Made by a program: the position numbers and the translations under genes. Shown one piece after another: positions 1 to 64,000 of a stretch of 64,000 bases of DNA; the first letter of the stretch is position 1; each line of letters starts with the position of its first letter. A model generated the notes under the pieces. It ran no database searches and was not told the origin of the DNA. It saw only the letters and a list, made by a program, of their open reading frames with translations. The stretch spans positions 179,689 to 243,688 of the IMG/VR virus record IMGVR_UViG_3300042541_001760; one strand, written 5' to 3'. The DNA is from a virus.

Positions 1-127
1 TTTTCATCGCCAATGCGGTTGTGACCCCATCTAAATCTTGGTGAAAATATATTTTTGCTTTCTTGTATCTTTGGGATAACTTATTGATATCCCTTATCCC
101 TGACTCTTTGATTAACCTTTTTTTCAT
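1..127 (-). CDS. DHH-family phosphoesterase-like protein (5' part only)
   Basis: Only the first 42 codons are inside the window; the gene continues past the left edge. An ATG at 127 opens a frame with a basic N-terminus followed by a hydrophobic strand and HQDLDGVTTALAM at residues 29-41. This resembles motif I of DHH phosphoesterases (strand followed by H-x-D-x-DG-x-x-[SA]-A), the family of RecJ and the nanoRNases, where the aspartates bind Mn2+. The rest of the family motifs lie outside the window, so DNA exonuclease versus nucleotide phosphodiesterase cannot be decided. A hairpin with flanking A and T runs lies just upstream. Confidence 0.55.
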   Translation of the reverse strand, partial: MKKRLIKESGIRDINKLSQRYKKAKIYFHQDLDGVTTALAMK

Positions 128-150
128 AATAAATAAATACAATGAAAAAC

Positions 151-182
151 AAAAAAGGAGGTTAAACTACCTCCTCTTTTTT
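151..182. terminator. Bidirectional rho-independent terminator
   Basis: An inverted repeat GGAGGT (157-162) / ACCTCC (169-174) is flanked by an A run on the left and a C-interrupted T run on the right, so it has terminator form on both strands. It separates the DHH-like gene on the minus strand from the RHH/HNH genes on the plus strand. Confidence 0.6.
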
Positions 183-229
183 GATAAAACTATTTATTCT
201 ATATAAAGTAGGATTTTACTTACTTTACT

Positions 230-239
230 GATATTTATA
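230..239 (+). promoter_or_regulatory. TATTTATA element (candidate late-type promoter)
   Basis: GATATTTATA ends 4 nt before the ATG at 244. The same octamer lies in the same orientation relative to the start codon at many other gene starts in this window. If it acts as a -10 box, the mRNA would be leaderless or nearly so. Confidence 0.45.
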
Positions 240-243
240 ATAT

Positions 244-399
244 ATGAAAGAATTAAAAAAATTAGAAGAAAAAAAAGTTAAAATATCAATAACTTTAAGT
301 CCTGACTTAAATAAAAGAATGGAATACGAATTAACTAATAAATCTAAATTGATTGAGAAATTATTGAGAACATATTATGGAAACAAAAATTTGTTGTAG
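244..399 (+). CDS. Small ribbon-helix-helix-like protein
   Basis: A 51-codon frame begins at ATG 244. It has a lysine-rich N-terminus, then a short strand (KVKISITLSP, residues 11-20), a helix (DLNKRMEYELT), a turn and a second helix (KSKLIEKLLRTYYG). That order and length fit the CopG/Arc ribbon-helix-helix fold, a dimeric DNA-binding fold common in phage and plasmid repressors. Its last 23 bases overlap the start of the HNH gene at 377 in another frame, so the two are probably co-transcribed. The operator is not known; autoregulation is only a possibility. Confidence 0.55.
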   Translation: MKELKKLEEKKVKISITLSPDLNKRMEYELTNKSKLIEKLLRTYYGNKNLL

Positions 400-1051
400 A
401 TGTAAGGAAGAAAAGGAGTTATGTGAATTTGGTAATTTAAAATCATCAAAAGATGGTCTAATGTATCATTGTAGGGTTTGTAATAGTAATAAAATGAAAA
501 ACTACCGTGTAGAACACCAAGAAACATATAAAAAATCTTTAGAAGAAAATAAAGAAAAAATATCTAAATACCTGAAGGAATATAATAAAACTAATAAAGA
601 CAAAATAGTAAAATTACGGAAAGAAAATTATATAACTAATCGTGATGAAATTTTATTAAAAAATAAAGAATATCATAAGAATAATAAAGAAAGTGTTAGA
701 ATACGCAAAAATAATTACACCAAATATAAAAGAAATACGGATATTTTATATTACATAATACATATATCAAGAAAGAGGATTTATAATTTTTTAAAATCAA
801 AAGAATTAAAAAAAAATAATAAAACATTTGATATTATAGGATGTTCTCCCGAATTTCTTAGAGAATATATTGAAAATCAATTCAGTAATGGAATGTCTTG
901 GGAATTAATGGGTAAAGGTATTCATATTGACCATATTATTCCATTATCTTCCGCAAATACCGAAGAGGATATATATAAACTTTGTCATTACACTAACCTA
1001 CAACCATTGTGGGCGATAGATAATATTAAAAAGGGTAATAAAATATTATAA
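377..1051 (+). CDS. HNH endonuclease (homing-type)
   Basis: This 224 aa protein has an N-terminal zinc-binding pair (CxxC at residues 7-10, CRVC near 32-35), a long lysine/asparagine-rich helical middle (about 45-120), and a C-terminal HNH nuclease core: HIDHIIPLSS, then a spaced NLQPLW and NIKKGNK. The core matches free-standing HNH endonucleases found in many large phages, which cut DNA using a metal held by the His and Asn residues. It stands alone on the plus strand and ends 6 bases past the stop of the convergent methyltransferase gene. Mobile, intron-less homing behaviour is inferred; no intron boundaries are visible. Confidence 0.8.
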   Translation: METKICCRCKEEKELCEFGNLKSSKDGLMYHCRVCNSNKMKNYRVEHQETYKKSLEENKEKISKYLKEYNKTNKDKIVKLRKENYITNRDEILLKNKEYHKNNKESVRIRKNNYTKYKRNTDILYYIIHISRKRIYNFLKSKELKKNNKTFDIIGCSPEFLREYIENQFSNGMSWELMGKGIHIDHIIPLSSANTEEDIYKLCHYTNLQPLWAIDNIKKGNKIL

Positions 1052-1894
1052 ATCAAAATTTAATTCTTTTTTACTTTCTATAAAAGAACTTATTCTCTTA
1101 GTCGCAACCTCTATGTAGTTTGGAGATAGTTCAATTCCTATCCATTTGCGTCCAAGAATTTGTGCTGCCACCAAACTTGTTCCGCTACCAGCGAATGGAT
1201 CCAATACCACATCATTCTTATAGGATAATATCTTAATCGCCTTACTTGGAATATCAAGACTGAAAGTCGCCTTGGTCATTGGTCTTGAATCATTCAGGTA
1301 TTTCCATTGTCCGAATACCAACTCCATAAACTCTTTCTTATCTTCGTCCTGATAAACCACTTTGTTTTTGAATGTTCCATCCTCTTGTTCTATTTGGGTT
1401 GGAACTCCCTTCCATTGTGGTTCTCCTTTAACTTTCTTAATGTGTTTGTGTTTGTATGCCAGTATTACACACTCCTTCGGATTATATATGTAGGGGCTCG
1501 ACGGACTCATCCACGAACCCCATGCGGTGGTCTTACTTCGGTGGGGGGAATCTTCTTCTAAGTCAACAATACCAAAAAACTTAAACCCAATTTTTTTCAT
1601 CAATTGATATATCTCTGACACAAAGAAAATCCGTCCACCTTTATCTTGGCGATTGATTTCATATGGAATGTTAATGGCTACTCTACCATCATCTTTTAAC
1701 ACTCTAAATGCTTGGGTTAACCAATTCTCCGAGAACTTTAAATACTCCTCAAAATAAACATCATCGTCGTGAACATCGTATGCGATACCCACGCCGTAGG
1801 GGGGACTACTCACAATTAAATCAATTGATGATTCAGGTAATGTTTTCATTACCTCAACACAGTCCCCATTTATAATTCTATTTGTCTCTAACAT
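1046..1894 (-). CDS. DNA methyltransferase, beta class (N4-cytosine or N6-adenine)
   Basis: The protein (282 aa from the ATG at 1894) carries the catalytic motif SSPPYG at about residues 29-34 and the AdoMet-binding motif DPFAGSGTS at about 232-240. Having motif IV before motif I is the permuted order of beta-class amino-methyltransferases. SPPY is compatible with N4-cytosine or N6-adenine methylation; the sequence does not decide. An in-frame ATG 72 nt further upstream lies inside the preceding gene; the ATG at 1894 falls directly after that gene's stop (TAATATG), so I prefer it. It forms a cluster with a Dam-like enzyme just upstream. Modification of phage DNA against host restriction is the likely role. 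Confidence 0.85.
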   Translation of the reverse strand: MLETNRIINGDCVEVMKTLPESSIDLIVSSPPYGVGIAYDVHDDDVYFEEYLKFSENWLTQAFRVLKDDGRVAINIPYEINRQDKGGRIFFVSEIYQLMKKIGFKFFGIVDLEEDSPHRSKTTAWGSWMSPSSPYIYNPKECVILAYKHKHIKKVKGEPQWKGVPTQIEQEDGTFKNKVVYQDEDKKEFMELVFGQWKYLNDSRPMTKATFSLDIPSKAIKILSYKNDVVLDPFAGSGTSLVAAQILGRKWIGIELSPNYIEVATKRISSFIESKKELNFDL

Positions 1895-1895
1895 A

Positions 1896-2687
1896 TTAAT
1901 AATTTTTCCAAAGTGTCTCCACCTTTGTTTTAGGTTTTCTATTTCCGCTAACGGTATTAACATCAAAGTTAATTTTTGTAAATCCGTTTTCAGTTAATCT
2001 ATCGTATAACGGACAATCATATCCGCTAATTAGTATTTTTGAATTGGCGTTGATAACACTATCCAAAAATTGATTATGCATTTCATCATCCATATCAACA
2101 ATGTATCTTGTCTCACCCCTCGTTGATTGGACATATGGTGGGTCACAATATATAAACGCATTTGGTAGGTTATATCTATTGATTATGTCAATACCACTCC
2201 TATTTAATACGATTACTTTTGATAATCTTTGATGTAGTTCGGGTAATCTATCTATTGCTGATAAGAAGTCGGATACCGATTTACCCATCTTTCTTCTGAT
2301 TACCGTATTAATACTGATACCACCAATTCCGTTATGTGATGTTCTATTAACATAGAAAAAATAAAACGCTCTGTCAAGTACTGATATCTCTTGTTTTAAT
2401 TTTTCCTTAAATTCTTTTCGTAGATCCTCAGAGTAATGAACGAGGTCACACTTAGATTTAAATTGTTCAAATAGTTCGGTATCGGATATTACCTTATATA
2501 ATGAATATACATTCTGTTCAAGGTCATTATATATTTCAATTGGTGTTTCAGGTTTCTTTAACCCTATTGAAAACGAACCCCCAAATGGTTCAATGTATGT
2601 ATCGTATGTATCTGACTGGGGGAAGTGTTCTAAAATATTGTTAAACATTGTTGATTTTCCTCCGAAATATTTGATTGGGGTGTTCAT
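1896..2687 (-). CDS. dam: Dam-like DNA N6-adenine methyltransferase (D12 class)
   Basis: The 263 aa protein shows the alpha-class order: YFGGKS at residues 7-12 (motif X region), EPFGGSF near 33-39 (motif I) and the catalytic YCDPPY at about 180-185. Length and motif spacing match phage Dam/D12 enzymes, which transfer a methyl group from AdoMet to the adenine N6 of a short target, often GATC. Its start overlaps the stop of the DUF3310 gene by 4 bases and its stop abuts the start of the beta-class methyltransferase, so the three are probably one operon. Target specificity cannot be read from the sequence. Confidence 0.88.
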   Translation of the reverse strand: MNTPIKYFGGKSTMFNNILEHFPQSDTYDTYIEPFGGSFSIGLKKPETPIEIYNDLEQNVYSLYKVISDTELFEQFKSKCDLVHYSEDLRKEFKEKLKQEISVLDRAFYFFYVNRTSHNGIGGISINTVIRRKMGKSVSDFLSAIDRLPELHQRLSKVIVLNRSGIDIINRYNLPNAFIYCDPPYVQSTRGETRYIVDMDDEMHNQFLDSVINANSKILISGYDCPLYDRLTENGFTKINFDVNTVSGNRKPKTKVETLWKNY

Positions 2688-2911
2688 TTCTTTTCTAAGT
2701 TTTCAATTTTTCTGTTGAGGTACCATAACGCTTTCTTTAAATCTTGTAGTTCTTTGTCGGTATCTTTTTTCCCTGCCCTTGCCACATATTTAACTACATT
2801 GAATAGATATGCGTCCTTATCTAAATCCCAAGCCTCACACACCTTCACAACTTCATATTGATTCTCCTTTCCCCCGTAATGATTGGGGTGATTTACCATT
2901 TCTTTTTCCAT
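2684..2911 (-). CDS. DUF3310 family protein
   Basis: The 75 aa protein has the recognisable pattern of this phage family: VNHPNHYGG near the N-terminus, a central FNVVKYVARAGKK, and a C-terminal DLKKALWYLNRKIE. Proteins of this type are widespread in phages and sometimes labelled SaV-like or nucleotide kinase, but the short length and absence of a P-loop argue against a kinase. The function is unknown. The gene overlaps the downstream Dam-like gene by 4 bases. Confidence 0.8.
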   Translation of the reverse strand: MEKEMVNHPNHYGGKENQYEVVKVCEAWDLDKDAYLFNVVKYVARAGKKDTDKELQDLKKALWYLNRKIENLEKK

Positions 2912-2914
2912 CTG

Positions 2915-3295
2915 TTAACTATTTTGATTAATTAAACTAATGGTTTTAGTATTAATTACAAACTGAAAATATATCGTTGATAGGCTATCATCAGCGTAAT
3001 CATTCTTAAATGATATGTTTGAACCCTGAACATCAAAACTTAATCCATTTACTACTTCACCAATTGGATCTAAATATTCAATTTTAACGTCAGTGATTTT
3101 AAATATATCCGAGGGGTTAAATGAATAATCAACGGTTTGAAATATTTTGGTTTTAAATATTAAATTATCACCTTCATTATATATTTTAAAACTCCTAAAT
3201 AGATATTCAGGTACTTTAACCTCGTCGTTAAATTTAATTAAGAACCTATTTGATTTTAATGGTTCAACAGGTGTGAAATCTGTAATTTTGCTCAT
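2915..3295 (-). CDS. Small beta-rich protein, possibly virion (tail-tube-like)
   Basis: The 126 aa protein opens with a segment around NRFLIKF, followed by alternating hydrophobic strands to the C-terminus and no signal peptide or membrane segment. Length and strand-rich pattern recall T4 gp19-type tail tube or related tail proteins, but I see no diagnostic motif, so this is only a suggestion. It sits 3 nt from the DUF3310 gene and 1 nt from the preceding small gene, inside a minus-strand operon. Confidence 0.6.
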   Translation of the reverse strand: MSKITDFTPVEPLKSNRFLIKFNDEVKVPEYLFRSFKIYNEGDNLIFKTKIFQTVDYSFNPSDIFKITDVKIEYLDPIGEVVNGLSFDVQGSNISFKNDYADDSLSTIYFQFVINTKTISLINQNS

Positions 3296-3296
3296 A

Positions 3297-3503
3297 CTAA
3301 TTTTGTTTTTTTAATCCGAAATAATTCTTCGCCAATGGACTTTCTTCTATAATATCATCTTCAATGTATGGTGCGAGTATTTCCTTTGCCTCAAACTCTT
3401 TACACTTTAAAAGGTATTTAGCGATATAGGAAATATGGACAGGTTGTCTTAACTTACTTAGAAGTTTTTGTTCTTGTTTTGGATCCATTGGTTGATTCAA
3501 CAT
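3297..3503 (-). CDS. Small conserved-looking hypothetical protein
   Basis: This frame encodes about 68 aa from the ATG at 3503 (alternatives: 3569 and 3488). The core MDPKQEQKLL to NYFGL is predicted helical and charged, with one cysteine. The earliest start would overlap the upstream gene by 116 nt, so a later start is preferred; A-rich sequence before 3503 suits a host that does not rely on Shine-Dalgarno sites. No family recognised. Confidence 0.5.
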   Translation of the reverse strand: MLNQPMDPKQEQKLLSKLRQPVHISYIAKYLLKCKEFEAKEILAPYIEDDIIEESPLAKNYFGLKKQN

Positions 3504-3645
3504 TAGTTTCAGTTTTTGGTTGACGTGTCGCTTTTTTCCATTCTGTCTTTGAGGTGTAATCCCATCCAAATTTAACCTTTGCTTCGGCTTCTTTGTCTTT
3601 AACTCGTTCTAATTTCCCGTTGTGTTTGTTTTTCAGTGTTTTCAT
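3454..3645 (-). CDS. Small basic phage protein
   Basis: The 63 aa product begins MKTLKNKHNGKLERVKDKEA and continues with VKFGWDYTSKTEWK, a pattern I recognise from small uncharacterised phage proteins that end in a basic tail. The ATG at 3645 overlaps the stop of the upstream gene by 4 bases, so it is preferred over the ATG 9 bases earlier. The C-terminal half is polar (Thr/Lys/Glu) and probably disordered. Function unknown. Confidence 0.6.
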   Translation of the reverse strand: MKTLKNKHNGKLERVKDKEAEAKVKFGWDYTSKTEWKKATRQPKTETNVESTNGSKTRTKTSK

Positions 3646-3830
3646 ATATCCCAATTTTTAATTTGTTTTTTAACTTCAATTTCACTTACACCATTTTGAT
3701 ACATCTTATAAACATCACTGGCTAATTTATCTAAGAATATTAAAGCATCCGCCTTAAATATGTCTTTGAATGCGAACCCTGTATTAAGTTTGTCCTTAAT
3801 GGCTTCTATTGAGAGGTATCTCTTATTCAT
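3642..3830 (-). CDS. Small hypothetical protein
   Basis: The 62 aa product is helical and charged, with no recognised motif. It is linked by stop/start overlaps on both sides (ATGA type with the gene upstream at 3827-3829, and 4 bases with the gene downstream), which supports real translation within a polycistronic message. Confidence 0.6.
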   Translation of the reverse strand: MNKRYLSIEAIKDKLNTGFAFKDIFKADALIFLDKLASDVYKMYQNGVSEIEVKKQIKNWDI

Positions 3831-3949
3831 TTTTTTGAATCTTCTATTTGATTAATTAACGCTCTAATAAGTTTTCCCAAAACATAGTCATTTGGATTTT
3901 CTTTGACAAGCTTTATAATCATTTCGTATATGTTTTTATCCTCATTCAT
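3827..3949 (-). CDS. Very small hypothetical protein (40 aa)
   Basis: A 40-codon frame starts at ATG 3949 inside the last bases of the preceding gene (ATGAATGA overlap of 8 nt) and ends by sharing ATGA with the start of the following gene. The translation begins MNEDKNIYEMIIKLVKEN and is a single amphipathic helix. Tight overlaps on both sides are the main support; no family recognised. Confidence 0.5.
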   Translation of the reverse strand: MNEDKNIYEMIIKLVKENPNDYVLGKLIRALINQIEDSKK

Positions 3950-4712
3950 ATTTTTTAACGTTTGTTATACTTAAAGATTGATTACAATAATTCAAGATTC
4001 TTCTTTTGAAGAGTGGTAGTAGTGTTTCTTGTAGGGGATATTCCTCACTACCCATAACCTCAAATATTGAGTATTTGGTGGTTTCGTTTGGTTTTAACCA
4101 TTTACTAAAATTAGTAATAATTTCCTGTAATGTCAAATCCTCTTTCTTTCCTGTGTAGATTAAGTTTGATGTGTTTTTGCTATCCTTATCATTTTTATTT
4201 TTCTTTATCCTATACTCCCAAACATATAGAAGTTTCTCAGTTTTATTATAAAAATAAAAATATCCACATTTTTTATATAACTCACCCTTATTTTTCTTTA
4301 ATGTTACGGACACACTTTCATTGACCAATCCCCATATTGATTTGGCAATGTTAAAGTAATCATATATTTTTGGTGCTGAATATTTTAAAGTTCTTTGGTA
4401 TTCATCTAACTCTACTTCCGTTAATGTTGGTATTGGTTTTGTTACCAAATCAGATATCAGTAACTCATCGTCACAATATTCAAACCTCTTCTCGGTGGTC
4501 ATCATTCTACCCTCTTTAATTAGAGTTTGTATGTTGGCAAAATGTAATGATAACTCAATGAATGAGGGATATACCTCGTATTTATCAAACCTTTCGTTTA
4601 GTTTTTGAAAGTAACTCAATAAAATATACTCCTTATGCTCTGCATCTATCGGCTCTTGGAACAACCAATTGGTATCCAATAAAAATTCAAACCCTTTCTT
4701 TTTTCTTGTCAT
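3942..4712 (-). CDS. Hypothetical protein, 256 aa
   Basis: The protein is mixed alpha/beta with no signal peptide or membrane span. Its N-terminus is basic (MTRKKKGFEF) and followed by FLLDTNWLFQEPID. No domain is recognised. It heads the operon running left through the small genes to the methyltransferases. Between its start and the next gene upstream lies a short AT-rich gap with TATATTTT and a TTTCACT/AGTGAAA inverted repeat, which may hold a promoter. Confidence 0.7.
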   Translation of the reverse strand: MTRKKKGFEFLLDTNWLFQEPIDAEHKEYILLSYFQKLNERFDKYEVYPSFIELSLHFANIQTLIKEGRMMTTEKRFEYCDDELLISDLVTKPIPTLTEVELDEYQRTLKYSAPKIYDYFNIAKSIWGLVNESVSVTLKKNKGELYKKCGYFYFYNKTEKLLYVWEYRIKKNKNDKDSKNTSNLIYTGKKEDLTLQEIITNFSKWLKPNETTKYSIFEVMGSEEYPLQETLLPLFKRRILNYCNQSLSITNVKKYE

Positions 4713-4760
4713 TTCACTTCTTTTTTAAAATATAGTGAAAATAATTTAGGTTTAAAGTGA

Positions 4761-6113
4761 TTAATTATTTCTAATAATGATATATTGTTTTTCTAAAACA
4801 TATTCAGAATCATACGAACCATCATAACCATTCATAATTCCGTATCCATCAGAATCGACTAATCCTTGAGCCATAGCATCAACATCAACCCAATCTTTAA
4901 CAGGCATCTCCCACTCTTTTAACTTATCAAGAGGGTCATTCATTATATCACGCATTATTTCATCAACTTTTTCTTCAATCTGCGCTGGTGTTGGTTCTCT
5001 TACTCTATTTTGGATTTCCTCAATTTCTTCGTTCATTGCGTCAATCTGCTCTTCGTAATTATTCCATTCGTCAGAATTTATATCAGTTTCAGATTGTAGG
5101 TCTTCCATTTGACTTATTTTATTTTCAAGTTCTTCAATATGTTCTTCTTCTTCATCGGTAGGTCCAAAATCGTTTTCATCAAAATATACATCTGTGTTGT
5201 TCATAACATCATCCTCATAATGACTTCTAAAGAAGTATTCAATTCCACTCTCATCCAAATAATCTTCAACAAACCCCGTATTATAATTGTCAACACCAAG
5301 ATCATCTATTGAGTCTTTTGCATATCGTAAAGCCTCGGCGTCCGCTTCTTCCTCACTACCCACACGATATTCTCTACCTGAAAGATCACCAGTGATAATA
5401 TCAAAATTTAACATACTATTTCTATACCTACCCCCCGGTATTAATGAATATACATCCATTTTATTTTCTAAGGCTTCAATATCCTCCTCAATTGCGTCTA
5501 TATTTCCTTGTAATTCACCGGTATCGTTTCCTTGTTCTTGGTCATAAAGTAATCCACCTAACATTTCTTTAAGTTGTCTTAATTCAACTTCTTCTTCTTC
5601 CGTTATAAACATATCAGATTCTTCCGAAGATAGGTATTGAAATAAGGCTTGAGCTCTCAATCCATCGTAGTCCTCATTTTCAATTGCCCATTCATTTCTC
5701 TCCCTTCTTAGCTGAGCATCCGCCAACAATCCATTTATTCTAATACGTTCTCTCTTTCTCGCTATTGGTGTTCCTCCATCCCATATACTTCCCGTTACGG
5801 TAACTCCATCAATAGATGATATTTCAGATCTGGATATATCCAACCTTCCATCAACATATTTTATTGGACCCATACTTTTAAACGAATCGTTATTTAAATT
5901 TAAACCCCCATTTATCTTAACCTTTTTACCTCTAAACATTTTTGTTTTAGCCAAAAAGTCCAAATTATTATTTGCTCTCTCAGCGTATTTTTTAAATTCA
6001 TCTCCGGTCATCTCAATCCACTGCTCTTCATTTTGAACATCTTCTGTTTGTTCAATAACTAACTTAACTATATTCTCAAGGTCAGATTCCTTTAATTTAA
6101 TAATTCTTGCCAT
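4761..6113 (-). CDS. Acidic hypothetical protein with N-terminal leader; candidate packaged head protein
   Basis: The 450 aa product begins with an amphipathic helix, IIKLKESDLENIVKLVIE (residues 4-21), then Q. A hydrophobic-X-Glu end to a short leader is the pattern cut by T4 gp21 prohead protease in head-targeted internal proteins. Related leaders occur on other proteins in this window. The mature part has a short segment resembling a repeat unit (GPIKYVDGRLDISRSEISSI) and long Glu/Asp/Asn-rich coiled-coil stretches. A TATTTATA element lies 22 nt upstream. The function of the mature part is unknown; head packaging is inference. Confidence 0.7.
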   Translation of the reverse strand: MARIIKLKESDLENIVKLVIEQTEDVQNEEQWIEMTGDEFKKYAERANNNLDFLAKTKMFRGKKVKINGGLNLNNDSFKSMGPIKYVDGRLDISRSEISSIDGVTVTGSIWDGGTPIARKRERIRINGLLADAQLRRERNEWAIENEDYDGLRAQALFQYLSSEESDMFITEEEEVELRQLKEMLGGLLYDQEQGNDTGELQGNIDAIEEDIEALENKMDVYSLIPGGRYRNSMLNFDIITGDLSGREYRVGSEEEADAEALRYAKDSIDDLGVDNYNTGFVEDYLDESGIEYFFRSHYEDDVMNNTDVYFDENDFGPTDEEEEHIEELENKISQMEDLQSETDINSDEWNNYEEQIDAMNEEIEEIQNRVREPTPAQIEEKVDEIMRDIMNDPLDKLKEWEMPVKDWVDVDAMAQGLVDSDGYGIMNGYDGSYDSEYVLEKQYIIIRNN

Positions 6114-6135
6114 ATAACTTAAATATTACTTATTT

Positions 6136-6145
6136 TATAAATATC
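6136..6145 (-). promoter_or_regulatory. TATTTATA element (candidate late-type promoter)
   Basis: On the minus strand this reads GATATTTATA, 22 nt before the start of the 450 aa leader-bearing protein. A plus-strand variant at 6180-6187 faces the other way, so the 6114-6216 gap looks like a divergent promoter region. Confidence 0.5.
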
Positions 6146-6179
6146 AGAATATTATTTACATTAAACCACAATAGTTAAA

Positions 6180-6187
6180 TATTTATG
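6180..6187 (+). promoter_or_regulatory. TATTTATG, variant of the TATTTATA element
   Basis: TATTTATG lies 29 nt before the ATG of the MGCGC protein, in the orientation expected for it. The last base differs from the consensus. Confidence 0.3.
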
Positions 6188-6216
6188 TAAAATAAACTTT
6201 TAATAATTATAACAAC

Positions 6217-6357
6217 ATGGGATGCGGATGCAAAGGTAAACAAGAACCTGTACAACAACCAGTACAACAACCAGTACAACAACCTGCTACACCACCTCAG
6301 AATAATGCTATTCAAGAGGCGGTTAGAAAAACGGTGGAGAAATACTACAAAAAATAA
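6217..6357 (+). CDS. Small MGCGC protein with Gln-Pro repeat
   Basis: A 46-codon frame starting at 6217 encodes MGCGCKGKQE, three VQQP repeats, a short proline stretch and a C-terminal amphipathic helix (AIQEAVRKTVEKYYKK). There is no hydrophobic signal sequence, so it is not a classical lipoprotein despite the early cysteines; the paired cysteines could bind metal or form a disulfide. A strong terminator follows. Its own promoter-like element, the terminator and codon periodicity support it as a real gene. Function unknown. Confidence 0.6.
   Translation: MGCGCKGKQEPVQQPVQQPVQQPATPPQNNAIQEAVRKTVEKYYKK
6247..6282 (+). repeat. Three-unit 12-bp tandem repeat
   Basis: Three copies of a 12-bp unit (CCAGTACAACAA or a one-base variant) encode the PVQQ repeats of the MGCGC protein. 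Unit number could vary between related phages by slippage. Confidence 0.75.
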
Positions 6358-6395
6358 AACTATTTGTTAGGGGTTGACAGGTATGAAATTAAGAG

Positions 6396-6420
6396 AGGGG
6401 AAATTTTTTCCCCTTTTTTT
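6396..6420 (+). terminator. Rho-independent terminator
   Basis: GGGGAAA, a short T loop and TTTCCCC are followed by a run of T. It closes the MGCGC gene. The TATTTATA element of the next gene begins immediately after it. Confidence 0.8.
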
Positions 6421-6429
6421 GTATTTATA
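6421..6429 (+). promoter_or_regulatory. TATTTATA element (candidate late-type promoter)
   Basis: GTATTTATA directly follows the terminator's T run and ends 14 nt before the ATG at 6444. A terminator followed at once by this element argues that it restarts transcription. Confidence 0.55.
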
Positions 6430-6443
6430 AGTAAAATATTACT

Positions 6444-7487
6444 ATGAATTTAGATAAAATGATTCAGAATTTTAATAATGGTGATGATGAATTCTTGTTG
6501 TTATTTGGTACTAAGCATGACGAAATAATACATAGATTCTTATCACTAGTTAAACATAAGGGTAAATTAGACCAAATTTTGTGGAAAGATAATGATAATT
6601 TAGAGTATGGGGTTAATAACGTACTACATTTTTTATTTAAAGAACCTGAATATAGAGAGAAGATAATTGATAACGCTATTGATTATTATAGTCGTGATGT
6701 GACTAAAGTTGGTGATATAATTTATTTAAATTTTAATGATATTCGTGATTTGTCTGATTTTTTTTGTAATGAAGAATTCAGAAGAGGAGAGATGACTAGT
6801 GGTGAAATAGCGAACTCCGTTTTATCTGATGATTTTTGGGAGCCTTATGATGACACGGTTAATGATTTATACGATGATGTCATTGAGGAATTGAGTCCTG
6901 AAAATCTTGATAAATTAGGTAATATATTATTAAGACAAATTGGTAATACAAAAATAGAATCTGATGATGACGATTTAATATCAACTATTGCCGATGAACA
7001 AGGTCATCCCGAATATGTTATATTGGAAAAAGATGATATTACCAGAATATTAAAAGACAAATCGGCAACCAAAACGCTTTTTAGAAATGGTTATGTTGAA
7101 GGTGATTTAGAAACCGATTTGTATAATCTTCACGGAAATGCTTATAATGGTGCTTATATTAATGAGTTATATAAAATGGTTTGGAATGCTCTTGGGGACT
7201 TATTTGGAAAAGGTGAATATGTTAAAGATGAAAATTCAAGAAGTAAAAACGAATATAGATTTGACATTACAGAATTATTTCCTTTAGTTATTGGTGATTT
7301 TATTGAATCTAAGATGGGTTATAGTGATAATATACAAAATTATTGGAGTTTTAATTCATTAGTAAATGAACTATTTAATTATAGTAGCAAATATGAATGT
7401 CTGAAATTAGGTAGAATACCTGATTACCCTGACCACATTGATGTTAGGAACAACTTAAACTCATCATTTGATGATTACATATACTAA
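6444..7487 (+). CDS. Acidic hypothetical protein, 347 aa
   Basis: The protein is rich in Asp, Glu and Asn, soluble, with no signal peptide or membrane segment, and appears mostly helical. No domain is recognised. It is a monocistronic plus-strand gene preceded by a terminator and the TATTTATA element, and its stop overlaps the end of the convergent 91 aa gene by 4 bases. Confidence 0.7.
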   Translation: MNLDKMIQNFNNGDDEFLLLFGTKHDEIIHRFLSLVKHKGKLDQILWKDNDNLEYGVNNVLHFLFKEPEYREKIIDNAIDYYSRDVTKVGDIIYLNFNDIRDLSDFFCNEEFRRGEMTSGEIANSVLSDDFWEPYDDTVNDLYDDVIEELSPENLDKLGNILLRQIGNTKIESDDDDLISTIADEQGHPEYVILEKDDITRILKDKSATKTLFRNGYVEGDLETDLYNLHGNAYNGAYINELYKMVWNALGDLFGKGEYVKDENSRSKNEYRFDITELFPLVIGDFIESKMGYSDNIQNYWSFNSLVNELFNYSSKYECLKLGRIPDYPDHIDVRNNLNSSFDDYIY

Positions 7488-7759
7488 GGATTAACTTTCC
7501 CGCAAATATTAATTATTAATGACTCTTCTTCTGATGAAAGTTTATATCTATTATTAATTAAAGACATAACTTTCATATTAAAGTCCTCATCAGATTCTTT
7601 TGAAACTACATTGGATAACTTACTTGTTACGTTTGAGTTTTTTAAACACTCCATAATTACTTTATGATCCATATCATCCATTAATGATTCTAGCATTTCT
7701 CTTTTCTCTGAACGAGTCATACCGTATAACATTTCGTCAACACTTATATCAATATCCAT
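7484..7759 (-). CDS. Small acidic hypothetical protein
   Basis: The 91 aa product is acidic and helical. The segment after residue 10 (YGMTRSEKREMLESLMDD) looks like two amphipathic helices. No family recognised. It lies alone between two plus-strand genes. Confidence 0.55.
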   Translation of the reverse strand: MDIDISVDEMLYGMTRSEKREMLESLMDDMDHKVIMECLKNSNVTSKLSNVVSKESDEDFNMKVMSLINNRYKLSSEEESLIINICGKVNP

Positions 7760-7857
7760 ATTTTAGTTTTTAGTTAAACATATAAAATTATAGTTTTATT
7801 GTCAAATACTATTTATCCCTAATTTTATTTTATCTATTAATTATCAAAACAATAGAT

Positions 7858-8658
7858 ATGAAATATATTAATTTAAATTCAAAAAAAGGTTTAGTAAATT
7901 TATTCGCCGATTACATAGTTAAAGAGTTTAGTCACAATACTATGATACAAGTTTCAGATTGTGGGGCATTCTTCTTAGTCAAAGGTAAAACAGATAAAGA
8001 AGAGTATGTTGATTTAAACGAAATAAAGAAAACATTCTTAAGTGACAATAAAAACAATTATCAATTTTTAGGTTTAGAGAATATTAATATCATTGATATT
8101 ATTGAGTATGATACTGAAATCCTACCTAAAGATAGATGGCATTCGTTTTATCCCACTGAGAGACCTATATACACTCAATCTGTTATAGATAGACACGAAG
8201 ACCTGATTAACACAATAAACTCGTTAAATGAGGTTAATGGTAGGTCTGTTATTGAATCTGAGGAGGAGGTTATCGGTTTTGATTATTATGAATACCCATC
8301 TATGATTATAACATCAGAATTTCCTTATGGTTATGGTTTGGATACAGGTAGATTGGGTTACTACTATTCTGAATATATTGTCAATCATTTGTTTAACATT
8401 ACCAACTCATCAAGTATTGATTTTAGATTCTCAAGTCAGGTTGATGATGATATGGAAGTTAAAATAGACATATCTTTATATGATAGTTTATTACCTAACG
8501 AATATATTAAATCTATGGTGTTGGATGTATTTAATTTTGATGTGTCCGAACTTAAAAATGAATTACAATCTTATGACTTGTTGGATGACTTAAAGGATCC
8601 TTTTGGTAAGAAGCCTTGGTTGGTTAAGGATATGATTGGGGATATTGTTGTTATTTAA
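7858..8658 (+). CDS. Hypothetical protein, 266 aa
   Basis: A soluble alpha/beta protein without signal peptide or recognised motif; Tyr/Asp/Asn-rich, with a conserved-looking GYGLDTGRLGYYYSEYIVNHLF segment in the middle (named here only by its first and last parts: GYGLDTGR and YIVNHLF). It is convergent with the first paralogue of the tandem family, overlapping it by 8 bases. Function unknown. Confidence 0.65.
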   Translation: MKYINLNSKKGLVNLFADYIVKEFSHNTMIQVSDCGAFFLVKGKTDKEEYVDLNEIKKTFLSDNKNNYQFLGLENINIIDIIEYDTEILPKDRWHSFYPTERPIYTQSVIDRHEDLINTINSLNEVNGRSVIESEEEVIGFDYYEYPSMIITSEFPYGYGLDTGRLGYYYSEYIVNHLFNITNSSSIDFRFSSQVDDDMEVKIDISLYDSLLPNEYIKSMVLDVFNFDVSELKNELQSYDLLDDLKDPFGKKPWLVKDMIGDIVVI

Positions 8659-8995
8659 ATTTATGATTCCAACGGTGGATATCGTATTTATAAGTCCATA
8701 AAGGTGTTACCTCCTTTAATTTGTAAACCTCATCCAACCATTTTTTTATAGTTGATTGGATATCTCCGTAGTTAAGATGAAATAATAATTCAATTTTCGA
8801 CCAAATATCGTCATTGTGAATATAAACACGCTCAGTTTTCTTATCGTATTCCATTAAAACCTGATTATTATCATTTACATAATATATTGAGTCAGGATAA
8901 TCCTTATGTTTCTTTTGTGTTAAATTACCAAAGTGCTTGTTTAACCACTTGATAACAACCCTCTCTAACTGATGTTCATTTACTTGTATGTTCAT
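8651..8995 (-). CDS. Tandem paralogue family protein, copy 1
   Basis: This 114 aa protein begins MNIQVNEHQLERVVIKWLNK, then HFGNLT and a beta-rich middle (SIYYVNDNNQVLMEYD), and ends with a helix rich in Trp. Three neighbours share the same start and layout. The N-terminal helix resembles the leader helix of the candidate packaged proteins (IxVxExxLxxVV), but no hydrophobic-X-Glu site follows. Function unknown. It is the last gene of the operon that includes the surface-protein genes. Confidence 0.7.
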   Translation of the reverse strand: MNIQVNEHQLERVVIKWLNKHFGNLTQKKHKDYPDSIYYVNDNNQVLMEYDKKTERVYIHNDDIWSKIELLFHLNYGDIQSTIKKWLDEVYKLKEVTPLWTYKYDIHRWNHKFK

Positions 8996-9005
8996 ATTCT
9001 ATTTT

Positions 9006-9350
9006 TCAATTTCTAAGTTCTTCCCAATTGAAAATGGATGCGTTACTGTTTCTGATTGGTCTCACACCCTTCAATTTGTAAGTATCTTCCAACCAAACCT
9101 CAATAATTGATTTGATGTCATTGTGTCCAATGTGAAATATATTTTCCAAATGTGACCAAATATCACCATAATGAATATAGACATATTCACTTAGTTTAAT
9201 GTATTGAAGTATAACATTATTACTAGAATCCACATAAAATACCACATTAGGAAAATCCTTATGTTTCTTTGGTGTTAAGTTACCTAAGCGTTTGTTTAAC
9301 CACTTGATGACAACTCTCTCCATTTGATTTCTATTTACCTGTACGTTCAT
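9006..9350 (-). CDS. Tandem paralogue family protein, copy 2
   Basis: A 114 aa paralogue of its neighbours: same N-terminal helix (residues 1-20), GNLTPKKHKD, a central strand pair with DSSNNVIL, and a C-terminal EVWLEDTYKLKGVRP. It starts within the last bases of copy 3's reading region (4-base overlap), so the copies are translated from one message. Function unknown. Confidence 0.7.
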   Translation of the reverse strand: MNVQVNRNQMERVVIKWLNKRLGNLTPKKHKDFPNVVFYVDSSNNVILQYIKLSEYVYIHYGDIWSHLENIFHIGHNDIKSIIEVWLEDTYKLKGVRPIRNSNASIFNWEELRN

Positions 9351-9715
9351 ATTCTATTTTTTAATTTATAGGTCTCCTCCAACCAAATAAGGCCATCCGG
9401 CCAATTGAAATCATTATCCATTGGTCTTACTCCCTCCAATTTGTATGTCTCTTTCAACCATACCTTCATAATTGAATGAATTACATGATAGTTAAGGTGA
9501 AATAACGATTCAACTTTTCCCCAAATATGATTATAATCGATATAAAAATTTTCATACTCCGGATTGTATTCCATCATAACCTTATCATTAGAATTTACGT
9601 AAAATACTGAGTCAGGATAATATTTATGTTTCTTTTGCGTTAAATTACCAAAGTGATTGTTTAACCACTTGATAACAACCCTCTCTAACTGATGTTTATT
9701 TACTTGTATGTTCAT
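9347..9715 (-). CDS. Tandem paralogue family protein, copy 3 with duplicated tail
   Basis: A 122 aa paralogue starting MNIQVNKHQLERVVIKWLNN. Its C-terminal WLKETYKLEGVRP element is followed by a second partial copy, WLEETYKLKNRI, giving the longer length. It overlaps the T9SS-domain gene upstream by 4 bases and copy 2 downstream by 4 bases. Function unknown. Confidence 0.7.
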   Translation of the reverse strand: MNIQVNKHQLERVVIKWLNNHFGNLTQKKHKYYPDSVFYVNSNDKVMMEYNPEYENFYIDYNHIWGKVESLFHLNYHVIHSIMKVWLKETYKLEGVRPMDNDFNWPDGLIWLEETYKLKNRI

Positions 9716-10308
9716 TTAATTAATAATATTTTACCATAAATATCTTTATACCCACGATTAAACCCCTTATATACTATATGGTATACGTAAACATCTTCCT
9801 GACATATTTGACCCTTATAAGTTCCATTCCATTGTTTATTAATATCATCACTTTCAAATATTAATTCACCCCATCTATTAAATATTGTAATATTAAACTT
9901 ATCAACACCGAATCCATAAGCCCCGAAAGTTTCGTTTAGATTGTCATCATTTGGTGTAAATGCGTTTGGGACATAGATGCTTAACTCAGGACACCCCTCA
10001 ACTTTTACAATCACTTCGGTTTGTGAGATACAATTACCATTTGTGTATTGAGCAACTATGGTATACTGACCTGGATCATCCCACCTAACAAATAAAGTAT
10101 TATCGTTTAATCCTTGTGCGTTCACACTAGGTTCTACTATCCAACGACTTTGATAACCCGGTAATCCATCAACCCAATATTTTTTATCAATATACAATGT
10201 ATCACATAAATTTATTATCTGAGGTTCGTTACGTATCTGTGTGTTTAATGAACCACTTAATAATAAAATAAAGACAATTAATATTGTTTTTAAATATGGG
10301 TATGACAT
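9712..10308 (-). CDS. Secreted protein with T9SS type B (gliding-motility-associated) C-terminal sorting domain
   Basis: The 198 aa protein has a signal peptide (hydrophobic residues 7-19, likely cut after about residue 24), an Ig/PKD-like middle (about 30-105) and a C-terminal domain of about 85 residues starting IYVPNAFTPNDDNLNETF, with FNITIFNRWGELIFES and W-N-G-T-Y-K-G after it. This is the pattern of type B sorting domains in Bacteroidota, which carry proteins through the type IX system to the cell surface. It is the third of three successive exported-protein genes (1 nt gap to the previous one). Finding it among phage genes is unusual. It depends on the host for T9SS. Confidence 0.88.
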   Translation of the reverse strand: MSYPYLKTILIVFILLLSGSLNTQIRNEPQIINLCDTLYIDKKYWVDGLPGYQSRWIVEPSVNAQGLNDNTLFVRWDDPGQYTIVAQYTNGNCISQTEVIVKVEGCPELSIYVPNAFTPNDDNLNETFGAYGFGVDKFNITIFNRWGELIFESDDINKQWNGTYKGQICQEDVYVYHIVYKGFNRGYKDIYGKILLIK

Positions 10309-10309
10309 T

Positions 10310-10876
10310 TTAATCTGTGTATATAACCGGTGTTGATGGTGGTGGTGTTATCGTTATTGACCCACTACCACTCATAGGGCATCCATTAGCATCTGTTGAT
10401 GTGAATGTGATTGGGTAAACTCCTGTCGCTAATCCTGTTGCGTTAAATACCGATCCGGTAACACCAGTTCCGGCAAATACAGGATTAGTCCCAAGTGGAT
10501 TGGATGTTAAGTTTATTGTTCCGTTTCCTTGACATAAGGCATCAACTATAACAACAGGTATTGTTGGTGGTAGTACGGTTATCGTTGCCGAACTAGTTGA
10601 ACTACATAAACCAATAGTTTTGGTTATGGTAATTGTGTATGTCCCCGCAACAGACCAAGTGACTTGTATTTGGTCACCACTTGATATTGATGTAAATGGA
10701 ACTGCTGGTACTATACTAAAAGTATATGTCGCCAATGGGTCAATAACTTGGTCACCATAAACTTGAACATCGTTCAAACAATAAGTGTTGTTATTTGCCG
10801 AATTCGGTGTTGGTACTTGTCCGTAACCTAATAGGGTTACCAATAAAAATCCAAGAATAATTATAATCTTTTTCAT
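10310..10876 (-). CDS. Secreted Ig-like/PKD-like domain protein
   Basis: The 188 aa protein has a clear signal peptide (MKKIIIILGFLLVTLLGYGQ) and then two beta-sandwich repeats of the kind found in Bacteroidota secreted adhesins, with paired cysteines and GTYTITITK and GSGSITITPPP segments. It lacks any sorting or anchor domain of its own and ends shortly after STPVIYTD. It lies 1 nt from both flanking exported-protein genes, so co-translation and assembly with them are likely. The specific ligand is unknown. Confidence 0.75.
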   Translation of the reverse strand: MKKIIIILGFLLVTLLGYGQVPTPNSANNNTYCLNDVQVYGDQVIDPLATYTFSIVPAVPFTSISSGDQIQVTWSVAGTYTITITKTIGLCSSTSSATITVLPPTIPVVIVDALCQGNGTINLTSNPLGTNPVFAGTGVTGSVFNATGLATGVYPITFTSTDANGCPMSGSGSITITPPPSTPVIYTD

Positions 10877-10877
10877 A

Positions 10878-12254
10878 TTAATTTGTGTAAACTGATACTG
10901 TTATACCACCCGGTGGTATGTTTATTGTTTTATTTATTGTTGTTGATGTACAAGGTCCGTTAATGGTTAATGAAACATTATAAGTCCCTGATAATAAATA
11001 TGCGTGAGTTGGATTTTGTTGTATTGAAGTTTGACCATCACCAAAATTCCAAAAATACGTATATAAGTTATTCTGATTAACACAATTGTTAGTTATCGTA
11101 GGTGACTGAAATGATGCGGTGGTGCAACTTATGGTTGGGTTGGGTAATATGTATTGGGGTTGGACATAAAATGACGCAAAGTTAGGTAATCCGAATCTAC
11201 CTGCCCTACTCACAAGTGGTATGGATAAGTCCGAGTAGTTACACCCGACTCCATAAACATTGGGATTATTTATAACGGATAATGATGTATTATTCCTCGC
11301 AACATAAACCTTACCATCAGGTCCTAATTGAATTGACCCTATGAAAGCGCCTGCGTTTGATACGACTCTACGGCTAGCCTGTATCTGTGCTTGAGTTCCC
11401 GCACATAAATCCCATTGTAATAACATACCTTGGTTTGTCCCACCATATAATATTCTACCGTCAGGCGAGAATTCACATCCATAGATACCCGTCTCGTTTG
11501 ATAGGGTAAATCCCCCTGATGCGAAACCTGTGGATGGGTCAAAATTATGTAACTCAATCTTATTCATTCCATAGTGACACGCCGCCAACCTTCTTCCGTT
11601 TGGTGATGCCTTTAATTGTCCATAAGCGGATTGGGGTACTCCTGATACAACAGACCCGGATATTGACCAAGTAGTAATACTAGGGACACCAACATTATCC
11701 ACCAACCAAGAGGTAAATACATTTGTATTCCAATCGTGTGATAAGACCCAAACATCAACATTATTACAATGTCTGACGGCACATAACTTTTCACAGGATG
11801 GTGTTTTTAGTTGGGTATTCTTTGTTGTGACCGCACCTAACCCCACACTTAAACTCATATCAACAATTGAGTAACATATACCATTAACTCCAGCATCGTT
11901 ATCCGAAGTGAAGATATAATATATGTTGGGTTGATTTGGTTTCTGAACTATGACGGCTGATTGTGTGGATGAAACATCACCGAATAAACCAGTACCATTT
12001 GTCATAACCAAATGGTTTTTATTCCAAACGGTAATCCCGTTGGTATAGAATAATAGATTACCCAAATTATCTGATATGGTTGCCACCCCTTCAATAGTGG
12101 TTAAGGCTCCATTGGTTAAAGCAACAGGAGACCCTGAGTTAAAGGTTATCCCCGCATTTGTCCCAAAATACCAATTAGTACTCGGACCGGGTATTTGTGA
12201 ATATCCGATAACATAAAGTAATGAAAATAATATTATAAGTTTTAACTTTATCAT
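10878..12254 (-). CDS. Secreted beta-propeller plus PKD domain protein
   Basis: The 458 aa protein has a signal peptide ending GYSQ, a long N-terminal repeat region opening with NWYFGTNAGITFNSGSP and FYTNGITVWNKNH (about residues 25-370, beta-propeller-like, with SPNGRRLA, SPDGRILYGG and GPDGKVYVA blades), and a PKD domain near 385-450 with YFWNFGDGQTS. This arrangement is typical of flavobacterial secreted proteins, where a T9SS domain normally follows in the same chain; here the chain ends at SVYTN and the sorting domain is in a separate gene. It overlaps the barrel gene upstream by 4 bases. Confidence 0.8.
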   Translation of the reverse strand: MIKLKLIILFSLLYVIGYSQIPGPSTNWYFGTNAGITFNSGSPVALTNGALTTIEGVATISDNLGNLLFYTNGITVWNKNHLVMTNGTGLFGDVSSTQSAVIVQKPNQPNIYYIFTSDNDAGVNGICYSIVDMSLSVGLGAVTTKNTQLKTPSCEKLCAVRHCNNVDVWVLSHDWNTNVFTSWLVDNVGVPSITTWSISGSVVSGVPQSAYGQLKASPNGRRLAACHYGMNKIELHNFDPSTGFASGGFTLSNETGIYGCEFSPDGRILYGGTNQGMLLQWDLCAGTQAQIQASRRVVSNAGAFIGSIQLGPDGKVYVARNNTSLSVINNPNVYGVGCNYSDLSIPLVSRAGRFGLPNFASFYVQPQYILPNPTISCTTASFQSPTITNNCVNQNNLYTYFWNFGDGQTSIQQNPTHAYLLSGTYNVSLTINGPCTSTTINKTINIPPGGITVSVYTN

Positions 12255-12919
12255 TCCTTAATACGAATGGTTAGACCAACGTCTAATCCTATCATATAAG
12301 TATTAAATGAATTGTCAATAACTATTGGTGTTAAATTTGTTCTACCATAAACTGATGTAGTTAGTCCAACACCCTCAATTATATTCATATACAAACCACC
12401 TCTAACAAAAACCCCTAAATAAGTTTTAACCGTTTTATAATCGTATATTTCAACATCATATGTAAAATCATTACGATTTGTTATTATCCCATCACCAAAT
12501 ATCATATTTAAAGATGGACCTATTTCAAAATATAAACTTTGACCAATGGATGGGTAGTATGTCAATAAGGGAGATATGGAAACACCATCTATTTGTATTG
12601 TCTTATCAATATACTTTAACTCATTAAAATTAACACCATTCGGTATGATTCTAATATCCTGATTTATTCTTGTTTTATTTGTCTCCAATTTAATACCCCA
12701 AAATTTATTCTGATAATAACCATTCTCAAAATATCTCGCAAACGAAAAACCATATGAACTAGCATAGGTTATTCTTCTTTCATTTCTTAGATCGGTAAAT
12801 GATGTGTTCGGTATGTTTAATGTTGTAATCCCTCGATTAAAATTACCACTAATGGTATAGACTTGGGATAAGAGTGGGGACGACAGTAATACGCATAAAA
12901 CCAGTAAAAACTTTTTCAT
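12251..12919 (-). CDS. Outer-membrane beta-barrel protein
   Basis: The 222 aa product has a signal peptide (MKKFLLVLCVLLSSPLLSQ) and about eight alternating hydrophobic strands ending in an aromatic/glycine-rich C-terminal strand (MIGLDVGLTIRIKE), which fits the small OmpA-like or OMP_b-brl barrels of Bacteroidota. In hosts, a PorP/SprF barrel is often encoded beside T9SS type B cargo; this one is shorter than SprF, so equivalence is only a suggestion. It is the first gene of the exported-protein operon, behind a terminator and a TATTTATA element. Confidence 0.72.
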   Translation of the reverse strand: MKKFLLVLCVLLSSPLLSQVYTISGNFNRGITTLNIPNTSFTDLRNERRITYASSYGFSFARYFENGYYQNKFWGIKLETNKTRINQDIRIIPNGVNFNELKYIDKTIQIDGVSISPLLTYYPSIGQSLYFEIGPSLNMIFGDGIITNRNDFTYDVEIYDYKTVKTYLGVFVRGGLYMNIIEGVGLTTSVYGRTNLTPIVIDNSFNTYMIGLDVGLTIRIKE

Positions 12920-12972
12920 AAGATATAGTATATGTTAGTTTAGTTGCCATTCGTAATACGCACTGATTTTAC

Positions 12973-12982
12973 TATAAATATC
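12973..12982 (-). promoter_or_regulatory. TATTTATA element upstream of the surface-protein operon
   Basis: On the minus strand GATATTTATA lies 53 nt before the barrel gene start and just after the terminator at 12990-13017. Transcription of the paralogue/redox operon would stop there and restart here. Confidence 0.55.
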
Positions 12983-12989
12983 TTAAAAA

Positions 12990-13017
12990 CAAAAAATCCA
13001 CTAAAAAAGTGGATTTT
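12990..13017 (-). terminator. Rho-independent terminator
   Basis: On the minus strand AATCCACT, a five-T loop and AGTGGATT are followed by TTTT. It ends the operon containing the redox genes and the fourth paralogue (13062-13373). Confidence 0.75.
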
Positions 13018-13061
13018 ATTATTTACTTTATTAAATGTTTTATTACATTAGGTGATTTTTA

Positions 13062-13373
13062 CTAATCATAAGTGGCACCAAAAACTTCTTGAACGTCAAT
13101 ATCGTATGTTTCGTACATCCATTTTGGGACTATAGTTCTAACATCAACATAAGTTAATTTAAACATATTAACCAAACTCATAAGAATATCATTATTCACA
13201 TGTAAAATACCATTATCAGTATTATAATCCATCATCTGTTTATTATTATGGTTAAAATAAAATACCGTATCGGTAAAATATGAAATCTCTTTTAGTGTTA
13301 AGTTACCGTAGTGTTTATTTAACCACTTGATAACTACTCTTTCCAATTGATGTTTATTTACTTGTATGTCCAT
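13062..13373 (-). CDS. Tandem paralogue family protein, detached copy 4
   Basis: A 103 aa paralogue of the three genes at 8651-9715: MDIQVNKHQLERVVIKWLNK, then HYGNLT, the central NHNNKQMMDYN strand pair and a C-terminal PKWMYETYDID. It lies on the other side of the surface-protein operon, so the family flanks that cassette. A TATTTATA element sits exactly 4 nt before its ATG. Function unknown. Confidence 0.7.
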   Translation of the reverse strand: MDIQVNKHQLERVVIKWLNKHYGNLTLKEISYFTDTVFYFNHNNKQMMDYNTDNGILHVNNDILMSLVNMFKLTYVDVRTIVPKWMYETYDIDVQEVFGATYD

Positions 13374-13377
13374 AATG

Positions 13378-13386
13378 TATAAATAC
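13378..13386 (-). promoter_or_regulatory. TATTTATA element, 4 nt from start
   Basis: Minus-strand GTATTTATA with a 4-nt spacer to the ATG of the detached paralogue, the same spacing as at 244, 46423 and 48170. Confidence 0.45.
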
Positions 13387-13388
13387 CA

Positions 13389-13673
13389 TTAAAGACCAAA
13401 ATGTTCCTTAATGATATTAACACCCTCATCAATCTCGTTATAATCTCTCTCAGGCGCATATAAGTGAGATACAGGTTCATCATCAGGTGATTCTACAATC
13501 ATAAAAGACGGAACAAAATCATTACCTGTTATCTCCTTGAACATCTCGTATTCGTCCTCGTGTTCGTGGATGTCCCTAACAAAATAGTTAATATTTTCCT
13601 CGTTCAACCGGTCTTTCATCATCTGACAAAATGGACACCCATCCATTGTGAACAGAATTAGTAGTTTATCCAT
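13389..13673 (-). CDS. Glutaredoxin-like protein
   Basis: The 94 aa protein has the redox motif CPFC at residues 13-16 after a beta strand (LLILFTMDG), and the cis-proline region FVPSFMI near residue 52-58, as in the glutaredoxin/thioredoxin fold. Length is normal for the family. It overlaps the thioredoxin gene by 8 bases. Phage glutaredoxins usually supply electrons to ribonucleotide reductase; no reductase gene is in this window, so that partner is inferred to lie elsewhere or in the host. Confidence 0.85.
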   Translation of the reverse strand: MDKLLILFTMDGCPFCQMMKDRLNEENINYFVRDIHEHEDEYEMFKEITGNDFVPSFMIVESPDDEPVSHLYAPERDYNEIDEGVNIIKEHFGL

Positions 13674-13980
13674 TTATAATTTTACTTGATAAGTCGATTA
13701 TTTCTTTTATCTGCATAATTCCAACCTTATTAAAAACTTCTTCACCGCTTTTAAATCCTTTTATAGTGGGAACTCCTCTAACACCTAACTGCATAGTTAA
13801 TTCTGAATCGGAATCCACATTATATTTATACACACTTAAATTTGTAATTTGTGATGAAGCACTCTCCAACATTGGCATCATAACTTTACACGGACCACAC
13901 CACGGGGCATAGCAATCCAATATGAAATCTTCCCCCTTTTTAATCTTTTCTCTTACTTGTTCTGCGTTTAATTCAATCAT
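13666..13980 (-). CDS. trxA: Thioredoxin
   Basis: The 104 aa protein has a full thioredoxin fold pattern: FILDCYAPWCGPCK (active site WCGPC near residues 27-31), KYNVDSDSELTMQLGVRGVPTIKGF with the cis-proline at VPT, and a C-terminal helix. It is cytoplasmic (no signal peptide) and normal in length. It overlaps both its neighbours by a few bases, forming a redox pair with the glutaredoxin. Probable role: reducing host or phage ribonucleotide reductase during DNA synthesis. Confidence 0.92.
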   Translation of the reverse strand: MIELNAEQVREKIKKGEDFILDCYAPWCGPCKVMMPMLESASSQITNLSVYKYNVDSDSELTMQLGVRGVPTIKGFKSGEEVFNKVGIMQIKEIIDLSSKIING

Positions 13981-14324
13981 TTTATTTTTATTATTTGGTT
14001 TATTAAGAATGTTATTTCTTCAAGTGGTCTTGTTGAATCGTAATATAAATTCACATTGTATCTACTTTCATTTAACTTCCTTGAAAAATAAATATAGTAA
14101 TTTTCATTAGTTAGTATAATACATTCTTTTATTTCTATTTTTCTTTCCTGTAGTGATTGCGGTGATAGTATAATATCTTTATATATTACGGATTTGACTA
14201 ACTTAGTATTTTTATCAAAAAGTTCAGGTGTTATACTTAACTCATCACGATATGATAATTTAGTTAATAACTCTCCGTAAGTTTTTAAAAATTTTTTCTC
14301 TTTTTTAAAGTATTTTTCTTCCAT
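13977..14324 (-). CDS. Hypothetical protein, 115 aa
   Basis: A soluble alpha/beta protein with a basic N-terminal helix. No motif recognised. It overlaps the thioredoxin start by 4 bases and follows the PcfJ-like gene by 2 bases, so it belongs to that operon. Confidence 0.6.
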   Translation of the reverse strand: MEEKYFKKEKKFLKTYGELLTKLSYRDELSITPELFDKNTKLVKSVIYKDIILSPQSLQERKIEIKECIILTNENYYIYFSRKLNESRYNVNLYYDSTRPLEEITFLINQIIKIK

Positions 14325-14326
14325 AA

Positions 14327-16021
14327 TTAGAAAATTATTGCGTTTTGGATTTCCCTATCTTGACTATCCGTTATGTATTTTACTTCGTCATTTAACCATA
14401 TTAAATTACCTACCCTACCCGTATACCAACCAGATTTAGAGTATAGTTCCACACCTTTTAATTTAACAACCAATTCAGGTAGTCCAAATATAAGGGGATT
14501 ATTTAAAATCACTATCCTTGCATCCAATTTACGAATGACTGACATCCAAGTTACATCCAACATCTCATTGAATTTACCCAACGCCTGAATTCTTCTGAAC
14601 TCAATTCTATTTTTATTTTTGGTTACACGATACTCAATGGTTGCCCTGTCTTCTGAATTTACACCACTTTTTCTTAATGATATGATTAACGATTCCGCTC
14701 TTTGAACATATGTCCTAACACAATTGGATTGGACTCTTGACTCATCATTGTATTCAGATGTTGATGTCAAAATCACAGGATAATAATTTTCATTATTAAA
14801 GATTGGTGGAGTAACTCTATTTGTAAAATCTTCACTATAGAATCTGAAGAACTCACCCTTTTCATAACTCGCCAGCTTATCTGACCACAATACGTGTTCT
14901 CTATTAAAACTTTTTAAATCGTGAGCCTTCCACTTAATCGTTTCAAACTTGTTTAATCGGTTATAAAATGAAATGTGGTCATTAAACGTAATTAAATGAC
15001 TTGTCCCATCCATAATGAACATAAAACACTTTAATGCGTTTATCTTTTCATTTCTGTTTAAATCAAGTGGTGTTACATTTTCAATAATTTCATATGGTTT
15101 ATGCCAATATTCTATAATACCGGTTAACACATCATCATCTTGTTGTCTTAAAAAATCCTCACCAAATTTATTTATTGCATACTTTAAATTATCGGTATTA
15201 ACGTGAGTTACATTATGTAATATCTTCTTTATCTTATCACCACTAAATCCATTAATTGACATATAAGTATCAATTAATTTAAACTTATTTTTCTTTAATT
15301 GTCTCTTGTTGGGTAATGGAAATTGCTTACTGAAAGAAGTCCAATTGTCGGGGTATTTAATACCTCTAACATCTAAATATCTTTTATAAATTAATTCATC
15401 AGGCGTATATATGGACATAGTACTAACACCAAACTCATTGAAGAATATATCAAATACCTTATCTACTATCTTTCTTCTATCGTCATCGGAGGGATATTTA
15501 ATTTCTTTATTATCAGTTATCTGACTAAATATTAAGTCATTATATAGTTTCGCTATTGGTGTACAATAAAAAGCATTTCTTTTAACGACCTTCTTAGATT
15601 TTTTCTTTAGGTGATACCCTGATATTGTTCCATAGTATATGTCCCCCGTAGATATTTTATAAGTAATAAAATACATCATCGTTTTTTTTCTAAAGAATTT
15701 CTCACCTACCATCCTTCTATAAGTTTTCCCATAAAATTTTATGGAAACTTTATCATCATTTCTTTCAACAACCAATAAATTATTAACCCTACCAAGTTCG
15801 CAAAGTGGATTGCCGTAATTTTCCAAGAAATCTTCCATCGTATCGGAAACTTTATCATATATAAAATCCCCGTTTTTTGTGCTGAAAGCCGAACGAAGCT
15901 CATCCCTCTTCACTGGACTTGATGTCTTAAAAAAGTTAGTATGTACCTTATCATAAACTAATCTGAAAAGTTCTGTCCTGTTATCTTCGTGAATTTTAGT
16001 TGTTTCTTGTTTGGTCTCCAT
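14327..16021 (-). CDS. PcfJ-like domain protein
   Basis: The 564 aa protein (ATG at 16021) has a C-terminal block with QSNCVRTYV, then SLRKSG, RATIEYRV and FRRIQALGKFN, which matches the PcfJ family pattern (NCV..Y, S.R, RATLE, Q..G..N). PcfJ was first named in a conjugative plasmid and is common in mobile elements and phages; its biochemical role is not established. The N-terminal 400 residues are not recognised. A host-type promoter and an overlapping terminator hairpin lie directly upstream. Confidence 0.6.
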   Translation of the reverse strand: METKQETTKIHEDNRTELFRLVYDKVHTNFFKTSSPVKRDELRSAFSTKNGDFIYDKVSDTMEDFLENYGNPLCELGRVNNLLVVERNDDKVSIKFYGKTYRRMVGEKFFRKKTMMYFITYKISTGDIYYGTISGYHLKKKSKKVVKRNAFYCTPIAKLYNDLIFSQITDNKEIKYPSDDDRRKIVDKVFDIFFNEFGVSTMSIYTPDELIYKRYLDVRGIKYPDNWTSFSKQFPLPNKRQLKKNKFKLIDTYMSINGFSGDKIKKILHNVTHVNTDNLKYAINKFGEDFLRQQDDDVLTGIIEYWHKPYEIIENVTPLDLNRNEKINALKCFMFIMDGTSHLITFNDHISFYNRLNKFETIKWKAHDLKSFNREHVLWSDKLASYEKGEFFRFYSEDFTNRVTPPIFNNENYYPVILTSTSEYNDESRVQSNCVRTYVQRAESLIISLRKSGVNSEDRATIEYRVTKNKNRIEFRRIQALGKFNEMLDVTWMSVIRKLDARIVILNNPLIFGLPELVVKLKGVELYSKSGWYTGRVGNLIWLNDEVKYITDSQDREIQNAIIF

Positions 16022-16025
16022 AGTC

Positions 16026-16060
16026 AAAAAAAAAGGAGTAGAAAACTAAATCTACTCCTT
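16026..16060 (-). terminator. Hairpin with T run between promoter and PcfJ-like gene
   Basis: On the minus strand AAGGAGTAGA, an eight-base loop and TCTACTCCTT are followed by a long T run, ending 5 nt before the ATG at 16021. It would stop read-through from the upstream genes. Transcripts from the promoter at 16062-16092 would begin inside the left arm and so avoid the full hairpin. Confidence 0.7.
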
Positions 16061-16061
16061 A

Positions 16062-16092
16062 CAAATATACGAAAAAAATCTATTAATTCAAA
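16062..16092 (-). promoter_or_regulatory. Bacteroidota-type promoter for the PcfJ-like gene
   Basis: Minus strand: TTTG (16092-16089), 19 bp, TATATTTG (16069-16062). This fits the -33 TTTG and -7 TAnnTTTG consensus of Bacteroidota primary sigma factor promoters. Confidence 0.7.
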
Positions 16093-16385
16093 CCAATTAA
16101 TCCGTGATTTGTGGATTGAAAAACTTTATTTATTATAATAACAAGTTTCTCATTAGTTATGTCTCTCTTCTTAAGTTTAACCACAACTTCTATAATCTGA
16201 TGTTGTGTTAATGTTATATCCTCACCTTTATCGTAATTAAGAGTTGCCTGTTCTTTAAGTAAAGTATAGAACTCATCTTTATCAAGTTCACCAATTAAAT
16301 CCATTAAATCGTTTGGATTGCTCTCAAAAAATTTAACAAGTTGGTTAATATAAATATCAATATCAACTCTATCCATATCAGTCAT
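16083..16385 (-). CDS. Small acidic hypothetical protein
   Basis: The 100 aa product is helical and acidic (VDIDIYINQLVKFFESNPND near the N-terminus), without recognised motif, signal or membrane span. Its 3' end overlaps the promoter of the next gene. It follows the leucine-rich-repeat gene by 22 nt. Confidence 0.55.
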   Translation of the reverse strand: MTDMDRVDIDIYINQLVKFFESNPNDLMDLIGELDKDEFYTLLKEQATLNYDKGEDITLTQHQIIEVVVKLKKRDITNEKLVIIINKVFQSTNHGLIGLN

Positions 16386-16407
16386 AATTACAATCGTTTA
16401 ATCGTTT

Positions 16408-17778
16408 TTAATTATCAAGAAAAAAGTAACCATTACCTTGTGATATTAAATTTTCCCTAACCGATTCAGGTAAGGTTTCCTCTAACTTATCTCCTGAACC
16501 ATAAATGTTAAGGAAGGTCAGGTCTTTTAAGTTTTCTATTGAACTTGGTAATGATTTTAATTGTTTGTTATTAGGTAGTATAAGATAACCTAAATTTGTT
16601 AGTTTTCCAAGTTCATCAGGTAATGATTTAACAATATTTTCTAATTGTAAAGTCGTTAAATTTGTAAATTCGCCTATTGATGCTGGAATGTCTATCGCAA
16701 GATCTTCTTTAGATTTATTAATGAATGATAACATATCTATGTCTCTTGGTAAACTTTCAAACAATTCCTCAAAGCCATATAGAGCCACGAATTTACCCGC
16801 TGAACTATCAGGGTAAGTTATGTTAACTTGGTTCGTAGATTGATTAACCAATCCTTTTGCGAATTCAGGTTTGAAGTATTCTTTAAGGTCGGGTGCTTTA
16901 TTATTTAAAAAATCAACCAACTCAATTCTATGGTCTAATCTATCCATAAACTGATTAGATGGGAAGTGAAATTGGAATCTGTCTTGGGGTAATCCTGTTC
17001 TTCCTCCGACAGGTCCACCCTCATCGTTAGATAATAACACATAAAGAGGTCCGTCTTTAACATATCCCCTAAAATAACTTGAACTTGGTGGTGATGTACA
17101 CCATCTTGATTCACCCTTTTCGTAGTCATAATAACCACCATACCAAGATGCCGCTTCTTGACCTTTTTCACCCCCATCTGAAATCTTAACCACTGTATAG
17201 TTGTCTCCAACATATTCAACGGTCGCACCAGGATGTGAAAAACCTTTTCTTTCTTTACGAATTTCTTTTTTAACTTCTGACTTAGCTAATTTATTCTTAA
17301 TCTTCTCAGGTAGTTCAAAATTATTTAGGAATTTGAAAAGTTTAGTTGGTGTAAATTTATTGATATCTCTCCATACAACAGGAAAATATTGTTTGTATTT
17401 TGTGAATTTTTTAAGGTCATCTGTTAATTTAAACAAATCCTCCATAAATAAATCACGTGCTCTTTCAACACTACCTGAGTCGTCAGTTTCGGGACTCTCA
17501 TAGTTCTTTAACATCCAATTAACATATTGACCCGGTTGAATCTTTTTTAAATTCTCAGGACTAAAATCCGCATCGTTAAAATCCGCAGGTTTTTTTGTGG
17601 TTGGATCGGCAAATATGATATCTGCCAATTTATTTATATCCATTAAAGCTTTTGAGCCTTTACCGGGTATTACATCTTTCTTAGGTTTTGTATATTTGTC
17701 AATCAATACATCAAAACGACTTTGTTCCGTTAGAATATTACGTAACAATGTGTTTAATTTTATATTTTTAATTTTCAT
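16408..17778 (-). CDS. Leucine-rich-repeat protein with N-terminal leader, copy A
   Basis: The 456 aa product begins with a basic leader ending NILTE (residues 14-18) followed by Q, resembling a T4-type prohead-targeting sequence. A central domain has SRWCTS near residue 225, which also occurs as RSWCTS in the neighbouring paralogue, and the C-terminal third has leucine-rich repeats (IPASIGEFTNLTTLQLEN, LPDELGKLTNLGYLIL, LPSSIENLKDLTFLNI). The repeats are a protein-binding fold. Target unknown. Packaging in the head is inferred from the leader only. Confidence 0.75.
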   Translation of the reverse strand: MKIKNIKLNTLLRNILTEQSRFDVLIDKYTKPKKDVIPGKGSKALMDINKLADIIFADPTTKKPADFNDADFSPENLKKIQPGQYVNWMLKNYESPETDDSGSVERARDLFMEDLFKLTDDLKKFTKYKQYFPVVWRDINKFTPTKLFKFLNNFELPEKIKNKLAKSEVKKEIRKERKGFSHPGATVEYVGDNYTVVKISDGGEKGQEAASWYGGYYDYEKGESRWCTSPPSSSYFRGYVKDGPLYVLLSNDEGGPVGGRTGLPQDRFQFHFPSNQFMDRLDHRIELVDFLNNKAPDLKEYFKPEFAKGLVNQSTNQVNITYPDSSAGKFVALYGFEELFESLPRDIDMLSFINKSKEDLAIDIPASIGEFTNLTTLQLENIVKSLPDELGKLTNLGYLILPNNKQLKSLPSSIENLKDLTFLNIYGSGDKLEETLPESVRENLISQGNGYFFLDN

Positions 17779-17808
17779 ATCTATTATATATTTTGCTAAG
17801 TTATTAAA

Positions 17809-19623
17809 TTAATACCAAATATAAAAACCGGGACCTTCTTCTTTCATCCTTGCTCTTACTTCTTCGGGTATGATTATATCAGGATTAGATCCCTCCAATA
17901 GGATGAAATCTAACTCTTCTAATTTTGCTAATGATTTGGGTAATGACTTTAGTCTAGGGTTGTTGGGTAATCCTAAAACAGATAACCTACTTAGATTACC
18001 AATTGATTCGGGTAACTCCTCAACAACGCCAGTCAAACTTAAATTCTCAAGATTACTAAATCTATCTATGTCGTTTGGTATATCTATTTTTATTGACCCA
18101 TCTTTACTCTTATTCTTTATTACTAACTCAGTGATGGTGTCAGGTAATGAATCAAAAAGTTCTTTTAATCCATATAGGGCAATGTATTTACCTTCGTTTG
18201 ATGATGGTAACTCAATTACTGCTGAGTCCTTGAATACAAAATTGGTTGCGAACTTAGTTTTAAGGGATTCTTTTAGTTTGGCCATCATAGGTAAATTTAG
18301 TATGGCTATCTCACCTTCACTTAAACTACCAATATTCTTGTTAGATAAAGCCTCAACTTTTTTCTTTAGGTAGTATTTCATTGTGTCAGAATCAGAGTTC
18401 CTAACTTGACCTGCGGTTAATTCGTGACCTAAAGCAATATATTTCTTTCTTAAATTTGGTGTTAGGCTATTGAATTGTTCATCACTTACTTTCCTATTAA
18501 CAATCTCTAACCAATACTCAACCTCATTTTCATTAGCGAAAGTATCAAAGAGATTATCACCGACTTTTGAGTTTCTTATTTTATCTATAAGTACTTTTTC
18601 GTCAGATGTTAATGGTTTTGGTTTGAATACGCCCTCCAATCCTTTTAATTTAGGTATTTTAGTTAATATCTCACTCCAAGGAATATTGTTATGACCTGAA
18701 TATCTACCTGAGTTTGTACCATCCGCCAATGACATATCCCCATCAGGGTCAACCAATATAACAACCGCAAAGTTTACATCAGAATAATCCTTATCTTGGT
18801 CTATCACATAGTATAATGTTCTCTCGTTGTCTAATCTATAGTTATAGAATAAGTTTGATGTTCCCTCACGAGATGTACACCAACTTCTACCATTCTTTAA
18901 CTTAATACACTGGTCTCTCGTCTTTGGTTGGAATATTAATAAGTTATTCTCATTGTATACTTCCTCAATATCAGATACATCTGTTTTTGTTTCTGTGTCG
19001 TCGGATTTAACTGACGCATCAATATAATGTTCAAAATCTGTAAAACTTAGTGAGGTTGCCAATGGCATTTGCTCATATAACTGATTAAAGTTATCCAAGT
19101 ACGCTTGAACATAATACATTATTACATCTTCCGTTAGATTTGGATTCTCTTTCTTAAATTTCTCTGACAATATTTTTAGTAGAAACTTGGGGTAAGATTG
19201 GTCAATAACTTTTTGTAAATCCAAGAATTTATACTTGGTGATGTCCTTACCTTTACCGAATGCGTCCTCAATCTCCAAAAACTTTCTAATGGTTTTCTTA
19301 AGAGACACATTTTCAATACCCCCTTCTTTCTTTTTGAACTCCTTAAAAAGATCGGATTCTCTTTTTTGAGTTCTCTTTAAAGCAATAATGTTTTTTAATT
19401 CACTATATGAATATCTTGATAAATCTCTTTTCTCAACAGGTAACCCGTTTTTGTATTTTTCAAAATCGTCAATGTATCCACCTATGGTTTTTTCGTCATC
19501 CTTAGTATCTTGTAAAAATTTACCGATTAACTTCGCTTTTATTTTATCGGATACTTCTTTAAGTAACTTTTTAGGTAACGGGCTTTCAACCACAACGGAC
19601 GATAATAAATTTACTAACTTCAT
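17809..19623 (-). CDS. Leucine-rich-repeat protein with N-terminal leader, copy B
   Basis: The 604 aa paralogue of the gene downstream has a short N-terminal MKLVNLLSSVVVE leader (hydrophobic-X-Glu followed by Ser), a long charged region, the WCTS block (GRSWCTSREGTSNLFYNY, about residues 246-263) and C-terminal repeats such as LPESIGNLSRLSVLGLPNN and LPKSLAKLEELDFILLEG. Both copies share the sentence-like GKYIALYG / GKFVALYG..ELF element before the repeats. A TATTTATA element lies 18 nt upstream. A role as an injected internal protein is a hypothesis. Confidence 0.75.
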   Translation of the reverse strand: MKLVNLLSSVVVESPLPKKLLKEVSDKIKAKLIGKFLQDTKDDEKTIGGYIDDFEKYKNGLPVEKRDLSRYSYSELKNIIALKRTQKRESDLFKEFKKKEGGIENVSLKKTIRKFLEIEDAFGKGKDITKYKFLDLQKVIDQSYPKFLLKILSEKFKKENPNLTEDVIMYYVQAYLDNFNQLYEQMPLATSLSFTDFEHYIDASVKSDDTETKTDVSDIEEVYNENNLLIFQPKTRDQCIKLKNGRSWCTSREGTSNLFYNYRLDNERTLYYVIDQDKDYSDVNFAVVILVDPDGDMSLADGTNSGRYSGHNNIPWSEILTKIPKLKGLEGVFKPKPLTSDEKVLIDKIRNSKVGDNLFDTFANENEVEYWLEIVNRKVSDEQFNSLTPNLRKKYIALGHELTAGQVRNSDSDTMKYYLKKKVEALSNKNIGSLSEGEIAILNLPMMAKLKESLKTKFATNFVFKDSAVIELPSSNEGKYIALYGLKELFDSLPDTITELVIKNKSKDGSIKIDIPNDIDRFSNLENLSLTGVVEELPESIGNLSRLSVLGLPNNPRLKSLPKSLAKLEELDFILLEGSNPDIIIPEEVRARMKEEGPGFYIWY

Positions 19624-19641
19624 TTTATATATGTAATTTAT

Positions 19642-19650
19642 TATAAATAC
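19642..19650 (-). promoter_or_regulatory. TATTTATA element (candidate late-type promoter)
   Basis: Minus-strand GTATTTATA, 18 nt before the leucine-rich-repeat copy B start. Confidence 0.5.
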
Positions 19651-19668
19651 CTATAAAGTCAGAAAAAA

Positions 19669-20514
19669 TTAATAGTTCATAATCAAAAGTTCTTCCCCCA
19701 TAGATTGTTTACCACCTTTTTTTGCTCCTGCCGCTTTTGCGAACTCTTTACTCTCCCATCTATACTTATCTTTTGGAAACCATTCCTCCAATTTATCAAA
19801 ATAATAGTATGACATTGAGAACTTACCTTTCATATTTCTTAGGGTGTCTGCCAGTCTTTCGTGGTCACTTAATCCGAATCCGTGATTGGAATAATAGTCC
19901 TCCGTCTTGTAGTATGGAGCGTCAACATACACATAAAAATTCTCATCGTCATATTTCTCAATGAACTTTTGAAAATCCATATTCTCAACGATATTGATGC
20001 TCTTAAATTTCTTAATCCACTCAGGATGTTTTAATTTATCTCTGAATGTTAGAAACTTAGATTTATACTTACCCTTCAAATCAATGTAGTTACTTTTCTC
20101 AGGTTTACTACCTGAAAATACTTGTGTTAAGATGTAAGCGTATTGAGCGGCAACCTCATAATTAGGTTCATCACCAACCACAAAATTGGGATCGTATAAC
20201 TTTGTTTGGAACTCTTTGAATAGTTTTGGTAACTCAGGTGATGTATTGGGGTCGTCTTTCTGTTGGCAAGGTATGTTCTCAACCTCAACCAACAATAGTT
20301 CGGGGTTCTTTAAACACTTAAAAAAATTAGTGTTAAGTGGATTAAAGTCATTATATATGACGTTGGTAAGATTTGGGAAGTTCACCATATCCATATTAAA
20401 GAAACACCAAAACATTCCACCGAAGCATTCTGAGTAATTAGTTATGTTTGAAGGGTAGTGTGGGGTAATCCATTTTGAGATTCGGGACTTACCTCCGATG
20501 TATGAAACTGGCAT
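19669..20514 (-). CDS. DNA adenine methyltransferase, D12 class, with variant DAPY motif
   Basis: The 281 aa protein opens with VSYIGGKSRISKWI (motif X region, residues 3-16), has a motif-I-like ECFGGMFW near 29-36 and a catalytic-type motif VDAPYYKTEDYY near 198-209. The canonical motif is DPPY; here the second residue is Ala, which may alter activity or target. It is distinct from the Dam-like gene at 1896-2687. It is probably expressed with the small 39 aa gene or separately. Activity is uncertain. Confidence 0.8.
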   Translation of the reverse strand: MPVSYIGGKSRISKWITPHYPSNITNYSECFGGMFWCFFNMDMVNFPNLTNVIYNDFNPLNTNFFKCLKNPELLLVEVENIPCQQKDDPNTSPELPKLFKEFQTKLYDPNFVVGDEPNYEVAAQYAYILTQVFSGSKPEKSNYIDLKGKYKSKFLTFRDKLKHPEWIKKFKSINIVENMDFQKFIEKYDDENFYVYVDAPYYKTEDYYSNHGFGLSDHERLADTLRNMKGKFSMSYYYFDKLEEWFPKDKYRWESKEFAKAAGAKKGGKQSMGEELLIMNY

Positions 20515-20563
20515 AATATTTTTTATAGAAGTATAACCAATTTATTAGACTTAATCAACCTTC

Positions 20564-20683
20564 TTAGTCGTTTTTGTTACCCTTACGAGAGTAAACCTTA
20601 CCCGAAGGTTTAACCTTCTGAATCATCTTTCTACGTATGATTTGTGCCGTATGTCTTTCAGATAGTCCGTTAAAAGTCATCAT
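20564..20683 (-). CDS. Very small basic protein (39 aa)
   Basis: Starting at ATG 20683, the frame encodes MMTFNGLSERHTAQIIRRKM followed by a Lys/Arg-rich tail ending in GNKND. A second ATG three bases later is equally possible. A consensus Bacteroidota-type promoter lies 35 nt upstream, which is the main reason to accept this short gene. High charge suggests nucleic-acid binding, without proof. Confidence 0.6.
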   Translation of the reverse strand: MMTFNGLSERHTAQIIRRKMIQKVKPSGKVYSRKGNKND

Positions 20684-20717
20684 AGTTTCTAAGTTTTTAG
20701 GGTGGTTGATTGTTTTA

Positions 20718-20748
20718 CAAAGATACAATAAATATCATTACCACCAAA
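20718..20748 (-). promoter_or_regulatory. Bacteroidota-type promoter for the 39 aa gene
   Basis: Minus strand: TTTG (20748-20745), 19 bp, TATCTTTG (20725-20718), an exact fit to TTTG-N19-TAnnTTTG. Confidence 0.7.
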
Positions 20749-20812
20749 TCTTATTTAAATAAAATTTACAAATACAGGTAGAACCCCTATGTTTGTTAAA
20801 AATAAAAATATT

Positions 20813-20998
20813 ATGGAAAATATCGTAGAAACACTATTCGCAAAAGACAACTCAAAACCTGAAGGTGAGTGTAAAACATGTAAAAATAAAGTCAACCCGT
20901 TACAAAGTGGTTTAATTTGGTTCTCAGTTTGGATGTTAATAATGTCATTATATGGTCACGTAGTTTTTTTTAAAAAAATATTTGGTCTTATTTTTTAA
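20813..20998 (+). CDS. Small membrane protein with CxxC
   Basis: From the ATG at 20813 the 61 aa product has a polar N-terminus with CKTCKNKVNP and one hydrophobic helix (about residues 31-50: SGLIWFSVWMLIMSLYGHVV). An upstream in-frame ATG at 20789 would add eight residues. The form, cytoplasmic CxxC followed by one or two membrane passes, is common in small phage membrane proteins. Its end overlaps the convergent DnaJ gene by 11 bases. Function unknown. Confidence 0.5.
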   Translation: MENIVETLFAKDNSKPEGECKTCKNKVNPLQSGLIWFSVWMLIMSLYGHVVFFKKIFGLIF

Positions 20999-21932
20999 AT
21001 CTGACATTCAATCTGACATACATATCCCCTAACCCGTTGTTCCTGAACCCCTTTGATTTTAATCTTAGGGGTTTTGTTGTATCAAACTCATCTGGCATCT
21101 TAATAGCCAACTTACCATCAGGGTGTGGTATCTCAAAACTATCCGACTTTAACTCATCAAGATTAAAAAACTTATTGTATATGAGATCGTTATTAACCTT
21201 CTCAAAATCTTCCAATGGTTGGACATTAAATTTTATGAGTAAGTTACCATAACTACCATTTATAAAATCCCCTTTACCTTGAGCCTTAATGAATTGTCCA
21301 TTATCAATTCCGTGAGGTATGGCAATATTAATTGAGTCCATCATATCTTTTGTTCCTGAACCAACACAAGAGTGGCAGGTGGTCTTAAATGTAAATCCTC
21401 TACCACCACATCCATTACAAGCGGTTCTAACCATCTGAACAAACATACCGGTACCTACTCTTTGTGTTATTGATCCGGCGCCACCGCACATTCCACATTG
21501 TATCCTTTCTCCACCACTACCACTACAATCCTGACATTGGTGTTTTCTATTATATACTATATTTTTTTGAGCTGACTTATATGAATCCAATACACTTATA
21601 TTAACATCAACCACTTTATCAGGGGCTTGTCTTTGTTGTTGTTGGGGATTACCTCCACGACCACCACCGAAGAACTGAGCAAACAAATCTTCCATAGATC
21701 CACCTCCACCACCAAATCCTGCCATTGGGTTGTTTCTTTGGTTATCGTATCGTTTTCGTTTATTATCGTCTCCAATCGTATCATAAGCCTGAGCAACCTC
21801 CTTGAATATATTCTCATCCCCTCCTTTATCGGGGTGATGCTCAACCGCTTTCTTCCTATACGCTTTTTTTATTTCATCTTGGGTTGCGGTTTCGGAAACT
21901 CCTAACACTTCATAATAATTGGGTTGTGCCAT
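20988..21932 (-). CDS. dnaJ: DnaJ-type co-chaperone
   Basis: The 314 aa protein has an N-terminal J domain (YYEVLGVSETATQDEIKKAY, then HHPDKGG with the HPD triad), a Gly-rich segment with GFGGGGGS, four CxxCxGxG-type zinc repeats (CQDCSGSG, CGMCGGAG, CNGCGGRG, CHSCVGSG) and a shortened C-terminal substrate domain. It would stimulate host DnaK. It is about 60 residues shorter than typical bacterial DnaJ. Phage DnaJ homologues are known in large phages and could help capsid or replication assembly. Confidence 0.93.
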   Translation of the reverse strand: MAQPNYYEVLGVSETATQDEIKKAYRKKAVEHHPDKGGDENIFKEVAQAYDTIGDDNKRKRYDNQRNNPMAGFGGGGGSMEDLFAQFFGGGRGGNPQQQQRQAPDKVVDVNISVLDSYKSAQKNIVYNRKHQCQDCSGSGGERIQCGMCGGAGSITQRVGTGMFVQMVRTACNGCGGRGFTFKTTCHSCVGSGTKDMMDSINIAIPHGIDNGQFIKAQGKGDFINGSYGNLLIKFNVQPLEDFEKVNNDLIYNKFFNLDELKSDSFEIPHPDGKLAIKMPDEFDTTKPLRLKSKGFRNNGLGDMYVRLNVRFKK

Positions 21933-21971
21933 AATGATTTACTTAATCTTATAATTGTGGTATTTTATAAT

Positions 21972-22622
21972 ATGGATAATAATTTTTTGGTTGTCTTATT
22001 CAAGAATAGAGTAAAACAAAAAATACTAAACAAATTTAAAACTTATAAGCGAGTTAATCAATACTTCAAAGATTTGGAGAAGGAGAGTAATGCCGTTATA
22101 TTCGATCGACATTACGATAATGGTGTTAAGTGTGACTATCAATTGGGATTACTACAAAAAAGTAATGTGGGTAAATCTATGGTATATATGGTAGATTCCC
22201 TGGGTCGTAACATCAAGATAGAGTTTGAGGATCCCGATTACGAATTAGTTAAGATGGTAAATTATAATTTTGAGGAGTTGATATTTGATAACCAAAAAAA
22301 GAAAAGGATAACAATTGATAAATTTATGTTAAAATATTTATCCAAGCCAGGACTTAAGATGATATCAAAATTGAACCACAGGATTATAGTTCAATTGGAT
22401 GAATTGATATGGTTATTTACTTTGAAAACTGAGGATGATGGTGATAGGTTCATTAACCAACTATCGGAACATTTCTCTTCGTTGGGTAGGATGGATTGTA
22501 TTTTGGTTAGGGATTGTTCTACCGATCAAAGAAAATACCTTTACTCCTTATTAGAGGAGTCAGGTATTCCTAAGACGATGTTGTATCGTCAGTCAACGAC
22601 GTTTCCATCCTCAACCCGTTAA
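21972..22622 (+). CDS. Hypothetical protein, 216 aa
   Basis: Divergent from dnaJ. The preferred ATG at 21972 begins MDNNFLVVLFKNRVKQKIL; an upstream ATG at 21924 would run into the dnaJ start. The product is basic and soluble with a C-terminal RDCSTDQRKYLYSLLEESG segment. No family recognised. Its 3' end overlaps the convergent 86 aa gene by 53 bases. Confidence 0.6.
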   Translation: MDNNFLVVLFKNRVKQKILNKFKTYKRVNQYFKDLEKESNAVIFDRHYDNGVKCDYQLGLLQKSNVGKSMVYMVDSLGRNIKIEFEDPDYELVKMVNYNFEELIFDNQKKKRITIDKFMLKYLSKPGLKMISKLNHRIIVQLDELIWLFTLKTEDDGDRFINQLSEHFSSLGRMDCILVRDCSTDQRKYLYSLLEESGIPKTMLYRQSTTFPSSTR

Positions 22623-22830
22623 TAAGGAAGATAAATTCTGTCCCCGACATATCTATCTTAAACTTATCATCTTTAAGATTTGGTTGTTTTAACATTACTT
22701 GAGTTCTTCTGAATTCCATCTCATCAAGTTCAAATATAATGGTAGACCTACCATTAAATAAATTTTGAGTTGCGTCAGCCATTAAAGCCAATTTTGCTAG
22801 AATCCCAATATCGTCGTTATCTTCTGCCAT
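22570..22830 (-). CDS. Hypothetical protein, 86 aa
   Basis: An acidic product (MAEDNDDIGILAKLALMADA) with a beta-rich C-terminus (FKIDMSGTEFIFLINGL). It overlaps the next gene upstream by 34 bases and the convergent plus-strand gene by 53, an unusually long overlap that slightly lowers confidence. Confidence 0.5.
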   Translation of the reverse strand: MAEDNDDIGILAKLALMADATQNLFNGRSTIIFELDEMEFRRTQVMLKQPNLKDDKFKIDMSGTEFIFLINGLRMETSLTDDTTSS

Positions 22831-23018
22831 AATGTCAATTTTTTTGGTGTCGTGTTAACGATTTCCTCTTTTCTTACTTTTTTTATTGAATTAATAAATT
22901 CTTCCTTAACCTTTAAGATGCTTAATTCATCTTTTTTGGTTTGGGATTCATACCAAGCAAGAATATCTTTTTCTTCAGTTTGTTGCTGGCTCTGCGTCTG
23001 TGAGTTCTTCATCTTCAA
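22797..23018 (-). CDS. Hypothetical protein, 73 aa
   Basis: A Gln-rich N-terminus is followed by a charged coiled-coil-like helix and a short hydrophobic end (LTLWQKITTILGF). It overlaps the 140 aa gene by 44 bases. Function unknown. Confidence 0.5.
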   Translation of the reverse strand: MKMKNSQTQSQQQTEEKDILAWYESQTKKDELSILKVKEEFINSIKKVRKEEIVNTTPKKLTLWQKITTILGF

Positions 23019-23397
23019 ATTCTACTTTTTTTGATGTGATGTCAAATTTCAAATTCTTTAAATTGTCAAGGTTCTGCTTATCAAACATTTTTCTTAATTC
23101 ACTAACCTTATCATCAAATAACTTTTCCTTCTCTTCTCTCTCTTTATTATATCTAATAACATTTTGGATGTTTGAAAGGATATTATCTACCGCCTGTTCT
23201 TCAAATTCACTCACAAAGGAGAAGAATCTATGGTCAGGTAACTGACTCTCATTCTCAACTATTGAGTTTTCAGGAATATACTTCTTTGGTAGTTTCCAAG
23301 AATTTGGAAACATAACATCAATAGATAGGTGGGTCTTTAGTTTCCTAATTGAGTGTAGATAAGGAAACAATATAGTTACTTCTTGATAGAGAGTCAT
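22975..23397 (-). CDS. Hypothetical protein, 140 aa
   Basis: The N-terminal half has a distinctive FPYLHSIRKLKTHLSIDVMF and NSWKLPKKYIPE; the rest is a long charged helix (residues about 70-130), probably a coiled coil. I have no firm family. It overlaps the membrane-protein gene upstream by 4 bases, within a minus-strand operon with the Hc1-like gene. Confidence 0.6.
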   Translation of the reverse strand: MTLYQEVTILFPYLHSIRKLKTHLSIDVMFPNSWKLPKKYIPENSIVENESQLPDHRFFSFVSEFEEQAVDNILSNIQNVIRYNKEREEKEKLFDDKVSELRKMFDKQNLDNLKNLKFDITSKKVEFEDEELTDAEPATN

Positions 23398-23588
23398 AAT
23401 AGTGTTTGTATAATGTAAGTTAATATATATGACAATGCGAGTCCGTTTGAAATTAGTGCCGTATTACTATGATGCACCTTTTCAGGAATCTCTTGTAACA
23501 CGGCACTTATAATTTTAACAAAATTTCTCGTGATTGTCAAAATTGAGAATATGAATATAAACAAAAATAGGGTATTAATATTAAACAT
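23394..23588 (-). CDS. Small two-pass membrane protein
   Basis: The 64 aa product has a hydrophobic helix at residues 3-20 (INTLFLFIFIFSILTI) and a second at the C-terminus (ISNGLALSYILTYIIQTLL). It overlaps both neighbours by 4-8 bases. Size and topology allow a holin, but nothing proves it. Confidence 0.55.
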   Translation of the reverse strand: MFNINTLFLFIFIFSILTITRNFVKIISAVLQEIPEKVHHSNTALISNGLALSYILTYIIQTLL

Positions 23589-23763
23589 TTTCTCTGCTTT
23601 TTCTTTCCTCTAGAATTTCTTTTCTTAGGGTTTGTAAAAGTTCTTTAAGATCTTGAGCGGTATTTCTTACTCTCGTACCAGCACTTTTGTTACCACCGTA
23701 AAATTTGTCCGCATCATTTGATAGAGATTCGGTCAATTCTTTGATTTTTCCAATTGTTTCCAT
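23581..23763 (-). CDS. Histone H1-like protein Hc1
   Basis: The 60 aa product reads KIKELTESLSNDADKFYGGN, then SAGTRVRNTAQDLKELLQTL. This is the pattern of the short Bacteroidota Hc1-type histone-like proteins (ADADKFY, AAGTRVRK.MQDLK), which bind DNA. Length matches. Phage copies could compact phage DNA or interfere with the host nucleoid; the sequence cannot tell which. It is the first gene of a small operon. Confidence 0.85.
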   Translation of the reverse strand: METIGKIKELTESLSNDADKFYGGNKSAGTRVRNTAQDLKELLQTLRKEILEERKSRENV

Positions 23764-23842
23764 AATAATTTTTTAATTATAACTTGTTTATTTTTATTAA
23801 ATCTTAACTTTTTTATAGTCATAGTAAAGATTTTAATATGTT

Positions 23843-24310
23843 TTATTTTTTAAGATTCTTGTCTAAAGACTTATACAGGTCGGTTAACATATCAATATCC
23901 GATTTAGTGAATGGTTTTTTTAAGTCAAATAAATCCTCAAAAAAAACACCTATTTGGTCTTTAACCTTCTGTTCCTTTTGGTTGTAATAGACCTCATCAA
24001 AAAAGGATTTAAAATGGTCATAGTGTTCTCCTCTCGAATAGAACTTAACATTTTCCTTATTGAAATTTTCAATTGACTTTTTCCAACACCAATCAAAATG
24101 TTTGGTATTATCCTCTTCCGTTAATTTAATGTTGGATTCGTTGGACTTATCATCCTCACCTAAATATGTGTTAAGTATTAACTTATATAACGAACTTGTA
24201 AAGTCAGAATATAGGTCTACTTTCTCAGGTATAATGTTGTTTATATTCAACCATACTTGAACGTCATCGGGGTGTACCGGCTTTGATATGTAGTTAAAAA
24301 AATTCTCCAT
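23843..24310 (-). CDS. Hypothetical protein, 155 aa
   Basis: A soluble, acidic alpha-helical protein (MENFFNYISKPVHPDDVQVW at the start). No family recognised. The start codon lies inside a 9-bp perfect hairpin stem (24305-24327), which could regulate translation or be the terminator of the upstream gene. Confidence 0.65.
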   Translation of the reverse strand: MENFFNYISKPVHPDDVQVWLNINNIIPEKVDLYSDFTSSLYKLILNTYLGEDDKSNESNIKLTEEDNTKHFDWCWKKSIENFNKENVKFYSRGEHYDHFKSFFDEVYYNQKEQKVKDQIGVFFEDLFDLKKPFTKSDIDMLTDLYKSLDKNLKK

Positions 24311-24327
24311 AGGTATTTCCTATGGAG
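24296..24327 (-). terminator. Hairpin with T run overlapping a start codon
   Basis: On the minus strand CTCCATAGG, a five-base loop AAATA and CCTATGGAG form a perfect 9-bp stem, followed by AATTTTTTT. It has terminator form for the 432 aa gene upstream, yet the right arm contains the ATG of the 155 aa gene, so it may also mask that start. Confidence 0.6.
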
Positions 24328-24365
24328 AAAGTATAAGGTTAGATTTAATAATGTGAATAAATAAA

Positions 24366-25664
24366 TTACTGTGTTTTTCTATTGTAATTCAGTAAGTTAC
24401 TCATTTTATTTATTTCTTCGTTCAACAACTTAGTTTTCTTATCTTGTGTTGACTCTAATTGATTCATAATCTTATTAGCCTTTGTGTTACTTTTATTAGT
24501 AGTGTTTGTCTCTCCTTTAGTAACTTCACCAGCCTCATCAGTAACGACCGGTTGGGGTGATTTATTATAGGCTTGTTTTTTAAGTGCCCCCAATAAATTA
24601 TCCTTTCTGATTTTATTTCTGTTTTTATTAACAGGTGTCTCAACCGCATTTGCCCACTTAGGATTATTACCAGTTCTAGATGAACCTTCAATATTGTCTG
24701 TTACCCAATCTTCATTCGGGTGAATTTCATCATACATTAAGTTCTCTTGACCTGCGGATGAAAATGCTTCAACATATTCCTCAACTGCGTCAGATGCTTG
24801 GTATGTCTTTTTTGCCATCTTTTTATCCATTTGTCCGTTAGATTCAGGGAAATGTTCTGCATCCATAGTATAATCTTCTTTAGAACCATTTTTAAGGTAG
24901 TCCTTCATCTTTTGAGTTACAGATTTAATGTAATCATCATTTTCTTTTTTAGATTTACCAATTGCCGTTTCGTATGTTGCCAATCCTTTAGGTTTTGACA
25001 TTTTTTTAATATTGTCTTTCTCCTCTTTAACAATCTTTTCAATCATATCAATCATCTCATCTTCGGTTAATTTGATAGATTCTTTAACTTGATATTCTTT
25101 ACCATCAACTTCAAAGTCATCATCTCCTTTACGTTTTGCTTTTGCTAATGCTCCTGTAAACGCATTACCTTCTTCCATTTCTTCGTCAGTTTGATGTTTT
25201 TTTGACTTTCTTAACATTTTAAAATCTTCAGCGTCAATTTTGTTATTTTTATTCTTATCCATTTTTTTCTGTCCACCGAATAATGCTTCAGTCATTTCAG
25301 CACCAGCATATCTTTTGTGACTCTCACAAGCCTGTGCGTCATAATCTTCACCATCTTCATTACAAACTCTTGATAATTTTTCAGAGGGGTCGAAATCCAT
25401 ATCGGTACTTTCCATCATGCCACCATATCCACATTCGTTACATTGACCTTCATTCATAGTTCCACCACATTGTTCACAAGTTTCTCCTTCTTCCATCTCT
25501 TCATCCATTGATATTTCTTGCCATTCATCCTCTGTCGTCATATCATCATCAATTTCATTGACTTTGGATTTGATTTTATTTACTAGTGATTCGGCTCTTT
25601 CTTCTAATGACTCCTTTAATGTTTTTTTAACAATTGAATCAATATAGTTATTTACGTTTTTCAT
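24366..25664 (-). CDS. Acidic zinc-ribbon/EF-hand protein with leader; candidate packaged head protein
   Basis: The 432 aa product begins MKNVNNYIDSIVKKTLKE then S, a leader of the hydrophobic-X-Glu type. Downstream are a zinc-ribbon-like CEQCGGTMNEGQCNECGYGG (about residues 58-77), an EF-hand-like loop DKNKNNKIDAEDF (about 135-147) and a second internal leader-like helix IKLTEDEMIDMIEKIVKEE (about 197-215). The rest is Lys/Glu-rich. Internal repeated leaders recall T4 scaffold/core proteins cut at several sites. A TATTTATA element lies 13 nt upstream. A head internal or scaffold role is inference. Confidence 0.7.
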   Translation of the reverse strand: MKNVNNYIDSIVKKTLKESLEERAESLVNKIKSKVNEIDDDMTTEDEWQEISMDEEMEEGETCEQCGGTMNEGQCNECGYGGMMESTDMDFDPSEKLSRVCNEDGEDYDAQACESHKRYAGAEMTEALFGGQKKMDKNKNNKIDAEDFKMLRKSKKHQTDEEMEEGNAFTGALAKAKRKGDDDFEVDGKEYQVKESIKLTEDEMIDMIEKIVKEEKDNIKKMSKPKGLATYETAIGKSKKENDDYIKSVTQKMKDYLKNGSKEDYTMDAEHFPESNGQMDKKMAKKTYQASDAVEEYVEAFSSAGQENLMYDEIHPNEDWVTDNIEGSSRTGNNPKWANAVETPVNKNRNKIRKDNLLGALKKQAYNKSPQPVVTDEAGEVTKGETNTTNKSNTKANKIMNQLESTQDKKTKLLNEEINKMSNLLNYNRKTQ

Positions 25665-25677
25665 AATTTTGTTTTTA

Positions 25678-25687
25678 TATAAATATC
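25678..25687 (-). promoter_or_regulatory. TATTTATA element (candidate late-type promoter)
   Basis: Minus-strand GATATTTATA, 13 nt before the start of the 432 aa leader-bearing gene. Confidence 0.5.
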
Positions 25688-25688
25688 T

Positions 25689-26711
25689 TTATTTAGTTAA
25701 AGTGTTACCTTTTTTATATTCTTTAATGATAATGTTTTTAATTGTATTTTCACTTATACCGTGTTTCTTACTTATATTCTTTATCACCTTCATAAGTAAT
25801 TTATTTTCAAATATGTTCAGAGATTTAATATCCCCCTGATTACAGTATGGGAATTTTTGACATTTTTTCTTAACCTCAACAAATTTACCTCCAGGTATCT
25901 GAGTTTTAGCCGCTCCTCTCCAATTTTTCTTACTACCTGACTTAGCCCAAGCCGCAGGTGTTTCATATGAACCGGAAGAACCTGATCCCGTCGCTTCTTT
26001 TGTTTCAATTTTCTTAGGTTTATTAACGAATCTGTCGGCACTTGAGAATAATGGACCTTCAAAACCACCCGCGGAACCCGAACCTGTTGCTTCTGTATTC
26101 TCTTCTTTATTTTTTTTGTTTTTTAGTGATTCAAAACTTTTACGTCCTCTACCTTCGTGTTCTTCCATATTAAAATAATCTTCTATGTGTTTATCTTGTA
26201 GTTTTTGGATAAACTCAGGTCTATCATTACTTTTGTTTGGTGAAAATCTCTTATAACCGTTAATTTTTTGTATTTTTAATACATCTTTATTTTTCTTATA
26301 TAACCAATAAGGTAATTTAACATACTTGAAAGGTTCATAACCCTCAACATCACCTATTATTTCTACTTGTGATTTTGGTAATTTTATTTTATGAATTTCT
26401 ATATTAAATGGTCTTGCCCCATCCACAAACATCCTACTCTCAAACTCATTCTCAATAATATTAATCACCTCAATTGTATTTGATTGTGAGTCGTCACTTA
26501 CAATATATGAACCTATAAAAGATTTTTCTTCGGGTAGATATAATGATTTATAATAACTTAAATCATATGTAGGTTTTGTAGATTCTTCGTCCTGTTCCGG
26601 TAAGTCAGACGGTATACGTAAAGAAGATACATATGGTGATGCCATATTTTGAGCCACCCCCGTATTACTTTTAAATCCAGCCATAATCTTCGATCCAATT
26701 TCGTTCTTCAT
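25689..26711 (-). CDS. Hypothetical protein with EATGSGS repeats and Cys motif
   Basis: The 340 aa product has two copies of EATGSGS followed by A/S-G (about residues 208 and 240), each followed by an aromatic/proline segment (GGFEGPLFSS; GSYETPAAWA), then NWRGAAKTQIPGGKF and KCQKFPYCNQGD, and a C-terminal helical region (ISKKHGISENTIKNIIIKEY). The repeats look like linkers of a structural or internal protein, but no family is assigned. It starts one base after the stop of the upstream 81 aa gene (TAATATG). Confidence 0.6.
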   Translation of the reverse strand: MKNEIGSKIMAGFKSNTGVAQNMASPYVSSLRIPSDLPEQDEESTKPTYDLSYYKSLYLPEEKSFIGSYIVSDDSQSNTIEVINIIENEFESRMFVDGARPFNIEIHKIKLPKSQVEIIGDVEGYEPFKYVKLPYWLYKKNKDVLKIQKINGYKRFSPNKSNDRPEFIQKLQDKHIEDYFNMEEHEGRGRKSFESLKNKKNKEENTEATGSGSAGGFEGPLFSSADRFVNKPKKIETKEATGSGSSGSYETPAAWAKSGSKKNWRGAAKTQIPGGKFVEVKKKCQKFPYCNQGDIKSLNIFENKLLMKVIKNISKKHGISENTIKNIIIKEYKKGNTLTK

Positions 26712-26712
26712 A

Positions 26713-26958
26713 TTATGCTCTCCTTATTCTTGGTTCCCAAGTTCCTTTTTGAGTCCATAGGAATTGATAAAATTCACTAAAGCTTCTAACTATTAGTTCT
26801 TTTACGTTACCTTCCAATTTACCTCGTTTAATTTCCTTAGCAATTTCATCCATTAACTTTTCTTCAAATTGTTTAATGGTGGATGATCCCATGAAATCCC
26901 TAATCTCTTTACGGACCATAGTTTCAATTTCTTTTTTTTCGGTAGAAGTTAATGACAT
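26713..26958 (-). CDS. Small hypothetical protein, 81 aa
   Basis: A charged helical protein with an aromatic C-terminus (FSEFYQFLWTQKGTWEPRI). No family recognised. It lies 1 nt from its neighbours on both sides. Confidence 0.6.
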   Translation of the reverse strand: MSLTSTEKKEIETMVRKEIRDFMGSSTIKQFEEKLMDEIAKEIKRGKLEGNVKELIVRSFSEFYQFLWTQKGTWEPRIRRA

Positions 26959-26959
26959 A

Positions 26960-27583
26960 TTATTTCTTTAGTTTAATCTTCCAATAAATACTTCCTTGTA
27001 GTGATATTTGTTTGGAGTTATTTAGTCCAACACCAAGTCCGAATATTTTATCTTTCTTGTCTTTATAAAGTAAAGATGGTCCTGCGTAATTAAGTATATT
27101 TACCTTATCAAATCCACCTGTAAGACCTAAATATATTTGTCGTTTAGCGGGTTCTTTTAAGAATAAAGTGTCATTAATAATTCTTTCGGTTATTCTTGAA
27201 GTGAATTTTCTTGCGAATATTTTGTTCTCAACGACAGTATCTTCAATTGTAACATAAGAATCTTTACCTAAGTCCAATGTGTCTGTATAAAACCTTTTGG
27301 TAAAATAATCCATTAATATTAATTGTGTGTCAGCTTCTTGTGGAATATACTTTGGGACTTCAACTTTAACTTTGATGGTTTTACCTTCCTTATATACGAT
27401 TGTATCTCTTTTAATATAAATGGTGTCTCTTTTATTATCCACCACTTCGTATTTTTTTCCGTTCACCTTTACGATGTCACCCTTATTAATTTCTTTCTTA
27501 CCATTATCCCCATCACACATTCTCATTAATAGAACAACGATAATCAATCCAATAATTGCCAGTGTTTTAAAATCAAGTTTCAT
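26960..27583 (-). CDS. Membrane-anchored protein with periplasmic domain
   Basis: The 207 aa product has one N-terminal membrane helix (residues 8-22, LAIIGLIIVVLLMRM), a charged extended region of beta strands (about 35-150) and a C-terminal beta segment with GLTGGFDKVNIL and FGLGVGLNN that resembles barrel strands. It could be a spanin-like bridge between membranes, given the amidase gene nearby, but this is a guess from topology. Confidence 0.6.
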   Translation of the reverse strand: MKLDFKTLAIIGLIIVVLLMRMCDGDNGKKEINKGDIVKVNGKKYEVVDNKRDTIYIKRDTIVYKEGKTIKVKVEVPKYIPQEADTQLILMDYFTKRFYTDTLDLGKDSYVTIEDTVVENKIFARKFTSRITERIINDTLFLKEPAKRQIYLGLTGGFDKVNILNYAGPSLLYKDKKDKIFGLGVGLNNSKQISLQGSIYWKIKLKK

Positions 27584-27584
27584 A

Positions 27585-28211
27585 TTAGTCAGTTTTTTTT
27601 CTTGACGCGATTATTTTACCCCACTTAGATTTAAATTTTTCATAATATTGTCTAAGTTTTTGTATCATTGAGTCAAAGTCCTGGTCAACTTTTACAGTTT
27701 CACAATTGATATACACTCCGTTTGTCTCTCCCACTCTAAAAATGAAATCCAAATCAAAATCAATAATCTTACCTGACCACTCAGCACTATCGCTATATAG
27801 GTTTAATTGATTAAAGTCGGTCATTTCGGATACCTCGGATACAAATTCATCCATAGTTTCCTGAAACGCTTTTTTATCATCGGTAGTTAATTCCAAGGCC
27901 TTCTTATCGTTTCCGTGTATCATTAACACACCACCAGATATTCTATATCCTTGTTGTTTTGAATCTTTATTATTATCTTTCTTATCTTCATCAAAATCTA
28001 TTTCACTCTCCACAGATCCGGGAACATTAACTCTTTGAGTTATTTCGTCTCCTGTGTTCTCAATATCACCAGAGTCCTTAAATGTTTGTTCATTAATAAT
28101 ACCGTATTTTTTTTTGATACCATTAATATCCTCAGATATCTGAGTGTTATTTTTTTGAAGCATCTCTCTTGAGGCTTTCAATAATCTTTGTATTTCTTCG
28201 TGGTTACTCAT
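27585..28211 (-). CDS. Hypothetical protein, 208 aa
   Basis: An acidic soluble protein with an N-terminal coiled-coil-like segment (about 1-45), a disordered Asp/Lys-rich part and a C-terminal alpha/beta domain (FDLDFIFRVGETNGVYINCE). No family recognised. It overlaps the amidase gene by 8 bases. Confidence 0.6.
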   Translation of the reverse strand: MSNHEEIQRLLKASREMLQKNNTQISEDINGIKKKYGIINEQTFKDSGDIENTGDEITQRVNVPGSVESEIDFDEDKKDNNKDSKQQGYRISGGVLMIHGNDKKALELTTDDKKAFQETMDEFVSEVSEMTDFNQLNLYSDSAEWSGKIIDFDLDFIFRVGETNGVYINCETVKVDQDFDSMIQKLRQYYEKFKSKWGKIIASRKKTD

Positions 28212-28800
28212 ATCCTATTAGTTCGTTAAATTTGTTAAAGTCAAATGCTGGACTCACATCAGTAAATATCACATCAAAGTTGCTTTTCGTAACAATACCT
28301 TCAAATTTTTCAATTCCTTCAAATTTTGTGTTATGCCCGACACTTCTTTTATTAATGGAGTGTTCTCCCATTAGTTTAATACATAGTTCTGCGGTCTTAT
28401 TCATTTGTATATCGGTATATGGTTGCCAAAAGAAATAATCTCTCCATTTTTTTTCAAATACCTTATCTTTATAAATATTACCAATCCAATTAATGTGATG
28501 GTCCTTTAATGGTTCTTTTTGTAACCAACCAAGATTCTCCAAACATATGATAATTGAGTTCCTATTAACATTATCTACCTTGAAGAAGTTTGAATGTTCT
28601 GTGTCCGACATTAGTTTTAGTATGGTACCTTCTCGACTAATTACGTAATTTGGTATCTTATCGTAGTTACCATTAGCCCTAAATTTAAGGGATGTTAAAT
28701 ATTCACCGATCTCACGGGAAGTATGGCACAGGATTATTTGTTTCTTCTTTTTTTGTTTACCCGTAGCCTTGAAATCACCATAACTAATTATTTCAAACAT
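28204..28800 (-). CDS. N-acetylmuramoyl-L-alanine amidase-like endolysin
   Basis: The 198 aa product has an Amidase_2-like layout: a strand with IILCHTSREI (first His near residue 26), IPNYVISREGTIL, a central RNSIIICLENLGWL, and C-terminal VGHNTKF with FTDVSPAFDF supplying a second His and an Asp that would complete the zinc site of AmpD-type amidases. It would cut the bond between MurNAc and L-Ala in host peptidoglycan. It has no signal peptide, so it would rely on a holin; several small membrane genes nearby are candidates. Confidence 0.75.
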   Translation of the reverse strand: MFEIISYGDFKATGKQKKKKQIILCHTSREIGEYLTSLKFRANGNYDKIPNYVISREGTILKLMSDTEHSNFFKVDNVNRNSIIICLENLGWLQKEPLKDHHINWIGNIYKDKVFEKKWRDYFFWQPYTDIQMNKTAELCIKLMGEHSINKRSVGHNTKFEGIEKFEGIVTKSNFDVIFTDVSPAFDFNKFNELIGYE

Positions 28801-29668
28801 CTCGTTTTGAATAACTTAATCTTTTTATGTTGGTATCGTTAGATAATTGGTCTTTAAGTTCATCTAAGTTTTGATTCTCAACCACAATCTCTTCGGTATG
28901 TTCTTCATGTATTTCCTCTACCGTTGGTTCAACAATCTCTTCGGTATGTTCTTCATGTATTTCCTCTACCGTTGGTTCAACAATCTCTTCAACCACCTCA
29001 TCTTCAACTACAATATCCTTCACCTTTTCTTCCTCACCGAATTTTTCTTTTTGAATCACATCAAGATGTTTCTCCAATTTTTCAATAGTTTCTATTGTTA
29101 TAGCGGGGGTAATAGTATTTACTTCCCTCTCAATAATACCCGCCTTACGAGATATTTCATCTATTTGTTCTTCCGTTAGTTCGGTTGCGGTTTCAGTTAT
29201 GGTTTCTTTATTTGAATAAACCACTAACATATGAGCAAATGTTAAAGATATGATGGGTAGTAATCCACCACTGAATAAAGCCAAAATTAATTTATGTGTT
29301 GGTATATTAGTTGGGTCAATACCCATAGGTTCAAATAAAGGTCCAGCCATCTCCATCCATTGTTTGAATGTCTCGGATGTTTCCTGTATGTATGAATATG
29401 AAAAGAATAGGTTACCCACGAATTGAATAAAGGTTACCAATATGAAGGGGAAATATATGAACCTACCCATCTTTACTGACACACCGGCAAGGGCTGATAG
29501 TGCGGCAATCTCAACCGCAACAGAAAGATATATAGCCCAAGCAAAAGGGTTTGTAATACCATAGAATGAAGTTACGTGTGATATAGACACAAAGGCAACT
29601 AACAATATAGGTATTACAAACGCCGTGGCAATTATACTCTTAAGATTTTTTTGAATCCAATTTTTCAT
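28793..29668 (-). CDS. Multi-pass membrane protein with acidic repeat tail
   Basis: The 291 aa product has about four hydrophobic helices in residues 10-160, followed by a long cytosolic tail rich in Glu, Val and Thr. The tail includes two identical copies of a 16-residue unit with EEIVEPTVEEIHEEHT order, caused by a perfect 48-bp tandem repeat. No family recognised. It overlaps the amidase start by 8 bases. Confidence 0.65.
   Translation of the reverse strand: MKNWIQKNLKSIIATAFVIPILLVAFVSISHVTSFYGITNPFAWAIYLSVAVEIAALSALAGVSVKMGRFIYFPFILVTFIQFVGNLFFSYSYIQETSETFKQWMEMAGPLFEPMGIDPTNIPTHKLILALFSGGLLPIISLTFAHMLVVYSNKETITETATELTEEQIDEISRKAGIIEREVNTITPAITIETIEKLEKHLDVIQKEKFGEEEKVKDIVVEDEVVEEIVEPTVEEIHEEHTEEIVEPTVEEIHEEHTEEIVVENQNLDELKDQLSNDTNIKRLSYSKRDV
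28885..28980 (-). repeat. Perfect 48-bp tandem duplication
   Basis: Two identical 48-bp units (28885-28932 and 28933-28980), followed by a short partial third, encode the acidic repeat in the membrane protein tail. Perfect identity points to a recent duplication. Confidence 0.9.
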
Positions 29669-29672
29669 TTAA

Positions 29673-29948
29673 TCATTTGTCCATATTTTTATAGTAATTA
29701 ACCGGAACTTTGTTTTTGTCCGATAATTCCTCAATCTCTAATGTTTTCCAATTAGGAGTTTCTTTAATAATCTTAACCATCTCGTTTGATTTAATAGAGG
29801 TAGAATCCATTTGATGTACCTTTTTGTTCAAACTTTCAATGTCCTTTTCAATTCTACCTAATTCGGATGCAGTTCCACACGTTCTTAGAAATATAAATAA
29901 ACATAGAGTTAGTGTGGCAATGGTGAAGTAATTTTGATATTTTTCCAT
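29673..29948 (-). CDS. Small membrane-anchored coiled-coil protein
   Basis: The 91 aa product has one N-terminal membrane helix (FTIATLTLCLFIFLRTCG) and then a charged coiled-coil-like stretch (ELGRIEKDIESLNKKVHQMD). The form resembles i-spanins (Rz-like) of phages, but sequence evidence is weak. It lies beside the multi-pass membrane protein and has a TATTTATA element 12 nt upstream. Confidence 0.55.
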   Translation of the reverse strand: MEKYQNYFTIATLTLCLFIFLRTCGTASELGRIEKDIESLNKKVHQMDSTSIKSNEMVKIIKETPNWKTLEIEELSDKNKVPVNYYKNMDK

Positions 29949-29960
29949 AAGTTTTTATTA

Positions 29961-29968
29961 TATAAATA
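29961..29968 (-). promoter_or_regulatory. TATTTATA element (candidate late-type promoter)
   Basis: Minus-strand TATTTATA, 12 nt before the 91 aa membrane-anchored gene and just after the stop of the sigma factor gene. Confidence 0.45.
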
Positions 29969-29977
29969 GATTAGATT

Positions 29978-30778
29978 TTACATATATTCAAAAAGAACCG
30001 AACTTTCATTTCGTAATTTACGAAGAGCCTTCTCTTTAATCTGTCTCACACGTTCTTTAGTAAGATTGAAGTCGTCACCGATGTCCTCCAAAGTTCTTGG
30101 TGTCCCCGTTAGACCGAAATAATCCTCAATGATGGATCTCTCTCTTTTGTCCAAAATACCTAACACATCCATAAGTTTTTCTTTCAACTTATCTTTGGTA
30201 TCAAAACCATCGTCAGGCATTACACAATTCTCATTTACGATTACATCAATAAGTGTATCTCCGTCTTCATTAATCTCGTCGTTAAGATTGACCATTGAAG
30301 GTAGTGAGGTGAACTTATCGGACAATTGCTTGCCATTGTTCTCAACCTCTTTTTTAGCTCGTTGTAGGTCTTGTACGACATTAACAGGGAGTCGTATGGT
30401 TCTTGCGTTCTCGTTAAGAGATTGGAGAATACATTGACGAACCCACCATACCGCATATGATATAAATCGTAGGTTCTTATTCCAATCAAAATTCTCAATG
30501 GCTTTAATCAATCCCATATTACCTTCGGCAATTAAATCGGGGAATGGTAATCCTTGATTCTGATATTGTTTTGCCACGGTAATAACAAAACGTAAATTAC
30601 CTTCAACTAACTCCTGATGTATCTCATCTTTCTGTCTATCTGTTAGGTTTCCTGTGGCCATCATAGCAGCCAACTCACGTTCTCTATCAGGTGTCATAAC
30701 CTTAATCTTTCTTAGATCTTTAAGATAAGATTGAATCTCGTCTTGGTTGATCGGTATTCCTGTGTTTTTCTCTCTCAT
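29978..30778 (-). CDS. rpoD: RNA polymerase sigma factor, sigma-70 family (RpoD-like)
   Basis: The 266 aa product has region 1.2 (YLKDLRKIKVMTPDRE), 2.1-2.2 (NLRFVITVAKQYQNQGLPFP, DLIAEGNMGLIKAIENFDW), 2.3-2.4 (FISYAVWWVRQCILQSL), region 3 and region 4 with a helix-turn-helix (RTLEDIGDDFNLTKERVRQI). It is close in form to Bacteroidota primary sigma factors, which lack region 1.1. It could redirect host polymerase to phage promoters. The TTTG/TAnnTTTG promoters in this window fit this sigma type, but the TATTTATA class may need another factor. Confidence 0.95.
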   Translation of the reverse strand: MREKNTGIPINQDEIQSYLKDLRKIKVMTPDRERELAAMMATGNLTDRQKDEIHQELVEGNLRFVITVAKQYQNQGLPFPDLIAEGNMGLIKAIENFDWNKNLRFISYAVWWVRQCILQSLNENARTIRLPVNVVQDLQRAKKEVENNGKQLSDKFTSLPSMVNLNDEINEDGDTLIDVIVNENCVMPDDGFDTKDKLKEKLMDVLGILDKRERSIIEDYFGLTGTPRTLEDIGDDFNLTKERVRQIKEKALRKLRNESSVLFEYM

Positions 30779-30782
30779 ATGA

Positions 30783-31298
30783 TTATTTTGAATATTGGTG
30801 TAAGGTTTGTTTTTCTTTTTTGGTTAATGACTCAATTCCTTTATTACTTATCTTCTCTAATATTTCATCCAAAGATAACACTTTTTCGGGAATAATGGTC
30901 TCTTGATAATCATCGTTTGTTAAACTTAATACTTCGTTAATGGTATCATAATCTTGTTGTAACTCAGGGTTAACATTATTATAATTATCCAGAAATCCGA
31001 TTCCGTCATCCTCTAAGTCAAAAAGATGTTCAAAAATTTGTGTTGGCATCTGACAAGATATCTCACCCTCGTACGGCACCAACATATATATGATACATTC
31101 GTTTGATACGACAGAGTGGATAAATTGTTTTAATTTAAAGAAATCTTCATTGGATTTGAAGTGGAATATACTACTACTCTCACCATAACTAAATTTTACG
31201 TTTTTAGAGTCGGAGACATCGACAATTTTCTTAGCCATTCTCTCAACACCTGATTCATCGTTTTTAACTTGACCGAATATAGATAATAGATATTTCAT
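30783..31298 (-). CDS. Hypothetical protein, 171 aa
   Basis: A soluble alpha/beta protein (MKYLLSIFGQVKNDESG). Its C-terminal LDEILEKISNKGIESLTKKE resembles a short motif I have seen at the C-terminus of Bacteroidota membrane proteases of the rhomboid family, but no protease domain is present. A host-type promoter lies 17 nt upstream; it is followed closely by the sigma factor gene, so both may be co-expressed. Confidence 0.6.
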   Translation of the reverse strand: MKYLLSIFGQVKNDESGVERMAKKIVDVSDSKNVKFSYGESSSIFHFKSNEDFFKLKQFIHSVVSNECIIYMLVPYEGEISCQMPTQIFEHLFDLEDDGIGFLDNYNNVNPELQQDYDTINEVLSLTNDDYQETIIPEKVLSLDEILEKISNKGIESLTKKEKQTLHQYSK

Positions 31299-31315
31299 AG
31301 TTATTTATTATTTTA

Positions 31316-31347
31316 CAAATGTAATGATATTTATCGTGATAAACAAA
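31316..31347 (-). promoter_or_regulatory. Bacteroidota-type promoter for the 171 aa gene and sigma factor
   Basis: Minus strand: TTTG (31347-31344), 20 bp, TACATTTG (31323-31316). Inside it, facing the other way, is a TATTTATC element for the plus-strand gene, so the two promoters overlap. Confidence 0.7.
31326..31335 (+). promoter_or_regulatory. TATTTATC, variant of the TATTTATA element
   Basis: Plus strand GATATTTATC lies 18 nt before the ATG at 31354 and within the divergent host-type promoter's spacer. Confidence 0.4.
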
Positions 31348-31353
31348 CTTATT

Positions 31354-31995
31354 ATGAATAAAAGAATATCAATTACAAGAGACCAACTGGTTGAACATAT
31401 TAGAAAATCAATTTCTAAAAATTTAATGGAACAGGACTATTCGTCCGATATAAATAGACCAACTCAACCTAGAGAAAAAGGGGTTAAGACAATATTTGGT
31501 GATAAGTATTCAAGATATATTCCAAATGATGTTATTCGTTATATGAGAAAGAACCCGGCTCTTATATTTGAAAGGTTATTTGAACTATATGGTGAGGACG
31601 CCTATATGTATTTAGATAAAGCAAAAGAAAAGATGGGTGATTCACCTGAACCTATGATGGAACAAGATATGGATGATGATTACGATGATGAAGATGAGGA
31701 AGAAGAACAGGATCCATTGATGGACACATTAAAAGATGTTGTTAACAACAATGGTGAATTCAGTGAAAGTGACATTGATGACATTAATGATTATGGGGGT
31801 TCTAAAAGATCGTTTAGAGGTTCAATTTATTTAGATGGAATGGTACCCGAAACTGACGATAAAGAATTTGATAGAAAAGTGGCAATTAAAATTATGGAGT
31901 TCTTCGCATCAGGACTGAACATTAACAGATATGTCGGTGGTGTTGGTTTCAAACAACGAAGTATGACAAACCCATTTGATAACGAGAATTTTTAA
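31354..31995 (+). CDS. Hypothetical protein with leader; candidate packaged head protein
   Basis: From the ATG at 31354 the 213 aa product starts RISITRDQLVEHIRKSISKN (residues 4-23) and then LME-Q, a hydrophobic-X-Glu site followed by Gln. The mature part is acidic with a long D/E run (about 95-115). An upstream ATG at 31324 would precede the promoter-like element. A strong terminator follows. Function of the mature part unknown; packaging is inferred from the leader. Confidence 0.65.
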   Translation: MNKRISITRDQLVEHIRKSISKNLMEQDYSSDINRPTQPREKGVKTIFGDKYSRYIPNDVIRYMRKNPALIFERLFELYGEDAYMYLDKAKEKMGDSPEPMMEQDMDDDYDDEDEEEEQDPLMDTLKDVVNNNGEFSESDIDDINDYGGSKRSFRGSIYLDGMVPETDDKEFDRKVAIKIMEFFASGLNINRYVGGVGFKQRSMTNPFDNENF

Positions 31996-32001
31996 AATAT
32001 A

Positions 32002-32029
32002 AGCCCCACCCTAAGAGTGGGGTTTTTTT
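32002..32029 (+). terminator. Rho-independent terminator
   Basis: CCCCAC, a seven-base loop and GTGGGG are followed by TTTTTTT, closing the 213 aa gene. Confidence 0.85.
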
Positions 32030-32045
32030 ATATCATTATTTTTCG

Positions 32046-32053
32046 TATATTTG
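32046..32053 (+). promoter_or_regulatory. Bacteroidota-type -7 element
   Basis: TATATTTG in the context TTTTTCGTATATTTGTAA, nearly the same sequence as in the PcfJ-like gene promoter at 16062-16075. A clear TTTG -33 element is absent; only GTTT lies at about the right distance. The ATG of the candidate restriction gene is 37 nt downstream. Confidence 0.55.
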
Positions 32054-32089
32054 TAAAATTAAATTAGTGTTAACCTTTTAAAATATAAA

Positions 32090-32707
32090 ATGAAAAACAT
32101 ATTATTTTTAGATGAACAAATTAAAAGAATCTACGAAGTGTCATATACTATTTCGGAATCAAGAGGTAAGAATAGACAGAACATTATTAATGATGTGGTA
32201 ATAGAATCCTTAAAATCCGATATATACTATAATGATTGTGTGTTTAAAAAAGAAGTTATAATCCCCGGAACAAAATTACTATGGGGTAAATACTTTCCTG
32301 TTGATATATGCGTATATAAAGATAATACTCTAATTGAGATTATTTTAAATAAGGCGCCTTCATCAAATATAAAGCAAAATAGAATTAATTCACTTAATGG
32401 TATTAATTCAGACATAACAAGATTATCTAAATTAGAAAATATAAAAATTTCTTTAATTAATTTTTTACCTAAGATATCCCCTTTCTTTAAAAGAGATGAA
32501 AGTATTAAATCTTTTGAGAAAAATGAGCCTTTTTTCTTATCTACTTCTGGCGCCTTTTATAAATTCGATGTTGATGAAATATATGTTACTTTTGAAATTA
32601 ATAATTTATATAAATGTAATTCAAAAGTTGATGTTAGAAATTTATTTTTGGTGAATCCTATAAAAAATGTGAATTTAATTCAAAAAAATTATAAAAGTTT
32701 AACTTAA
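32090..32707 (+). CDS. Hypothetical protein; candidate restriction endonuclease partner
   Basis: The 205 aa product has FPVDICVYKDNTLIEIILNK (about residues 64-83), which resembles the D...ExK region of PD-(D/E)XK nucleases, but the final lysine is not in the standard place (IEII), so catalysis is uncertain. The gene is convergent with, and overlaps by 4 bases, a TaqI-like N6-adenine methyltransferase, as in many type II restriction-modification systems. It has its own host-type promoter and lies directly after a terminator. A non-nuclease role is quite possible. Confidence 0.5.
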   Translation: MKNILFLDEQIKRIYEVSYTISESRGKNRQNIINDVVIESLKSDIYYNDCVFKKEVIIPGTKLLWGKYFPVDICVYKDNTLIEIILNKAPSSNIKQNRINSLNGINSDITRLSKLENIKISLINFLPKISPFFKRDESIKSFEKNEPFFLSTSGAFYKFDVDEIYVTFEINNLYKCNSKVDVRNLFLVNPIKNVNLIQKNYKSLT

Positions 32708-34152
32708 TAAGTATAACTCTTTATAGTTGTGGTGGATACACTCAACCAAACATCATCAGATTTACTTTTATCTGATAAAATTTTATTATTTAACTCACAA
32801 AAACTATGGAAATTACCACTTGAGATTATTTTAACGAACTCTTCTTTCATTCCTTTTTTAATATCGATTAACAATCCAGACATAACTAGACAATTTTCTT
32901 TTTCGGGTATTTCAATATAATGTATGTTTCTTGATCTTAGGAATGTTAATGGTAGTATTATGTAATCACCTTTTTTTTCTTTTAGTAATCCTTGCCTTCT
33001 ACCGTAAGCATACCAAGTATCATAATTTGACGTTTTTCCTTTATCTCTTGATAATAAATCATTTTTTCTACTTAAAAGATAATCATAACAAAATGGATAA
33101 TCTCGTTTAAGGTTATTTTCATTTATTATTTCACCATTTACGTAAGGATATATGATGTATTTATACTCGCTAAAATTTCTACTTGTGGTTGCTTTTATAT
33201 ATTTTTTACAAATGTTTTTTTCTATTTTAAAACCATTCTTATAACAAAAATCCTCGTCATTATAATCCATTTTAAAAACATCGTCCTTTATTGTTGCCAA
33301 TCCACCAGAATAATAATTAACCATATCACTTAGTTTATTGTTACCGTATTTTATTTCCTCAAATATCCATTTGTTAAGAGATAAATCTTTTTTGTTTTTA
33401 ATAATATTTAATTTATTTGTTTCATATAAAACAACATCAGAAATATTTTCTTCACATATAACTATTGATGTGTAGGTTGATATATTATCCCATACTTTTT
33501 CATTCTTAAAATCATAAATATATGATACTCGTTCTTTTATTATTTCTCTTATAAAAGACCCTGATTTATTTTTTATAAAAGAATTTGGTATAATAAAACC
33601 TACTTTTTTTGAATGTATTAATGATTTTTCCAAAAAAGCATAATATAAATCAATATTACCTAATGAAATTGATTTTAACTCTCCTTTTAACGAATTTAAA
33701 TAATCTTTGTTTATATTTTGAATTCGGACATATGGTGGATTTCCAAGTATAACATCATAATCCATTTTCTGTATTAGAAAATCACCTTGTATAATATTAT
33801 TAAATGATAATTCACCATCATGTTTAAAATATTCAAAATACCCATTTAATAGTAATTTAAATTCATTAAGAAAATCTTTATTTATATCATAACAGAATAA
33901 ATTATTATTTACAAAATTGGCAATTTCCTTTATAGAATAATCTTTTTGTCTGAAAAACTCTAATAGTGAAAAAACGAAAACTCCTTTACCGACACTTGGC
34001 TCACAGATAATTTCATTTATTTTTGGATTAATTCTATTAATAATAATATCACATATGGTTTTGTCTGTGAAAACAACACCATTTTCTTTAATGGATTTTT
34101 TATCTTTCTGATTAAAGTAACTTGAATTACTTATTATTTTGTCTAAATTCAT
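32704..34152 (-). CDS. N6-adenine DNA methyltransferase, gamma class (TaqI/Eco57I-like)
   Basis: The 482 aa product has a gamma-class order: GVVFTDKTICDIII (motif X-like, about residues 25-38), CEPSVGKGVFVFSLLEF (motif I, about 60-76), the catalytic ILGNPPYVR (about 134-142), and a C-terminal half that would be the target recognition domain (SDMVNYYSGGLATIKDDVF). It methylates adenine N6 in a target set by that domain. It pairs in convergent orientation with the candidate endonuclease gene. A TATTTATA element lies 14 nt upstream. Confidence 0.85.
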   Translation of the reverse strand: MNLDKIISNSSYFNQKDKKSIKENGVVFTDKTICDIIINRINPKINEIICEPSVGKGVFVFSLLEFFRQKDYSIKEIANFVNNNLFCYDINKDFLNEFKLLLNGYFEYFKHDGELSFNNIIQGDFLIQKMDYDVILGNPPYVRIQNINKDYLNSLKGELKSISLGNIDLYYAFLEKSLIHSKKVGFIIPNSFIKNKSGSFIREIIKERVSYIYDFKNEKVWDNISTYTSIVICEENISDVVLYETNKLNIIKNKKDLSLNKWIFEEIKYGNNKLSDMVNYYSGGLATIKDDVFKMDYNDEDFCYKNGFKIEKNICKKYIKATTSRNFSEYKYIIYPYVNGEIINENNLKRDYPFCYDYLLSRKNDLLSRDKGKTSNYDTWYAYGRRQGLLKEKKGDYIILPLTFLRSRNIHYIEIPEKENCLVMSGLLIDIKKGMKEEFVKIISSGNFHSFCELNNKILSDKSKSDDVWLSVSTTTIKSYTY

Positions 34153-34166
34153 AGATTATTTATTTT

Positions 34167-34174
34167 TATAAATA
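34167..34174 (-). promoter_or_regulatory. TATTTATA element
   Basis: Minus-strand TATTTATA lies 14 nt before the gamma-class methyltransferase start. It lacks the usual preceding G. Confidence 0.4.
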
Positions 34175-34190
34175 TTAGTTTAAACCACTA

Positions 34191-36521
34191 TTATTGAGTA
34201 ATCCTACTAATATTATTTTCTTTTGTGATTCTTATTACGTTGTCCGCCCAATTAGTGATTAGAGGATTGTGAGTTATGACGAATATCTTCTCAAAATAAT
34301 CCTTAATCTTAACGAAGAATTCATATACCATATCTAAGTTGTCATTGGATATTTTACCGAACACCTCATCCATAACATTTATATTAGGTTTTGGTAATGA
34401 ACATACCTTACTTAATACCGATCTTAATGCTAGTGAAGCAATCGTCTTTTCATACCCACTACCTGATGACATCAACTTCTCTACCTGAGTATCGTTATCA
34501 ATCATAATAAACTCAACTTCATTCTTATCGTTGATTCTGACTTCAAGTTTGAACTGACAACTATCTTCCAATAATCTTTGTAACTCAGAATTAATAATTG
34601 GTATCATTGTTTTCATAATCAACTTTGATATACCGTTCTTACCATAGACCTCCAAATAAAGTTTATAATACTTTTCTCTTTCTGACTCTTCGGATATCTT
34701 TTGAATAAGTGTCATATTTTCCACAATCTTATTATTAAGAGTTTGAGTTTGATATGTTAGATTCGTTATCTCCCTATCTATCTTATTCTCTTCCATATTA
34801 AGTTCGTCCATACGGATGTTCGCCTTAATTATCTGACTTTCAATTTTAAGGTTCTGTTCAATCTTGGTTTGAATTTGATTATACCGGTTTAACTTGTCCT
34901 TAATCGCATCAATTTTAAGATTATTACTTTCAATATTAACCTCGTATTTCTCTTTGATTAACTTGTTTTTCTCGTATTCATTAAACTCTTTCTTAAGTTG
35001 AACGAAACCCTTCTCTTTGCCCGATAAATCAAGCATTAACTCGGTTATTTGACCATAATGCTGGTTATATGAGGCAAGTTCCCCCAATTTTGTCTTGGTA
35101 ATTTCCGCATTTAATAACTCAATTCCGCAGTGTTCACACTTGATTCCACCCGATACAGATTTCGCCAACTCATTAAGGTTTGCGATTTTGGTTTCCGTTT
35201 CAATCTTCTTAACAAGTTGTTCGTTATACTCTTCCTTTACCTTGTCGTGTTTGTCCTCGTGATAAAATGAGGATGGTTCAACAACATTAATCTTGGATAG
35301 GTCTTCAATTAACTTTTTATTGGTATAGTCAATCTGTGTGATGTCCTCGTTAAGTTTGGTTGGATTAAGGATGGCAATTGCGTTGTCAATGTCATTATGT
35401 TTCTGAGAAACTAATCCATCTCTATAGTCCTGACCCTTCTTAATTCTTCCCTTAACATCCTCCAATTGTTCTTGGTGTTTTATTAGGGTTTCATTGTTTT
35501 CGGTAATCTTTGTCTTGGCCGATTCAATATCCTGTTTCAATTGTTCGGTGTTATAAACATTGGACAACATAGATTTTGAATATTTACTATACAAATCTTT
35601 ACCTATCTCCTCTTTTTTCTTTAGAGATTCCAAACCAAGAAACCTTGATAATACCTGACCCCTTGCGGTTGGTTTGGCGTCAATTAAATCCTCCAAATTA
35701 GATCCTGTGGTTAGAATGGTTGTTAAGAAGTCGTCCATCTCACCGATTGATGTTTTGATAAACTTTTCTGTCTCAACTCTTTGTTCCCCCGTGAAATTCT
35801 GTAAACTTCCGTCGGACAACTTTTTAAAGAAGTCCAACGTAGTTTTTACATTCCATTCACCGGCTTTTGACATTTTTCTCTCAATGGTTCTGATAATCAA
35901 ATAGTTATCACCATCAATCATAATATCACCACGAACTGACACCTTGTTCTTATCTGTAAATCTATTAAAGATTTCTTCTGCCTTTTGCGTCTTTGTTGTC
36001 GTGTTAAAGAATAGGAATAGTAATAAGTCAACGGTAAGGACGGTCTTACCCCCAAAATTAGGTGGATTTGATTCTACAACGGTAATACCATTACATAAGT
36101 CAAAATCAATCACCTGATCCTCACCATACGATAAGAAATTGGAGAACTCTATCTTTTTAACAAACCACTTCTTAAATGGTGTTACTTCGGACTGGTCTAA
36201 TACCAATTCATTCTCAACTTGGGCATCAATTCTCAATACCTCCGGTAGATAATCCTCTGCCGATTTTGAGATTAGAAAGTTCTTCATCAACTCCTGTTGA
36301 TAATTTTTATCCAAGATGTTAAACGATATGTCAACCGATTGAGTCGTATCCTCCGATGTCTTAACCTTAGTTATAACATTAACATTATTTGAAGCGTATT
36401 TTTTTTGGAAGTATTGTTTTACACTTTTGATTTTCTCTTGTGTGAAATTCTCAGGTGCATCTTCCCACACCACTTTGACGTAGGGATTCTCCAATTCGGA
36501 TATATCCAAATTATGTTTCAT
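34191..36521 (-). CDS. Rad50/SbcC-like recombination nuclease subunit (T4 gp46-like)
   Basis: From ATG 36521 the 776 aa product has an extra N-terminal domain (about 1-120), then the ATPase head: NFLSYGEDQVIDFD, a P-loop NPPNFGGKTVL near residues 151-162, long coiled coils around a zinc-hook CEHC near residue 500, and a C-terminal signature SSGSGYEKTIASLALR with Walker B INVMDEVFGKI. With the Mre11-like subunit it would process DNA ends for recombination-dependent replication. The P-loop is not the standard GxxGxGK form. The upstream in-frame ATG overlaps another gene, so 36521 is preferred. Confidence 0.88.
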   Translation of the reverse strand: MKHNLDISELENPYVKVVWEDAPENFTQEKIKSVKQYFQKKYASNNVNVITKVKTSEDTTQSVDISFNILDKNYQQELMKNFLISKSAEDYLPEVLRIDAQVENELVLDQSEVTPFKKWFVKKIEFSNFLSYGEDQVIDFDLCNGITVVESNPPNFGGKTVLTVDLLLFLFFNTTTKTQKAEEIFNRFTDKNKVSVRGDIMIDGDNYLIIRTIERKMSKAGEWNVKTTLDFFKKLSDGSLQNFTGEQRVETEKFIKTSIGEMDDFLTTILTTGSNLEDLIDAKPTARGQVLSRFLGLESLKKKEEIGKDLYSKYSKSMLSNVYNTEQLKQDIESAKTKITENNETLIKHQEQLEDVKGRIKKGQDYRDGLVSQKHNDIDNAIAILNPTKLNEDITQIDYTNKKLIEDLSKINVVEPSSFYHEDKHDKVKEEYNEQLVKKIETETKIANLNELAKSVSGGIKCEHCGIELLNAEITKTKLGELASYNQHYGQITELMLDLSGKEKGFVQLKKEFNEYEKNKLIKEKYEVNIESNNLKIDAIKDKLNRYNQIQTKIEQNLKIESQIIKANIRMDELNMEENKIDREITNLTYQTQTLNNKIVENMTLIQKISEESEREKYYKLYLEVYGKNGISKLIMKTMIPIINSELQRLLEDSCQFKLEVRINDKNEVEFIMIDNDTQVEKLMSSGSGYEKTIASLALRSVLSKVCSLPKPNINVMDEVFGKISNDNLDMVYEFFVKIKDYFEKIFVITHNPLITNWADNVIRITKENNISRITQ

Positions 36522-36531
36522 GTTTTCGTAA

Positions 36532-36723
36532 TTAAAGTTCTTGGGCGGATTGAATAAGTCCAGTGTCTTCCGTGTCACCAGATGGTGTTGTTTTGAGTTC
36601 CTCAAGTTGTTTTGCCATTAATTGTTCAAATGATTTTTGGAAATGTGCTTTTTCGGCGCCGATTCTCTGAGTTCTTGCCTTTGATTTCGCTTTGTGGTTT
36701 TTTCTGTTTTTAGATGTTGGCAT
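36532..36723 (-). CDS. Small basic hypothetical protein, 63 aa
   Basis: The product starts MPTSKNRKNHKAKSKARTQR and has a helical middle (AHFQKSFEQLMAKQLEEL). Its stop lies 11 nt before the Rad50-like start. The strongly basic N-terminus suggests DNA or RNA binding. No family recognised. Confidence 0.6.
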   Translation of the reverse strand: MPTSKNRKNHKAKSKARTQRIGAEKAHFQKSFEQLMAKQLEELKTTPSGDTEDTGLIQSAQEL

Positions 36724-36740
36724 GATATATAAAATTTAAA

Positions 36741-37094
36741 TTAATTTTTTTGTTGTGGTCGGTTTTGTTCAAACCATTCAATCACTGCGTTAATTGCCCA
36801 AGCCGAACCTGATGCTAACATACCATCAAATATCCAAGACAAATAATGTGTAAATCCTAATATTTCGTGAACTGGTGAATAAACAAATAGACCCAAAAAG
36901 AATCCTAACCATACCCCGAAACACATTACACATTGTATCATATTTGAAATGAATGCCGATACCCCTGCGAATGGTAAATATTGACTTTCCCCATACATTT
37001 TGAAGAAGTTTCTAAGTCCACTGAATATTGATCCGTAAACTACTACGTTAGCCGTTCCATACGCTAACATCATCCATAAAAAAAGTGCTGCCAT
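36741..37094 (-). CDS. Membrane protein with CxxCFGxWxG motif
   Basis: The 117 aa product has about three membrane helices (residues 3-25, 42-65, 68-85), with CVMCFGVWLGFFLG in the middle, a motif I associate with small phage and bacterial inner-membrane proteins (DUF1360-like). It overlaps no gene but lies 2 nt from the coiled-coil gene upstream. Function unknown. Confidence 0.6.
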   Translation of the reverse strand: MAALFLWMMLAYGTANVVVYGSIFSGLRNFFKMYGESQYLPFAGVSAFISNMIQCVMCFGVWLGFFLGLFVYSPVHEILGFTHYLSWIFDGMLASGSAWAINAVIEWFEQNRPQQKN

Positions 37095-37096
37095 AA

Positions 37097-37495
37097 TTAT
37101 AATATTGATTTTATATTTGAACCTGAGTGGTAAACTGCTCCTCGTGATAATACCACGTCTTTAAAGTGGTTTGCCATTTCCTCAAGTTGGTTTATTTTTT
37201 CGTCTCTTAATGATAATTCTTTTTTTAATACCTGTAAAGTACCCTCCAACAATTTAATCTTTGTTTCGTCACAAGGTTTATCAACAACCCTCTCCACAAT
37301 CTTTTCAACCTCAATCTCAATTACTTCAGGTTCTTTACCATTAATAAGACCATATTTATCTATCGCATATCCCTTCTTAAAGCAATATTGGATATACTTT
37401 TGAACGTCATCTATATTGTTTAATTTACAGAATATGTTTACGTTTTTCAGATCACTATCTGAAATTTTAATGATTGACAAGTCGTTCTGTTCCAT
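37097..37495 (-). CDS. Coiled-coil hypothetical protein, 132 aa
   Basis: An N-terminal alpha/beta part (IFCKLNNIDDVQKYIQYCFK) is followed by a strand-rich EVIEIEVEKIVERVV and a coiled coil (about 78-115). It overlaps the Mre11-like gene's end by 29 bases. Similar small genes between gp47 and gp46 are common in T4-like phages, but I see no specific family. Confidence 0.6.
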   Translation of the reverse strand: MEQNDLSIIKISDSDLKNVNIFCKLNNIDDVQKYIQYCFKKGYAIDKYGLINGKEPEVIEIEVEKIVERVVDKPCDETKIKLLEGTLQVLKKELSLRDEKINQLEEMANHFKDVVLSRGAVYHSGSNIKSIL

Positions 37496-38246
37496 CTACT
37501 AAATTATCTATTGAATCTATCTTGAATGATAGAAATGGTTTAGGGTTTTTTAAATCCACAAATTCGTATTTATCTTCCTTCACATTGTAAATTCCGTACC
37601 CGTGTTTTTTTATGGTCTCACCATAGTTCTGTTGGATTGTTGACCCAACCATATACGCCTTCTTACCTCCAGGGATGTCAAATACTTGTCGTTTGTGAAT
37701 ATCCCCACATAAAACTAAATCACACCCACCGAACTTATCTGACTCAAACCCTGAATCAAATTTATACCCAATATCGGTTGTTAATCCTTGTACCGGTCCG
37801 TGAAATAATCCAATATTTAATTTACCATTTTTAGGTATCTCAGGTGGTATGTTATGGTCAATCAATGAATATACACACCAATTGATGTTATCATCCTCAT
37901 GTGTCCCTCTATTCTTATAATAAACAATGTTTTGATTGTCTAATGAATCAATAATGGGAGTTAGAGCGTCTAATCTAGATTGATTAGACTCCAAAAAATC
38001 GTGATTACCAATGATTACAATTGTTTTGGCAATCTTTGAACATTCTGTTAATACCCAAACCACAAACTCAATAAGTTCGGGTGTCATTTGGTTCTTTGAA
38101 TGTACGAGGTCTCCTGTGAAAACAATTCTGTCGGGGGTAACATCTCCCCATTGTTTAAACATATCTTTCAATATTGACTTATACAAATCGTGATCCTTGA
38201 ATAGTCGTATGTGTAAATCTGAGAAGTGTATTAATTTATCAATCAT
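37467..38246 (-). CDS. Mre11/SbcD-like nuclease (T4 gp47-like)
   Basis: The 259 aa product (ATG at 38246) has the metallophosphoesterase motifs in order: HFSDLHIR (about 7-14), FTGDLVHSK, IIGNHDFLE, LFHGPVQG and GDIHKRQ. These bind two Mn2+ ions in Mre11. It acts with the Rad50-like subunit at 34191-36521. A longer frame begins at 38342 but overlaps the upstream gene; the ATG at 38246 shares an 8-base ATGATTGA overlap with that gene's stop, so it is preferred. Confidence 0.9.
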   Translation of the reverse strand: MIDKLIHFSDLHIRLFKDHDLYKSILKDMFKQWGDVTPDRIVFTGDLVHSKNQMTPELIEFVVWVLTECSKIAKTIVIIGNHDFLESNQSRLDALTPIIDSLDNQNIVYYKNRGTHEDDNINWCVYSLIDHNIPPEIPKNGKLNIGLFHGPVQGLTTDIGYKFDSGFESDKFGGCDLVLCGDIHKRQVFDIPGGKKAYMVGSTIQQNYGETIKKHGYGIYNVKEDKYEFVDLKNPKPFLSFKIDSIDNLVDGTERLVNH

Positions 38247-38511
38247 ATCTTTCGTATTTATCTCCCGTATCTTGGTCTCCGTTGTGGAATATGATTTTAG
38301 GTCCTTCCGGTTTATATGGATGTGTGTTCCAATTCTCACCAAGTAATTCTCTTTTATTATCCAAAAAATTATCCCTATCCCGTTTAATAATGTTGGATGT
38401 TTCTGAAACCTCTTTCATCTTTTCCTTTATAGTTTCAAGGTCTTTCTCAACAACCCACTCTCGGTTTGTCATAAATCCATCTAGCCAAACATAAAACTCC
38501 TTATGTGTCAT
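38239..38511 (-). CDS. Hypothetical protein, 90 aa
   Basis: A charged helical protein (MTHKEFYVWLDGFMTNREWV) with a Pro/Gly-rich end. The start FYVWLDGF followed by a helix is common in uncharacterised phage proteins. It overlaps its neighbours by 4-8 bases. Function unknown. Confidence 0.6.
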   Translation of the reverse strand: MTHKEFYVWLDGFMTNREWVVEKDLETIKEKMKEVSETSNIIKRDRDNFLDNKRELLGENWNTHPYKPEGPKIIFHNGDQDTGDKYERYD

Positions 38512-38735
38512 TGCTCGTCTTCTGTGAATGGGTTTTGGTCTTTATTTACGTGTCCGCAAGAGTCGCACATATAAACGGGGAATGGTACGTCAGTGTCTTG
38601 GGGTGACCCAGTTAATAATCGTGATACTCGTTTAAGTATAGTTACTTCTCTGAAGAAAATACCATCACATTTTTCACAAGTAATGGTTGGTTGTTCTCTT
38701 AAATCAATTTTAGGTTTTCCGATGTCTAAATCCAT
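38508..38735 (-). CDS. Zinc-ribbon protein, 75 aa
   Basis: CEKC (residues 20-23) and CDSC (about 57-60) are spaced as a zinc ribbon. The rest is short and polar, with a proline-rich FPVYM before the second pair. It overlaps the 90 aa gene by 4 bases. Probably nucleic acid or protein binding; function unknown. Confidence 0.65.
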   Translation of the reverse strand: MDLDIGKPKIDLREQPTITCEKCDGIFFREVTILKRVSRLLTGSPQDTDVPFPVYMCDSCGHVNKDQNPFTEDEQ

Positions 38736-38747
38736 AATTTTATTATT

Positions 38748-39515
38748 TTATTTTTTAGTTGTTTCTAACATTAATTTCAATTCTGCGGTTAAATCCTTAC
38801 AAGGAAAAATCTTGTAGTTATCATTAACCTCATTTATCCACACAAGATAAAGATTACCTATTTTTAGATTGGTGTTCTTCTCTATGATGTGTTTGTAAAG
38901 GTGTAGTTGTAAAGAATAAGTATTTATTTCACAAACGTCAATATGTGATATAGGTGATTTGAAATTCTCCCTATACACACTCTTTAGTTTTATCTCCTTA
39001 TTTGTCTTATAGTCATATATTTCCAACATACCAGACTTTTTATTATAGAATAAACAATCCACCATTCCCGCAATTCCGTAGTCCTCATCCGCAACCACAA
39101 ACTCCATCTTAACAGGAATCAGATTAGTTTTGGCATCATTATAGAATCTCTCAAATATTGTTACACACTTCTCAAATTTTTCTTTGATAATGTCCGTCCC
39201 AAATTTCTTTATAGAAACAGACGGATCGTATGGGAACACTTTATTATACCAAAAGTTCTCTGCGTAATTGTGAACCATTGACCCCTTTACGGTGGATATA
39301 TCTCTCTTTAAATCCCACTCATTGATAACATCCTCAACCATAAGACCTCTCTTATCAGCATAGGTTTGAGCCATATTCTCGGTATCAAACTTATTTTTGA
39401 ATTTACCGATGAATGTGGTGGCACTTGTGAATTCCCGATTACCTGCGTAATATTTGTGGGGTTCGTCATAATACTTTATATGACTAAACTTATTTAACTC
39501 TAAAATTGTATCCAT
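38748..39515 (-). CDS. PD-(D/E)XK family nuclease (RecB/Cas4-like)
   Basis: The 255 aa product shows the order of PD-(D/E)XK exonucleases: STVKGSMVHNYAE (helix with the G-x-x-x-H, about 95-107), KMEFVV, GIAGMVDCLFYN with the catalytic Asp, and MLEIYDYKTNKEI with the ExK-like D-Y-K. It probably trims DNA ends in replication or recombination. It lies upstream of the Mre11/Rad50 genes. A host-type promoter precedes it. Confidence 0.8.
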   Translation of the reverse strand: MDTILELNKFSHIKYYDEPHKYYAGNREFTSATTFIGKFKNKFDTENMAQTYADKRGLMVEDVINEWDLKRDISTVKGSMVHNYAENFWYNKVFPYDPSVSIKKFGTDIIKEKFEKCVTIFERFYNDAKTNLIPVKMEFVVADEDYGIAGMVDCLFYNKKSGMLEIYDYKTNKEIKLKSVYRENFKSPISHIDVCEINTYSLQLHLYKHIIEKNTNLKIGNLYLVWINEVNDNYKIFPCKDLTAELKLMLETTKK

Positions 39516-39529
39516 TTAATATCTTTGTT

Positions 39530-39561
39530 TAAAGATAGTTATTTTTTTTCTATAAAACAAA
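39530..39561 (-). promoter_or_regulatory. Bacteroidota-type promoter for the PD-(D/E)XK nuclease
   Basis: Minus strand: TTTG (39561-39558), 20 bp, TATCTTTA (39537-39530), one mismatch from TAnnTTTG. A TATTTATA element facing right abuts it at 39562. Confidence 0.55.
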
Positions 39562-39570
39562 GTATTTATA
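39562..39570 (+). promoter_or_regulatory. TATTTATA element (candidate late-type promoter)
   Basis: Plus strand GTATTTATA ends 15 nt before the ATG at 39586. A second TATTTATA (39579-39586) overlaps the A of the ATG. Confidence 0.5.
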
Positions 39571-39585
39571 ATAAAAAATATTTAT

Positions 39586-40266
39586 ATGAAAAACTTATTT
39601 AATGATATCTCTCAAGATGAGAGAAACAGGATTTTGGAAATGCATAAATCCGCAACTAGAAAAAACTATTTGTCAGAACAAACACCCGCTCCCGCACCTG
39701 CTCCTGCAACTGCTCCTGCGGCGGCACCTGCCGGGGTTCCTAAAGGTCCGGTTGGGGGTGTAACTAAAAAACCTGCGGTAGTGCCAGGTGGTGATAAACC
39801 ACAGGGTTCTGCGGGGATTTATAAAGAAATTGATGTCGAGACTTTCAATCCAAAATTTCAAATGTGCTGGAACGAAAACACTGCAAGTGGAAAAAAATAC
39901 ATTTCACTAAAACAAAAGGTTGAGAATGGGGATGATGAAGAGGAAAAATTGATGGTGTATAATAATAACAATATTAGACAATCAATGTTTAATACCATTA
40001 ACCAAGTTTATTTGAAGTCTCTAACTAAACCTATGAGTAGTGACGAGTTAGGCAGATTATGGAACACCGTAAAAACTTACCCAATTACATACTATTTCAC
40101 TGACCCGAAAGTACGACCAAGAGTGTCAAATACGATTTCATCAACTGTTGAAGAAGCAATAAAAAACGTTTATACGAATGAGAATGAAATGAAAATAGAT
40201 TATTTGAATACGTTTAATTGCGCAATGAAGGGTATTCAAGGTGCTCAACCTACACAAGGTACTTAA
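39586..40266 (+). CDS. Pro/Ala-rich protein with leader; candidate packaged head protein
   Basis: The 226 aa product begins NLFNDISQDERNRILEMHKS, then KNYLSE followed by Q at residue 32, another hydrophobic-X-Glu leader. After it comes a Pro/Ala linker (TPAPAPAPATAPAAAP) and a soluble domain (about 95-226, with CWNEN and a YYFTDPKVRPR segment). A bidirectional terminator follows. Head packaging is inferred from the leader and the promoter element; function unknown. Confidence 0.7.
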   Translation: MKNLFNDISQDERNRILEMHKSATRKNYLSEQTPAPAPAPATAPAAAPAGVPKGPVGGVTKKPAVVPGGDKPQGSAGIYKEIDVETFNPKFQMCWNENTASGKKYISLKQKVENGDDEEEKLMVYNNNNIRQSMFNTINQVYLKSLTKPMSSDELGRLWNTVKTYPITYYFTDPKVRPRVSNTISSTVEEAIKNVYTNENEMKIDYLNTFNCAMKGIQGAQPTQGT

Positions 40267-40287
40267 TTCATATAGATAAAATATAAT

Positions 40288-40315
40288 AAAAAGGGAGTTA
40301 ACTCCCTTTTTTTAT
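40288..40315. terminator. Bidirectional rho-independent terminator
   Basis: AAAAAGGGAG, a TTAA loop and CTCCCTTTTTTT form a near-perfect palindrome between the convergent 226 aa and 145 aa genes and can stop both. Confidence 0.85.
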
Positions 40316-40749
40316 TTAATAGAATATGTTAAAATATCACTATATACTCCTTGAGTGTGTGGTAATTCAGGTGTAAATTCGAGACAAATTAAAATATTTA
40401 ATTGTTTCCCAACATCTTTACATAGAAAAAAAGTATAGTATTCTTCGTTTACTTTTGCGAAAACCTTAAAATGATCCCCATCATTAGAAATCACATTTAT
40501 CATTTTACACTTAATAGACCAATCACTTTCATTACTCATATTAATAACTTGATTATTGAAATCAAATTCATATGTTAATTTGTATGGATACAGTAAGGTG
40601 TTTTTTATAGAATCTTTCTGTACCGCCTCATTGAAGTCCATATTTGTTGGTATTTGGAAAATTGAGTAATTCTCCATAACTATGGTTGTTACTTGCGAAT
40701 GAAGATTAAAACAAAAAAGAAAAAGTACTGAGAGAATGAGAGTTTTCAT
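40312..40749 (-). CDS. Small secreted hypothetical protein
   Basis: The 145 aa product has a signal peptide (MKTLILSVLFLFCFNLHSQ, Gln end typical of Bacteroidota) and a beta-rich mature part of about 125 residues with one cysteine pair. No sorting domain is present, so it should stay in the periplasm or be anchored by a partner. It has a strong host-type promoter, suggesting expression soon after infection. Function unknown. Confidence 0.65.
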   Translation of the reverse strand: MKTLILSVLFLFCFNLHSQVTTIVMENYSIFQIPTNMDFNEAVQKDSIKNTLLYPYKLTYEFDFNNQVINMSNESDWSIKCKMINVISNDGDHFKVFAKVNEEYYTFFLCKDVGKQLNILICLEFTPELPHTQGVYSDILTYSIK

Positions 40750-40771
40750 AGTTATGTTGTTTTTGGTTTTA

Positions 40772-40803
40772 CAAATATAGACATATTATTTGATTTCCAC
40801 AAA
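40772..40803 (-). promoter_or_regulatory. Bacteroidota-type promoter for the small secreted protein
   Basis: Minus strand: TTTG (40803-40800), 20 bp, TATATTTG (40779-40772), an exact consensus match. The -33 part lies within the primase gene's 3' end. Confidence 0.75.
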
Positions 40804-41685
40804 AAAATCTTCTATTTTCCCCTGTAAATCCGCAATGTCTTTATCTTCAGGTAGTTTTAATATCTTAACCTTACCGAACAACCTACCCCCATTTAACTCG
40901 TGAAACAATCTTTTAGCATTGTCAAAGGCATCACCATCCAAAGCAATGATAACATTATTTAATGCTTTCTCATATATGGTCTCAAACAATAGTTTTGACA
41001 TATGTTTACCGAGCATTGGTATTGAGTTGTCCAAGAAGATACCATCAAATACCCCTTCACAAAGATAAACATCCTTAAACCAATCTATTAGGTTCTCATT
41101 AAAGATTATCTTGTCTTTCTCTGCCGTTGGGTTCTTATATTTAGCCTTGGTTGTTTTGTTCCAAGATCTGGCAATGAAGTAGTTTAACTTATTGTTTTCA
41201 TCATAGGAGGGTATGATTATCCTACCTGAGAATTCACCATCATCACAGAAACCAATCTGATATTTCTCAATCATTTGGTCGGTTATGTTTCGCTCTTTTA
41301 GGTATTTCATCGCCTGTCTATATATTGGATAAACGGGGTTGGAATCCTTAAACTTGGTATATCCTTGGGGTAATACTAGTTTTGGTTTCTTGGGTGTTAT
41401 TTTCTCATCTTCCTTGGGTTTTAACATTCTATATAACTTAACCTGTTTCTTGGTTCCGTTATTTTCAATTAACTTACCTAAAGGTCCGTGAGTTCCTTCG
41501 GTATCTCCACAAGACCAACAATGGTAAACGTCTTTGAAGATGTTAATCTCCAAATTACCCTTATGTCTTCCTTCGTCACAGTTGGGACAATTGAATGAGT
41601 ATTGACCCTTACTTTCGTAGTGTTGTTTTTCTTTACCTAGGAAACTCCTTACAATATCTAATATGATTTCTTGCTCGTCTAACAT
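40786..41685 (-). CDS. DNA primase, zinc finger plus TOPRIM
   Basis: The 299 aa product has an N-terminal zinc finger (FNCPNC at 31-36 and HCWSC at 55-59), a linker, then a TOPRIM core with YLCEGVFDGIF and IIALDGDAFDNAKRLF. It would make RNA primers for lagging-strand synthesis, like T4 gp61 or DnaG, but lacks a helicase domain. An in-frame ATG at 41703 lies upstream of the -7 promoter box; the ATG at 41685 is preferred. Transcription would begin almost at the ATG, giving a leaderless mRNA. Confidence 0.9.
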   Translation of the reverse strand: MLDEQEIILDIVRSFLGKEKQHYESKGQYSFNCPNCDEGRHKGNLEINIFKDVYHCWSCGDTEGTHGPLGKLIENNGTKKQVKLYRMLKPKEDEKITPKKPKLVLPQGYTKFKDSNPVYPIYRQAMKYLKERNITDQMIEKYQIGFCDDGEFSGRIIIPSYDENNKLNYFIARSWNKTTKAKYKNPTAEKDKIIFNENLIDWFKDVYLCEGVFDGIFLDNSIPMLGKHMSKLLFETIYEKALNNVIIALDGDAFDNAKRLFHELNGGRLFGKVKILKLPEDKDIADLQGKIEDFFVEIK

Positions 41686-41690
41686 TACCA

Positions 41691-41698
41691 CAAAGATA
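41691..41698 (-). promoter_or_regulatory. Bacteroidota-type -7 element for the primase
   Basis: Minus-strand TATCTTTG lies 5 nt before the primase ATG at 41685. No clear -33 TTTG is seen. Confidence 0.5.
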
Positions 41699-41773
41699 AA
41701 CAAAATTTATAAATCAATCAATATTCACAAGTTTTCTAATAACACTATATTTATTGACATAGAACACAATTAG

Positions 41774-42013
41774 ATGCCAAAATACGTAGAAATAACCTCA
41801 GTAACAGGATCCTCACCATATAACATATATATTTGTGACGTGGCTCAAGTGTCTTGTACTTGGATATCAACAATTACATCAGGTAACTTACCTTATTCGT
41901 TTGAGTTACCTTCCATTTTTTCAAGTTATTCCGATTTTGCCGTTAAGGTGGTTGACTCATCCAATTGTAATATGATAAAATTTAGTGGGACAAGTTATCC
42001 TGAATGTCCTTAA
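41774..42013 (+). CDS. Small Cys-containing virion-module protein
   Basis: The 79 aa product contains YNIYICDVAQVSCTW and a FAVKVVDSSNC segment. The same layout (YEIYICDVYGNRCQYI, then GLKIIETIAPC) opens the 246 aa protein at 48331-49071, so both share a module. It lies directly upstream of a large adhesin-like plus-strand gene. Probably a virion component; role unknown. Confidence 0.6.
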   Translation: MPKYVEITSVTGSSPYNIYICDVAQVSCTWISTITSGNLPYSFELPSIFSSYSDFAVKVVDSSNCNMIKFSGTSYPECP

Positions 42014-42024
42014 TTAGTTAAAAT

Positions 42025-43497
42025 ATGAGTAATTGTAATAATTGTCTACCTACCTCAATAACTTGGTCACCTGCTAACAACGGAACATTAAATTGTACGG
42101 GAACATCCGCTAGTACGGTATATACCTGCTATTCCAACGAAACTATATTTTTTACTGATTGGGACTTTTCTTCCGCCAATGTATTATATCAAGATTCCAT
42201 AGATGGCGGTGTTATTCCTGTTACAGGTGTGACTATTAATTATCCATACGGTATCGCAAATACTAATAGTAAATTTTGGGTTCAGGATTCTGGAAATACG
42301 AGTATTAACGAATACTCAATTTCATATTCTCCGTTATTGCCAGGTAATTCTGTTATTTTGACAGGCCCAATCAATAAGCCAATTACGGGAACTAATCAAT
42401 TAAATTCGTTGGTCGCAATTAGCGAAGATGTTTTAGTTGGTGGCGGTCAAAGTACTTTTGATGGAAATAAAATAATTAAATACCCTGTTAGTGGTTCGTC
42501 AATTGAATCGGTAGGTTTGTTTGAATTACCTTATACTAGCGGGTCAATTAATGACATAAAATATGACGTTAAAAAACAAACACTGGTAATTACATATTAC
42601 AACGATGATTTAGGAAAATACTACGTATCCGAATACACCACAGGTGGAACTATGGTTAATGAGATTGAAATCATCCCTTACGTAAACAACAAACAAATAG
42701 TTTCATTAGCAACATATAATGGTGTTAATTATATGTTAAGTGGAGGTTCCTCAACTTGGACTTGGTATAGTTACGATAACTTAACAAATTTGAATTTAGT
42801 TAACACAGGTATATCTACCTTATATTCCCAACCAAGTTCATCACAAGCCTTAGGTGTTTTCAGATCACCATTCACATCAACAGGGTCGAGTTATTGCCTT
42901 TCCACAATGTATTCATCAACATCACAATATGATGGTAACTATTATTCAGGTGGAACATATGATGGGTATTTATTTTACGTAGGTGACGGATCTACACCTG
43001 GGTTAATATACTATAACACAGGGTCAACATCTTGGTGTTTATCCACAAGTTTAGGTGGTACTTGTATTTTGTTTGGGGGTAATAGTTGTCAAAGTCCCAC
43101 ACCTAACTTTTCAAGTGGTTTTTTCTCAAACGCGATGTGTCCAACGCCAACTCCATCACCAACAAATAATTGTACCGTTTTAAATATTGATGCATTTTTT
43201 GATTGTGACATTATACCACCAACACCATCAATAACACCAACGATGACAGTTACCCCAACGTCAGGATACACTTATCCAACGCCAACACCGACGATGACCC
43301 CATCTCCAACTGCGTCAAGTCAATCATGTTCTAATGTTAACTTCTGTTTCAATATACAGAATTTTGGACCAACACCGACACCCACAATGACAATGACGCC
43401 AAGTAGTGGTTCTGGTAGAAATACGGTCGCAGGTGGAACTAGATCGTTTATCACAATTAATGACAATTTAGTTTGTCCTCCGCCACAAATAGTTTAA
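42025..43497 (+). CDS. Adhesin-like virion protein with Pro-Thr linkers
   Basis: The 490 aa product has a beta-rich N-terminal 350 residues with repeated IKYPVSG and ISEDVLVGGG segments that suggest a propeller or solenoid, then Pro/Thr linkers (CPTPTPSPT, TPTPTPTMTPSPTA) separated by short Cys-containing beta units. Similar linkers occur in the minus-strand 537 aa protein. Such architecture is typical of large-phage tail fibre or baseplate appendages. Receptor unknown. It ends 3 nt from the convergent RuvC-like gene. Confidence 0.6.
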   Translation: MSNCNNCLPTSITWSPANNGTLNCTGTSASTVYTCYSNETIFFTDWDFSSANVLYQDSIDGGVIPVTGVTINYPYGIANTNSKFWVQDSGNTSINEYSISYSPLLPGNSVILTGPINKPITGTNQLNSLVAISEDVLVGGGQSTFDGNKIIKYPVSGSSIESVGLFELPYTSGSINDIKYDVKKQTLVITYYNDDLGKYYVSEYTTGGTMVNEIEIIPYVNNKQIVSLATYNGVNYMLSGGSSTWTWYSYDNLTNLNLVNTGISTLYSQPSSSQALGVFRSPFTSTGSSYCLSTMYSSTSQYDGNYYSGGTYDGYLFYVGDGSTPGLIYYNTGSTSWCLSTSLGGTCILFGGNSCQSPTPNFSSGFFSNAMCPTPTPSPTNNCTVLNIDAFFDCDIIPPTPSITPTMTVTPTSGYTYPTPTPTMTPSPTASSQSCSNVNFCFNIQNFGPTPTPTMTMTPSSGSGRNTVAGGTRSFITINDNLVCPPPQIV

Positions 43498-43499
43498 TA

Positions 43500-44105
43500 T
43501 TATTTCCAAATACTTTCTTGGTGCATATGTCCTAAAACACAAGCATAAGCATCTGTCATATCAAAATTCTCTTTTTTAAGAGTTTGATTCTTAGTATATT
43601 GCCATTCAATTTGGGGTTCTCTCTTGGCAACCAAGTCCCAAACTATCATTTTCTTGTCAATATCTTTAGGTAATCCACCAAACAATACAAACTTATTTTT
43701 ATCGTTCTCTTTAACCAATTCAGGGAAAGCAAACTTTCTTGAGTTGTATGTTGATATGTATTCAGGAACTATACCTAAAGTGTCGTATATCTCCTTAGAG
43801 ATGAGTGTATTATACCTAAGTAGTGTTTGTACTGTATAAACATTATTAGAGTTAAGTAGGGGTTCTTCTATGATTACTTTTGTAATACCTAAATTCTTAT
43901 ACTCGGTTAACTTTTGTTTGAATACCTCAGCCTTTAAAAATAACTCCTTAATTTTATTATCTTCTTTTGGTTTGGGGACTGGTGAGATGTGAGTTAGTTC
44001 TAATAATTCTTGACTCATTATATCAAATAGAGCCCAACCGATAGTTTTAGTTGACACGTCTAAACCCAATACTTTTGGGTTATTCTTAATTTGTTGCTTT
44101 GCCAT
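43500..44105 (-). CDS. RuvC-like Holliday junction resolvase
   Basis: The 201 aa product has RNase H-fold motifs of RuvC: LGLDVSTKTIGWALF (first catalytic Asp, about 14-28), KVIIEEPLL (Glu, about 83-91) and DMTDAYACVLGHM (Asp pair near the C-terminus). It would resolve branched phage DNA before packaging. Its start is inside an inverted repeat ATATTAC/GTAATAT (44104-44122). It lies alone on the minus strand between virion genes. Confidence 0.85.
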   Translation of the reverse strand: MAKQQIKNNPKVLGLDVSTKTIGWALFDIMSQELLELTHISPVPKPKEDNKIKELFLKAEVFKQKLTEYKNLGITKVIIEEPLLNSNNVYTVQTLLRYNTLISKEIYDTLGIVPEYISTYNSRKFAFPELVKENDKNKFVLFGGLPKDIDKKMIVWDLVAKREPQIEWQYTKNQTLKKENFDMTDAYACVLGHMHQESIWK

Positions 44106-44146
44106 ATTACATATGGTAATATATTAGTTAAATTTGTAAATAATAC

Positions 44147-46423
44147 TTATATATCAAGCTTAACCAAGAATTGTTGTATACTCTGTCTTTCTATGGGTGA
44201 TTGTAACTTAGCAATAGCCATTAGGTCTCTAACATTGTCATATAAAGCCACTTCACTTATATATGATGGTACTCCTGCCGTCCAAGTCGGATTTGATGGG
44301 TAATTAAACTCGTTTTGATTTAGATTACACAACCATCTCATTTCATATATGGTCGCCTGTATTTCTGTTTCAATATTACCGTAGAAGTAATACTCATCTC
44401 CGAAGTTAAGGGTTTGTCCTGTTTGTCCAACTGTGGGTAATGTCACGTAATTATTTAAGTTATATGTAAGTGCCAAATCGTAATCGGACTTTGTGATATA
44501 CAATGTGGTTCCTGTAATACCGCTAGTCGTGATTTTACCTCCAACTATGGTTGCCGATAATTGATTTGTTACATCTATTTTTTTCCATCCTGTCGGGCTT
44601 GGTTTTCCTTCTCCACTTACTTTCTGACATAGTATTTCAAAAGAATCATAAGTAAAATTACCAAGACACCCAAACTCATTTCCGAATGTAATTGCGATAT
44701 CTTGACTAGTGCTATTACAAGTTTGATTAGGACCCAATATTGATGAATAATAATTACAATGTAATGAATTAGTATAGAAAAGGCTATTTGAGAATCTATA
44801 TGTCACATACATATAATCAGTATTTCCCGTTAATACACCTTCTCCGTTTGGAGTTGATAGCACTAATCTCGGTGCCGGTAATGTCCAATTTCTGTTGGAC
44901 TTATATGACATTGCCGCGATTATTTCCTCATCGTCAATAACTATCGTATTTAAATCGGGAAACACTTTACCTATTCTACTTGGGTATCCGTCAATTACGT
45001 TCGCATTTGTATCCCAAAGATGATAATATCTATGACCCGGATTGTTCATATCCGTATTTTTATTTGAGGTTAGATAATGTTCTTGGAACAGTCCTAATGT
45101 TTCAAATTCTACGTTTGGTGGGTCAACATAAAATGTTTGTCCTTGGCAACAGTCTGCTGATTTATGCCATTGTAACCAAGGTATTGTGAATCTGAAATTT
45201 CTTGCCATACCAACCGTATTGGTTTCATTCAAAGGGTCATATGGTTGTAACGCAAATTTTTCACCATAAACAAAGTCAATGGTGTTATTAGTATAATGAA
45301 CAATCGCTATTGCCTTTTGGTCTTTACCCGGTACAATGATTTTATCACCAAGAGAATTATAATAGTTAACAGAATCACTATCTGTTTGACCATTACTATT
45401 ACTATATCCAAAGTATTCTTTACTACCCAAATAATTTACAGATCCAAAATTAGTATAATCCTTATAAGCAGAACCATTTAAACCTGCCGGTGATTCTGAC
45501 CAAGGAATATTCATATTCCATATATTAACATTAAATAAATCAACATCACATACAGATTCAAAATTAAAAACATCTTGATTCCAATGTGGTTCTGGCGTAG
45601 CACTGTCGTAGAAGTTAGTCATACCTGATGGGTACACCAAAACTCTCGCCTCACCTGTTACCGATGGGGTTGCATAGTTAGGAACATTTCTATCCACAGT
45701 GATTATATTACCATTAACCCCAATAATTCTATATGTTAAAATTGGCGTACAACTTTGAAATGACATAAAACAAGATCTATCGCTTGGGGGTACTGGAGGG
45801 CATGGATTATACGGTGAATAAACGGTTGTACATGGTGATGAAACCGAAGTATAAGTACAATTACAATTAGTTAATCCTAACCCATCATAATATATTGTAA
45901 CAAAATCCCCTGCGGAAAATGAATATGTTGTTGCGGTATTACAAATACTCGGAACCGGAATTAAGGTCATAGTATTTTGACTAGGGCCTAAATTATTCAT
46001 ATCCACATAGTAATTACCTGTCTTAACATATTCACTACCTGTTTTAGCACTCCAATTTGTAGGTAATGTGGTTGTGTCAGCACTAAAAAATCCTCTCATT
46101 GGGGCTACATTATATACATTTGAAACTATAGAATCCATAAATGGTATTCCGTAAGTTGCTCCTGATAACGTATCAACATAATAAGGGTACTTAACATTTT
46201 GAAAATTGGCTTGGGGTACAGGCGCTCCATTTTGTGAATTAAAAGCGGGTTCTAACACAACACTATTTGTTTGATTAAAACCACTTATCGCGTTGTATGA
46301 AACCTCACTATCTCCAACTTGGAAATAAGTTATGTTAAAATTACCTTGTGATATTTTTTGTCTACCAATATCAGTAATTCTTGTATTAACTAAACCTGAT
46401 GTATTTTTTAATATATAAGCCAT
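44147..46423 (-). CDS. Virion protein with tail-collar-fibre-like N-terminus
   Basis: The 758 aa product begins MAYILKNTSGLVNTRITDIG, then QGNFNITYFQVGDSEVSYN, similar in layout to the N-terminal domain of phage tail-collar fibre proteins (a growing helix then a strand ending in GDG/GDS). The rest is beta-rich with many Gly, Asn and Tyr and Cys clusters (CTVYSPYNPCPPVPPSDRSC). Probably a tail fibre or baseplate attachment. A TATTTATA element lies exactly 4 nt before the ATG. Confidence 0.65.
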   Translation of the reverse strand: MAYILKNTSGLVNTRITDIGRQKISQGNFNITYFQVGDSEVSYNAISGFNQTNSVVLEPAFNSQNGAPVPQANFQNVKYPYYVDTLSGATYGIPFMDSIVSNVYNVAPMRGFFSADTTTLPTNWSAKTGSEYVKTGNYYVDMNNLGPSQNTMTLIPVPSICNTATTYSFSAGDFVTIYYDGLGLTNCNCTYTSVSSPCTTVYSPYNPCPPVPPSDRSCFMSFQSCTPILTYRIIGVNGNIITVDRNVPNYATPSVTGEARVLVYPSGMTNFYDSATPEPHWNQDVFNFESVCDVDLFNVNIWNMNIPWSESPAGLNGSAYKDYTNFGSVNYLGSKEYFGYSNSNGQTDSDSVNYYNSLGDKIIVPGKDQKAIAIVHYTNNTIDFVYGEKFALQPYDPLNETNTVGMARNFRFTIPWLQWHKSADCCQGQTFYVDPPNVEFETLGLFQEHYLTSNKNTDMNNPGHRYYHLWDTNANVIDGYPSRIGKVFPDLNTIVIDDEEIIAAMSYKSNRNWTLPAPRLVLSTPNGEGVLTGNTDYMYVTYRFSNSLFYTNSLHCNYYSSILGPNQTCNSTSQDIAITFGNEFGCLGNFTYDSFEILCQKVSGEGKPSPTGWKKIDVTNQLSATIVGGKITTSGITGTTLYITKSDYDLALTYNLNNYVTLPTVGQTGQTLNFGDEYYFYGNIETEIQATIYEMRWLCNLNQNEFNYPSNPTWTAGVPSYISEVALYDNVRDLMAIAKLQSPIERQSIQQFLVKLDI

Positions 46424-46427
46424 TTTC

Positions 46428-46436
46428 TATAAATAC
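46428..46436 (-). promoter_or_regulatory. TATTTATA element, 4 nt from start
   Basis: Minus-strand GTATTTATA with a 4-nt spacer (GAAA) to the ATG of the 758 aa virion gene. Confidence 0.5.
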
Positions 46437-46451
46437 TTTATTAGTTGTTTT

Positions 46452-48065
46452 TTATGGGTTGTTAATAGACATAACATTAGTTTCTGGCGCCCCTGTGACA
46501 TTACAACAAGTACATCCATTAATTGATGAGGTACTTAGTATAAACACTTTATCGGTTGATTTAACGTAACAAGACAAGGGACTTAATTTAAGTATTGAAG
46601 TTATAACCGTTCCTGATATCACATCCACCCCTGATATTGTAATATTGTTATACGTTAAAGTGGTTGCAGTTGAATATTCCTTAGTGTTTGGTGGGCATAT
46701 GCCGGTTGTTGATCCAGATTGTGTTGAAGATGCGGTTGTTGGTGTTATACCTATAGGGACTCCATTTTTATGTACTTGAACAGTATTAGTTATACTTCCA
46801 AACGCCGGATTGGTCGCCACCATAAAATTATTATATTCGGATAAATCAAAAGTTATTATTGTACCGGATGGTAAGTTTGATATAATGTTATTATTTATGT
46901 CTCTAACAACAACTTTAAATGTTAATTTTTTCTGTCCCACCCCTGTTGATACTATTGTATTATCTATTGTTAAATTATACGAATTTGTTGCCGGTCCGGC
47001 CGGAACGATTGCGTTCTGTTGTCTTACTGTTGACGATCCATCTTGTACCCAAATACTATAAGTACCCGCCGGTAAGTTATTAAACATTGGTGATTGTTGT
47101 GTTGTAATACCTCCATCTTTTGAATATATTACGGGTGGTTGACCGTTAAGGGGATTTATAATTAAAGATCCCGTAGAGTCGTTAACACAATTAGGGGCAC
47201 TAATAGTTGGTGGATTTAAACTCATCACAGGCGCATTACAAGCCCCCGCATATGTGGTGGCATTACCCGCTGGTCCGAATAAAGTCCAACCACCAATTGG
47301 TGGAATACTCGCGTTCGTGTTTATTATCAATGTTGAGTCAATATCAACAAACCAATAAGCTTGTGATAATCCACCCCATCTCATATCGAGAGTACCAGAA
47401 ATCCAAGTGGGTTTACCATTTACAATACTCCCCGTTGGTGTGAATGTATATAATGTTGTAATATTACCTGTAGTATATTGTAAACATAAATTAGGGTACA
47501 CAACAGGAATTGGTGTCGGTGTTGGTGTAGGAGTTGGTGATGGTGTTTGACTAGGAACAATTAAAGAACAGGTTGTTGTTGCCGTATAATCAGACCCTCC
47601 GTTTGGCCAATTGTAGTCGGTTACTGTTACAGTATACACCCCATTAGAAGTGGCATTAGTTAAAGTAGGACCTAAAGTTCCTGTACTCCAAAGAATTTTA
47701 TAAGGTGGTGTACCACCCGATACTAACATAGTAATACTATTATTTAATAGATTTGGACTACAACTAATAGTCATTGGCGTTATTGTAACAATATCACACT
47801 GATTAACTCCTGTAACTCTATTACAGACATACAATGCGGTACATTCACCACAATTACCATAAGAACCCTCTAAAGTGACTCCTGGCGATAAAAAAGAATA
47901 TGTGGGTGAATCAGGATACAATGAACCAGAACTAATAACAGTACAACAACCACTGAAATAATTGGGTATAATTACATACTTTATATCACCAATCGTTAAT
48001 GTTGGAGAATTGGTTAGTGTAAACGTAAAACTGGAATCGCAACAGGATTTGAAATAATGGGTCAT
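46452..48065 (-). CDS. Virion adhesin-like protein with SprB-type repeat and Pro-Thr linker
   Basis: The 537 aa product has an N-terminal Cys-rich module (SCCDSSFTFTLTN to GNCGECTALYVC), a SprB-like repeat (ISCSPNLLNNSITMLVSGGT then PPYKILWSTG and GVYTVTVTD), a Pro-Thr linker (TPSPTPTPTPTPIP), a second SprB-like repeat (LIINPLNGQPPVIYSKDG, LPAGTYSIWVQDG) and a beta-rich end. SprB repeats are known from flavobacterial surface adhesins. In a tail protein they may mimic host surface contacts. A TATTTATA element lies 46 nt upstream. Confidence 0.65.
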   Translation of the reverse strand: MTHYFKSCCDSSFTFTLTNSPTLTIGDIKYVIIPNYFSGCCTVISSGSLYPDSPTYSFLSPGVTLEGSYGNCGECTALYVCNRVTGVNQCDIVTITPMTISCSPNLLNNSITMLVSGGTPPYKILWSTGTLGPTLTNATSNGVYTVTVTDYNWPNGGSDYTATTTCSLIVPSQTPSPTPTPTPTPIPVVYPNLCLQYTTGNITTLYTFTPTGSIVNGKPTWISGTLDMRWGGLSQAYWFVDIDSTLIINTNASIPPIGGWTLFGPAGNATTYAGACNAPVMSLNPPTISAPNCVNDSTGSLIINPLNGQPPVIYSKDGGITTQQSPMFNNLPAGTYSIWVQDGSSTVRQQNAIVPAGPATNSYNLTIDNTIVSTGVGQKKLTFKVVVRDINNNIISNLPSGTIITFDLSEYNNFMVATNPAFGSITNTVQVHKNGVPIGITPTTASSTQSGSTTGICPPNTKEYSTATTLTYNNITISGVDVISGTVITSILKLSPLSCYVKSTDKVFILSTSSINGCTCCNVTGAPETNVMSINNP

Positions 48066-48111
48066 TTAATAATAATTCTTACAAACTAAATAATAATTGG
48101 TTATTTTTAGT

Positions 48112-48121
48112 TATAAATATC
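48112..48121 (-). promoter_or_regulatory. TATTTATA element (candidate late-type promoter)
   Basis: Minus-strand GATATTTATA, 46 nt before the 537 aa virion gene. A plus-strand copy lies at 48157-48165, so this gap is divergent. Confidence 0.5.
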
Positions 48122-48156
48122 TTAATTAATGTTTTGTGGTATTAATATACCTTAGA

Positions 48157-48165
48157 GTATTTATA
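48157..48165 (+). promoter_or_regulatory. TATTTATA element, 4 nt from start
   Basis: Plus-strand GTATTTATA with a 4-nt spacer to the ATG at 48170. Confidence 0.5.
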
Positions 48166-48169
48166 TTAT

Positions 48170-48352
48170 ATGAAATTATTAAGAACAATAGAAAAGATGG
48201 TTACCGAATCTGAAAGAGCGTATGAAGAAGCATGTGAGAGAGGTGCTAAACCACAGGTGTTAGATAAATTAGAAAAAAACTACTTGGACTCACTTAAATT
48301 GATGTCTTTATACGAGAGTGTTGAGAAAAATCAACAAGGGAAGACATCCTGA
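48170..48352 (+). CDS. Small helical protein with leader-like N-terminus
   Basis: The 60 aa product begins MKLLRTIEKMVTE then S, short enough to be mostly leader if processed at the Glu, followed by a charged helical part (ERAYEEACERGAKPQVLDKL). It is a lone plus-strand gene among minus-strand virion genes and overlaps the end of the 246 aa gene by 22 bases. It may be the smallest member of the leader-bearing set; low certainty. Confidence 0.5.
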   Translation: MKLLRTIEKMVTESERAYEEACERGAKPQVLDKLEKNYLDSLKLMSLYESVEKNQQGKTS

Positions 48353-49071
48353 CAATCATTACAATCCGTCATTGGTGGGAAAGGGAAAATATTGGATGTT
48401 TCTCTGTTTGTAATATTATTCCAATCAATACTAGTATATGTTTCGTTGGGGGTTAAGTAATTAGCCACTACTGTGGTACATCCTGTGTATCCCGTGCCGC
48501 TACCCAAAGACGAGTTTGGTATATTAACATACCATCTTGTGTTAGGTTCAAATGTACTTTGGAATGTCTCATCTAAAGTGAATGTGTAGTCATAACAACA
48601 GGCACTAAAATATGTTGGTGCTATCGCATCGTAACATTCCTGACAAGTCGTAAAAACCGGTTCAATATGAGTTAAAATCGATGCGGTGTTATTGGTGAAT
48701 TGATATCCAGAATATACCCAACACTGACCATATTCATTTAATGAAACAATATCTCCGAAATTAAGGTTTGGATTATCTTCCGTATAAACACAATTAGATA
48801 AATCACCACAATTACAGAAAGTAAAATATACATTTGGTAGATACGTACAAGTAACTAATTGAAATTTTTCACAGGGGGCTATTGTCTCAATAATTTTAAG
48901 ACCGACGGATGGTGCTCCACTAAATAATAGAGGTAGTGGTATTACATTAATTGGGGGTACATTATTGGTTATTGTATCAATATATTGACATCGGTTACCA
49001 TAAACATCGCAAATATATATTTCGTATGGTGGTGTAAGTCCCGTTATTGACGATATAATAATACTCTTCAT
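48331..49071 (-). CDS. Cys-module virion protein
   Basis: The 246 aa product combines the IYICDV module of the 79 aa protein (residues 1-75), a CNCGDLSNCVYTEDNP unit, and a C-terminal Cys-rich unit (ACCYDYTFTLDETF to DCNDCQDVFPC) related to the start of the 537 aa protein. Repeated CxxC pairs suggest disulfide or metal-stabilised tail modules. It lies 7 nt after the SprB-repeat protein gene. Confidence 0.6.
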   Translation of the reverse strand: MKSIIISSITGLTPPYEIYICDVYGNRCQYIDTITNNVPPINVIPLPLLFSGAPSVGLKIIETIAPCEKFQLVTCTYLPNVYFTFCNCGDLSNCVYTEDNPNLNFGDIVSLNEYGQCWVYSGYQFTNNTASILTHIEPVFTTCQECYDAIAPTYFSACCYDYTFTLDETFQSTFEPNTRWYVNIPNSSLGSGTGYTGCTTVVANYLTPNETYTSIDWNNITNRETSNIFPFPPMTDCNDCQDVFPC

Positions 49072-49078
49072 AACTTAT

Positions 49079-51373
49079 TTAACAAGATACACAATTTATA
49101 TTATATAATATGGATACTTGTACCGTAATGTTTTGGTTTGATAAAGCGTCCGTGGTTTCTTCACAACTTGTGTTAACCGTAATTGTATTATTGTTGGTGT
49201 CAACTATAACTTCACCAATCCCTGTTACGTCACTTAGTAGTGTATCAACAGTATTATACCAACTACTATTTGCTGGAACGTCGTTTAAAGTTGTGGCGGT
49301 ATAAAATGATTGAGAGTAAGAGTTTCCAGCCACTGTGGCAACCGCAGAGAATGTTGCCGAACTTAATAAACAATCCGTACAACCATTAGTTAAATCCAAA
49401 TACCCTTCAAGTAACATTTTACCTAAAGTTCTTTCTGTAATACCACCACTTGATATCGTACTTTCACAAATATTGTACTCGCTCAAGTTTGATAATATAA
49501 ATGATCCTGTTACTATTACCGATTTAGTTATCGTACATCCGTCGGTGTCTTGTACTGTTAAAGTATATGTCCCTGCGGATAAATTATCAATTGCCGTACC
49601 TGTTTGACCATTGACATTTGATGACCATGTTAGGGTAAATGGGGGTATTCCTTGGAATATGTTAGCGAATATCTCTCCATTGTATCCGTTAGTGGAGCTT
49701 GTTGGTATTAATATAAAATTTATTTGCTCGCTCTCATCTATGTAGAAATTACTAGTTGATATACACCCATTACTATCCGTTACCGTCGCCTGATAATAAC
49801 CTGACGATAAATCATTAAAAGTATATGAACTCAATGGTATTTGACCTGATGGTGGAATAGGAAGTCCATTACCTCCTTGAATTGAATATATAAATGGTGA
49901 TGTTCCGCCTGTCGTTTTAAATATCTTTACTATTCCATTATTACCCCCGCAAGTAGTTCCAGATGCTTGTGTCGTAACATTATATGATAAAGTTGACTGA
50001 ACAACAACAGTACCGCTATAAGTACAAATACCATCAGTTATTGTTAGTGTGTATGTATCAGGAAATAGATTATTGAACGAAGTATTTAAACTTTGTTGTG
50101 GTCGATTATCCGAATCCCCATTACTTTTTTTAAGTGAATAATCATAACTAGAATTTGGATTACCATTCAATGTTATTGAAATACTACCATTACTATTACC
50201 ACAAACACTACTAATGACGTTAGTTGTTGCGACCGCAAAACTATTTGGTTGAGCTAAACTTACTTGTGTGTTAACACTACAAAGGGACGAATCGGTTACG
50301 GTTATATCATAAATACCCCCATATAAATTAGGAAAGGTATATGTTTGTTGGTAAGATATATCAATATAATTTATTGATGGTATGTAATACCTATATGGTG
50401 GAGTACCATTTATTACCGTTATCTGTATTGCCCCGTTGGGGGCAAAACAAGTCGGCGGTGTTGGAGTTATAGGCCCTAATGACACCGGAGCCACATCGGT
50501 AATAAGCGCATTTTTGGTTGATGTACAACCTTGTGCATCTGTTATAGTAACACTATAATCGCCAGCGGTTAATCCTGTTATTGAAACTCCAGTTAACGAT
50601 ACATTATTTTCTAATAATCCTGGTGTTGATGATGACCATAAATAAGTATATGGAGCAACTCCGGTTAATCCCGTAATAAATATTCTACCAACACCAGTAC
50701 TAACATTACCACAATTTGAGCTATTAACTGAATATAACCCATAATTTAATAGTGTGGAATTCTGTATTATAGAATTTTCACTTCTACCTGTACACCCTCC
50801 TCCGTCATCGGCAATTACATAATACATACCGTACGGTAAATTATCGAAAACGAATGTATCGGAGTTGGTGGATCCTGTTCTTATTAAATCAGGTTGATAC
50901 GGTTCATTTGGTGGTGTATTAATAGGAGGTACTCTATTGTTATTATTTTCTAAATATAATTTATATGTGGCCAAACCGTTAGTATTAGCAACCGTTGCGG
51001 TTAAAGACCCATTTACTAAACCACAAGTAGTTGGGGTTACGTTAGTAATCGACACACAACTAGATGCCGAAGAAACATATATGTTAAGTGTTGTTCTATT
51101 GTTTTGTGTTAACTCGGTAGGTCCTCCACAAGAGTCATTTATTTCTAGTACATATAAACCTGCCGGTAGATTACTATATGTTCTCGGTCCATTTAAAATA
51201 CCTGTTTCAACCGAAGGTCCTCCACCCTCATTTGGGGACCAAGGATTTGGTAGATACCAAGTAATACTCATCGGTTCTGATGTCGTAGATAGATTGAGGG
51301 TAAATGACCCCGATGCATTATTTTGACAGTCACCAACTACACTAAAATCACTAAAATTAAAATCGCAAGCCAT
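49079..51373 (-). CDS. SprB-repeat virion protein
   Basis: The 764 aa product contains at least five SprB-type repeats, each about 75-90 residues with the PYTYLWSS, LTAGDYSVTITDAQGCTST pattern; later copies read PPYRYYIPS..GGIYDITVTDSSLC, SSGYYQATVTDSNGC and PPFTLTWSS..SAGTYTLTVQDTDGC. These repeats are best known from SprB, the mobile gliding adhesin of Flavobacterium. Here they lie in a structural-gene operon with no signal peptide, so the protein is probably a tail appendage. Its C-terminal 150 residues are not repeated. Confidence 0.78.
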   Translation of the reverse strand: MACDFNFSDFSVVGDCQNNASGSFTLNLSTTSEPMSITWYLPNPWSPNEGGGPSVETGILNGPRTYSNLPAGLYVLEINDSCGGPTELTQNNRTTLNIYVSSASSCVSITNVTPTTCGLVNGSLTATVANTNGLATYKLYLENNNNRVPPINTPPNEPYQPDLIRTGSTNSDTFVFDNLPYGMYYVIADDGGGCTGRSENSIIQNSTLLNYGLYSVNSSNCGNVSTGVGRIFITGLTGVAPYTYLWSSSTPGLLENNVSLTGVSITGLTAGDYSVTITDAQGCTSTKNALITDVAPVSLGPITPTPPTCFAPNGAIQITVINGTPPYRYYIPSINYIDISYQQTYTFPNLYGGIYDITVTDSSLCSVNTQVSLAQPNSFAVATTNVISSVCGNSNGSISITLNGNPNSSYDYSLKKSNGDSDNRPQQSLNTSFNNLFPDTYTLTITDGICTYSGTVVVQSTLSYNVTTQASGTTCGGNNGIVKIFKTTGGTSPFIYSIQGGNGLPIPPSGQIPLSSYTFNDLSSGYYQATVTDSNGCISTSNFYIDESEQINFILIPTSSTNGYNGEIFANIFQGIPPFTLTWSSNVNGQTGTAIDNLSAGTYTLTVQDTDGCTITKSVIVTGSFILSNLSEYNICESTISSGGITERTLGKMLLEGYLDLTNGCTDCLLSSATFSAVATVAGNSYSQSFYTATTLNDVPANSSWYNTVDTLLSDVTGIGEVIVDTNNNTITVNTSCEETTDALSNQNITVQVSILYNINCVSC

Positions 51374-51374
51374 T

Positions 51375-54356
51375 TTATGAACAAGATATATTGAAATTTA
51401 TTCCCACATTTATTTTAAAATCTGAGTTAAGGTTATTACCATCACAAGTAAGCGTATAAATAGTCACCTCATTATTTACTATATAATAATCTAACCCATA
51501 ATCTATAAGTAAATCCAATTGTGATTCAAGTGCCGTTAGCCACTGACTAGACGATGGATAACTAACGCCAGGACCTAAAGTTAAACCAAAACCATTATTA
51601 AAGAATGGATAACTTATTATCTCAGACCCACCTAATGATATCTTAACATACCACTTGGATGTTAATGTATTAAGATTACAATTATTTCCACTAGTGTAAT
51701 TTAACACCAATTGACTTAAAAGCGAACCAAAAGTAGTTATATTAGGGTTACTAGTCCAAGGATAAACATCACAAGTTGTTGATGCTTGCGGACAATCAAT
51801 GGTAAATATTGGACCAATAAGAGTACAAGGGTTACAAGGTACAGGTACAATTTGACAACCTCTTTGTCTTCTCCATACAAATTTTTGACGATGAAACGCT
51901 GAGTTCTCGTATCTAACACCCGTATTCCAAATAGTAGTCGCTGGTACCATTTGTTCAACTAATCTTATCCAATAGTCCCCCAACCCACCTATGTAATCAA
52001 TCATTTTTTGATATGTATAATCGGTGTTCGGAGCGTTGTTACCTTCACCGGATTTCAAATACTTCCAATAGATATATTCTAGTGTTGGGTATCCACCCGT
52101 CTTACCGTTTGTTACATATTGTCTATCCCTAACATTAATCATATTTTGCCAAAAGGTCTGAGCAAATTCAAAGAATGTTTTTTGTGATGGATTTGGGTCA
52201 ATTAATGTACTATCCAATATCGTTGGATTAAGGTATGTCGGACAATAACAATTACCGCTAATAGTTAGTCCTGATGCGGGTATTGGGTAATCATAATTAC
52301 TTGATGTATACCACACATCATAAACTAAGGCTTGTCCGGGATTTAAGAAAAGATCAACATTCTTTACATTGAGTATTAGTTTTTCATCATCAACAAAATA
52401 GAATGAGTTATTTCCGTCGGAATTTCTTCTTAACCCCGTCTCTAAAGTTGACCAACTTTTCTTGTTATCTATTGTTTTAGTTAAAGTAAATCCTAAGTCT
52501 GTATAAGGGAAATCTCTAAATCTATCCAAATAAACTTGACCATATGTGAATGGTGCTAATTTGGTTTGATAATTAGGGTTCTGACCCGTGAAAGTCGTAT
52601 TAACAGAATCAAACACCTCATTAGATCTATGTGAAGGTGTACTTTCAAACCATCCAGCACCTATTTGAAAATAAAAATTATCTGTGTCTTCGGGAGCTCT
52701 TGGGTATCCATTAATGTCTATTGGGAACTCTTCTAAGGTTATATCAGCATCTTCTACTATTGTCTCTGTAGTAAACCCCGTAAATACTCGTCCTTGGACT
52801 TTAAATGTGTTACCAGGTTCTAATACGGGTAGTTCTTTTGAGTATGTTCCTCCTGATATCTGAGCAAATTCTTGATTGAACTGCGTCATATTAATCTTTT
52901 GGTCGGCAACATAAATATACTCATTAAAATCAACCAATGCGTCAGGGGCTCCAACTAATCTTAGTAACCCCTCTATTGATTTTCTAGTCCCTTTTGATTT
53001 AAAAAGGTATGCAGAGTTTAGAATCAAATTTCTATAAAATTGATAATTTAACTCGTCGGGAGTGTATCCCCTACCAACACCAGGAAACTCACTAAATTCT
53101 TCACCACCAAAAACAGAATTTAAGAAATCTTCGTTAGTTATTGGTGATATGTTTTTTGACCATCCCAAAGTTTGGGATAAGTTCTTTAATAGTTGTGATG
53201 GTATGTCATTACCCACATTATAATTAACTGAATTCATAAAAGCCAGAGCGTCTATGAATTTCTTTACTTGATCAAAACTTCTACCATATAACTCTAAAAC
53301 TTTACTTATTTTTTGGTCATATGTATCAAAATCTTTAAACGCACCTGTGGTTAAAAATCTATTAATTAAATTTGTTTTAAATGAGTCAAAATTTTCAGCA
53401 ATAACACTTACACTTACCACATAATCTTTAAATACCGGAGTTCGTATATCTAAATTCCAAACACCGTCCAATGGCCAAGTTACTGATTGGGTGGTAACAT
53501 AATACTTACCATTATTATCTTCTTCCACAACCTGAAAATCGGCAGTATAAATTGGTGTTACCAATCTATTGAGTAAAAATCTCTCAATCTCATCAAAATC
53601 CTGCCCGAAAACCATTTCAGTTGTTTGGTAATTAGGTCTTATGATAAAATTATCGTAAGTTGTGGTTACCCCCGTAAAAGGATTACCTCTAACAAACATT
53701 TTTAATGTCCCTGAAGATAAGTTATCCGTAGGGGTCATAGAGATTAATGGGTGACTACTTCCATTAATATATAAACTATATTTTGTAAAGGTGGTTGTCA
53801 TATCCCTAAGTGGGGACAATTCAATCTCACTAACACTTATATTTCTTGGTGCGTTTATCGTAAAATCAATATCAAAAGGATTCCTTATCCTCGCAAGGTC
53901 GATTTCCAAATAACTCACGTCATTAATAACATTGTAAGATATATTTGTTGCAGTTGCCCCTGTCGTATAATTTGGTGATTTAAATGTAACCTCTAAAGCG
54001 GCAGGGAAAAAATTAATTATTTTTGTAATTGATACAGATAACCTTTTAGTTAATGAACCGTATTGTGAAAAATTGGAAACCTGACTTAAATCAAAATTTG
54101 GATATACTTTAAAGTTTTTCTCAATAATTGATCTTGATTCTTCTACAGATCTAACACCAAGACTATCTAATGTAATAGGGTCAGAAAAAGAACCTATAAC
54201 AAAATCCCTATTAGATTTTTCCGTAATTCCTACTGTAAACTCAAAATTACCTTGTGTCAATCCACCTCCCGCAACTAATTGGAAACCAACTAAATTGTCA
54301 GAAAAAGTATTATCTGCGGTCGCTTTTTGCGGTGGACAAGTATATTTTTTAGCCAT
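51375..54356 (-). CDS. Large virion protein, probably baseplate/tail
   Basis: The 993 aa product has an N-terminal third of beta strands (GLTQGNFEFTVGITEKSNRD), a middle helical region with KVLELYGRSFDQVKKFIDAL, ILNSAYLFKSKGTRKSIEGL and LRLVGAPDALVDFNEYIYV, resembling baseplate proteins of the tail-protein-I type, and a C-terminal Cys-rich part (CNPCTLIGPIFTIDC). It overlaps the 302 aa gene start by one base (TAATG). Baseplate assignment rests on size, context and the helical middle. Confidence 0.65.
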   Translation of the reverse strand: MAKKYTCPPQKATADNTFSDNLVGFQLVAGGGLTQGNFEFTVGITEKSNRDFVIGSFSDPITLDSLGVRSVEESRSIIEKNFKVYPNFDLSQVSNFSQYGSLTKRLSVSITKIINFFPAALEVTFKSPNYTTGATATNISYNVINDVSYLEIDLARIRNPFDIDFTINAPRNISVSEIELSPLRDMTTTFTKYSLYINGSSHPLISMTPTDNLSSGTLKMFVRGNPFTGVTTTYDNFIIRPNYQTTEMVFGQDFDEIERFLLNRLVTPIYTADFQVVEEDNNGKYYVTTQSVTWPLDGVWNLDIRTPVFKDYVVSVSVIAENFDSFKTNLINRFLTTGAFKDFDTYDQKISKVLELYGRSFDQVKKFIDALAFMNSVNYNVGNDIPSQLLKNLSQTLGWSKNISPITNEDFLNSVFGGEEFSEFPGVGRGYTPDELNYQFYRNLILNSAYLFKSKGTRKSIEGLLRLVGAPDALVDFNEYIYVADQKINMTQFNQEFAQISGGTYSKELPVLEPGNTFKVQGRVFTGFTTETIVEDADITLEEFPIDINGYPRAPEDTDNFYFQIGAGWFESTPSHRSNEVFDSVNTTFTGQNPNYQTKLAPFTYGQVYLDRFRDFPYTDLGFTLTKTIDNKKSWSTLETGLRRNSDGNNSFYFVDDEKLILNVKNVDLFLNPGQALVYDVWYTSSNYDYPIPASGLTISGNCYCPTYLNPTILDSTLIDPNPSQKTFFEFAQTFWQNMINVRDRQYVTNGKTGGYPTLEYIYWKYLKSGEGNNAPNTDYTYQKMIDYIGGLGDYWIRLVEQMVPATTIWNTGVRYENSAFHRQKFVWRRQRGCQIVPVPCNPCTLIGPIFTIDCPQASTTCDVYPWTSNPNITTFGSLLSQLVLNYTSGNNCNLNTLTSKWYVKISLGGSEIISYPFFNNGFGLTLGPGVSYPSSSQWLTALESQLDLLIDYGLDYYIVNNEVTIYTLTCDGNNLNSDFKINVGINFNISCS

Positions 54357-55264
54357 TATTGAGTGATATTTACAAAGTTTTTACTGTAATCAATATTAGT
54401 TCCCCTATCCTGTCTAACTTCATATAATAACTCATTAAATTCATCTCTAACCTCATAAAGATTGTATTGTTTGTAAATATTGTTATTACTGTCGTATATA
54501 GTGTAAATACCATCGTCCATAGATTTGGTTTGATTACCGTATAGAGCAATTGCCAGGGTTGATATGTCATGTTCCACAATCTCAACCTCAATACTAATAG
54601 GATTGAAGTATGTGTTACTTATAACCACATTTTGATTGGGTTGTCCAATGAATGGGGTTGCGTTAGGCTTGTTTGTTGGTGATGATGATGGTGAAACTGT
54701 ACAAAATAGTAAATTTGTCGCTCCATCAACATATCTATATCTAATTGATTTCTGTGATGAGTTTGTCTGATTTTCTGTAACAGGCTCACAATAAAATGAA
54801 GATGTTATGATTCTAAAAAAGTTGGGTATTTTACTTCCGTCAGGGTTTAAATATTCTATTCTGAATCCAACCAATCCTTGAGCCACGAATTTATTTCTGT
54901 ATTGAGATGGTACTTGTTCTAAATTAAAAATTAACCCCTTAACATTTGGTATTGCCGATAACACACCGCAATCATTAATTGTTGTTCTGATTTGTGCCGG
55001 TCTAAGATATAGGTTATAGATACCTAAAGCATTAAATTGATCTGCGGGTAGTTTTAGGTTATATAAACCCCCTAATATCTCAACATCTGCATTACCTCCC
55101 GTTTCTCCGTTATTAAAATATGGTTTTAAAACATCCTGAGCATTTAATGTTGTAAGTGTGAAATTATCAGTATTATCCCTACTTGGGGTATAATTTAGTA
55201 TTATCTCAACATCTTCGGGGGAAACATCCGCCGGCCTTATAGTTCCATATGATCCAGTTGCCAT
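54356..55264 (-). CDS. Virion structural protein, 302 aa
   Basis: The product begins MATGSYGTIRPADVSPEDVE, then EIILNYTPSRDN, and is beta-rich, ending with ELLYEVRQDRGTNIDYSKN. I recognise the opening as typical of an uncharacterised structural protein of large phages. It begins a virion operon with a TATTTATA element 36 nt upstream. Exact position in the virion unknown. Confidence 0.65.
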   Translation of the reverse strand: MATGSYGTIRPADVSPEDVEIILNYTPSRDNTDNFTLTTLNAQDVLKPYFNNGETGGNADVEILGGLYNLKLPADQFNALGIYNLYLRPAQIRTTINDCGVLSAIPNVKGLIFNLEQVPSQYRNKFVAQGLVGFRIEYLNPDGSKIPNFFRIITSSFYCEPVTENQTNSSQKSIRYRYVDGATNLLFCTVSPSSSPTNKPNATPFIGQPNQNVVISNTYFNPISIEVEIVEHDISTLAIALYGNQTKSMDDGIYTIYDSNNNIYKQYNLYEVRDEFNELLYEVRQDRGTNIDYSKNFVNITQ

Positions 55265-55300
55265 CTTTTTTAATTAAATTATTATTTTTTTAACCATATT

Positions 55301-55309
55301 TATAAATAC
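55301..55309 (-). promoter_or_regulatory. TATTTATA element (candidate late-type promoter)
   Basis: Minus-strand GTATTTATA, 36 nt before the 302 aa virion gene, in the only sizeable gap (55265-55315) of this virion operon. Confidence 0.5.
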
Positions 55310-55315
55310 TTAATG

Positions 55316-56506
55316 TTAGGTTTTATTGACATTAAAAAATTTATAACCATACGATACTAACCCCCCTATTGTTGATACCTCACCCAATCTGTGTATACTT
55401 TCAAGTGCTGAATTTTTACCTCTCTCTATATATACATTGGAAAACACCTGTACCTGATCGATTACATTTAATAATGCCTCATCTTTAGTTAATCCTGACG
55501 AAACCAACCAATTTTGTGTTAATCCTGACGACTTCACAACATATATTGTTGATCCATCATCATAGTCATAATAATCAACACCATTAATAGTGTAAGCATC
55601 CGACATATTATCGGGGGTTCTACCTTTGTAGATACCAACAGTGTTACTTGTTCCTGTTATTTGTTGATTAAGTTTAAACGACTTACCGTCTTTTGTTGCG
55701 TCACCTTTATATTGTGATAAGTCACCCAATGTTGATTTTGTATAACCCGTAATATAAAAAGGAACTGTTGTATAGTTTGAACTAATATGAGCCAATAAAT
55801 TGGTGTTTGAGTCCCCCGAAAAAATGTAGTCATACATTATTGGGGTTCCTGACCAATCACCTCCTTGTGGTACAAAATAAGCAGTTCCATTGGGGTTGAA
55901 TATTGGTACATTTGTGAATGGTACTTGGACTTGTTTTTCGATTACCGTCACCCCGAATTGAGTATATCCCGATAGTGTTATAGTATATTGAGCACTTCCC
56001 GATGGATATGTATGTGATGTGTAATTTGGTGCTACCGAAGTTAAAGTTTGTACTGGTGTATTATCACCCCAATTTATCTTAAAAGTAGAACTTTTTAGAA
56101 ATTTCTTATACTTAACATCTGATGTATTGTACACATAGTAAGTCGATGAGTTAATCCCCGTGACCGCCGAGAATAAAAAGTTAGTAATAACATCTTTTTG
56201 TAAAATAGCCCCATCAAAAACAGAATAATAACCAATGTCCGTAATATTTTGAGTAAATAAAATTGGTATTGTTAATCCCGTCATTAAGGAAGTTCCACTT
56301 GTACCACCAGTGACCACCGCAGACATTTGTAATTGTACTCTTGTGGATGCGGTTGTAAAATAGAAGTTTTCCGTATAACTCGTAAAGTCGCAACAGGTCA
56401 AGTCCAAACTAAGGGTAACTCCCGTAGATGCGGTATATACCATTGTAACAATATCGCTAGTTATTACTTCAGGTGAAATCTTAATATAGTATCTTTGATC
56501 CTCCAT
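55316..56506 (-). CDS. Virion structural protein, 396 aa
   Basis: A beta-rich product with an N-terminal pair of Ig-like strands (SLDLTCCDFTSYTENFYFTT), repeated Ser/Thr-Gly segments and a C-terminal helical end (ALESIHRLGEVSTIGGLVSYG). The PKD-like phrase NWGDNTP lies near residue 145. It shares one base with the next gene. Likely a tail or baseplate component. Confidence 0.6.
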   Translation of the reverse strand: MEDQRYYIKISPEVITSDIVTMVYTASTGVTLSLDLTCCDFTSYTENFYFTTASTRVQLQMSAVVTGGTSGTSLMTGLTIPILFTQNITDIGYYSVFDGAILQKDVITNFLFSAVTGINSSTYYVYNTSDVKYKKFLKSSTFKINWGDNTPVQTLTSVAPNYTSHTYPSGSAQYTITLSGYTQFGVTVIEKQVQVPFTNVPIFNPNGTAYFVPQGGDWSGTPIMYDYIFSGDSNTNLLAHISSNYTTVPFYITGYTKSTLGDLSQYKGDATKDGKSFKLNQQITGTSNTVGIYKGRTPDNMSDAYTINGVDYYDYDDGSTIYVVKSSGLTQNWLVSSGLTKDEALLNVIDQVQVFSNVYIERGKNSALESIHRLGEVSTIGGLVSYGYKFFNVNKT

Positions 56507-57333
56507 TAACTTGGGTTAACATACTCATACCAATTTATGGGTTTGGATTCATAACCAACCCTAATATCTGACCCGTTCGCATAATCGAATATTTGATATG
56601 TGTAATCAGAATAATCTAATTTTACCTTATAGTAAAAATACTTTTCTCCGTTAAACCCATACTTATCGCCCGATAATTCATTTGATCCTTGATTTCTATT
56701 TATCATTTTTACGAAATTACCGGTACTCCCATTAAAAAATTTAGCCGACATATAAAATGTGTCAATATTTAAAAACTCTCTACTTTTTAACCAATAAAAA
56801 AAGTAACCTTCTTTTTGTTGTCCAACAAAATCTAATTTAAATCTAGGTACACTAATATTAACATCGGGTAGGTATGTTGATATTGATTTTAATTCATCTA
56901 ACGATTCGTTCGCAAATAGAATTACAGTAAAGTAATTTTTTTGAGTTTTACCATCTTTAGTATCGTAAAAATCTAATTTAAAAAATGACTTTTGGAATGG
57001 TTTTGTGGTATAATATATGTCTTTATCGGAGAATCCTTCACTATTATAATTTGCCTCCCAATAAGTTGGAATTGCGGTATTCATAAAATTTAAATCAGCA
57101 CTATAAAAATAAAAATTGTAATTAACTGACGTTTCGTTATTATTAGGGTATTTTTTATTCTGAAATCTTGCCAACTCAAAATCTTTTGGTTTACCAATTA
57201 CTTTTTCAATTATATCCTCTTGTATTTTATCAATACTATCATCCCTACCATAGAAATCCCATTTGATTTCCACGGGAATATCAATATACTTATCAGTACT
57301 TGTTTTAACTATCTTAAACTTATTCACACTCAT
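56506..57333 (-). CDS. Virion structural protein, 275 aa
   Basis: The product starts MSVNKFKIVKTSTDKYIDIP at 57333; an earlier in-frame ATG at 57351 would extend the overlap with the upstream gene from 14 to 32 bases. The protein is beta-rich with many Tyr, Phe and Asp, and without a recognised domain. It ends PINWYEYVNPS. Likely tail-associated. Confidence 0.55.
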   Translation of the reverse strand: MSVNKFKIVKTSTDKYIDIPVEIKWDFYGRDDSIDKIQEDIIEKVIGKPKDFELARFQNKKYPNNNETSVNYNFYFYSADLNFMNTAIPTYWEANYNSEGFSDKDIYYTTKPFQKSFFKLDFYDTKDGKTQKNYFTVILFANESLDELKSISTYLPDVNISVPRFKLDFVGQQKEGYFFYWLKSREFLNIDTFYMSAKFFNGSTGNFVKMINRNQGSNELSGDKYGFNGEKYFYYKVKLDYSDYTYQIFDYANGSDIRVGYESKPINWYEYVNPS

Positions 57334-59101
57334 CTGTAGTAGGTAAAGCAACCGTATTTATTGTTGATAAAGGTGTTGACGCACCTTCAGGGATTACTCT
57401 AAATATCGTATTAGTAAAAGGATAATGAACCCCATTTAAAAACGGATAATCAACTCCAATACCATCGGTATCTATAAACCCATATGTATATATATCTCTC
57501 CAAATGAAAGTTCCATTGGTTTTTGAAAAAACAGCATAATCAGGTATTTCACTTACCGTTGCAGGGTCTCCATCCTCAATATATGATGAAAAATCCCTTA
57601 TTTTAATTGGGTTATGTGGTTTATAGTAGTACCCTAGCGGATTTGCCGGTGGTGCTTGTTGCGTTATGTTTATATTAAAATGAGTAGGATTATATATTAT
57701 TTTATGATAATACTCGGAAATAACTCTCTCGGTATATTCATAATCATTCCACTCACAAAAATCACCATCAAGAGTATCTCCATTTATTAATGGTTTGTTA
57801 TAGTAAAAAGTTTTACCATTGACCGCATATGATATTGTTGGTATGGACGTATATGCGTTTGGTGTTAGGTTTTGTGGGGCATTGTCCCACCAATCAGATG
57901 GTTGTCCATTTTTTAATGGTATATTAAAATCAAAACCTTGCTTCAACGCAATATTTGAATTTACAGATGGATAGGTGGGACTTGATGTCCATCCAAATCT
58001 ACCAATCCACTGAAAAGTAAAGAATAGTTGGGTTATAGGTCGGTTTTGATTGTCAACTAAATCATCTATTGATATGTCTTTTGAGAAAGATAATGTATAT
58101 GATTGACTACCTTCTTTTACCGAAATCCTTGATACCTTATTCGGAGTTAATCCTGATGGTTCATATTGCTTAATTACCTTGAATGGGTTTAATTCAAATC
58201 CTGCGTTTACCAACATCGCATCCTGCGGATTTGTTATTATTTTATGTCTTCTAATATAATATTCAGACATTGTATCTTGGTAGTTATTCTCGTCAATAAC
58301 TCTTTTAAATGTCCCTGTAGTTCCCGCATCAAAAGTGTTTCCAGTATATCCTAAATTTGAAATACTAAACACATATTCATCTGACCCATAATCACCATCA
58401 CCTAATTCATAAACTTGAAATAAACTTTGTCCATTATAATTAATAGATAGGTAAGCGAACTCACCGACACTTAATCCATGTCTACAAACAGATCTAAATG
58501 TTATTAAACTTTGTCCGTTTGATGTAGAACCAGTTATGATAAATGGTATTCCGTCAAACGCCGTCCAATTTAAAGTCGTATTGGTCATTGGTTCAACCGC
58601 CTTTAGAGTTTTATTTACATTATCATAAGGATAACTAATAAAAAAATTCCAATTATAAGATGACGCACTTGTACCAATGAAATTAATATGATTATTCGGT
58701 CCGGTAGTATAACCCACAACATTATTATCAGTCCTCATTAAATCAAATTCATTATACAATGGATAACCTGACCAATAAACCGAATTACTATTACTACAAA
58801 ACTGTCTAGACGATGTTAAGGCATTAACATAATATAGATTTTCAGTAAATGGTTTATAATCAGTTTGACCATAATAAGTATTTTTAAACAAATATGTTAT
58901 TTTGGTAACTGGTCTAAATGTAGTTGATGATTGTCTTTCATTTTCAAACACCTGAGCTAAATCAATAGTATTACTTCTATCAAATTCAACAGATTCCTTG
59001 GAGGTCTGTGATAAACCAACATCAACCATATTATCAACAATTGGTGATGATTTGTACCTTAAAGTACTAAGGACTATTTTTGTATTATTCTCGTTTCCCA
59101 T
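57320..59101 (-). CDS. Virion structural protein, 593 aa
   Basis: A beta-rich protein (TKIVLSTLRYKSSPIVDNMV at the N-terminus) with many Tyr/Asn and no signal peptide. It shares one base with the 3' end of the giant propeller protein (TAATG) and overlaps the next gene. Size and position suggest a baseplate or tail surface protein. No family recognised. Confidence 0.6.
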   Translation of the reverse strand: MGNENNTKIVLSTLRYKSSPIVDNMVDVGLSQTSKESVEFDRSNTIDLAQVFENERQSSTTFRPVTKITYLFKNTYYGQTDYKPFTENLYYVNALTSSRQFCSNSNSVYWSGYPLYNEFDLMRTDNNVVGYTTGPNNHINFIGTSASSYNWNFFISYPYDNVNKTLKAVEPMTNTTLNWTAFDGIPFIITGSTSNGQSLITFRSVCRHGLSVGEFAYLSINYNGQSLFQVYELGDGDYGSDEYVFSISNLGYTGNTFDAGTTGTFKRVIDENNYQDTMSEYYIRRHKIITNPQDAMLVNAGFELNPFKVIKQYEPSGLTPNKVSRISVKEGSQSYTLSFSKDISIDDLVDNQNRPITQLFFTFQWIGRFGWTSSPTYPSVNSNIALKQGFDFNIPLKNGQPSDWWDNAPQNLTPNAYTSIPTISYAVNGKTFYYNKPLINGDTLDGDFCEWNDYEYTERVISEYYHKIIYNPTHFNINITQQAPPANPLGYYYKPHNPIKIRDFSSYIEDGDPATVSEIPDYAVFSKTNGTFIWRDIYTYGFIDTDGIGVDYPFLNGVHYPFTNTIFRVIPEGASTPLSTINTVALPTTDECE

Positions 59102-62100
59102 TAGTCAGCAAATGCGTCTGTGTCAATCCATTTAGCGGTAAATCTATCGAAAGCCGATGCCCCTTTAGCTAATCCAAAATAAAAATAGAATGGAGCGCCT
59201 AAGTTGTATTTACCGGATATCCCAGGTTCCGGTTTATAATCACTTTCACCTGTTGCTGGATTAATGACTAAAGGCCCATCAACATTATAAATCCAACCTT
59301 TATTGTATTTTATTTCAGTTACGCTAGGACTTGGTTGGAATGTTCTCGATCCATTTACACCTCCGTACAGTCTATCTATTTTTTGATATCCGTATTTGAA
59401 TGCGTTAGCACCCGCACCACCAAAAACCCAGTCATTTGTTTGTTTTCCGAAAATATTATCATTACCACTATTATTAAAAATTTGCCATAAATAAAATGGG
59501 ACTGTTTGTGTTGTAACCGGGATATAAGTAAAATTACAATCATTATTTATTCCAATAAGACCATCTGGATTATATAAAGTTCTATTTGGTGATATATAAT
59601 CTCTAAGTTGACTATCGCCAGTATAAAAAATACCAAAAGTAATATCCTTATAACTACCAACCCCACCCGGAAAATATAAAGGTGAGTTAAATCCTGAATT
59701 AATAGCTGGCTCAGGATAATTTGCAGGTTCAAAAGCGGAGATACCTAATTGTGAATTGGTTGCAATCATTTGAGAAAAATCCGCATCAACGAATCTTTTA
59801 GGACGTGAAAAATAATTCATAATACTAGCACCCGCAGGTGTCCCAAATAACGCTCCAAAACTTGTACTAGCAAATCTTGACAATATGAATATATTCAATA
59901 TTTCTGAAGTATCTCCGAATGTTGTACTATTTAACTTATTCATAATATACCCATCCCAATTTCCGCTTTGAGATAAAAATTTTTGTAGTTCGTCTCTTGG
60001 ACCTAAGTCCATCATCGTCGTTGGGAACATTAAATTTCTACTATTTCCTAAAAGATTTGATCCGTCATAAAACCCTTTTTTACCTACGAAATCATCTGTA
60101 GCTTCATCATATGGTGAACTCCTATAATAAAAATTAGAAGTGTCAGGGTCTAAGTATATTGTATCTTTACAATATTTATTATATGGTATATTTGGTGGAT
60201 TTCCATTTGGTCCGGTAAAATATCTTGTTGTTTTAAATGGGAACATATACAATGACCCATTAACCCAATTATTAAAAAACGTATGTGAAAATACTTCCCT
60301 ACAAGCTCCAAAATTAATATTCATTCGTGATAACCACTCAGTAACTAATTGTAAGTCTTTAGTTAAATGTGCCCCTAAATAATTTGCATGTACTAAATTA
60401 TAACAAGACCCACCAATAAAAAATTGGGCATATCCTCCTGATGTATAAAATTGACAAGATGCTGCCGGTAAAATATCTAGTGTATCATTAACATTTTGAT
60501 AACAACCTATTGGGACTAAATGTTCACAAGCAAAAGAATCTAATACTTTATCAACCGATCCAAAACTTTCTGGTTCAGTTGATCCGGTAATTCTAATATC
60601 AGGGTCATCACCGGGAAACGCTTGAGTCCCTGACGCTGGGTTTACACCGGCAACAACACCTTCATCAGATAGTTGATATACGGTAAATTGCCCGTTAGCC
60701 ATCATATTCATACCTTGCGGTATAATCGTATTAACTGTATTAAAAGATTGAAATAGGTCGGATGTCGGCATTCTGTCAGTCCTCATTACAATTCTATTAC
60801 TATCTGACATTATAGTATTAACAGTAGGGAGGTATTTTGGAGAAAAGTATACTGACCCTAACGCCGTTCTAGTTCCATTATTTAAAGTATTTATTTCAGA
60901 TCTCATACCAACCATAGATCCACCTTCAACACTCTCCCCAATAGCATATCTTTTACCCACAAATTGCATAATTTCAACATTAGCGGGAGGTGCAGGAGGT
61001 ACGGTAGGTGCAACATAATTTACAGGAAATCCGCAGTAACCACTATCTGATGGACCATCAATCTGAGAACCTGGTAGTCTAGCATACATATTCTTACCAC
61101 CAACTCTTAACCCCCCTCCTGTTGTTCCATTAGTTCCACCAATAAAAGTATATTCCGCTATTGATGAATACATTGCGGGTGGTGTTCCCCCTGGTGCGTA
61201 ACCAACTACATTACTATTTTCATCCAATGATGAGTAATTAGAGCTTCGATATGTTGGGAATGGTGTCCATTGATCCGGTTGGAAGTGATAAGAAGGGAAG
61301 AATAGTCTACCATTAGAATATCCGGTATCTACCGAGGTATTATTAATAATATTTGTATGATTTACGCATCTATGAGCATTATTATAGGCAATTACATCGG
61401 ATCCAATTTGAAGCGATTGACCAAAATCTAAACCATCATTAGGTTGTAATGGGATGTTCATTTTGAAATCACCAATAACCGAAACATCAAAATGGGTAGT
61501 TCTACCAAATAAACGACCTAAACCATATTTTATGGGTATCCTACTTGAATGGGGGTCAACACCTCTAACCATTATAGTTATTAGGGCATTTGGTTTATCT
61601 GAATATAATGACCAAAGGTTAATCCAAGACCAAAGTCCAGGACTGTTGGTATTTGCTCTTATATCGGGTCCGTTAGTCCCAATAGATTGATTAATTGGCG
61701 TCCAATTATTAAATATCCTCGCGAAGAAACTTTCTTGTTCTCTTTTATCTTGAAGCCATCCCGACGAGACAAGTATATTACTGTATTCATCAAATGTCAT
61801 TGCGGTAATAACTTGAAAGTATTCAATACCTGTTGGGTATTTTAGATATCTATCCGTATCTGAATTAGTTTGAGTTATATTGTAATTAGTAACCTTTCTA
61901 CCTCCCGTAATGGGGTCTGTGTAACTAACAGTTGTTGTACCACTAACGTTTATAGGATTACCCGTTACTGAATATGTACCATACGCATTTGCTTGAGTTG
62001 TGGCGCTCATATTAACATCAACGCCGTCATAAGGATTATTAAATGTTAAAATAGTACCAGATTCAATTTTTTCCTCCAACATTAACATCATTATATTATC

Positions 62101-64000
62101 GTAATGAGTTCCACCATTGAATCCCTCATTAAATCTGACTCTTATTTGATTTGTACCTCCACCTAAACAATAATCACTACCATTAACGGTATCTATAACT
62201 CTAACACTATTATTAGAATTTCCAACATATAAATAATCATTAGTCGTATTATACACCGCAAAACTAGGGGTTGATCCAACGGATATCGTATTAATCACAG
62301 AATTAATTGAGGTATCAATAACACTAACTGTATTGGATAAGGTATTTCCAACATATAAACGATTTTCCCCTGAAACATACGTACCAAAGGAAGGATTTGT
62401 TCCTGGTCCTATGGATATTATTGTTATCAACGAATTATTATTTATGGTATCAAAAACACTAACATCACCGGAACCACTATTTCCAACATATAGATAACCA
62501 TTATCAGGATTATATGTCCCAAAAGTAGGGTTTGTCCCTGGACCTATAGTTATTAAGTCAATTACCGTAACACCAGATATTACACTAATAGTACCATCCC
62601 CTCTATTTCCAACATATAAACAATTATTATTGGGGGTATATGTTCCGAAAGAAGGATTATTACCAACTGATATTGTTGGTATTGTACTAGACGTACCTGA
62701 TATTACACTAACAGTACCATCTCCTTTATTTCCAACATAAACGCAATTATTACTAGGGTTGTATGTTCCGAAAATAGGTTGGTCTCCAACATTTTTAATT
62801 CCAGCAATTCCATTATTTACGGTATTTATAATAGTAACAGTATCACTCGCATTATTTCCAACATATAGATATTGATTAACAGGATTATATGTTCCGAAAG
62901 AAGGATTATTACCAAAAAGAATTATCGAACCACTCGCAACATTGTTTGTGGTATTTATTGGTTTAACTTGACCATTAGCACCACCAAATCCAACATATAA
63001 AGTATTATTGACATACGTTCCAAAAGTAGGATTTGAACCGACTGATATCGTACTAACCCCCCCATTATTCGCGGTATCAATAGCACTAACATTACTAGAT
63101 CCATTATTTCCAACATATAAACGACCATTTGGCGCATATGTTCCAAAGATAGGATTTGTTCCAACGGTGATTGATCTTGTATCCGTTCTCTTATTTAAAT
63201 CACCTGTAGTATTAATCTCAGCATTACCTTCACCAAAAAACTTACCCTTAAAGTTCATCATATTAACGCTTTCCGGTATAGTTAATCCTTGAACCCAAAT
63301 AAAACGACCATCACTAAAATTATCTCTTTGTGGTGTTCTAAAAGCGGCTGAATATTGTAAATTATTAGATATCCAACCCGCAGCAAATCTTTGTATTGGC
63401 CCAATAACCTCATCATAATCAGTATTAACGTCATAAGATCCTGGATCAATTATATTTGCCAATATACTACTATTAGTAAATAGTGGTGGTCTATATGTGG
63501 ATCCTGGATTATTAAACCCTTCGTTTGTTGGAGTACATGAACAGAGTTGGCATTCGGGAAAAACAAATAACGGGATTGCTAATTGACTAAATCTATTTTC
63601 TATGTCAATTAAAACCTGCCAATTTTCAAAGGGTCGTAAAGTAAACGATAAAAGGCTACCACTATATCCGATTCCGAAGTTCCTTATTTTTGAAACTAGA
63701 AAGCATATAACGTGAAATATTGTTACTACCAATTTTAATATGATAGAAATAAAGGACGATACAATTACAAATAGTAAAAACAATAAATCAAATCTATATT
63801 GAGCATCATTGGTTGGAAATTTATTACTTGTACTTTCACAAGTTTCATCGGTAATGTTTTTAATTCCTAAGTATTGTCTTTGTCTATTACCTTTCGTGAA
63901 TCTTGTTACAAGTTGAGATATCGTATAAACTTTATTATATGACATCTCGTAGAATTTATCTTCACAATTTATAGCCTCCTGTATAATATCATCACCAAAT
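59101..64000 (-). CDS. Giant virion protein with membrane-like segment and eight-repeat propeller (5' end outside window)
   Basis: The frame is at least 1633 codons and stays open to the right edge (…FGDDIIQEAINCEDKFYE before the first visible ATG at 63945), so the true start may lie outside. After about 40 residues from that ATG comes a hydrophobic stretch (FDLLFLLFVIVSSFISIILK, then LVVTIFHVICFLVSK), and at about residues 257-590 eight repeats of about 42 residues, each with NPxFGTY...YLYVGN...VSVID, a YVTN-type beta-propeller. The rest (600-1614) is beta-rich and aromatic. It is probably a tail or baseplate protein; the propeller may bind a host surface ligand. Confidence 0.75.
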   Translation of the reverse strand, partial: FGDDIIQEAINCEDKFYEMSYNKVYTISQLVTRFTKGNRQRQYLGIKNITDETCESTSNKFPTNDAQYRFDLLFLLFVIVSSFISIILKLVVTIFHVICFLVSKIRNFGIGYSGSLLSFTLRPFENWQVLIDIENRFSQLAIPLFVFPECQLCSCTPTNEGFNNPGSTYRPPLFTNSSILANIIDPGSYDVNTDYDEVIGPIQRFAAGWISNNLQYSAAFRTPQRDNFSDGRFIWVQGLTIPESVNMMNFKGKFFGEGNAEINTTGDLNKRTDTRSITVGTNPIFGTYAPNGRLYVGNNGSSNVSAIDTANNGGVSTISVGSNPTFGTYVNNTLYVGFGGANGQVKPINTTNNVASGSIILFGNNPSFGTYNPVNQYLYVGNNASDTVTIINTVNNGIAGIKNVGDQPIFGTYNPSNNCVYVGNKGDGTVSVISGTSSTIPTISVGNNPSFGTYTPNNNCLYVGNRGDGTISVISGVTVIDLITIGPGTNPTFGTYNPDNGYLYVGNSGSGDVSVFDTINNNSLITIISIGPGTNPSFGTYVSGENRLYVGNTLSNTVSVIDTSINSVINTISVGSTPSFAVYNTTNDYLYVGNSNNSVRVIDTVNGSDYCLGGGTNQIRVRFNEGFNGGTHYDNIMMLMLEEKIESGTILTFNNPYDGVDVNMSATTQANAYGTYSVTGNPINVSGTTTVSYTDPITGGRKVTNYNITQTNSDTDRYLKYPTGIEYFQVITAMTFDEYSNILVSSGWLQDKREQESFFARIFNNWTPINQSIGTNGPDIRANTNSPGLWSWINLWSLYSDKPNALITIMVRGVDPHSSRIPIKYGLGRLFGRTTHFDVSVIGDFKMNIPLQPNDGLDFGQSLQIGSDVIAYNNAHRCVNHTNIINNTSVDTGYSNGRLFFPSYHFQPDQWTPFPTYRSSNYSSLDENSNVVGYAPGGTPPAMYSSIAEYTFIGGTNGTTGGGLRVGGKNMYARLPGSQIDGPSDSGYCGFPVNYVAPTVPPAPPANVEIMQFVGKRYAIGESVEGGSMVGMRSEINTLNNGTRTALGSVYFSPKYLPTVNTIMSDSNRIVMRTDRMPTSDLFQSFNTVNTIIPQGMNMMANGQFTVYQLSDEGVVAGVNPASGTQAFPGDDPDIRITGSTEPESFGSVDKVLDSFACEHLVPIGCYQNVNDTLDILPAASCQFYTSGGYAQFFIGGSCYNLVHANYLGAHLTKDLQLVTEWLSRMNINFGACREVFSHTFFNNWVNGSLYMFPFKTTRYFTGPNGNPPNIPYNKYCKDTIYLDPDTSNFYYRSSPYDEATDDFVGKKGFYDGSNLLGNSRNLMFPTTMMDLGPRDELQKFLSQSGNWDGYIMNKLNSTTFGDTSEILNIFILSRFASTSFGALFGTPAGASIMNYFSRPKRFVDADFSQMIATNSQLGISAFEPANYPEPAINSGFNSPLYFPGGVGSYKDITFGIFYTGDSQLRDYISPNRTLYNPDGLIGINNDCNFTYIPVTTQTVPFYLWQIFNNSGNDNIFGKQTNDWVFGGAGANAFKYGYQKIDRLYGGVNGSRTFQPSPSVTEIKYNKGWIYNVDGPLVINPATGESDYKPEPGISGKYNLGAPFYFYFGLAKGASAFDRFTAKWIDTDAFAD
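62176..63177 (-). repeat. Eight DNA repeats of about 125 bp encoding propeller blades
   Basis: Repeated TTTCCAACATATA and TATGTTCC.AAA sequences on the plus strand mark eight units of about 120-130 bp, diverged but clearly related. They encode the eight blades of the propeller in the giant virion protein. Fast change of blade number by recombination between units is possible. Confidence 0.8.

Follow-up and report, generated by a model that had tools for sequence, protein, structure and literature searches.

In phage T4, internal proteins are attached to the core by propeptides of 10–19 residues, and the protease gp21 cuts after the sequence L/I-X-E; once freed, the proteins remain in the head, and many of them are ejected (PMC9026906). 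Replacing the Glu at the cut by Asp blocks processing (PMC9026906). The substrates of gp21 also include the core proteins gp22, gp67 and gp68 (PMC9026906). T4 internal proteins are variable; among them are a restriction inhibitor and a protein that modifies host RNA polymerase, and the capsid-targeting sequence (CTS) has been proposed as an uptake route for various internal proteins in T4-like phages (PMC9026906). In phages phiKZ and SPN3US, head ejection proteins are cut by an S77-related protease at S/A-X-E (PMC9026906, PMC5694885). In phage P1, the N-terminal 30 residues of DarB suffice to carry a reporter into the capsid (PMC9024508).

The window analyzed here is a stretch of 64,000 bases, positions 179689–243688 of a virus record of 261,052 bases (G000). 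A preliminary description had listed seven of its proteins as bearing short N-terminal leaders. Together with the many similar leaders described below, these are very probably capsid-targeting propeptides of the T4 kind that are removed in the prohead.

Seven proteins of the window and their leaders

All seven ORFs are present at the coordinates given below, with starts as earlier described, and each (7/7) has a leader of 13–31 residues ending in hydrophobic-X-Glu followed by Gln or Ser. Leader status finds support from homology or several orthologues in five cases and from one orthologue in a sixth (17809–19623), while the seventh (48170–48352) is unsupported. In the sequences that follow, a slash marks the predicted cut.

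Two of the leaders belong to classes that recur across viruses. ORF 4761–6113 carries a class A leader at 6051..6113 (- strand), MARIIKLKESDLENIVKLVIE/Q, with a predicted cut of KLVIE/QTEDV; it is matched by the class A profile at an E-value of 6e-9 (5.7e-9 in the genome-wide profile search). ORF 39586–40266 carries a class B leader at 39586..39678 (+ strand), MKNLFNDISQDERNRILEMHKSATRKNYLSE/Q, with a predicted cut of KNYLSE/QTPAP. The class B profile matches it at 6e-14 (3.3e-19 in the genome search), and phmmer matches 22 proteins to the ORF, mainly via the leader. A class A-like leader, MNKRISITRDQLVEHIRKSISKNLME/Q, is found at 31354..31431 (+ strand) in ORF 31354–31995, with a predicted cut of SKNLME/QDYSS, and 11 relatives of the body of this protein have class A leaders. 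The leader of ORF 24366–25664, MKNVNNYIDSIVKKTLKE/S at 25611..25664 (- strand), has a predicted cut of KKTLKE/SLEER; its match to the class A profile is weak (4e-5), and [IL]xE is kept by three relatives.

The bodies had been described as otherwise unrelated, which applies to most of them, the exception being a pair of adjoining LRR paralogues whose common domain contains an invariant W-C-T-S motif. The first, 16408–17778, has its leader at 17725..17778 (- strand), MKIKNIKLNTLLRNILTE/Q, with a predicted cut of NILTE/QSRFD. Relatives at 10 loci keep [ILV]xE directly before the common body, and E18 is the sole invariant residue among the first 82 in an alignment of 10 rows that includes the paralogue. 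The second, 17809–19623, has its leader at 19585..19623 (- strand), MKLVNLLSSVVVE/S, with a predicted cut of SVVVE/SPL; its one orthologue, at locus L302, ends in SVVTE/RS. The pair (16408–19623) lies side by side in L302 too. The LRR cargo as modeled by AlphaFold2 (mean pLDDT 74, pTM 0.48) has a low-confidence leader helix ahead of the body, and a Foldseek search with this model returned LRR matches only, which pointed to no function.

The small ORF 48170–48352 has a possible leader at 48170..48208 (+ strand), MKLLRTIEKMVTE/S, proposed from its motif; a search for relatives found none. Two further ORFs of the window contain leader-like stretches with weak profile scores, namely 27585–28211 (YGIINE/Q) and 32090–32707 (VSYTISE/S). 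ORFs 6444–7487 and 32704–34152 match class C but have no cut site and were left out.

Other N-termini in the window also recur. Four paralogues of 103–122 residues, at 8651–9715 and 13062–13373, start with MNIQVNxHQLERVVIKWLNKHFGNLT and resemble class Q, a set of about 95 proteins beginning MKIIITESQ that is widespread in related phages. Class Q conserves I-T-E-S-Q-x3-L and has no conserved Glu or cut site at its end, and it was not counted as a leader. A CHU_C type IX secretion domain (E 2.8e-15) is present in the protein encoded at 9712–10308, one of four neighboring ORFs at 9712–12919 with N-termini resembling signal peptides. This domain suggests that some phage-encoded proteins are exported through the type IX system of the host, which would be a member of the Bacteroidota. 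Outside the window, a long run of ORFs at 12001–32000 of the record (L092) resembles sugar or glycosyltransferase genes from a reading of the sequence.

Leader classes in this genome and in other viruses

The class A leader, MKKIIRLTESDLTRIVKRVINE/, stands at the N-terminus of 261 distinct viral proteins encoded in the DNA fetched from IMG/VR, where scans for the class gave at least 377 confirmed relatives and at least 120 stretches. These 261 proteins fall into 186 body clusters without detectable similarity to one another (blastp, E 1e-3). Glu is kept at P1 in 259 of the 261 (4.25 bits), and P3 is Ile in 196, Leu in 41, Val in 17 and Met in 7. Past P1, the information per column drops to 1.4, 0.6, 0.6 and about 0.3 bits. 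At the level of DNA, 256 of the 261 leaders are distinct and their synonymous sites vary freely, so the constraint acts on the protein.

A comparison of all N-termini, with pairs of similar bodies left out, yielded eight more classes, each ending in hydrophobic-X-Glu. Class B reads MKKFIITEEEKNRILxMHKxATxxQYLNE/Q, class C MNLQENIRRILREE, class D MKNLIRRILKEE, class E SYSKIRHIQESNxxLExRLLNE/Q, class F YKNRFYNLMESTIGNVKPLINE/Q and class G MNLQEQISRIQSMMGVISE, and H and I are two further leader classes. The motif [LIVM]xE falls in the expected zone in 286/297 members of class A, 68/82 of B, 22/23 of C, 12/13 of D, 10/10 of E, 10/10 of F, 9/11 of G, 9/9 of H and 6/7 of I, counts that are descriptive because the zones were set by inspection. 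Leaders are about 11–31 residues long, mostly basic and amphipathic; that of class A has a charge of +3 and a median hydrophobic moment of 0.91, compared with 0.48 for other N-termini.

Leaders of different classes are exchanged on one and the same body. This is observed with a protein that begins YMFFSN and is conserved in the head region, for which there are 24 distinct members. Most relatives have class A leaders and others have short leaders of class C or D, and the bodies are 69–83% identical across the exchange. A P1 Glu and a hydrophobic P3 are found in all 24.

Within this genome, leader-family profiles match 33 of 210 N-termini at E<=0.01 over 156 kb, a few of which are not leaders, versus 0 of 210 reversed sequences (Fisher p 3e-11). 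Over the same 156 kb, 17 ORFs with a leader-like N-terminus match classes A–I at E<=1e-8, and class B has two more matches outside it, at 70220 and 164212. Profiles or orthologues give weaker support to six others, at 131986 and 135239 and in the window ORFs 16408, 17809, 24366 and 31354. The total thus comes to about 19 strong leaders and about 25 overall (about 20–25 supported), which are lower bounds since about 156 kb of the 261 kb was read as stretches and the rest by profile. Many of the leaders are located in an island at 131–147 kb of mostly small orphan genes on one strand. Eight other large records hold 8–17 copies of class A and 2–6 of class B each. The further leaders that the preliminary description had proposed to look for are plentiful, both in other parts of this genome and among related phages; its list of seven contained real leaders together with one weak entry (48170–48352), and covered a small part of the cohort.

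It could be argued that such leaders are nothing more than Glu-rich phage N-termini selected by eye. A bare motif of hydrophobic-hydrophobic-X-E at residues 9–38 occurs in 15% of 204 ORFs versus 6–13% in later stretches, a weak enrichment that was for this reason not relied on alone. In addition, HNH endonucleases beside the capsid gene resemble classes A and B through their own N-terminus (they were left out), and 48170–48352 is unsupported. Against this, the reversed-sequence controls gave 0/210 and 0/3169 matches, and the reversed class A pattern occurs nowhere in the fetched DNA. These controls refute chance as the source of the leader families, a refutation that does not cover 48170–48352, and they make selection by eye scarcely credible as a general account.

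The distribution of class A was also examined outside IMG/VR. In a set of 84,980 bacterial and archaeal genomes, one per species, a search with a single peptide pattern, which was not exhaustive, found five loci, some with a longer class A variant such as RLTENDLHRIVKESVKKIISE. Contigs filed as bacterial genomes (L312–L315) have a variant one helical turn longer, such as MKKIIRLTENDLHRIVKESVKKIISE; these contigs look like pieces of phage, and some may come from gut phages. No class A leader occurs in phiKZ, T4, a cyanophage, a crAss-like Cellulophaga phage or immuto. Short tblastn searches of the leaders against annotated phages gave no matches, by a method that is weak for such short queries.

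The prohead protease and the capsid protein

The earlier comparison with T4 had called for a gp21-family prohead protease in the genome, and one is present. A Peptidase_S77 protein is encoded at 53352–54083 of the record (E 2.4e-24), the sole match of its family in G000 and above the family cut-off. When aligned with the proteases of T4, a cyanophage and immuto, it keeps the His, Ser and Asp columns, which are the H-S-D triad of T4-type proteases (PMC5694885). Near its own N-terminus is GILIE/D, and T4 gp21 has LIE-9 (PMC9026906).

A gp23-type capsid protein is encoded close to the protease, at 49603–51441 (E 4e-63), and scans with it gave at least 599 confirmed relatives. It reads ENQASFLINE/ASSES at the place of FLTE/A in T4, and LINE is unchanged in 77 of the 77 relatives read. 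The endings of the leaders match this site, L-I-N-E/A or S, of the capsid protein itself. Between the two genes is an ORF (51462–52943) with a net charge of -74, acidic and scaffold-like. The S77 protease was found in 16 of 20 large records, all of which had been chosen for leaders or a close gp23 relative, with no matched leader-free set. The other four lack gp23 as well, for which reason they are likely fragments in which the head module is probably missing. One related record of 268739 bases (G015, locus L238) encodes a pair of S77 prohead proteases separated by about 200 kb.

A helix that is basic and amphipathic can bind to membranes or nucleic acids. The leaders might accordingly be tags for some other cell site or fate, such as a membrane, a replication compartment or degradation, and be unrelated to the head. 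Such a function would leave unexplained the [ILV]xE ending common to all nine leader types, the loss of conservation at precisely that point, and the match of that end with the cut site of the capsid protein, and we regard it as improbable. The presence of a protease beside gp23, the many further leaders and the agreement of their endings with the capsid cut site support the earlier suggestion of internal proteins loaded into the head. Packaging of the leader-bearing proteins is, on these sequence grounds, well supported but indirect.

Proposed mechanism and known systems

From the sequence-level features (leaders and their families, a conserved end, leader exchange, a protease with its catalytic residues and a matching capsid site), docking, cleavage, packaging and ejection are proposed as steps of one process. 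During prohead assembly, the leader would dock its protein on the acidic scaffold core; given basic, amphipathic leaders and an acidic scaffold, this docking may reasonably be guessed to be electrostatic. The gp21-type protease would then cut after [I/L/V]-X-Glu, at the same type of bond as in the capsid protein, releasing the mature protein within the head. The cargo would remain with the DNA, and part of it would probably be ejected into the host at infection. The leader types would act as interchangeable address labels.

Injection of cargo into the host is a plausible extension of packaging by analogy with T4. More broadly, the leaders might constitute a general delivery system of large Bacteroidota phages, in which perhaps 20–40 head-loaded proteins bear at least nine interchangeable labels, each possibly specifying its own site or time in the core, and many are injected as early effectors. 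This is put forward tentatively, as a possibility to be taken seriously. Alternatively, the leaders could be prohead propeptides whose cargo serves assembly only, as components of the core with no delivery to the host. The cutting of gp22, gp67 and gp68 by gp21 in T4 is consistent with this, as is the YMFFSN protein, which belongs to the head module and has been conserved across many relatives. Most leader-bearing bodies, however, are variable orphans (186 clusters among 261 proteins), unlike conserved core proteins. Family scans of 116 cargoes found nearly all to be without a known domain, and the few matches were to lysozyme, M23 peptidase, M20/M42 peptidase, GNAT or P-loop kinase families; this resemblance to enzymes also argues against a role confined to assembly, which we consider rather unlikely.

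Should the delivery system be real, a hidden arsenal could be listed from sequence alone via its labels. The leaders offer a rule for predicting head-packaged and possibly injected proteins among the orphan genes of an abundant uncultured phage lineage, and such proteins, if injected, would act first in infection. The exchange of many leader types between bodies also allows capsid-targeting rules to be tested comparatively.

The closest counterpart is the CTS of T4 IPI–IPIII, likewise a short N-terminal propeptide, removed by gp21, that ends in hydrophobic-X-Glu on unrelated bodies; T4 also combines a gp21-family protease with a gp23-type capsid protein in one genome. In T4 the carriers, with MKTYQEFIAE-like leaders, number a handful, whereas this genome has about 20–25 supported carriers and at least nine leader types are found here, some with V-X-E endings that are looser than the L/I-X-E rule. 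The T4 genome contains nothing that the class A profile matches, and by any test made the leaders are unlike MKTYQEFIAE in sequence and not homologous to it; on these tests they are working analogues of the T4 leader, set within a head system that is itself homologous.

Similarly, phiKZ and SPN3US are giant phages with many internal proteins cut by a prohead protease (PMC9026906, PMC5694885). Several of their N-terminal propeptides exceed 100 residues, with one of 20 (PMC5694885), and class A is absent from phiKZ. The packaging signal of P1 DarB is also N-terminal, but it concerns one protein plus an antirestriction system, and no family of shared cleavable leaders is described there (PMC9024508). 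A cultured relative, Flavobacterium phage immuto, has a gp23/gp21-type head and shared N-termini on unrelated proteins. Its two leader sets, FDLKKFLVENKLTxNSKLLKE and KKSQLRQIIKE, are mostly in the late region and are distinct from classes A and B, with 0 matches. They occur in 8 of 58 late-region ORFs versus 1 of 88 replication-region ORFs (p 0.003, an optimistic value because both motifs were chosen after the late region had been seen).

Capsid targeting, its protease and the variable internal proteins of T4 are already known. Full-text papers on capsid targeting, a scope that leaves subscription journals and preprints outside, comprised work on T4, SPN3US and P1, and no prior description of such a leader repertoire was found among them. 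As far as these papers show, the novelty lies in how many carriers there are, in the multiplicity of interchangeable leader types and in the lineage, and the repertoire is best described as a much enlarged variant of the known T4-type mechanism.

What the first reader, a model, noticed from the sequence alone, without database searches (positions are those of the whole stretch)
9712..12919. Phage operon for host-surface proteins, including a T9SS type B sorting domain
Four adjacent genes encode an outer-membrane barrel, a propeller/PKD protein, an Ig-like protein and a protein with a T9SS type B C-terminal domain, all with signal peptides. In Bacteroidota these parts normally occur in one large protein plus a PorP/SprF partner. 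Here they look like one adhesin split into three separately exported chains, with only the last carrying the sorting signal. A phage expressing this would alter the host surface: possible superinfection exclusion, receptor masking, aggregation, or diversion of the secretion system. Seen: signal peptides and domains. Inferred: assembly and role.
Basis: partly seen in the sequence, partly recalled or inferred. Interest (0 to 1): 0.85.

Follow-up and report, generated by a model that had tools for sequence, protein, structure and literature searches.

The report
Phage-encoded split type IX surface adhesin
Many viruses of Bacteroidota carry a cassette in which one host-style surface adhesin is cut into three separately exported chains that appear to click together so that only the last chain needs the host's export tag; I found this described nowhere, and it would let a phage rebuild its host's surface.

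Summary
On the minus strand at 9712-12919, four genes in tight series encode an outer-membrane-barrel-like protein, a propeller+PKD chain, an Ig/PKD chain, and an Ig chain with a type B T9SS sorting domain (TIGR04131 53.4 bits, cut-off 35). All have signal-peptide-like N-termini.

It is not a one-off. Viral-contig scans found 53 of the 80 best loci with the same short sorting-domain chain. In 34 of 36 distinct cases the ORF just upstream ends in one motif, [ILV]-x-[HT]-[DN]; background is 7 of 723. First ('head') chains are interchangeable; middle and last chains are conserved.

Single-chain phage homologues show that the cut falls between the first and second strand of an Ig/PKD domain, at both junctions. 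Each tail thus looks like the missing first strand of the next chain. Best reading: Sec export of three chains, strand complementation in the periplasm, display by the host T9SS through the one sorting signal. Assembly is inferred; AlphaFold2 did not dock the tail.

Function (receptor masking/exclusion or adhesion) is unproven. The barrel is not PorP/SprF. Rare host loci share the design.

The parts
12251..12919 (-). 222-aa exported protein, probably a small outer-membrane beta-barrel; first gene of the operon; not PorP/SprF
   Evidence: searches (ORF; no family; PF11751 absent from the record), 49% identical homologue in L016
10878..12254 (-). HEAD chain, 458 aa: signal peptide, NWYFGTN-type beta-propeller, PKD domain, orphan C-terminal strand
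   Evidence: homologues fused in cis to C-terminal sorting domains in host genomes
10938..11075 (-). PKD domain of the head chain (residues 394-439)
   Evidence: PF18911 45.3 bits
10881..10904 (-). C-terminal tail ITVSVYTN of the head chain: proposed donor strand for the middle chain
   Evidence: invariant in L016; motif statistics; junction alignment
10310..10876 (-). MIDDLE chain, 188 aa: signal peptide and two PKD/Ig-like domains, orphan C-terminal strand
   Evidence: family alignments; a relative scores on PF19408 PKD_6 from profile position 10, i.e. without the first strand
10574..10819 (-). proposed acceptor domain of the middle chain (about residues 20-101), lacking its first strand
   Evidence: alignment of the family with single-chain phage homologues, (inference)
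10313..10336 (-). C-terminal tail STPVIYTD of the middle chain: proposed donor strand for the base chain
   Evidence: IYTD/IFTN kept in relatives at about 50% identity
9712..10308 (-). BASE chain, 198 aa: signal peptide, Ig-like domain, T9SS type B sorting domain
9994..10239 (-). proposed acceptor Ig domain of the base chain (about residues 24-105)
   Evidence: alignment of the family with single-chain homologues, (inference)
9721..9975 (-). T9SS type B sorting domain (residues 112-196)
   Evidence: TIGR04131 E 2.1e-14, positions 2-83 of 85; PF13585 E 2.8e-15

Best explanation
This is a phage-encoded, three-chain version of a Bacteroidota type B T9SS surface adhesin. Shown by sequence: three chains with signal peptides, a sorting domain only on the last, interchangeable first chains, a shared C-terminal motif on the first two, and cut points that fall between strand A and strand B of an Ig/PKD domain when compared with single-chain relatives. 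Inferred: each chain crosses the inner membrane by Sec; in the periplasm the orphan C-terminal strand of the head completes the A-strand-less N-terminal domain of the middle chain, and the middle's tail completes the base chain (possibly with more than one middle chain in a row, because the tails are alike). The host T9SS then exports the folded complex through the base chain's type B signal, with a host PorP/SprF shuttle because none was found in the phages. Expression is probably late, since cassettes in related phages lie among tail genes or beside endolysin genes. The head is then displayed on the infected cell. My preferred role is altering the host surface against adsorption (receptor masking or superinfection exclusion), with an adhesin that holds neighbouring cells as the close second. 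The role is the weakest step (about 0.35 for masking/exclusion).
For: Type B domain and signal peptides. Conserved operon in L016 with identical tails while signal peptides diverged. Same split with different heads in Crassvirales-like and other phages. Wide occurrence: 445 viral relatives, 53 of the best 80 with a short base chain. Tail motif: 34 of 36 distinct upstream chains against 7 of 723 background ORFs (6 of 94 with signal peptides, five of those apparently cassette chains too). Cut points between strands A and B at both junctions, from single-chain phage homologues; PKD_6 match of a middle chain starts at profile position 10. Split and single-chain forms sit at the same place, between tail tube and baseplate hub genes, in L129 and L126. 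In the midpoint-rooted tree the single-chain forms nest in the split ones, as a fusion of partners would. No PorP/SprF in phage records: control. Orphan type B substrates share a shuttle in F. johnsoniae: PMC12618676. Nearest solved folds are fragments of the Aureispira grappling hook protein GhpA.
Against: AlphaFold2 on a naturally in-frame head-middle-base (L130) modelled the middle and base domains well but left the middle's tail undocked (residues 387-396, pLDDT below 50). In the single-chain model the corresponding segments are ordered but form only isolated bridges, not regular strands. Alignments were shallow and signal peptides lay inside the chain. No direct evidence of secretion, assembly or timing. 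Rooting of the tree is not fixed. No isolate phage with this cassette was found in the phage collection, so no proteomic data could be used.
Confidence: 0.6

Rival explanations
1. The C-terminal I-x-[HT]-[DN] tail is a sorting or processing tag read by a host protein (or a minor T9SS signal of its own), and the three chains go to the surface separately without forming a complex.
For: Strong, short, C-terminal conservation fits a tag; AlphaFold2 did not dock the tail.
Against: The tail matches the first strand of the domain that continues in single-chain homologues; no known T9SS signal looks like this (own knowledge).
Confidence: 0.18
2. The chains are virion parts (tail decorations) that keep ancestral signal sequences.
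For: Some cassettes sit inside tail gene clusters (L129 and the single-chain form in L126, between tail tube and baseplate hub); Ig-like domains are common on virions (own knowledge).
Against: Signal-peptide-like N-termini are kept on every chain although their sequences diverge; an intact type B sorting domain under purifying selection; no PHROG virion family match for the window proteins at E 0.001.
Confidence: 0.12
3. The base chain is a decoy that occupies the host's PorP/SprF shuttle or the SprA translocon and so removes host surface adhesins that other phages use as receptors; head and middle are ballast.
For: Short base chains carry little but the sorting domain; no shuttle was found in the phages.
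Against: Head chains are long, varied and under purifying selection, which ballast would not be.
Confidence: 0.1

Closest known systems
Bacteroidota T9SS type B (TIGR04131 / CHU_C) surface proteins such as SprB, with PorP/SprF shuttles (PMC9143113, PMC12618676)
   Same: Signal peptide, Ig/PKD modules, type B C-terminal domain; the head type of the window occurs in host proteins as the N-terminus of one chain ending in a sorting domain.
   Different: Here three chains instead of one; no PorP/SprF gene beside it or in the phage record; encoded by phages.
Cryophage T9SS type A cargo proteins (Bellas et al. 2020, PMC7468147)
   Same: Phage-encoded T9SS cargo with a proposed surface role and variability between phages.
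   Different: Type A domains on an endoglucanase, a glycoside hydrolase and a PA14 protein; no split and no donor tails are reported.
Grappling hook protein GhpA of Aureispira (PDB 9flp, 9fls and others)
   Same: Nearest fold matches of the Ig/PKD region and a sequence match; the T9SS takes part in predation by Aureispira (PMC12421860).
   Different: GhpA is one chain of about 5900 residues; here short separate chains.
Type V fimbriae (FimA/Mfa) of Bacteroidales
   Same: Separate exported subunits proposed to assemble by donor-strand complementation (PMC4789730, title and abstract).
   Different: No fimbrillin family match, no T9SS sorting domain in fimbrillins (own knowledge), different strand geometry (here the first strand of the next chain's domain is donated).

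Membership tests
T9SS type B substrate | C-terminal type B sorting domain above the curated cut-off | tested here: met
   TIGR04131 53.4 bits against 35; PF13585 56.6 against 27; gene 9712-10308 only
T9SS type B substrate | N-terminal Sec signal peptide | tested here: met
   hydropathy and inspection; no SignalP run
T9SS type B substrate | cognate PorP/SprF shuttle gene nearby (common, not universal) | tested here: not met
   PF11751 absent from G000 and ten other phage records while four are found in the Kordia control; orphan substrates also lack it in F. johnsoniae (PMC12618676)
T9SS type B substrate | secretion depends on the T9SS | not testable with these tools
   needs expression in wild-type and T9SS mutant cells
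PorP/SprF shuttle (for 12251-12919) | PF11751 match | tested here: not met
Type V fimbriae | fimbrillin-type domains | tested here: not met
   no such Pfam or NCBIfam match
Donor-strand-complemented assemblies | C-terminal strand of one subunit completes the fold of the next | tested here: inconclusive
   cut-point alignment supports it; AlphaFold2 did not show docking and the single-chain model shows only isolated bridges
Virion structural protein | match to a PHROG structural family or presence in virions | tested here: inconclusive
   no structural PHROG at E 0.001 or better; virion proteomics not available

The most novel reading that the evidence does not exclude
A general, undescribed class of multi-chain T9SS fibres in phages of Bacteroidota (and rarely in their hosts): interchangeable tips and repeatable middle links joined by trans-complementation of split Ig/PKD domains and carried to the surface piggy-back on one chain with a type B signal, letting a phage repaint its host's surface late in infection.
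Probability: 0.5. Interest if true: 0.88.

Novelty: new variant of a known kind. Interest (0 to 1): 0.78.

Why it matters
If the chains assemble as proposed, the T9SS would be shown to export pre-assembled multi-chain complexes with only one sorting signal, which bears on how large and how folded its cargo can be. It would also give phages of Bacteroidota, including crAss-like phages, a shared and modular tool for changing the host surface, with swappable heads that could be tested as receptor blockers or adhesins. The split gives a ready-made assay: tails, heads and bases can be exchanged.

Tried and rejected
Decayed or frameshifted host gene: rejected (dN/dS 0.13-0.30; same split in many phages). 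Phage-specific only: rejected; split chains with similar tails occur on host contigs (L177, L181; L178 with a type A base) in 3 of 395 genomes looked at, though only eight candidates per genome were scored. PorP/SprF identity of the barrel: rejected. An exported 325-aa protein at G000:123028 that I first took for PorP/SprF: rejected on reading it and. A first combined alignment (A14) misplaced base rows on the middle chain and was discarded. Searches of the phage collection with the head, barrel and middle chains gave no isolate. Literature searches gave phage-encoded type A cargo only.

Full report
What is there. On the minus strand at 9712-12919 four intact genes follow one another with a 4-nt overlap or 1-nt gaps: a 222-aa barrel-like protein, a 458-aa propeller+PKD chain ('head'), a 188-aa PKD/Ig chain ('middle') and a 198-aa chain with an Ig domain and a type B T9SS sorting domain ('base'). 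Pfam and NCBIfam both score the sorting domain above their curated cut-offs. The head and middle chains have no sorting domain. Signal peptides were judged by hydropathy and inspection. The window belongs to a 261 kb virus record, with a second, single-chain type B protein of about 850 aa at G000:88742-91318 and a third exported chain of 329 aa at G000:106149-107138 without a sorting domain.

A shared tail. Of 382 ORFs in the record, only three end in Y[TSN][DNE], and these are the head, the middle and the 329-aa chain. In the homologous four-gene operon of L016 (head 81% identical, base 45%) the signal peptides have diverged but the ends ITVSVYTN and IYTD are unchanged.

The cassette is widespread and modular. 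A search with the 329-aa chain led to L031, where a homologue of that chain takes the place of the propeller head in front of homologues of the middle and base chains. A search with the middle chain gave 11 viral loci with split cassettes (some cut by contig ends) and three unrelated head types; some lie on Crassvirales-like contigs (relatives of Cellulophaga phage phi14:2 and Bacteroides phage DAC15 in a virion protein), close in front of an endolysin gene. A search with the base chain gave 445 viral relatives; in 53 of the best 80 the base is a short separate chain. These 80 are a sample biased towards the query, and some are near copies. Among 36 distinct ORFs just upstream of a short base, 35 have a signal-peptide-like start and 34 end in [ILV]-x-[HT]-[DN]; in the rest of the same contigs 7 of 723 ORFs do, six of them among 94 signal-peptide ORFs and five of those apparently further cassette chains.

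What the cut is. Twenty-seven of the 80 loci hold one long chain (489-819 aa, some cut by contig ends). Aligned with the split chains, ten of these read straight through the junctions: for example ..NPPVPVISPITYN-DTICYQSP.. against head ..VLGPISHN-stop and middle Q-LTTTNPDTVCYQ..; and ..YPQPEVLAITPN-DEFIQICEGDS.. against middle ..PTLSPIQHN-stop and base QQLIELCAGES... The stop and the new signal peptide therefore lie between what I read as the first and the second strand of an Ig/PKD domain, at both junctions. The PKD_6 match to a middle chain begins at profile position 10 of 82. The natural inference is that the tail is the first strand of the next chain's domain, given in trans. L129 (split) and L126 (single chain) occupy the same place between tail tube and baseplate hub genes. 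In a tree of middle+base regions the single-chain forms are one group, nested in the split forms under midpoint rooting; this would be a fusion of interacting partners, but the root is not fixed and one ancient split is not excluded.

Tests that did not help. AlphaFold2 on L130, where the three chains lie in one frame separated by TAA, gave good middle and base domains but left the tail free. A model of the single-chain region is confident overall (pLDDT 86), with the two tail segments ordered but only in isolated bridges. So strand complementation rests on comparison of sequences, not on structure. The closest solved structures are fragments of the Aureispira grappling hook protein GhpA.

Hosts. 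Most host relatives of the propeller head are single chains that run on to a C-terminal sorting domain. In 396 Bacteroidota genomes no stand-alone close relative of the middle chain was found, and in 297 genomes no base chain under 220 aa, apart from a contig edge, among the matches listed. A wider middle-chain profile did find split cassettes on host contigs: L177 (tail AIYHN), L181 (tails INAN, IIAN, three chains) and L178 (tails IQHRN, IQHKD with a type A base). The design is thus not exclusive to phages.

Mechanism and role. The likeliest course is Sec export of each chain, assembly in the periplasm through the tails, and T9SS export of the complex through the base. Because no phage record searched carries PorP/SprF (control), a host shuttle would have to be used; this is credible because three orphan type B substrates of F. 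[quoted passage not shown] Late expression is inferred from position among tail and lysis genes in related phages; in the window itself the neighbours are not structural. Receptor masking or superinfection exclusion fits a late surface protein with varied heads, but adhesion fits as well; neither is shown.

Novelty. Phage-encoded T9SS cargo was reported for Cryophage (type A, PMC7468147). I found no report of split type B cassettes, of the C-terminal tail motif, or of trans-complementation in T9SS cargo in the papers that could be searched; most subscription papers and all preprints were out of reach.

Noticed in passing
window 8651-9715 and 13062-13373 (four minus-strand ORFs); also G000:158157-158522: A family of 100-120 aa paralogues beginning M(N/D)IQVNxxQxxRVVIKWLNKxxGNLT flanks the cassette on both sides.
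   Followed up: no
window 4761-6113; G000:46932, 104926, 139059; L115:108, 363, 2292: Many unrelated proteins begin with a shared peptide of the type I(K/R)LTESDLTRI(V/I)KRVI.E, which looks like a common N-terminal targeting or prohead-cleavage peptide.
   Followed up: no
G000:87584-88102 (minus); L037:5485-5952, L039:5485-5952, L031:5526-5999: A 155-172 aa exported protein of unknown function accompanies the cassettes in crAss-like contigs; a similar one lies just upstream of the single-chain type B protein in the window's record.
   Followed up: partly
G000:123028-124005, G000:172112-173125; L079:8033-8809; L080:8072-8845 and 10670-11674: Further exported phage proteins end in short stretches like the start of a type A sorting domain (for example YYGIDGKLLKR, YDLAGRLLRN), possibly truncated signals.
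   Followed up: no
G000:106149-107138 (plus): An orphan head chain (329 aa, tail VELYTD) without middle or base beside it; it could share the window's middle and base chains as an alternative tip.
   Followed up: partly
LR745206.1 and LR756502.1 (L014, L015): Two phage genomes above 630 kb carry four and three type B sorting-domain matches, several of them in long single chains.
   Followed up: partly
L130:4813-6561: Head, middle and base lie in one reading frame separated only by TAA stops, so stop read-through would give one polypeptide.
   Followed up: partly
G000 about 18300-41300: A run of sugar-nucleotide and glycosyltransferase-like genes (my reading of the ORFs), another possible means of changing the host surface.
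   Followed up: no
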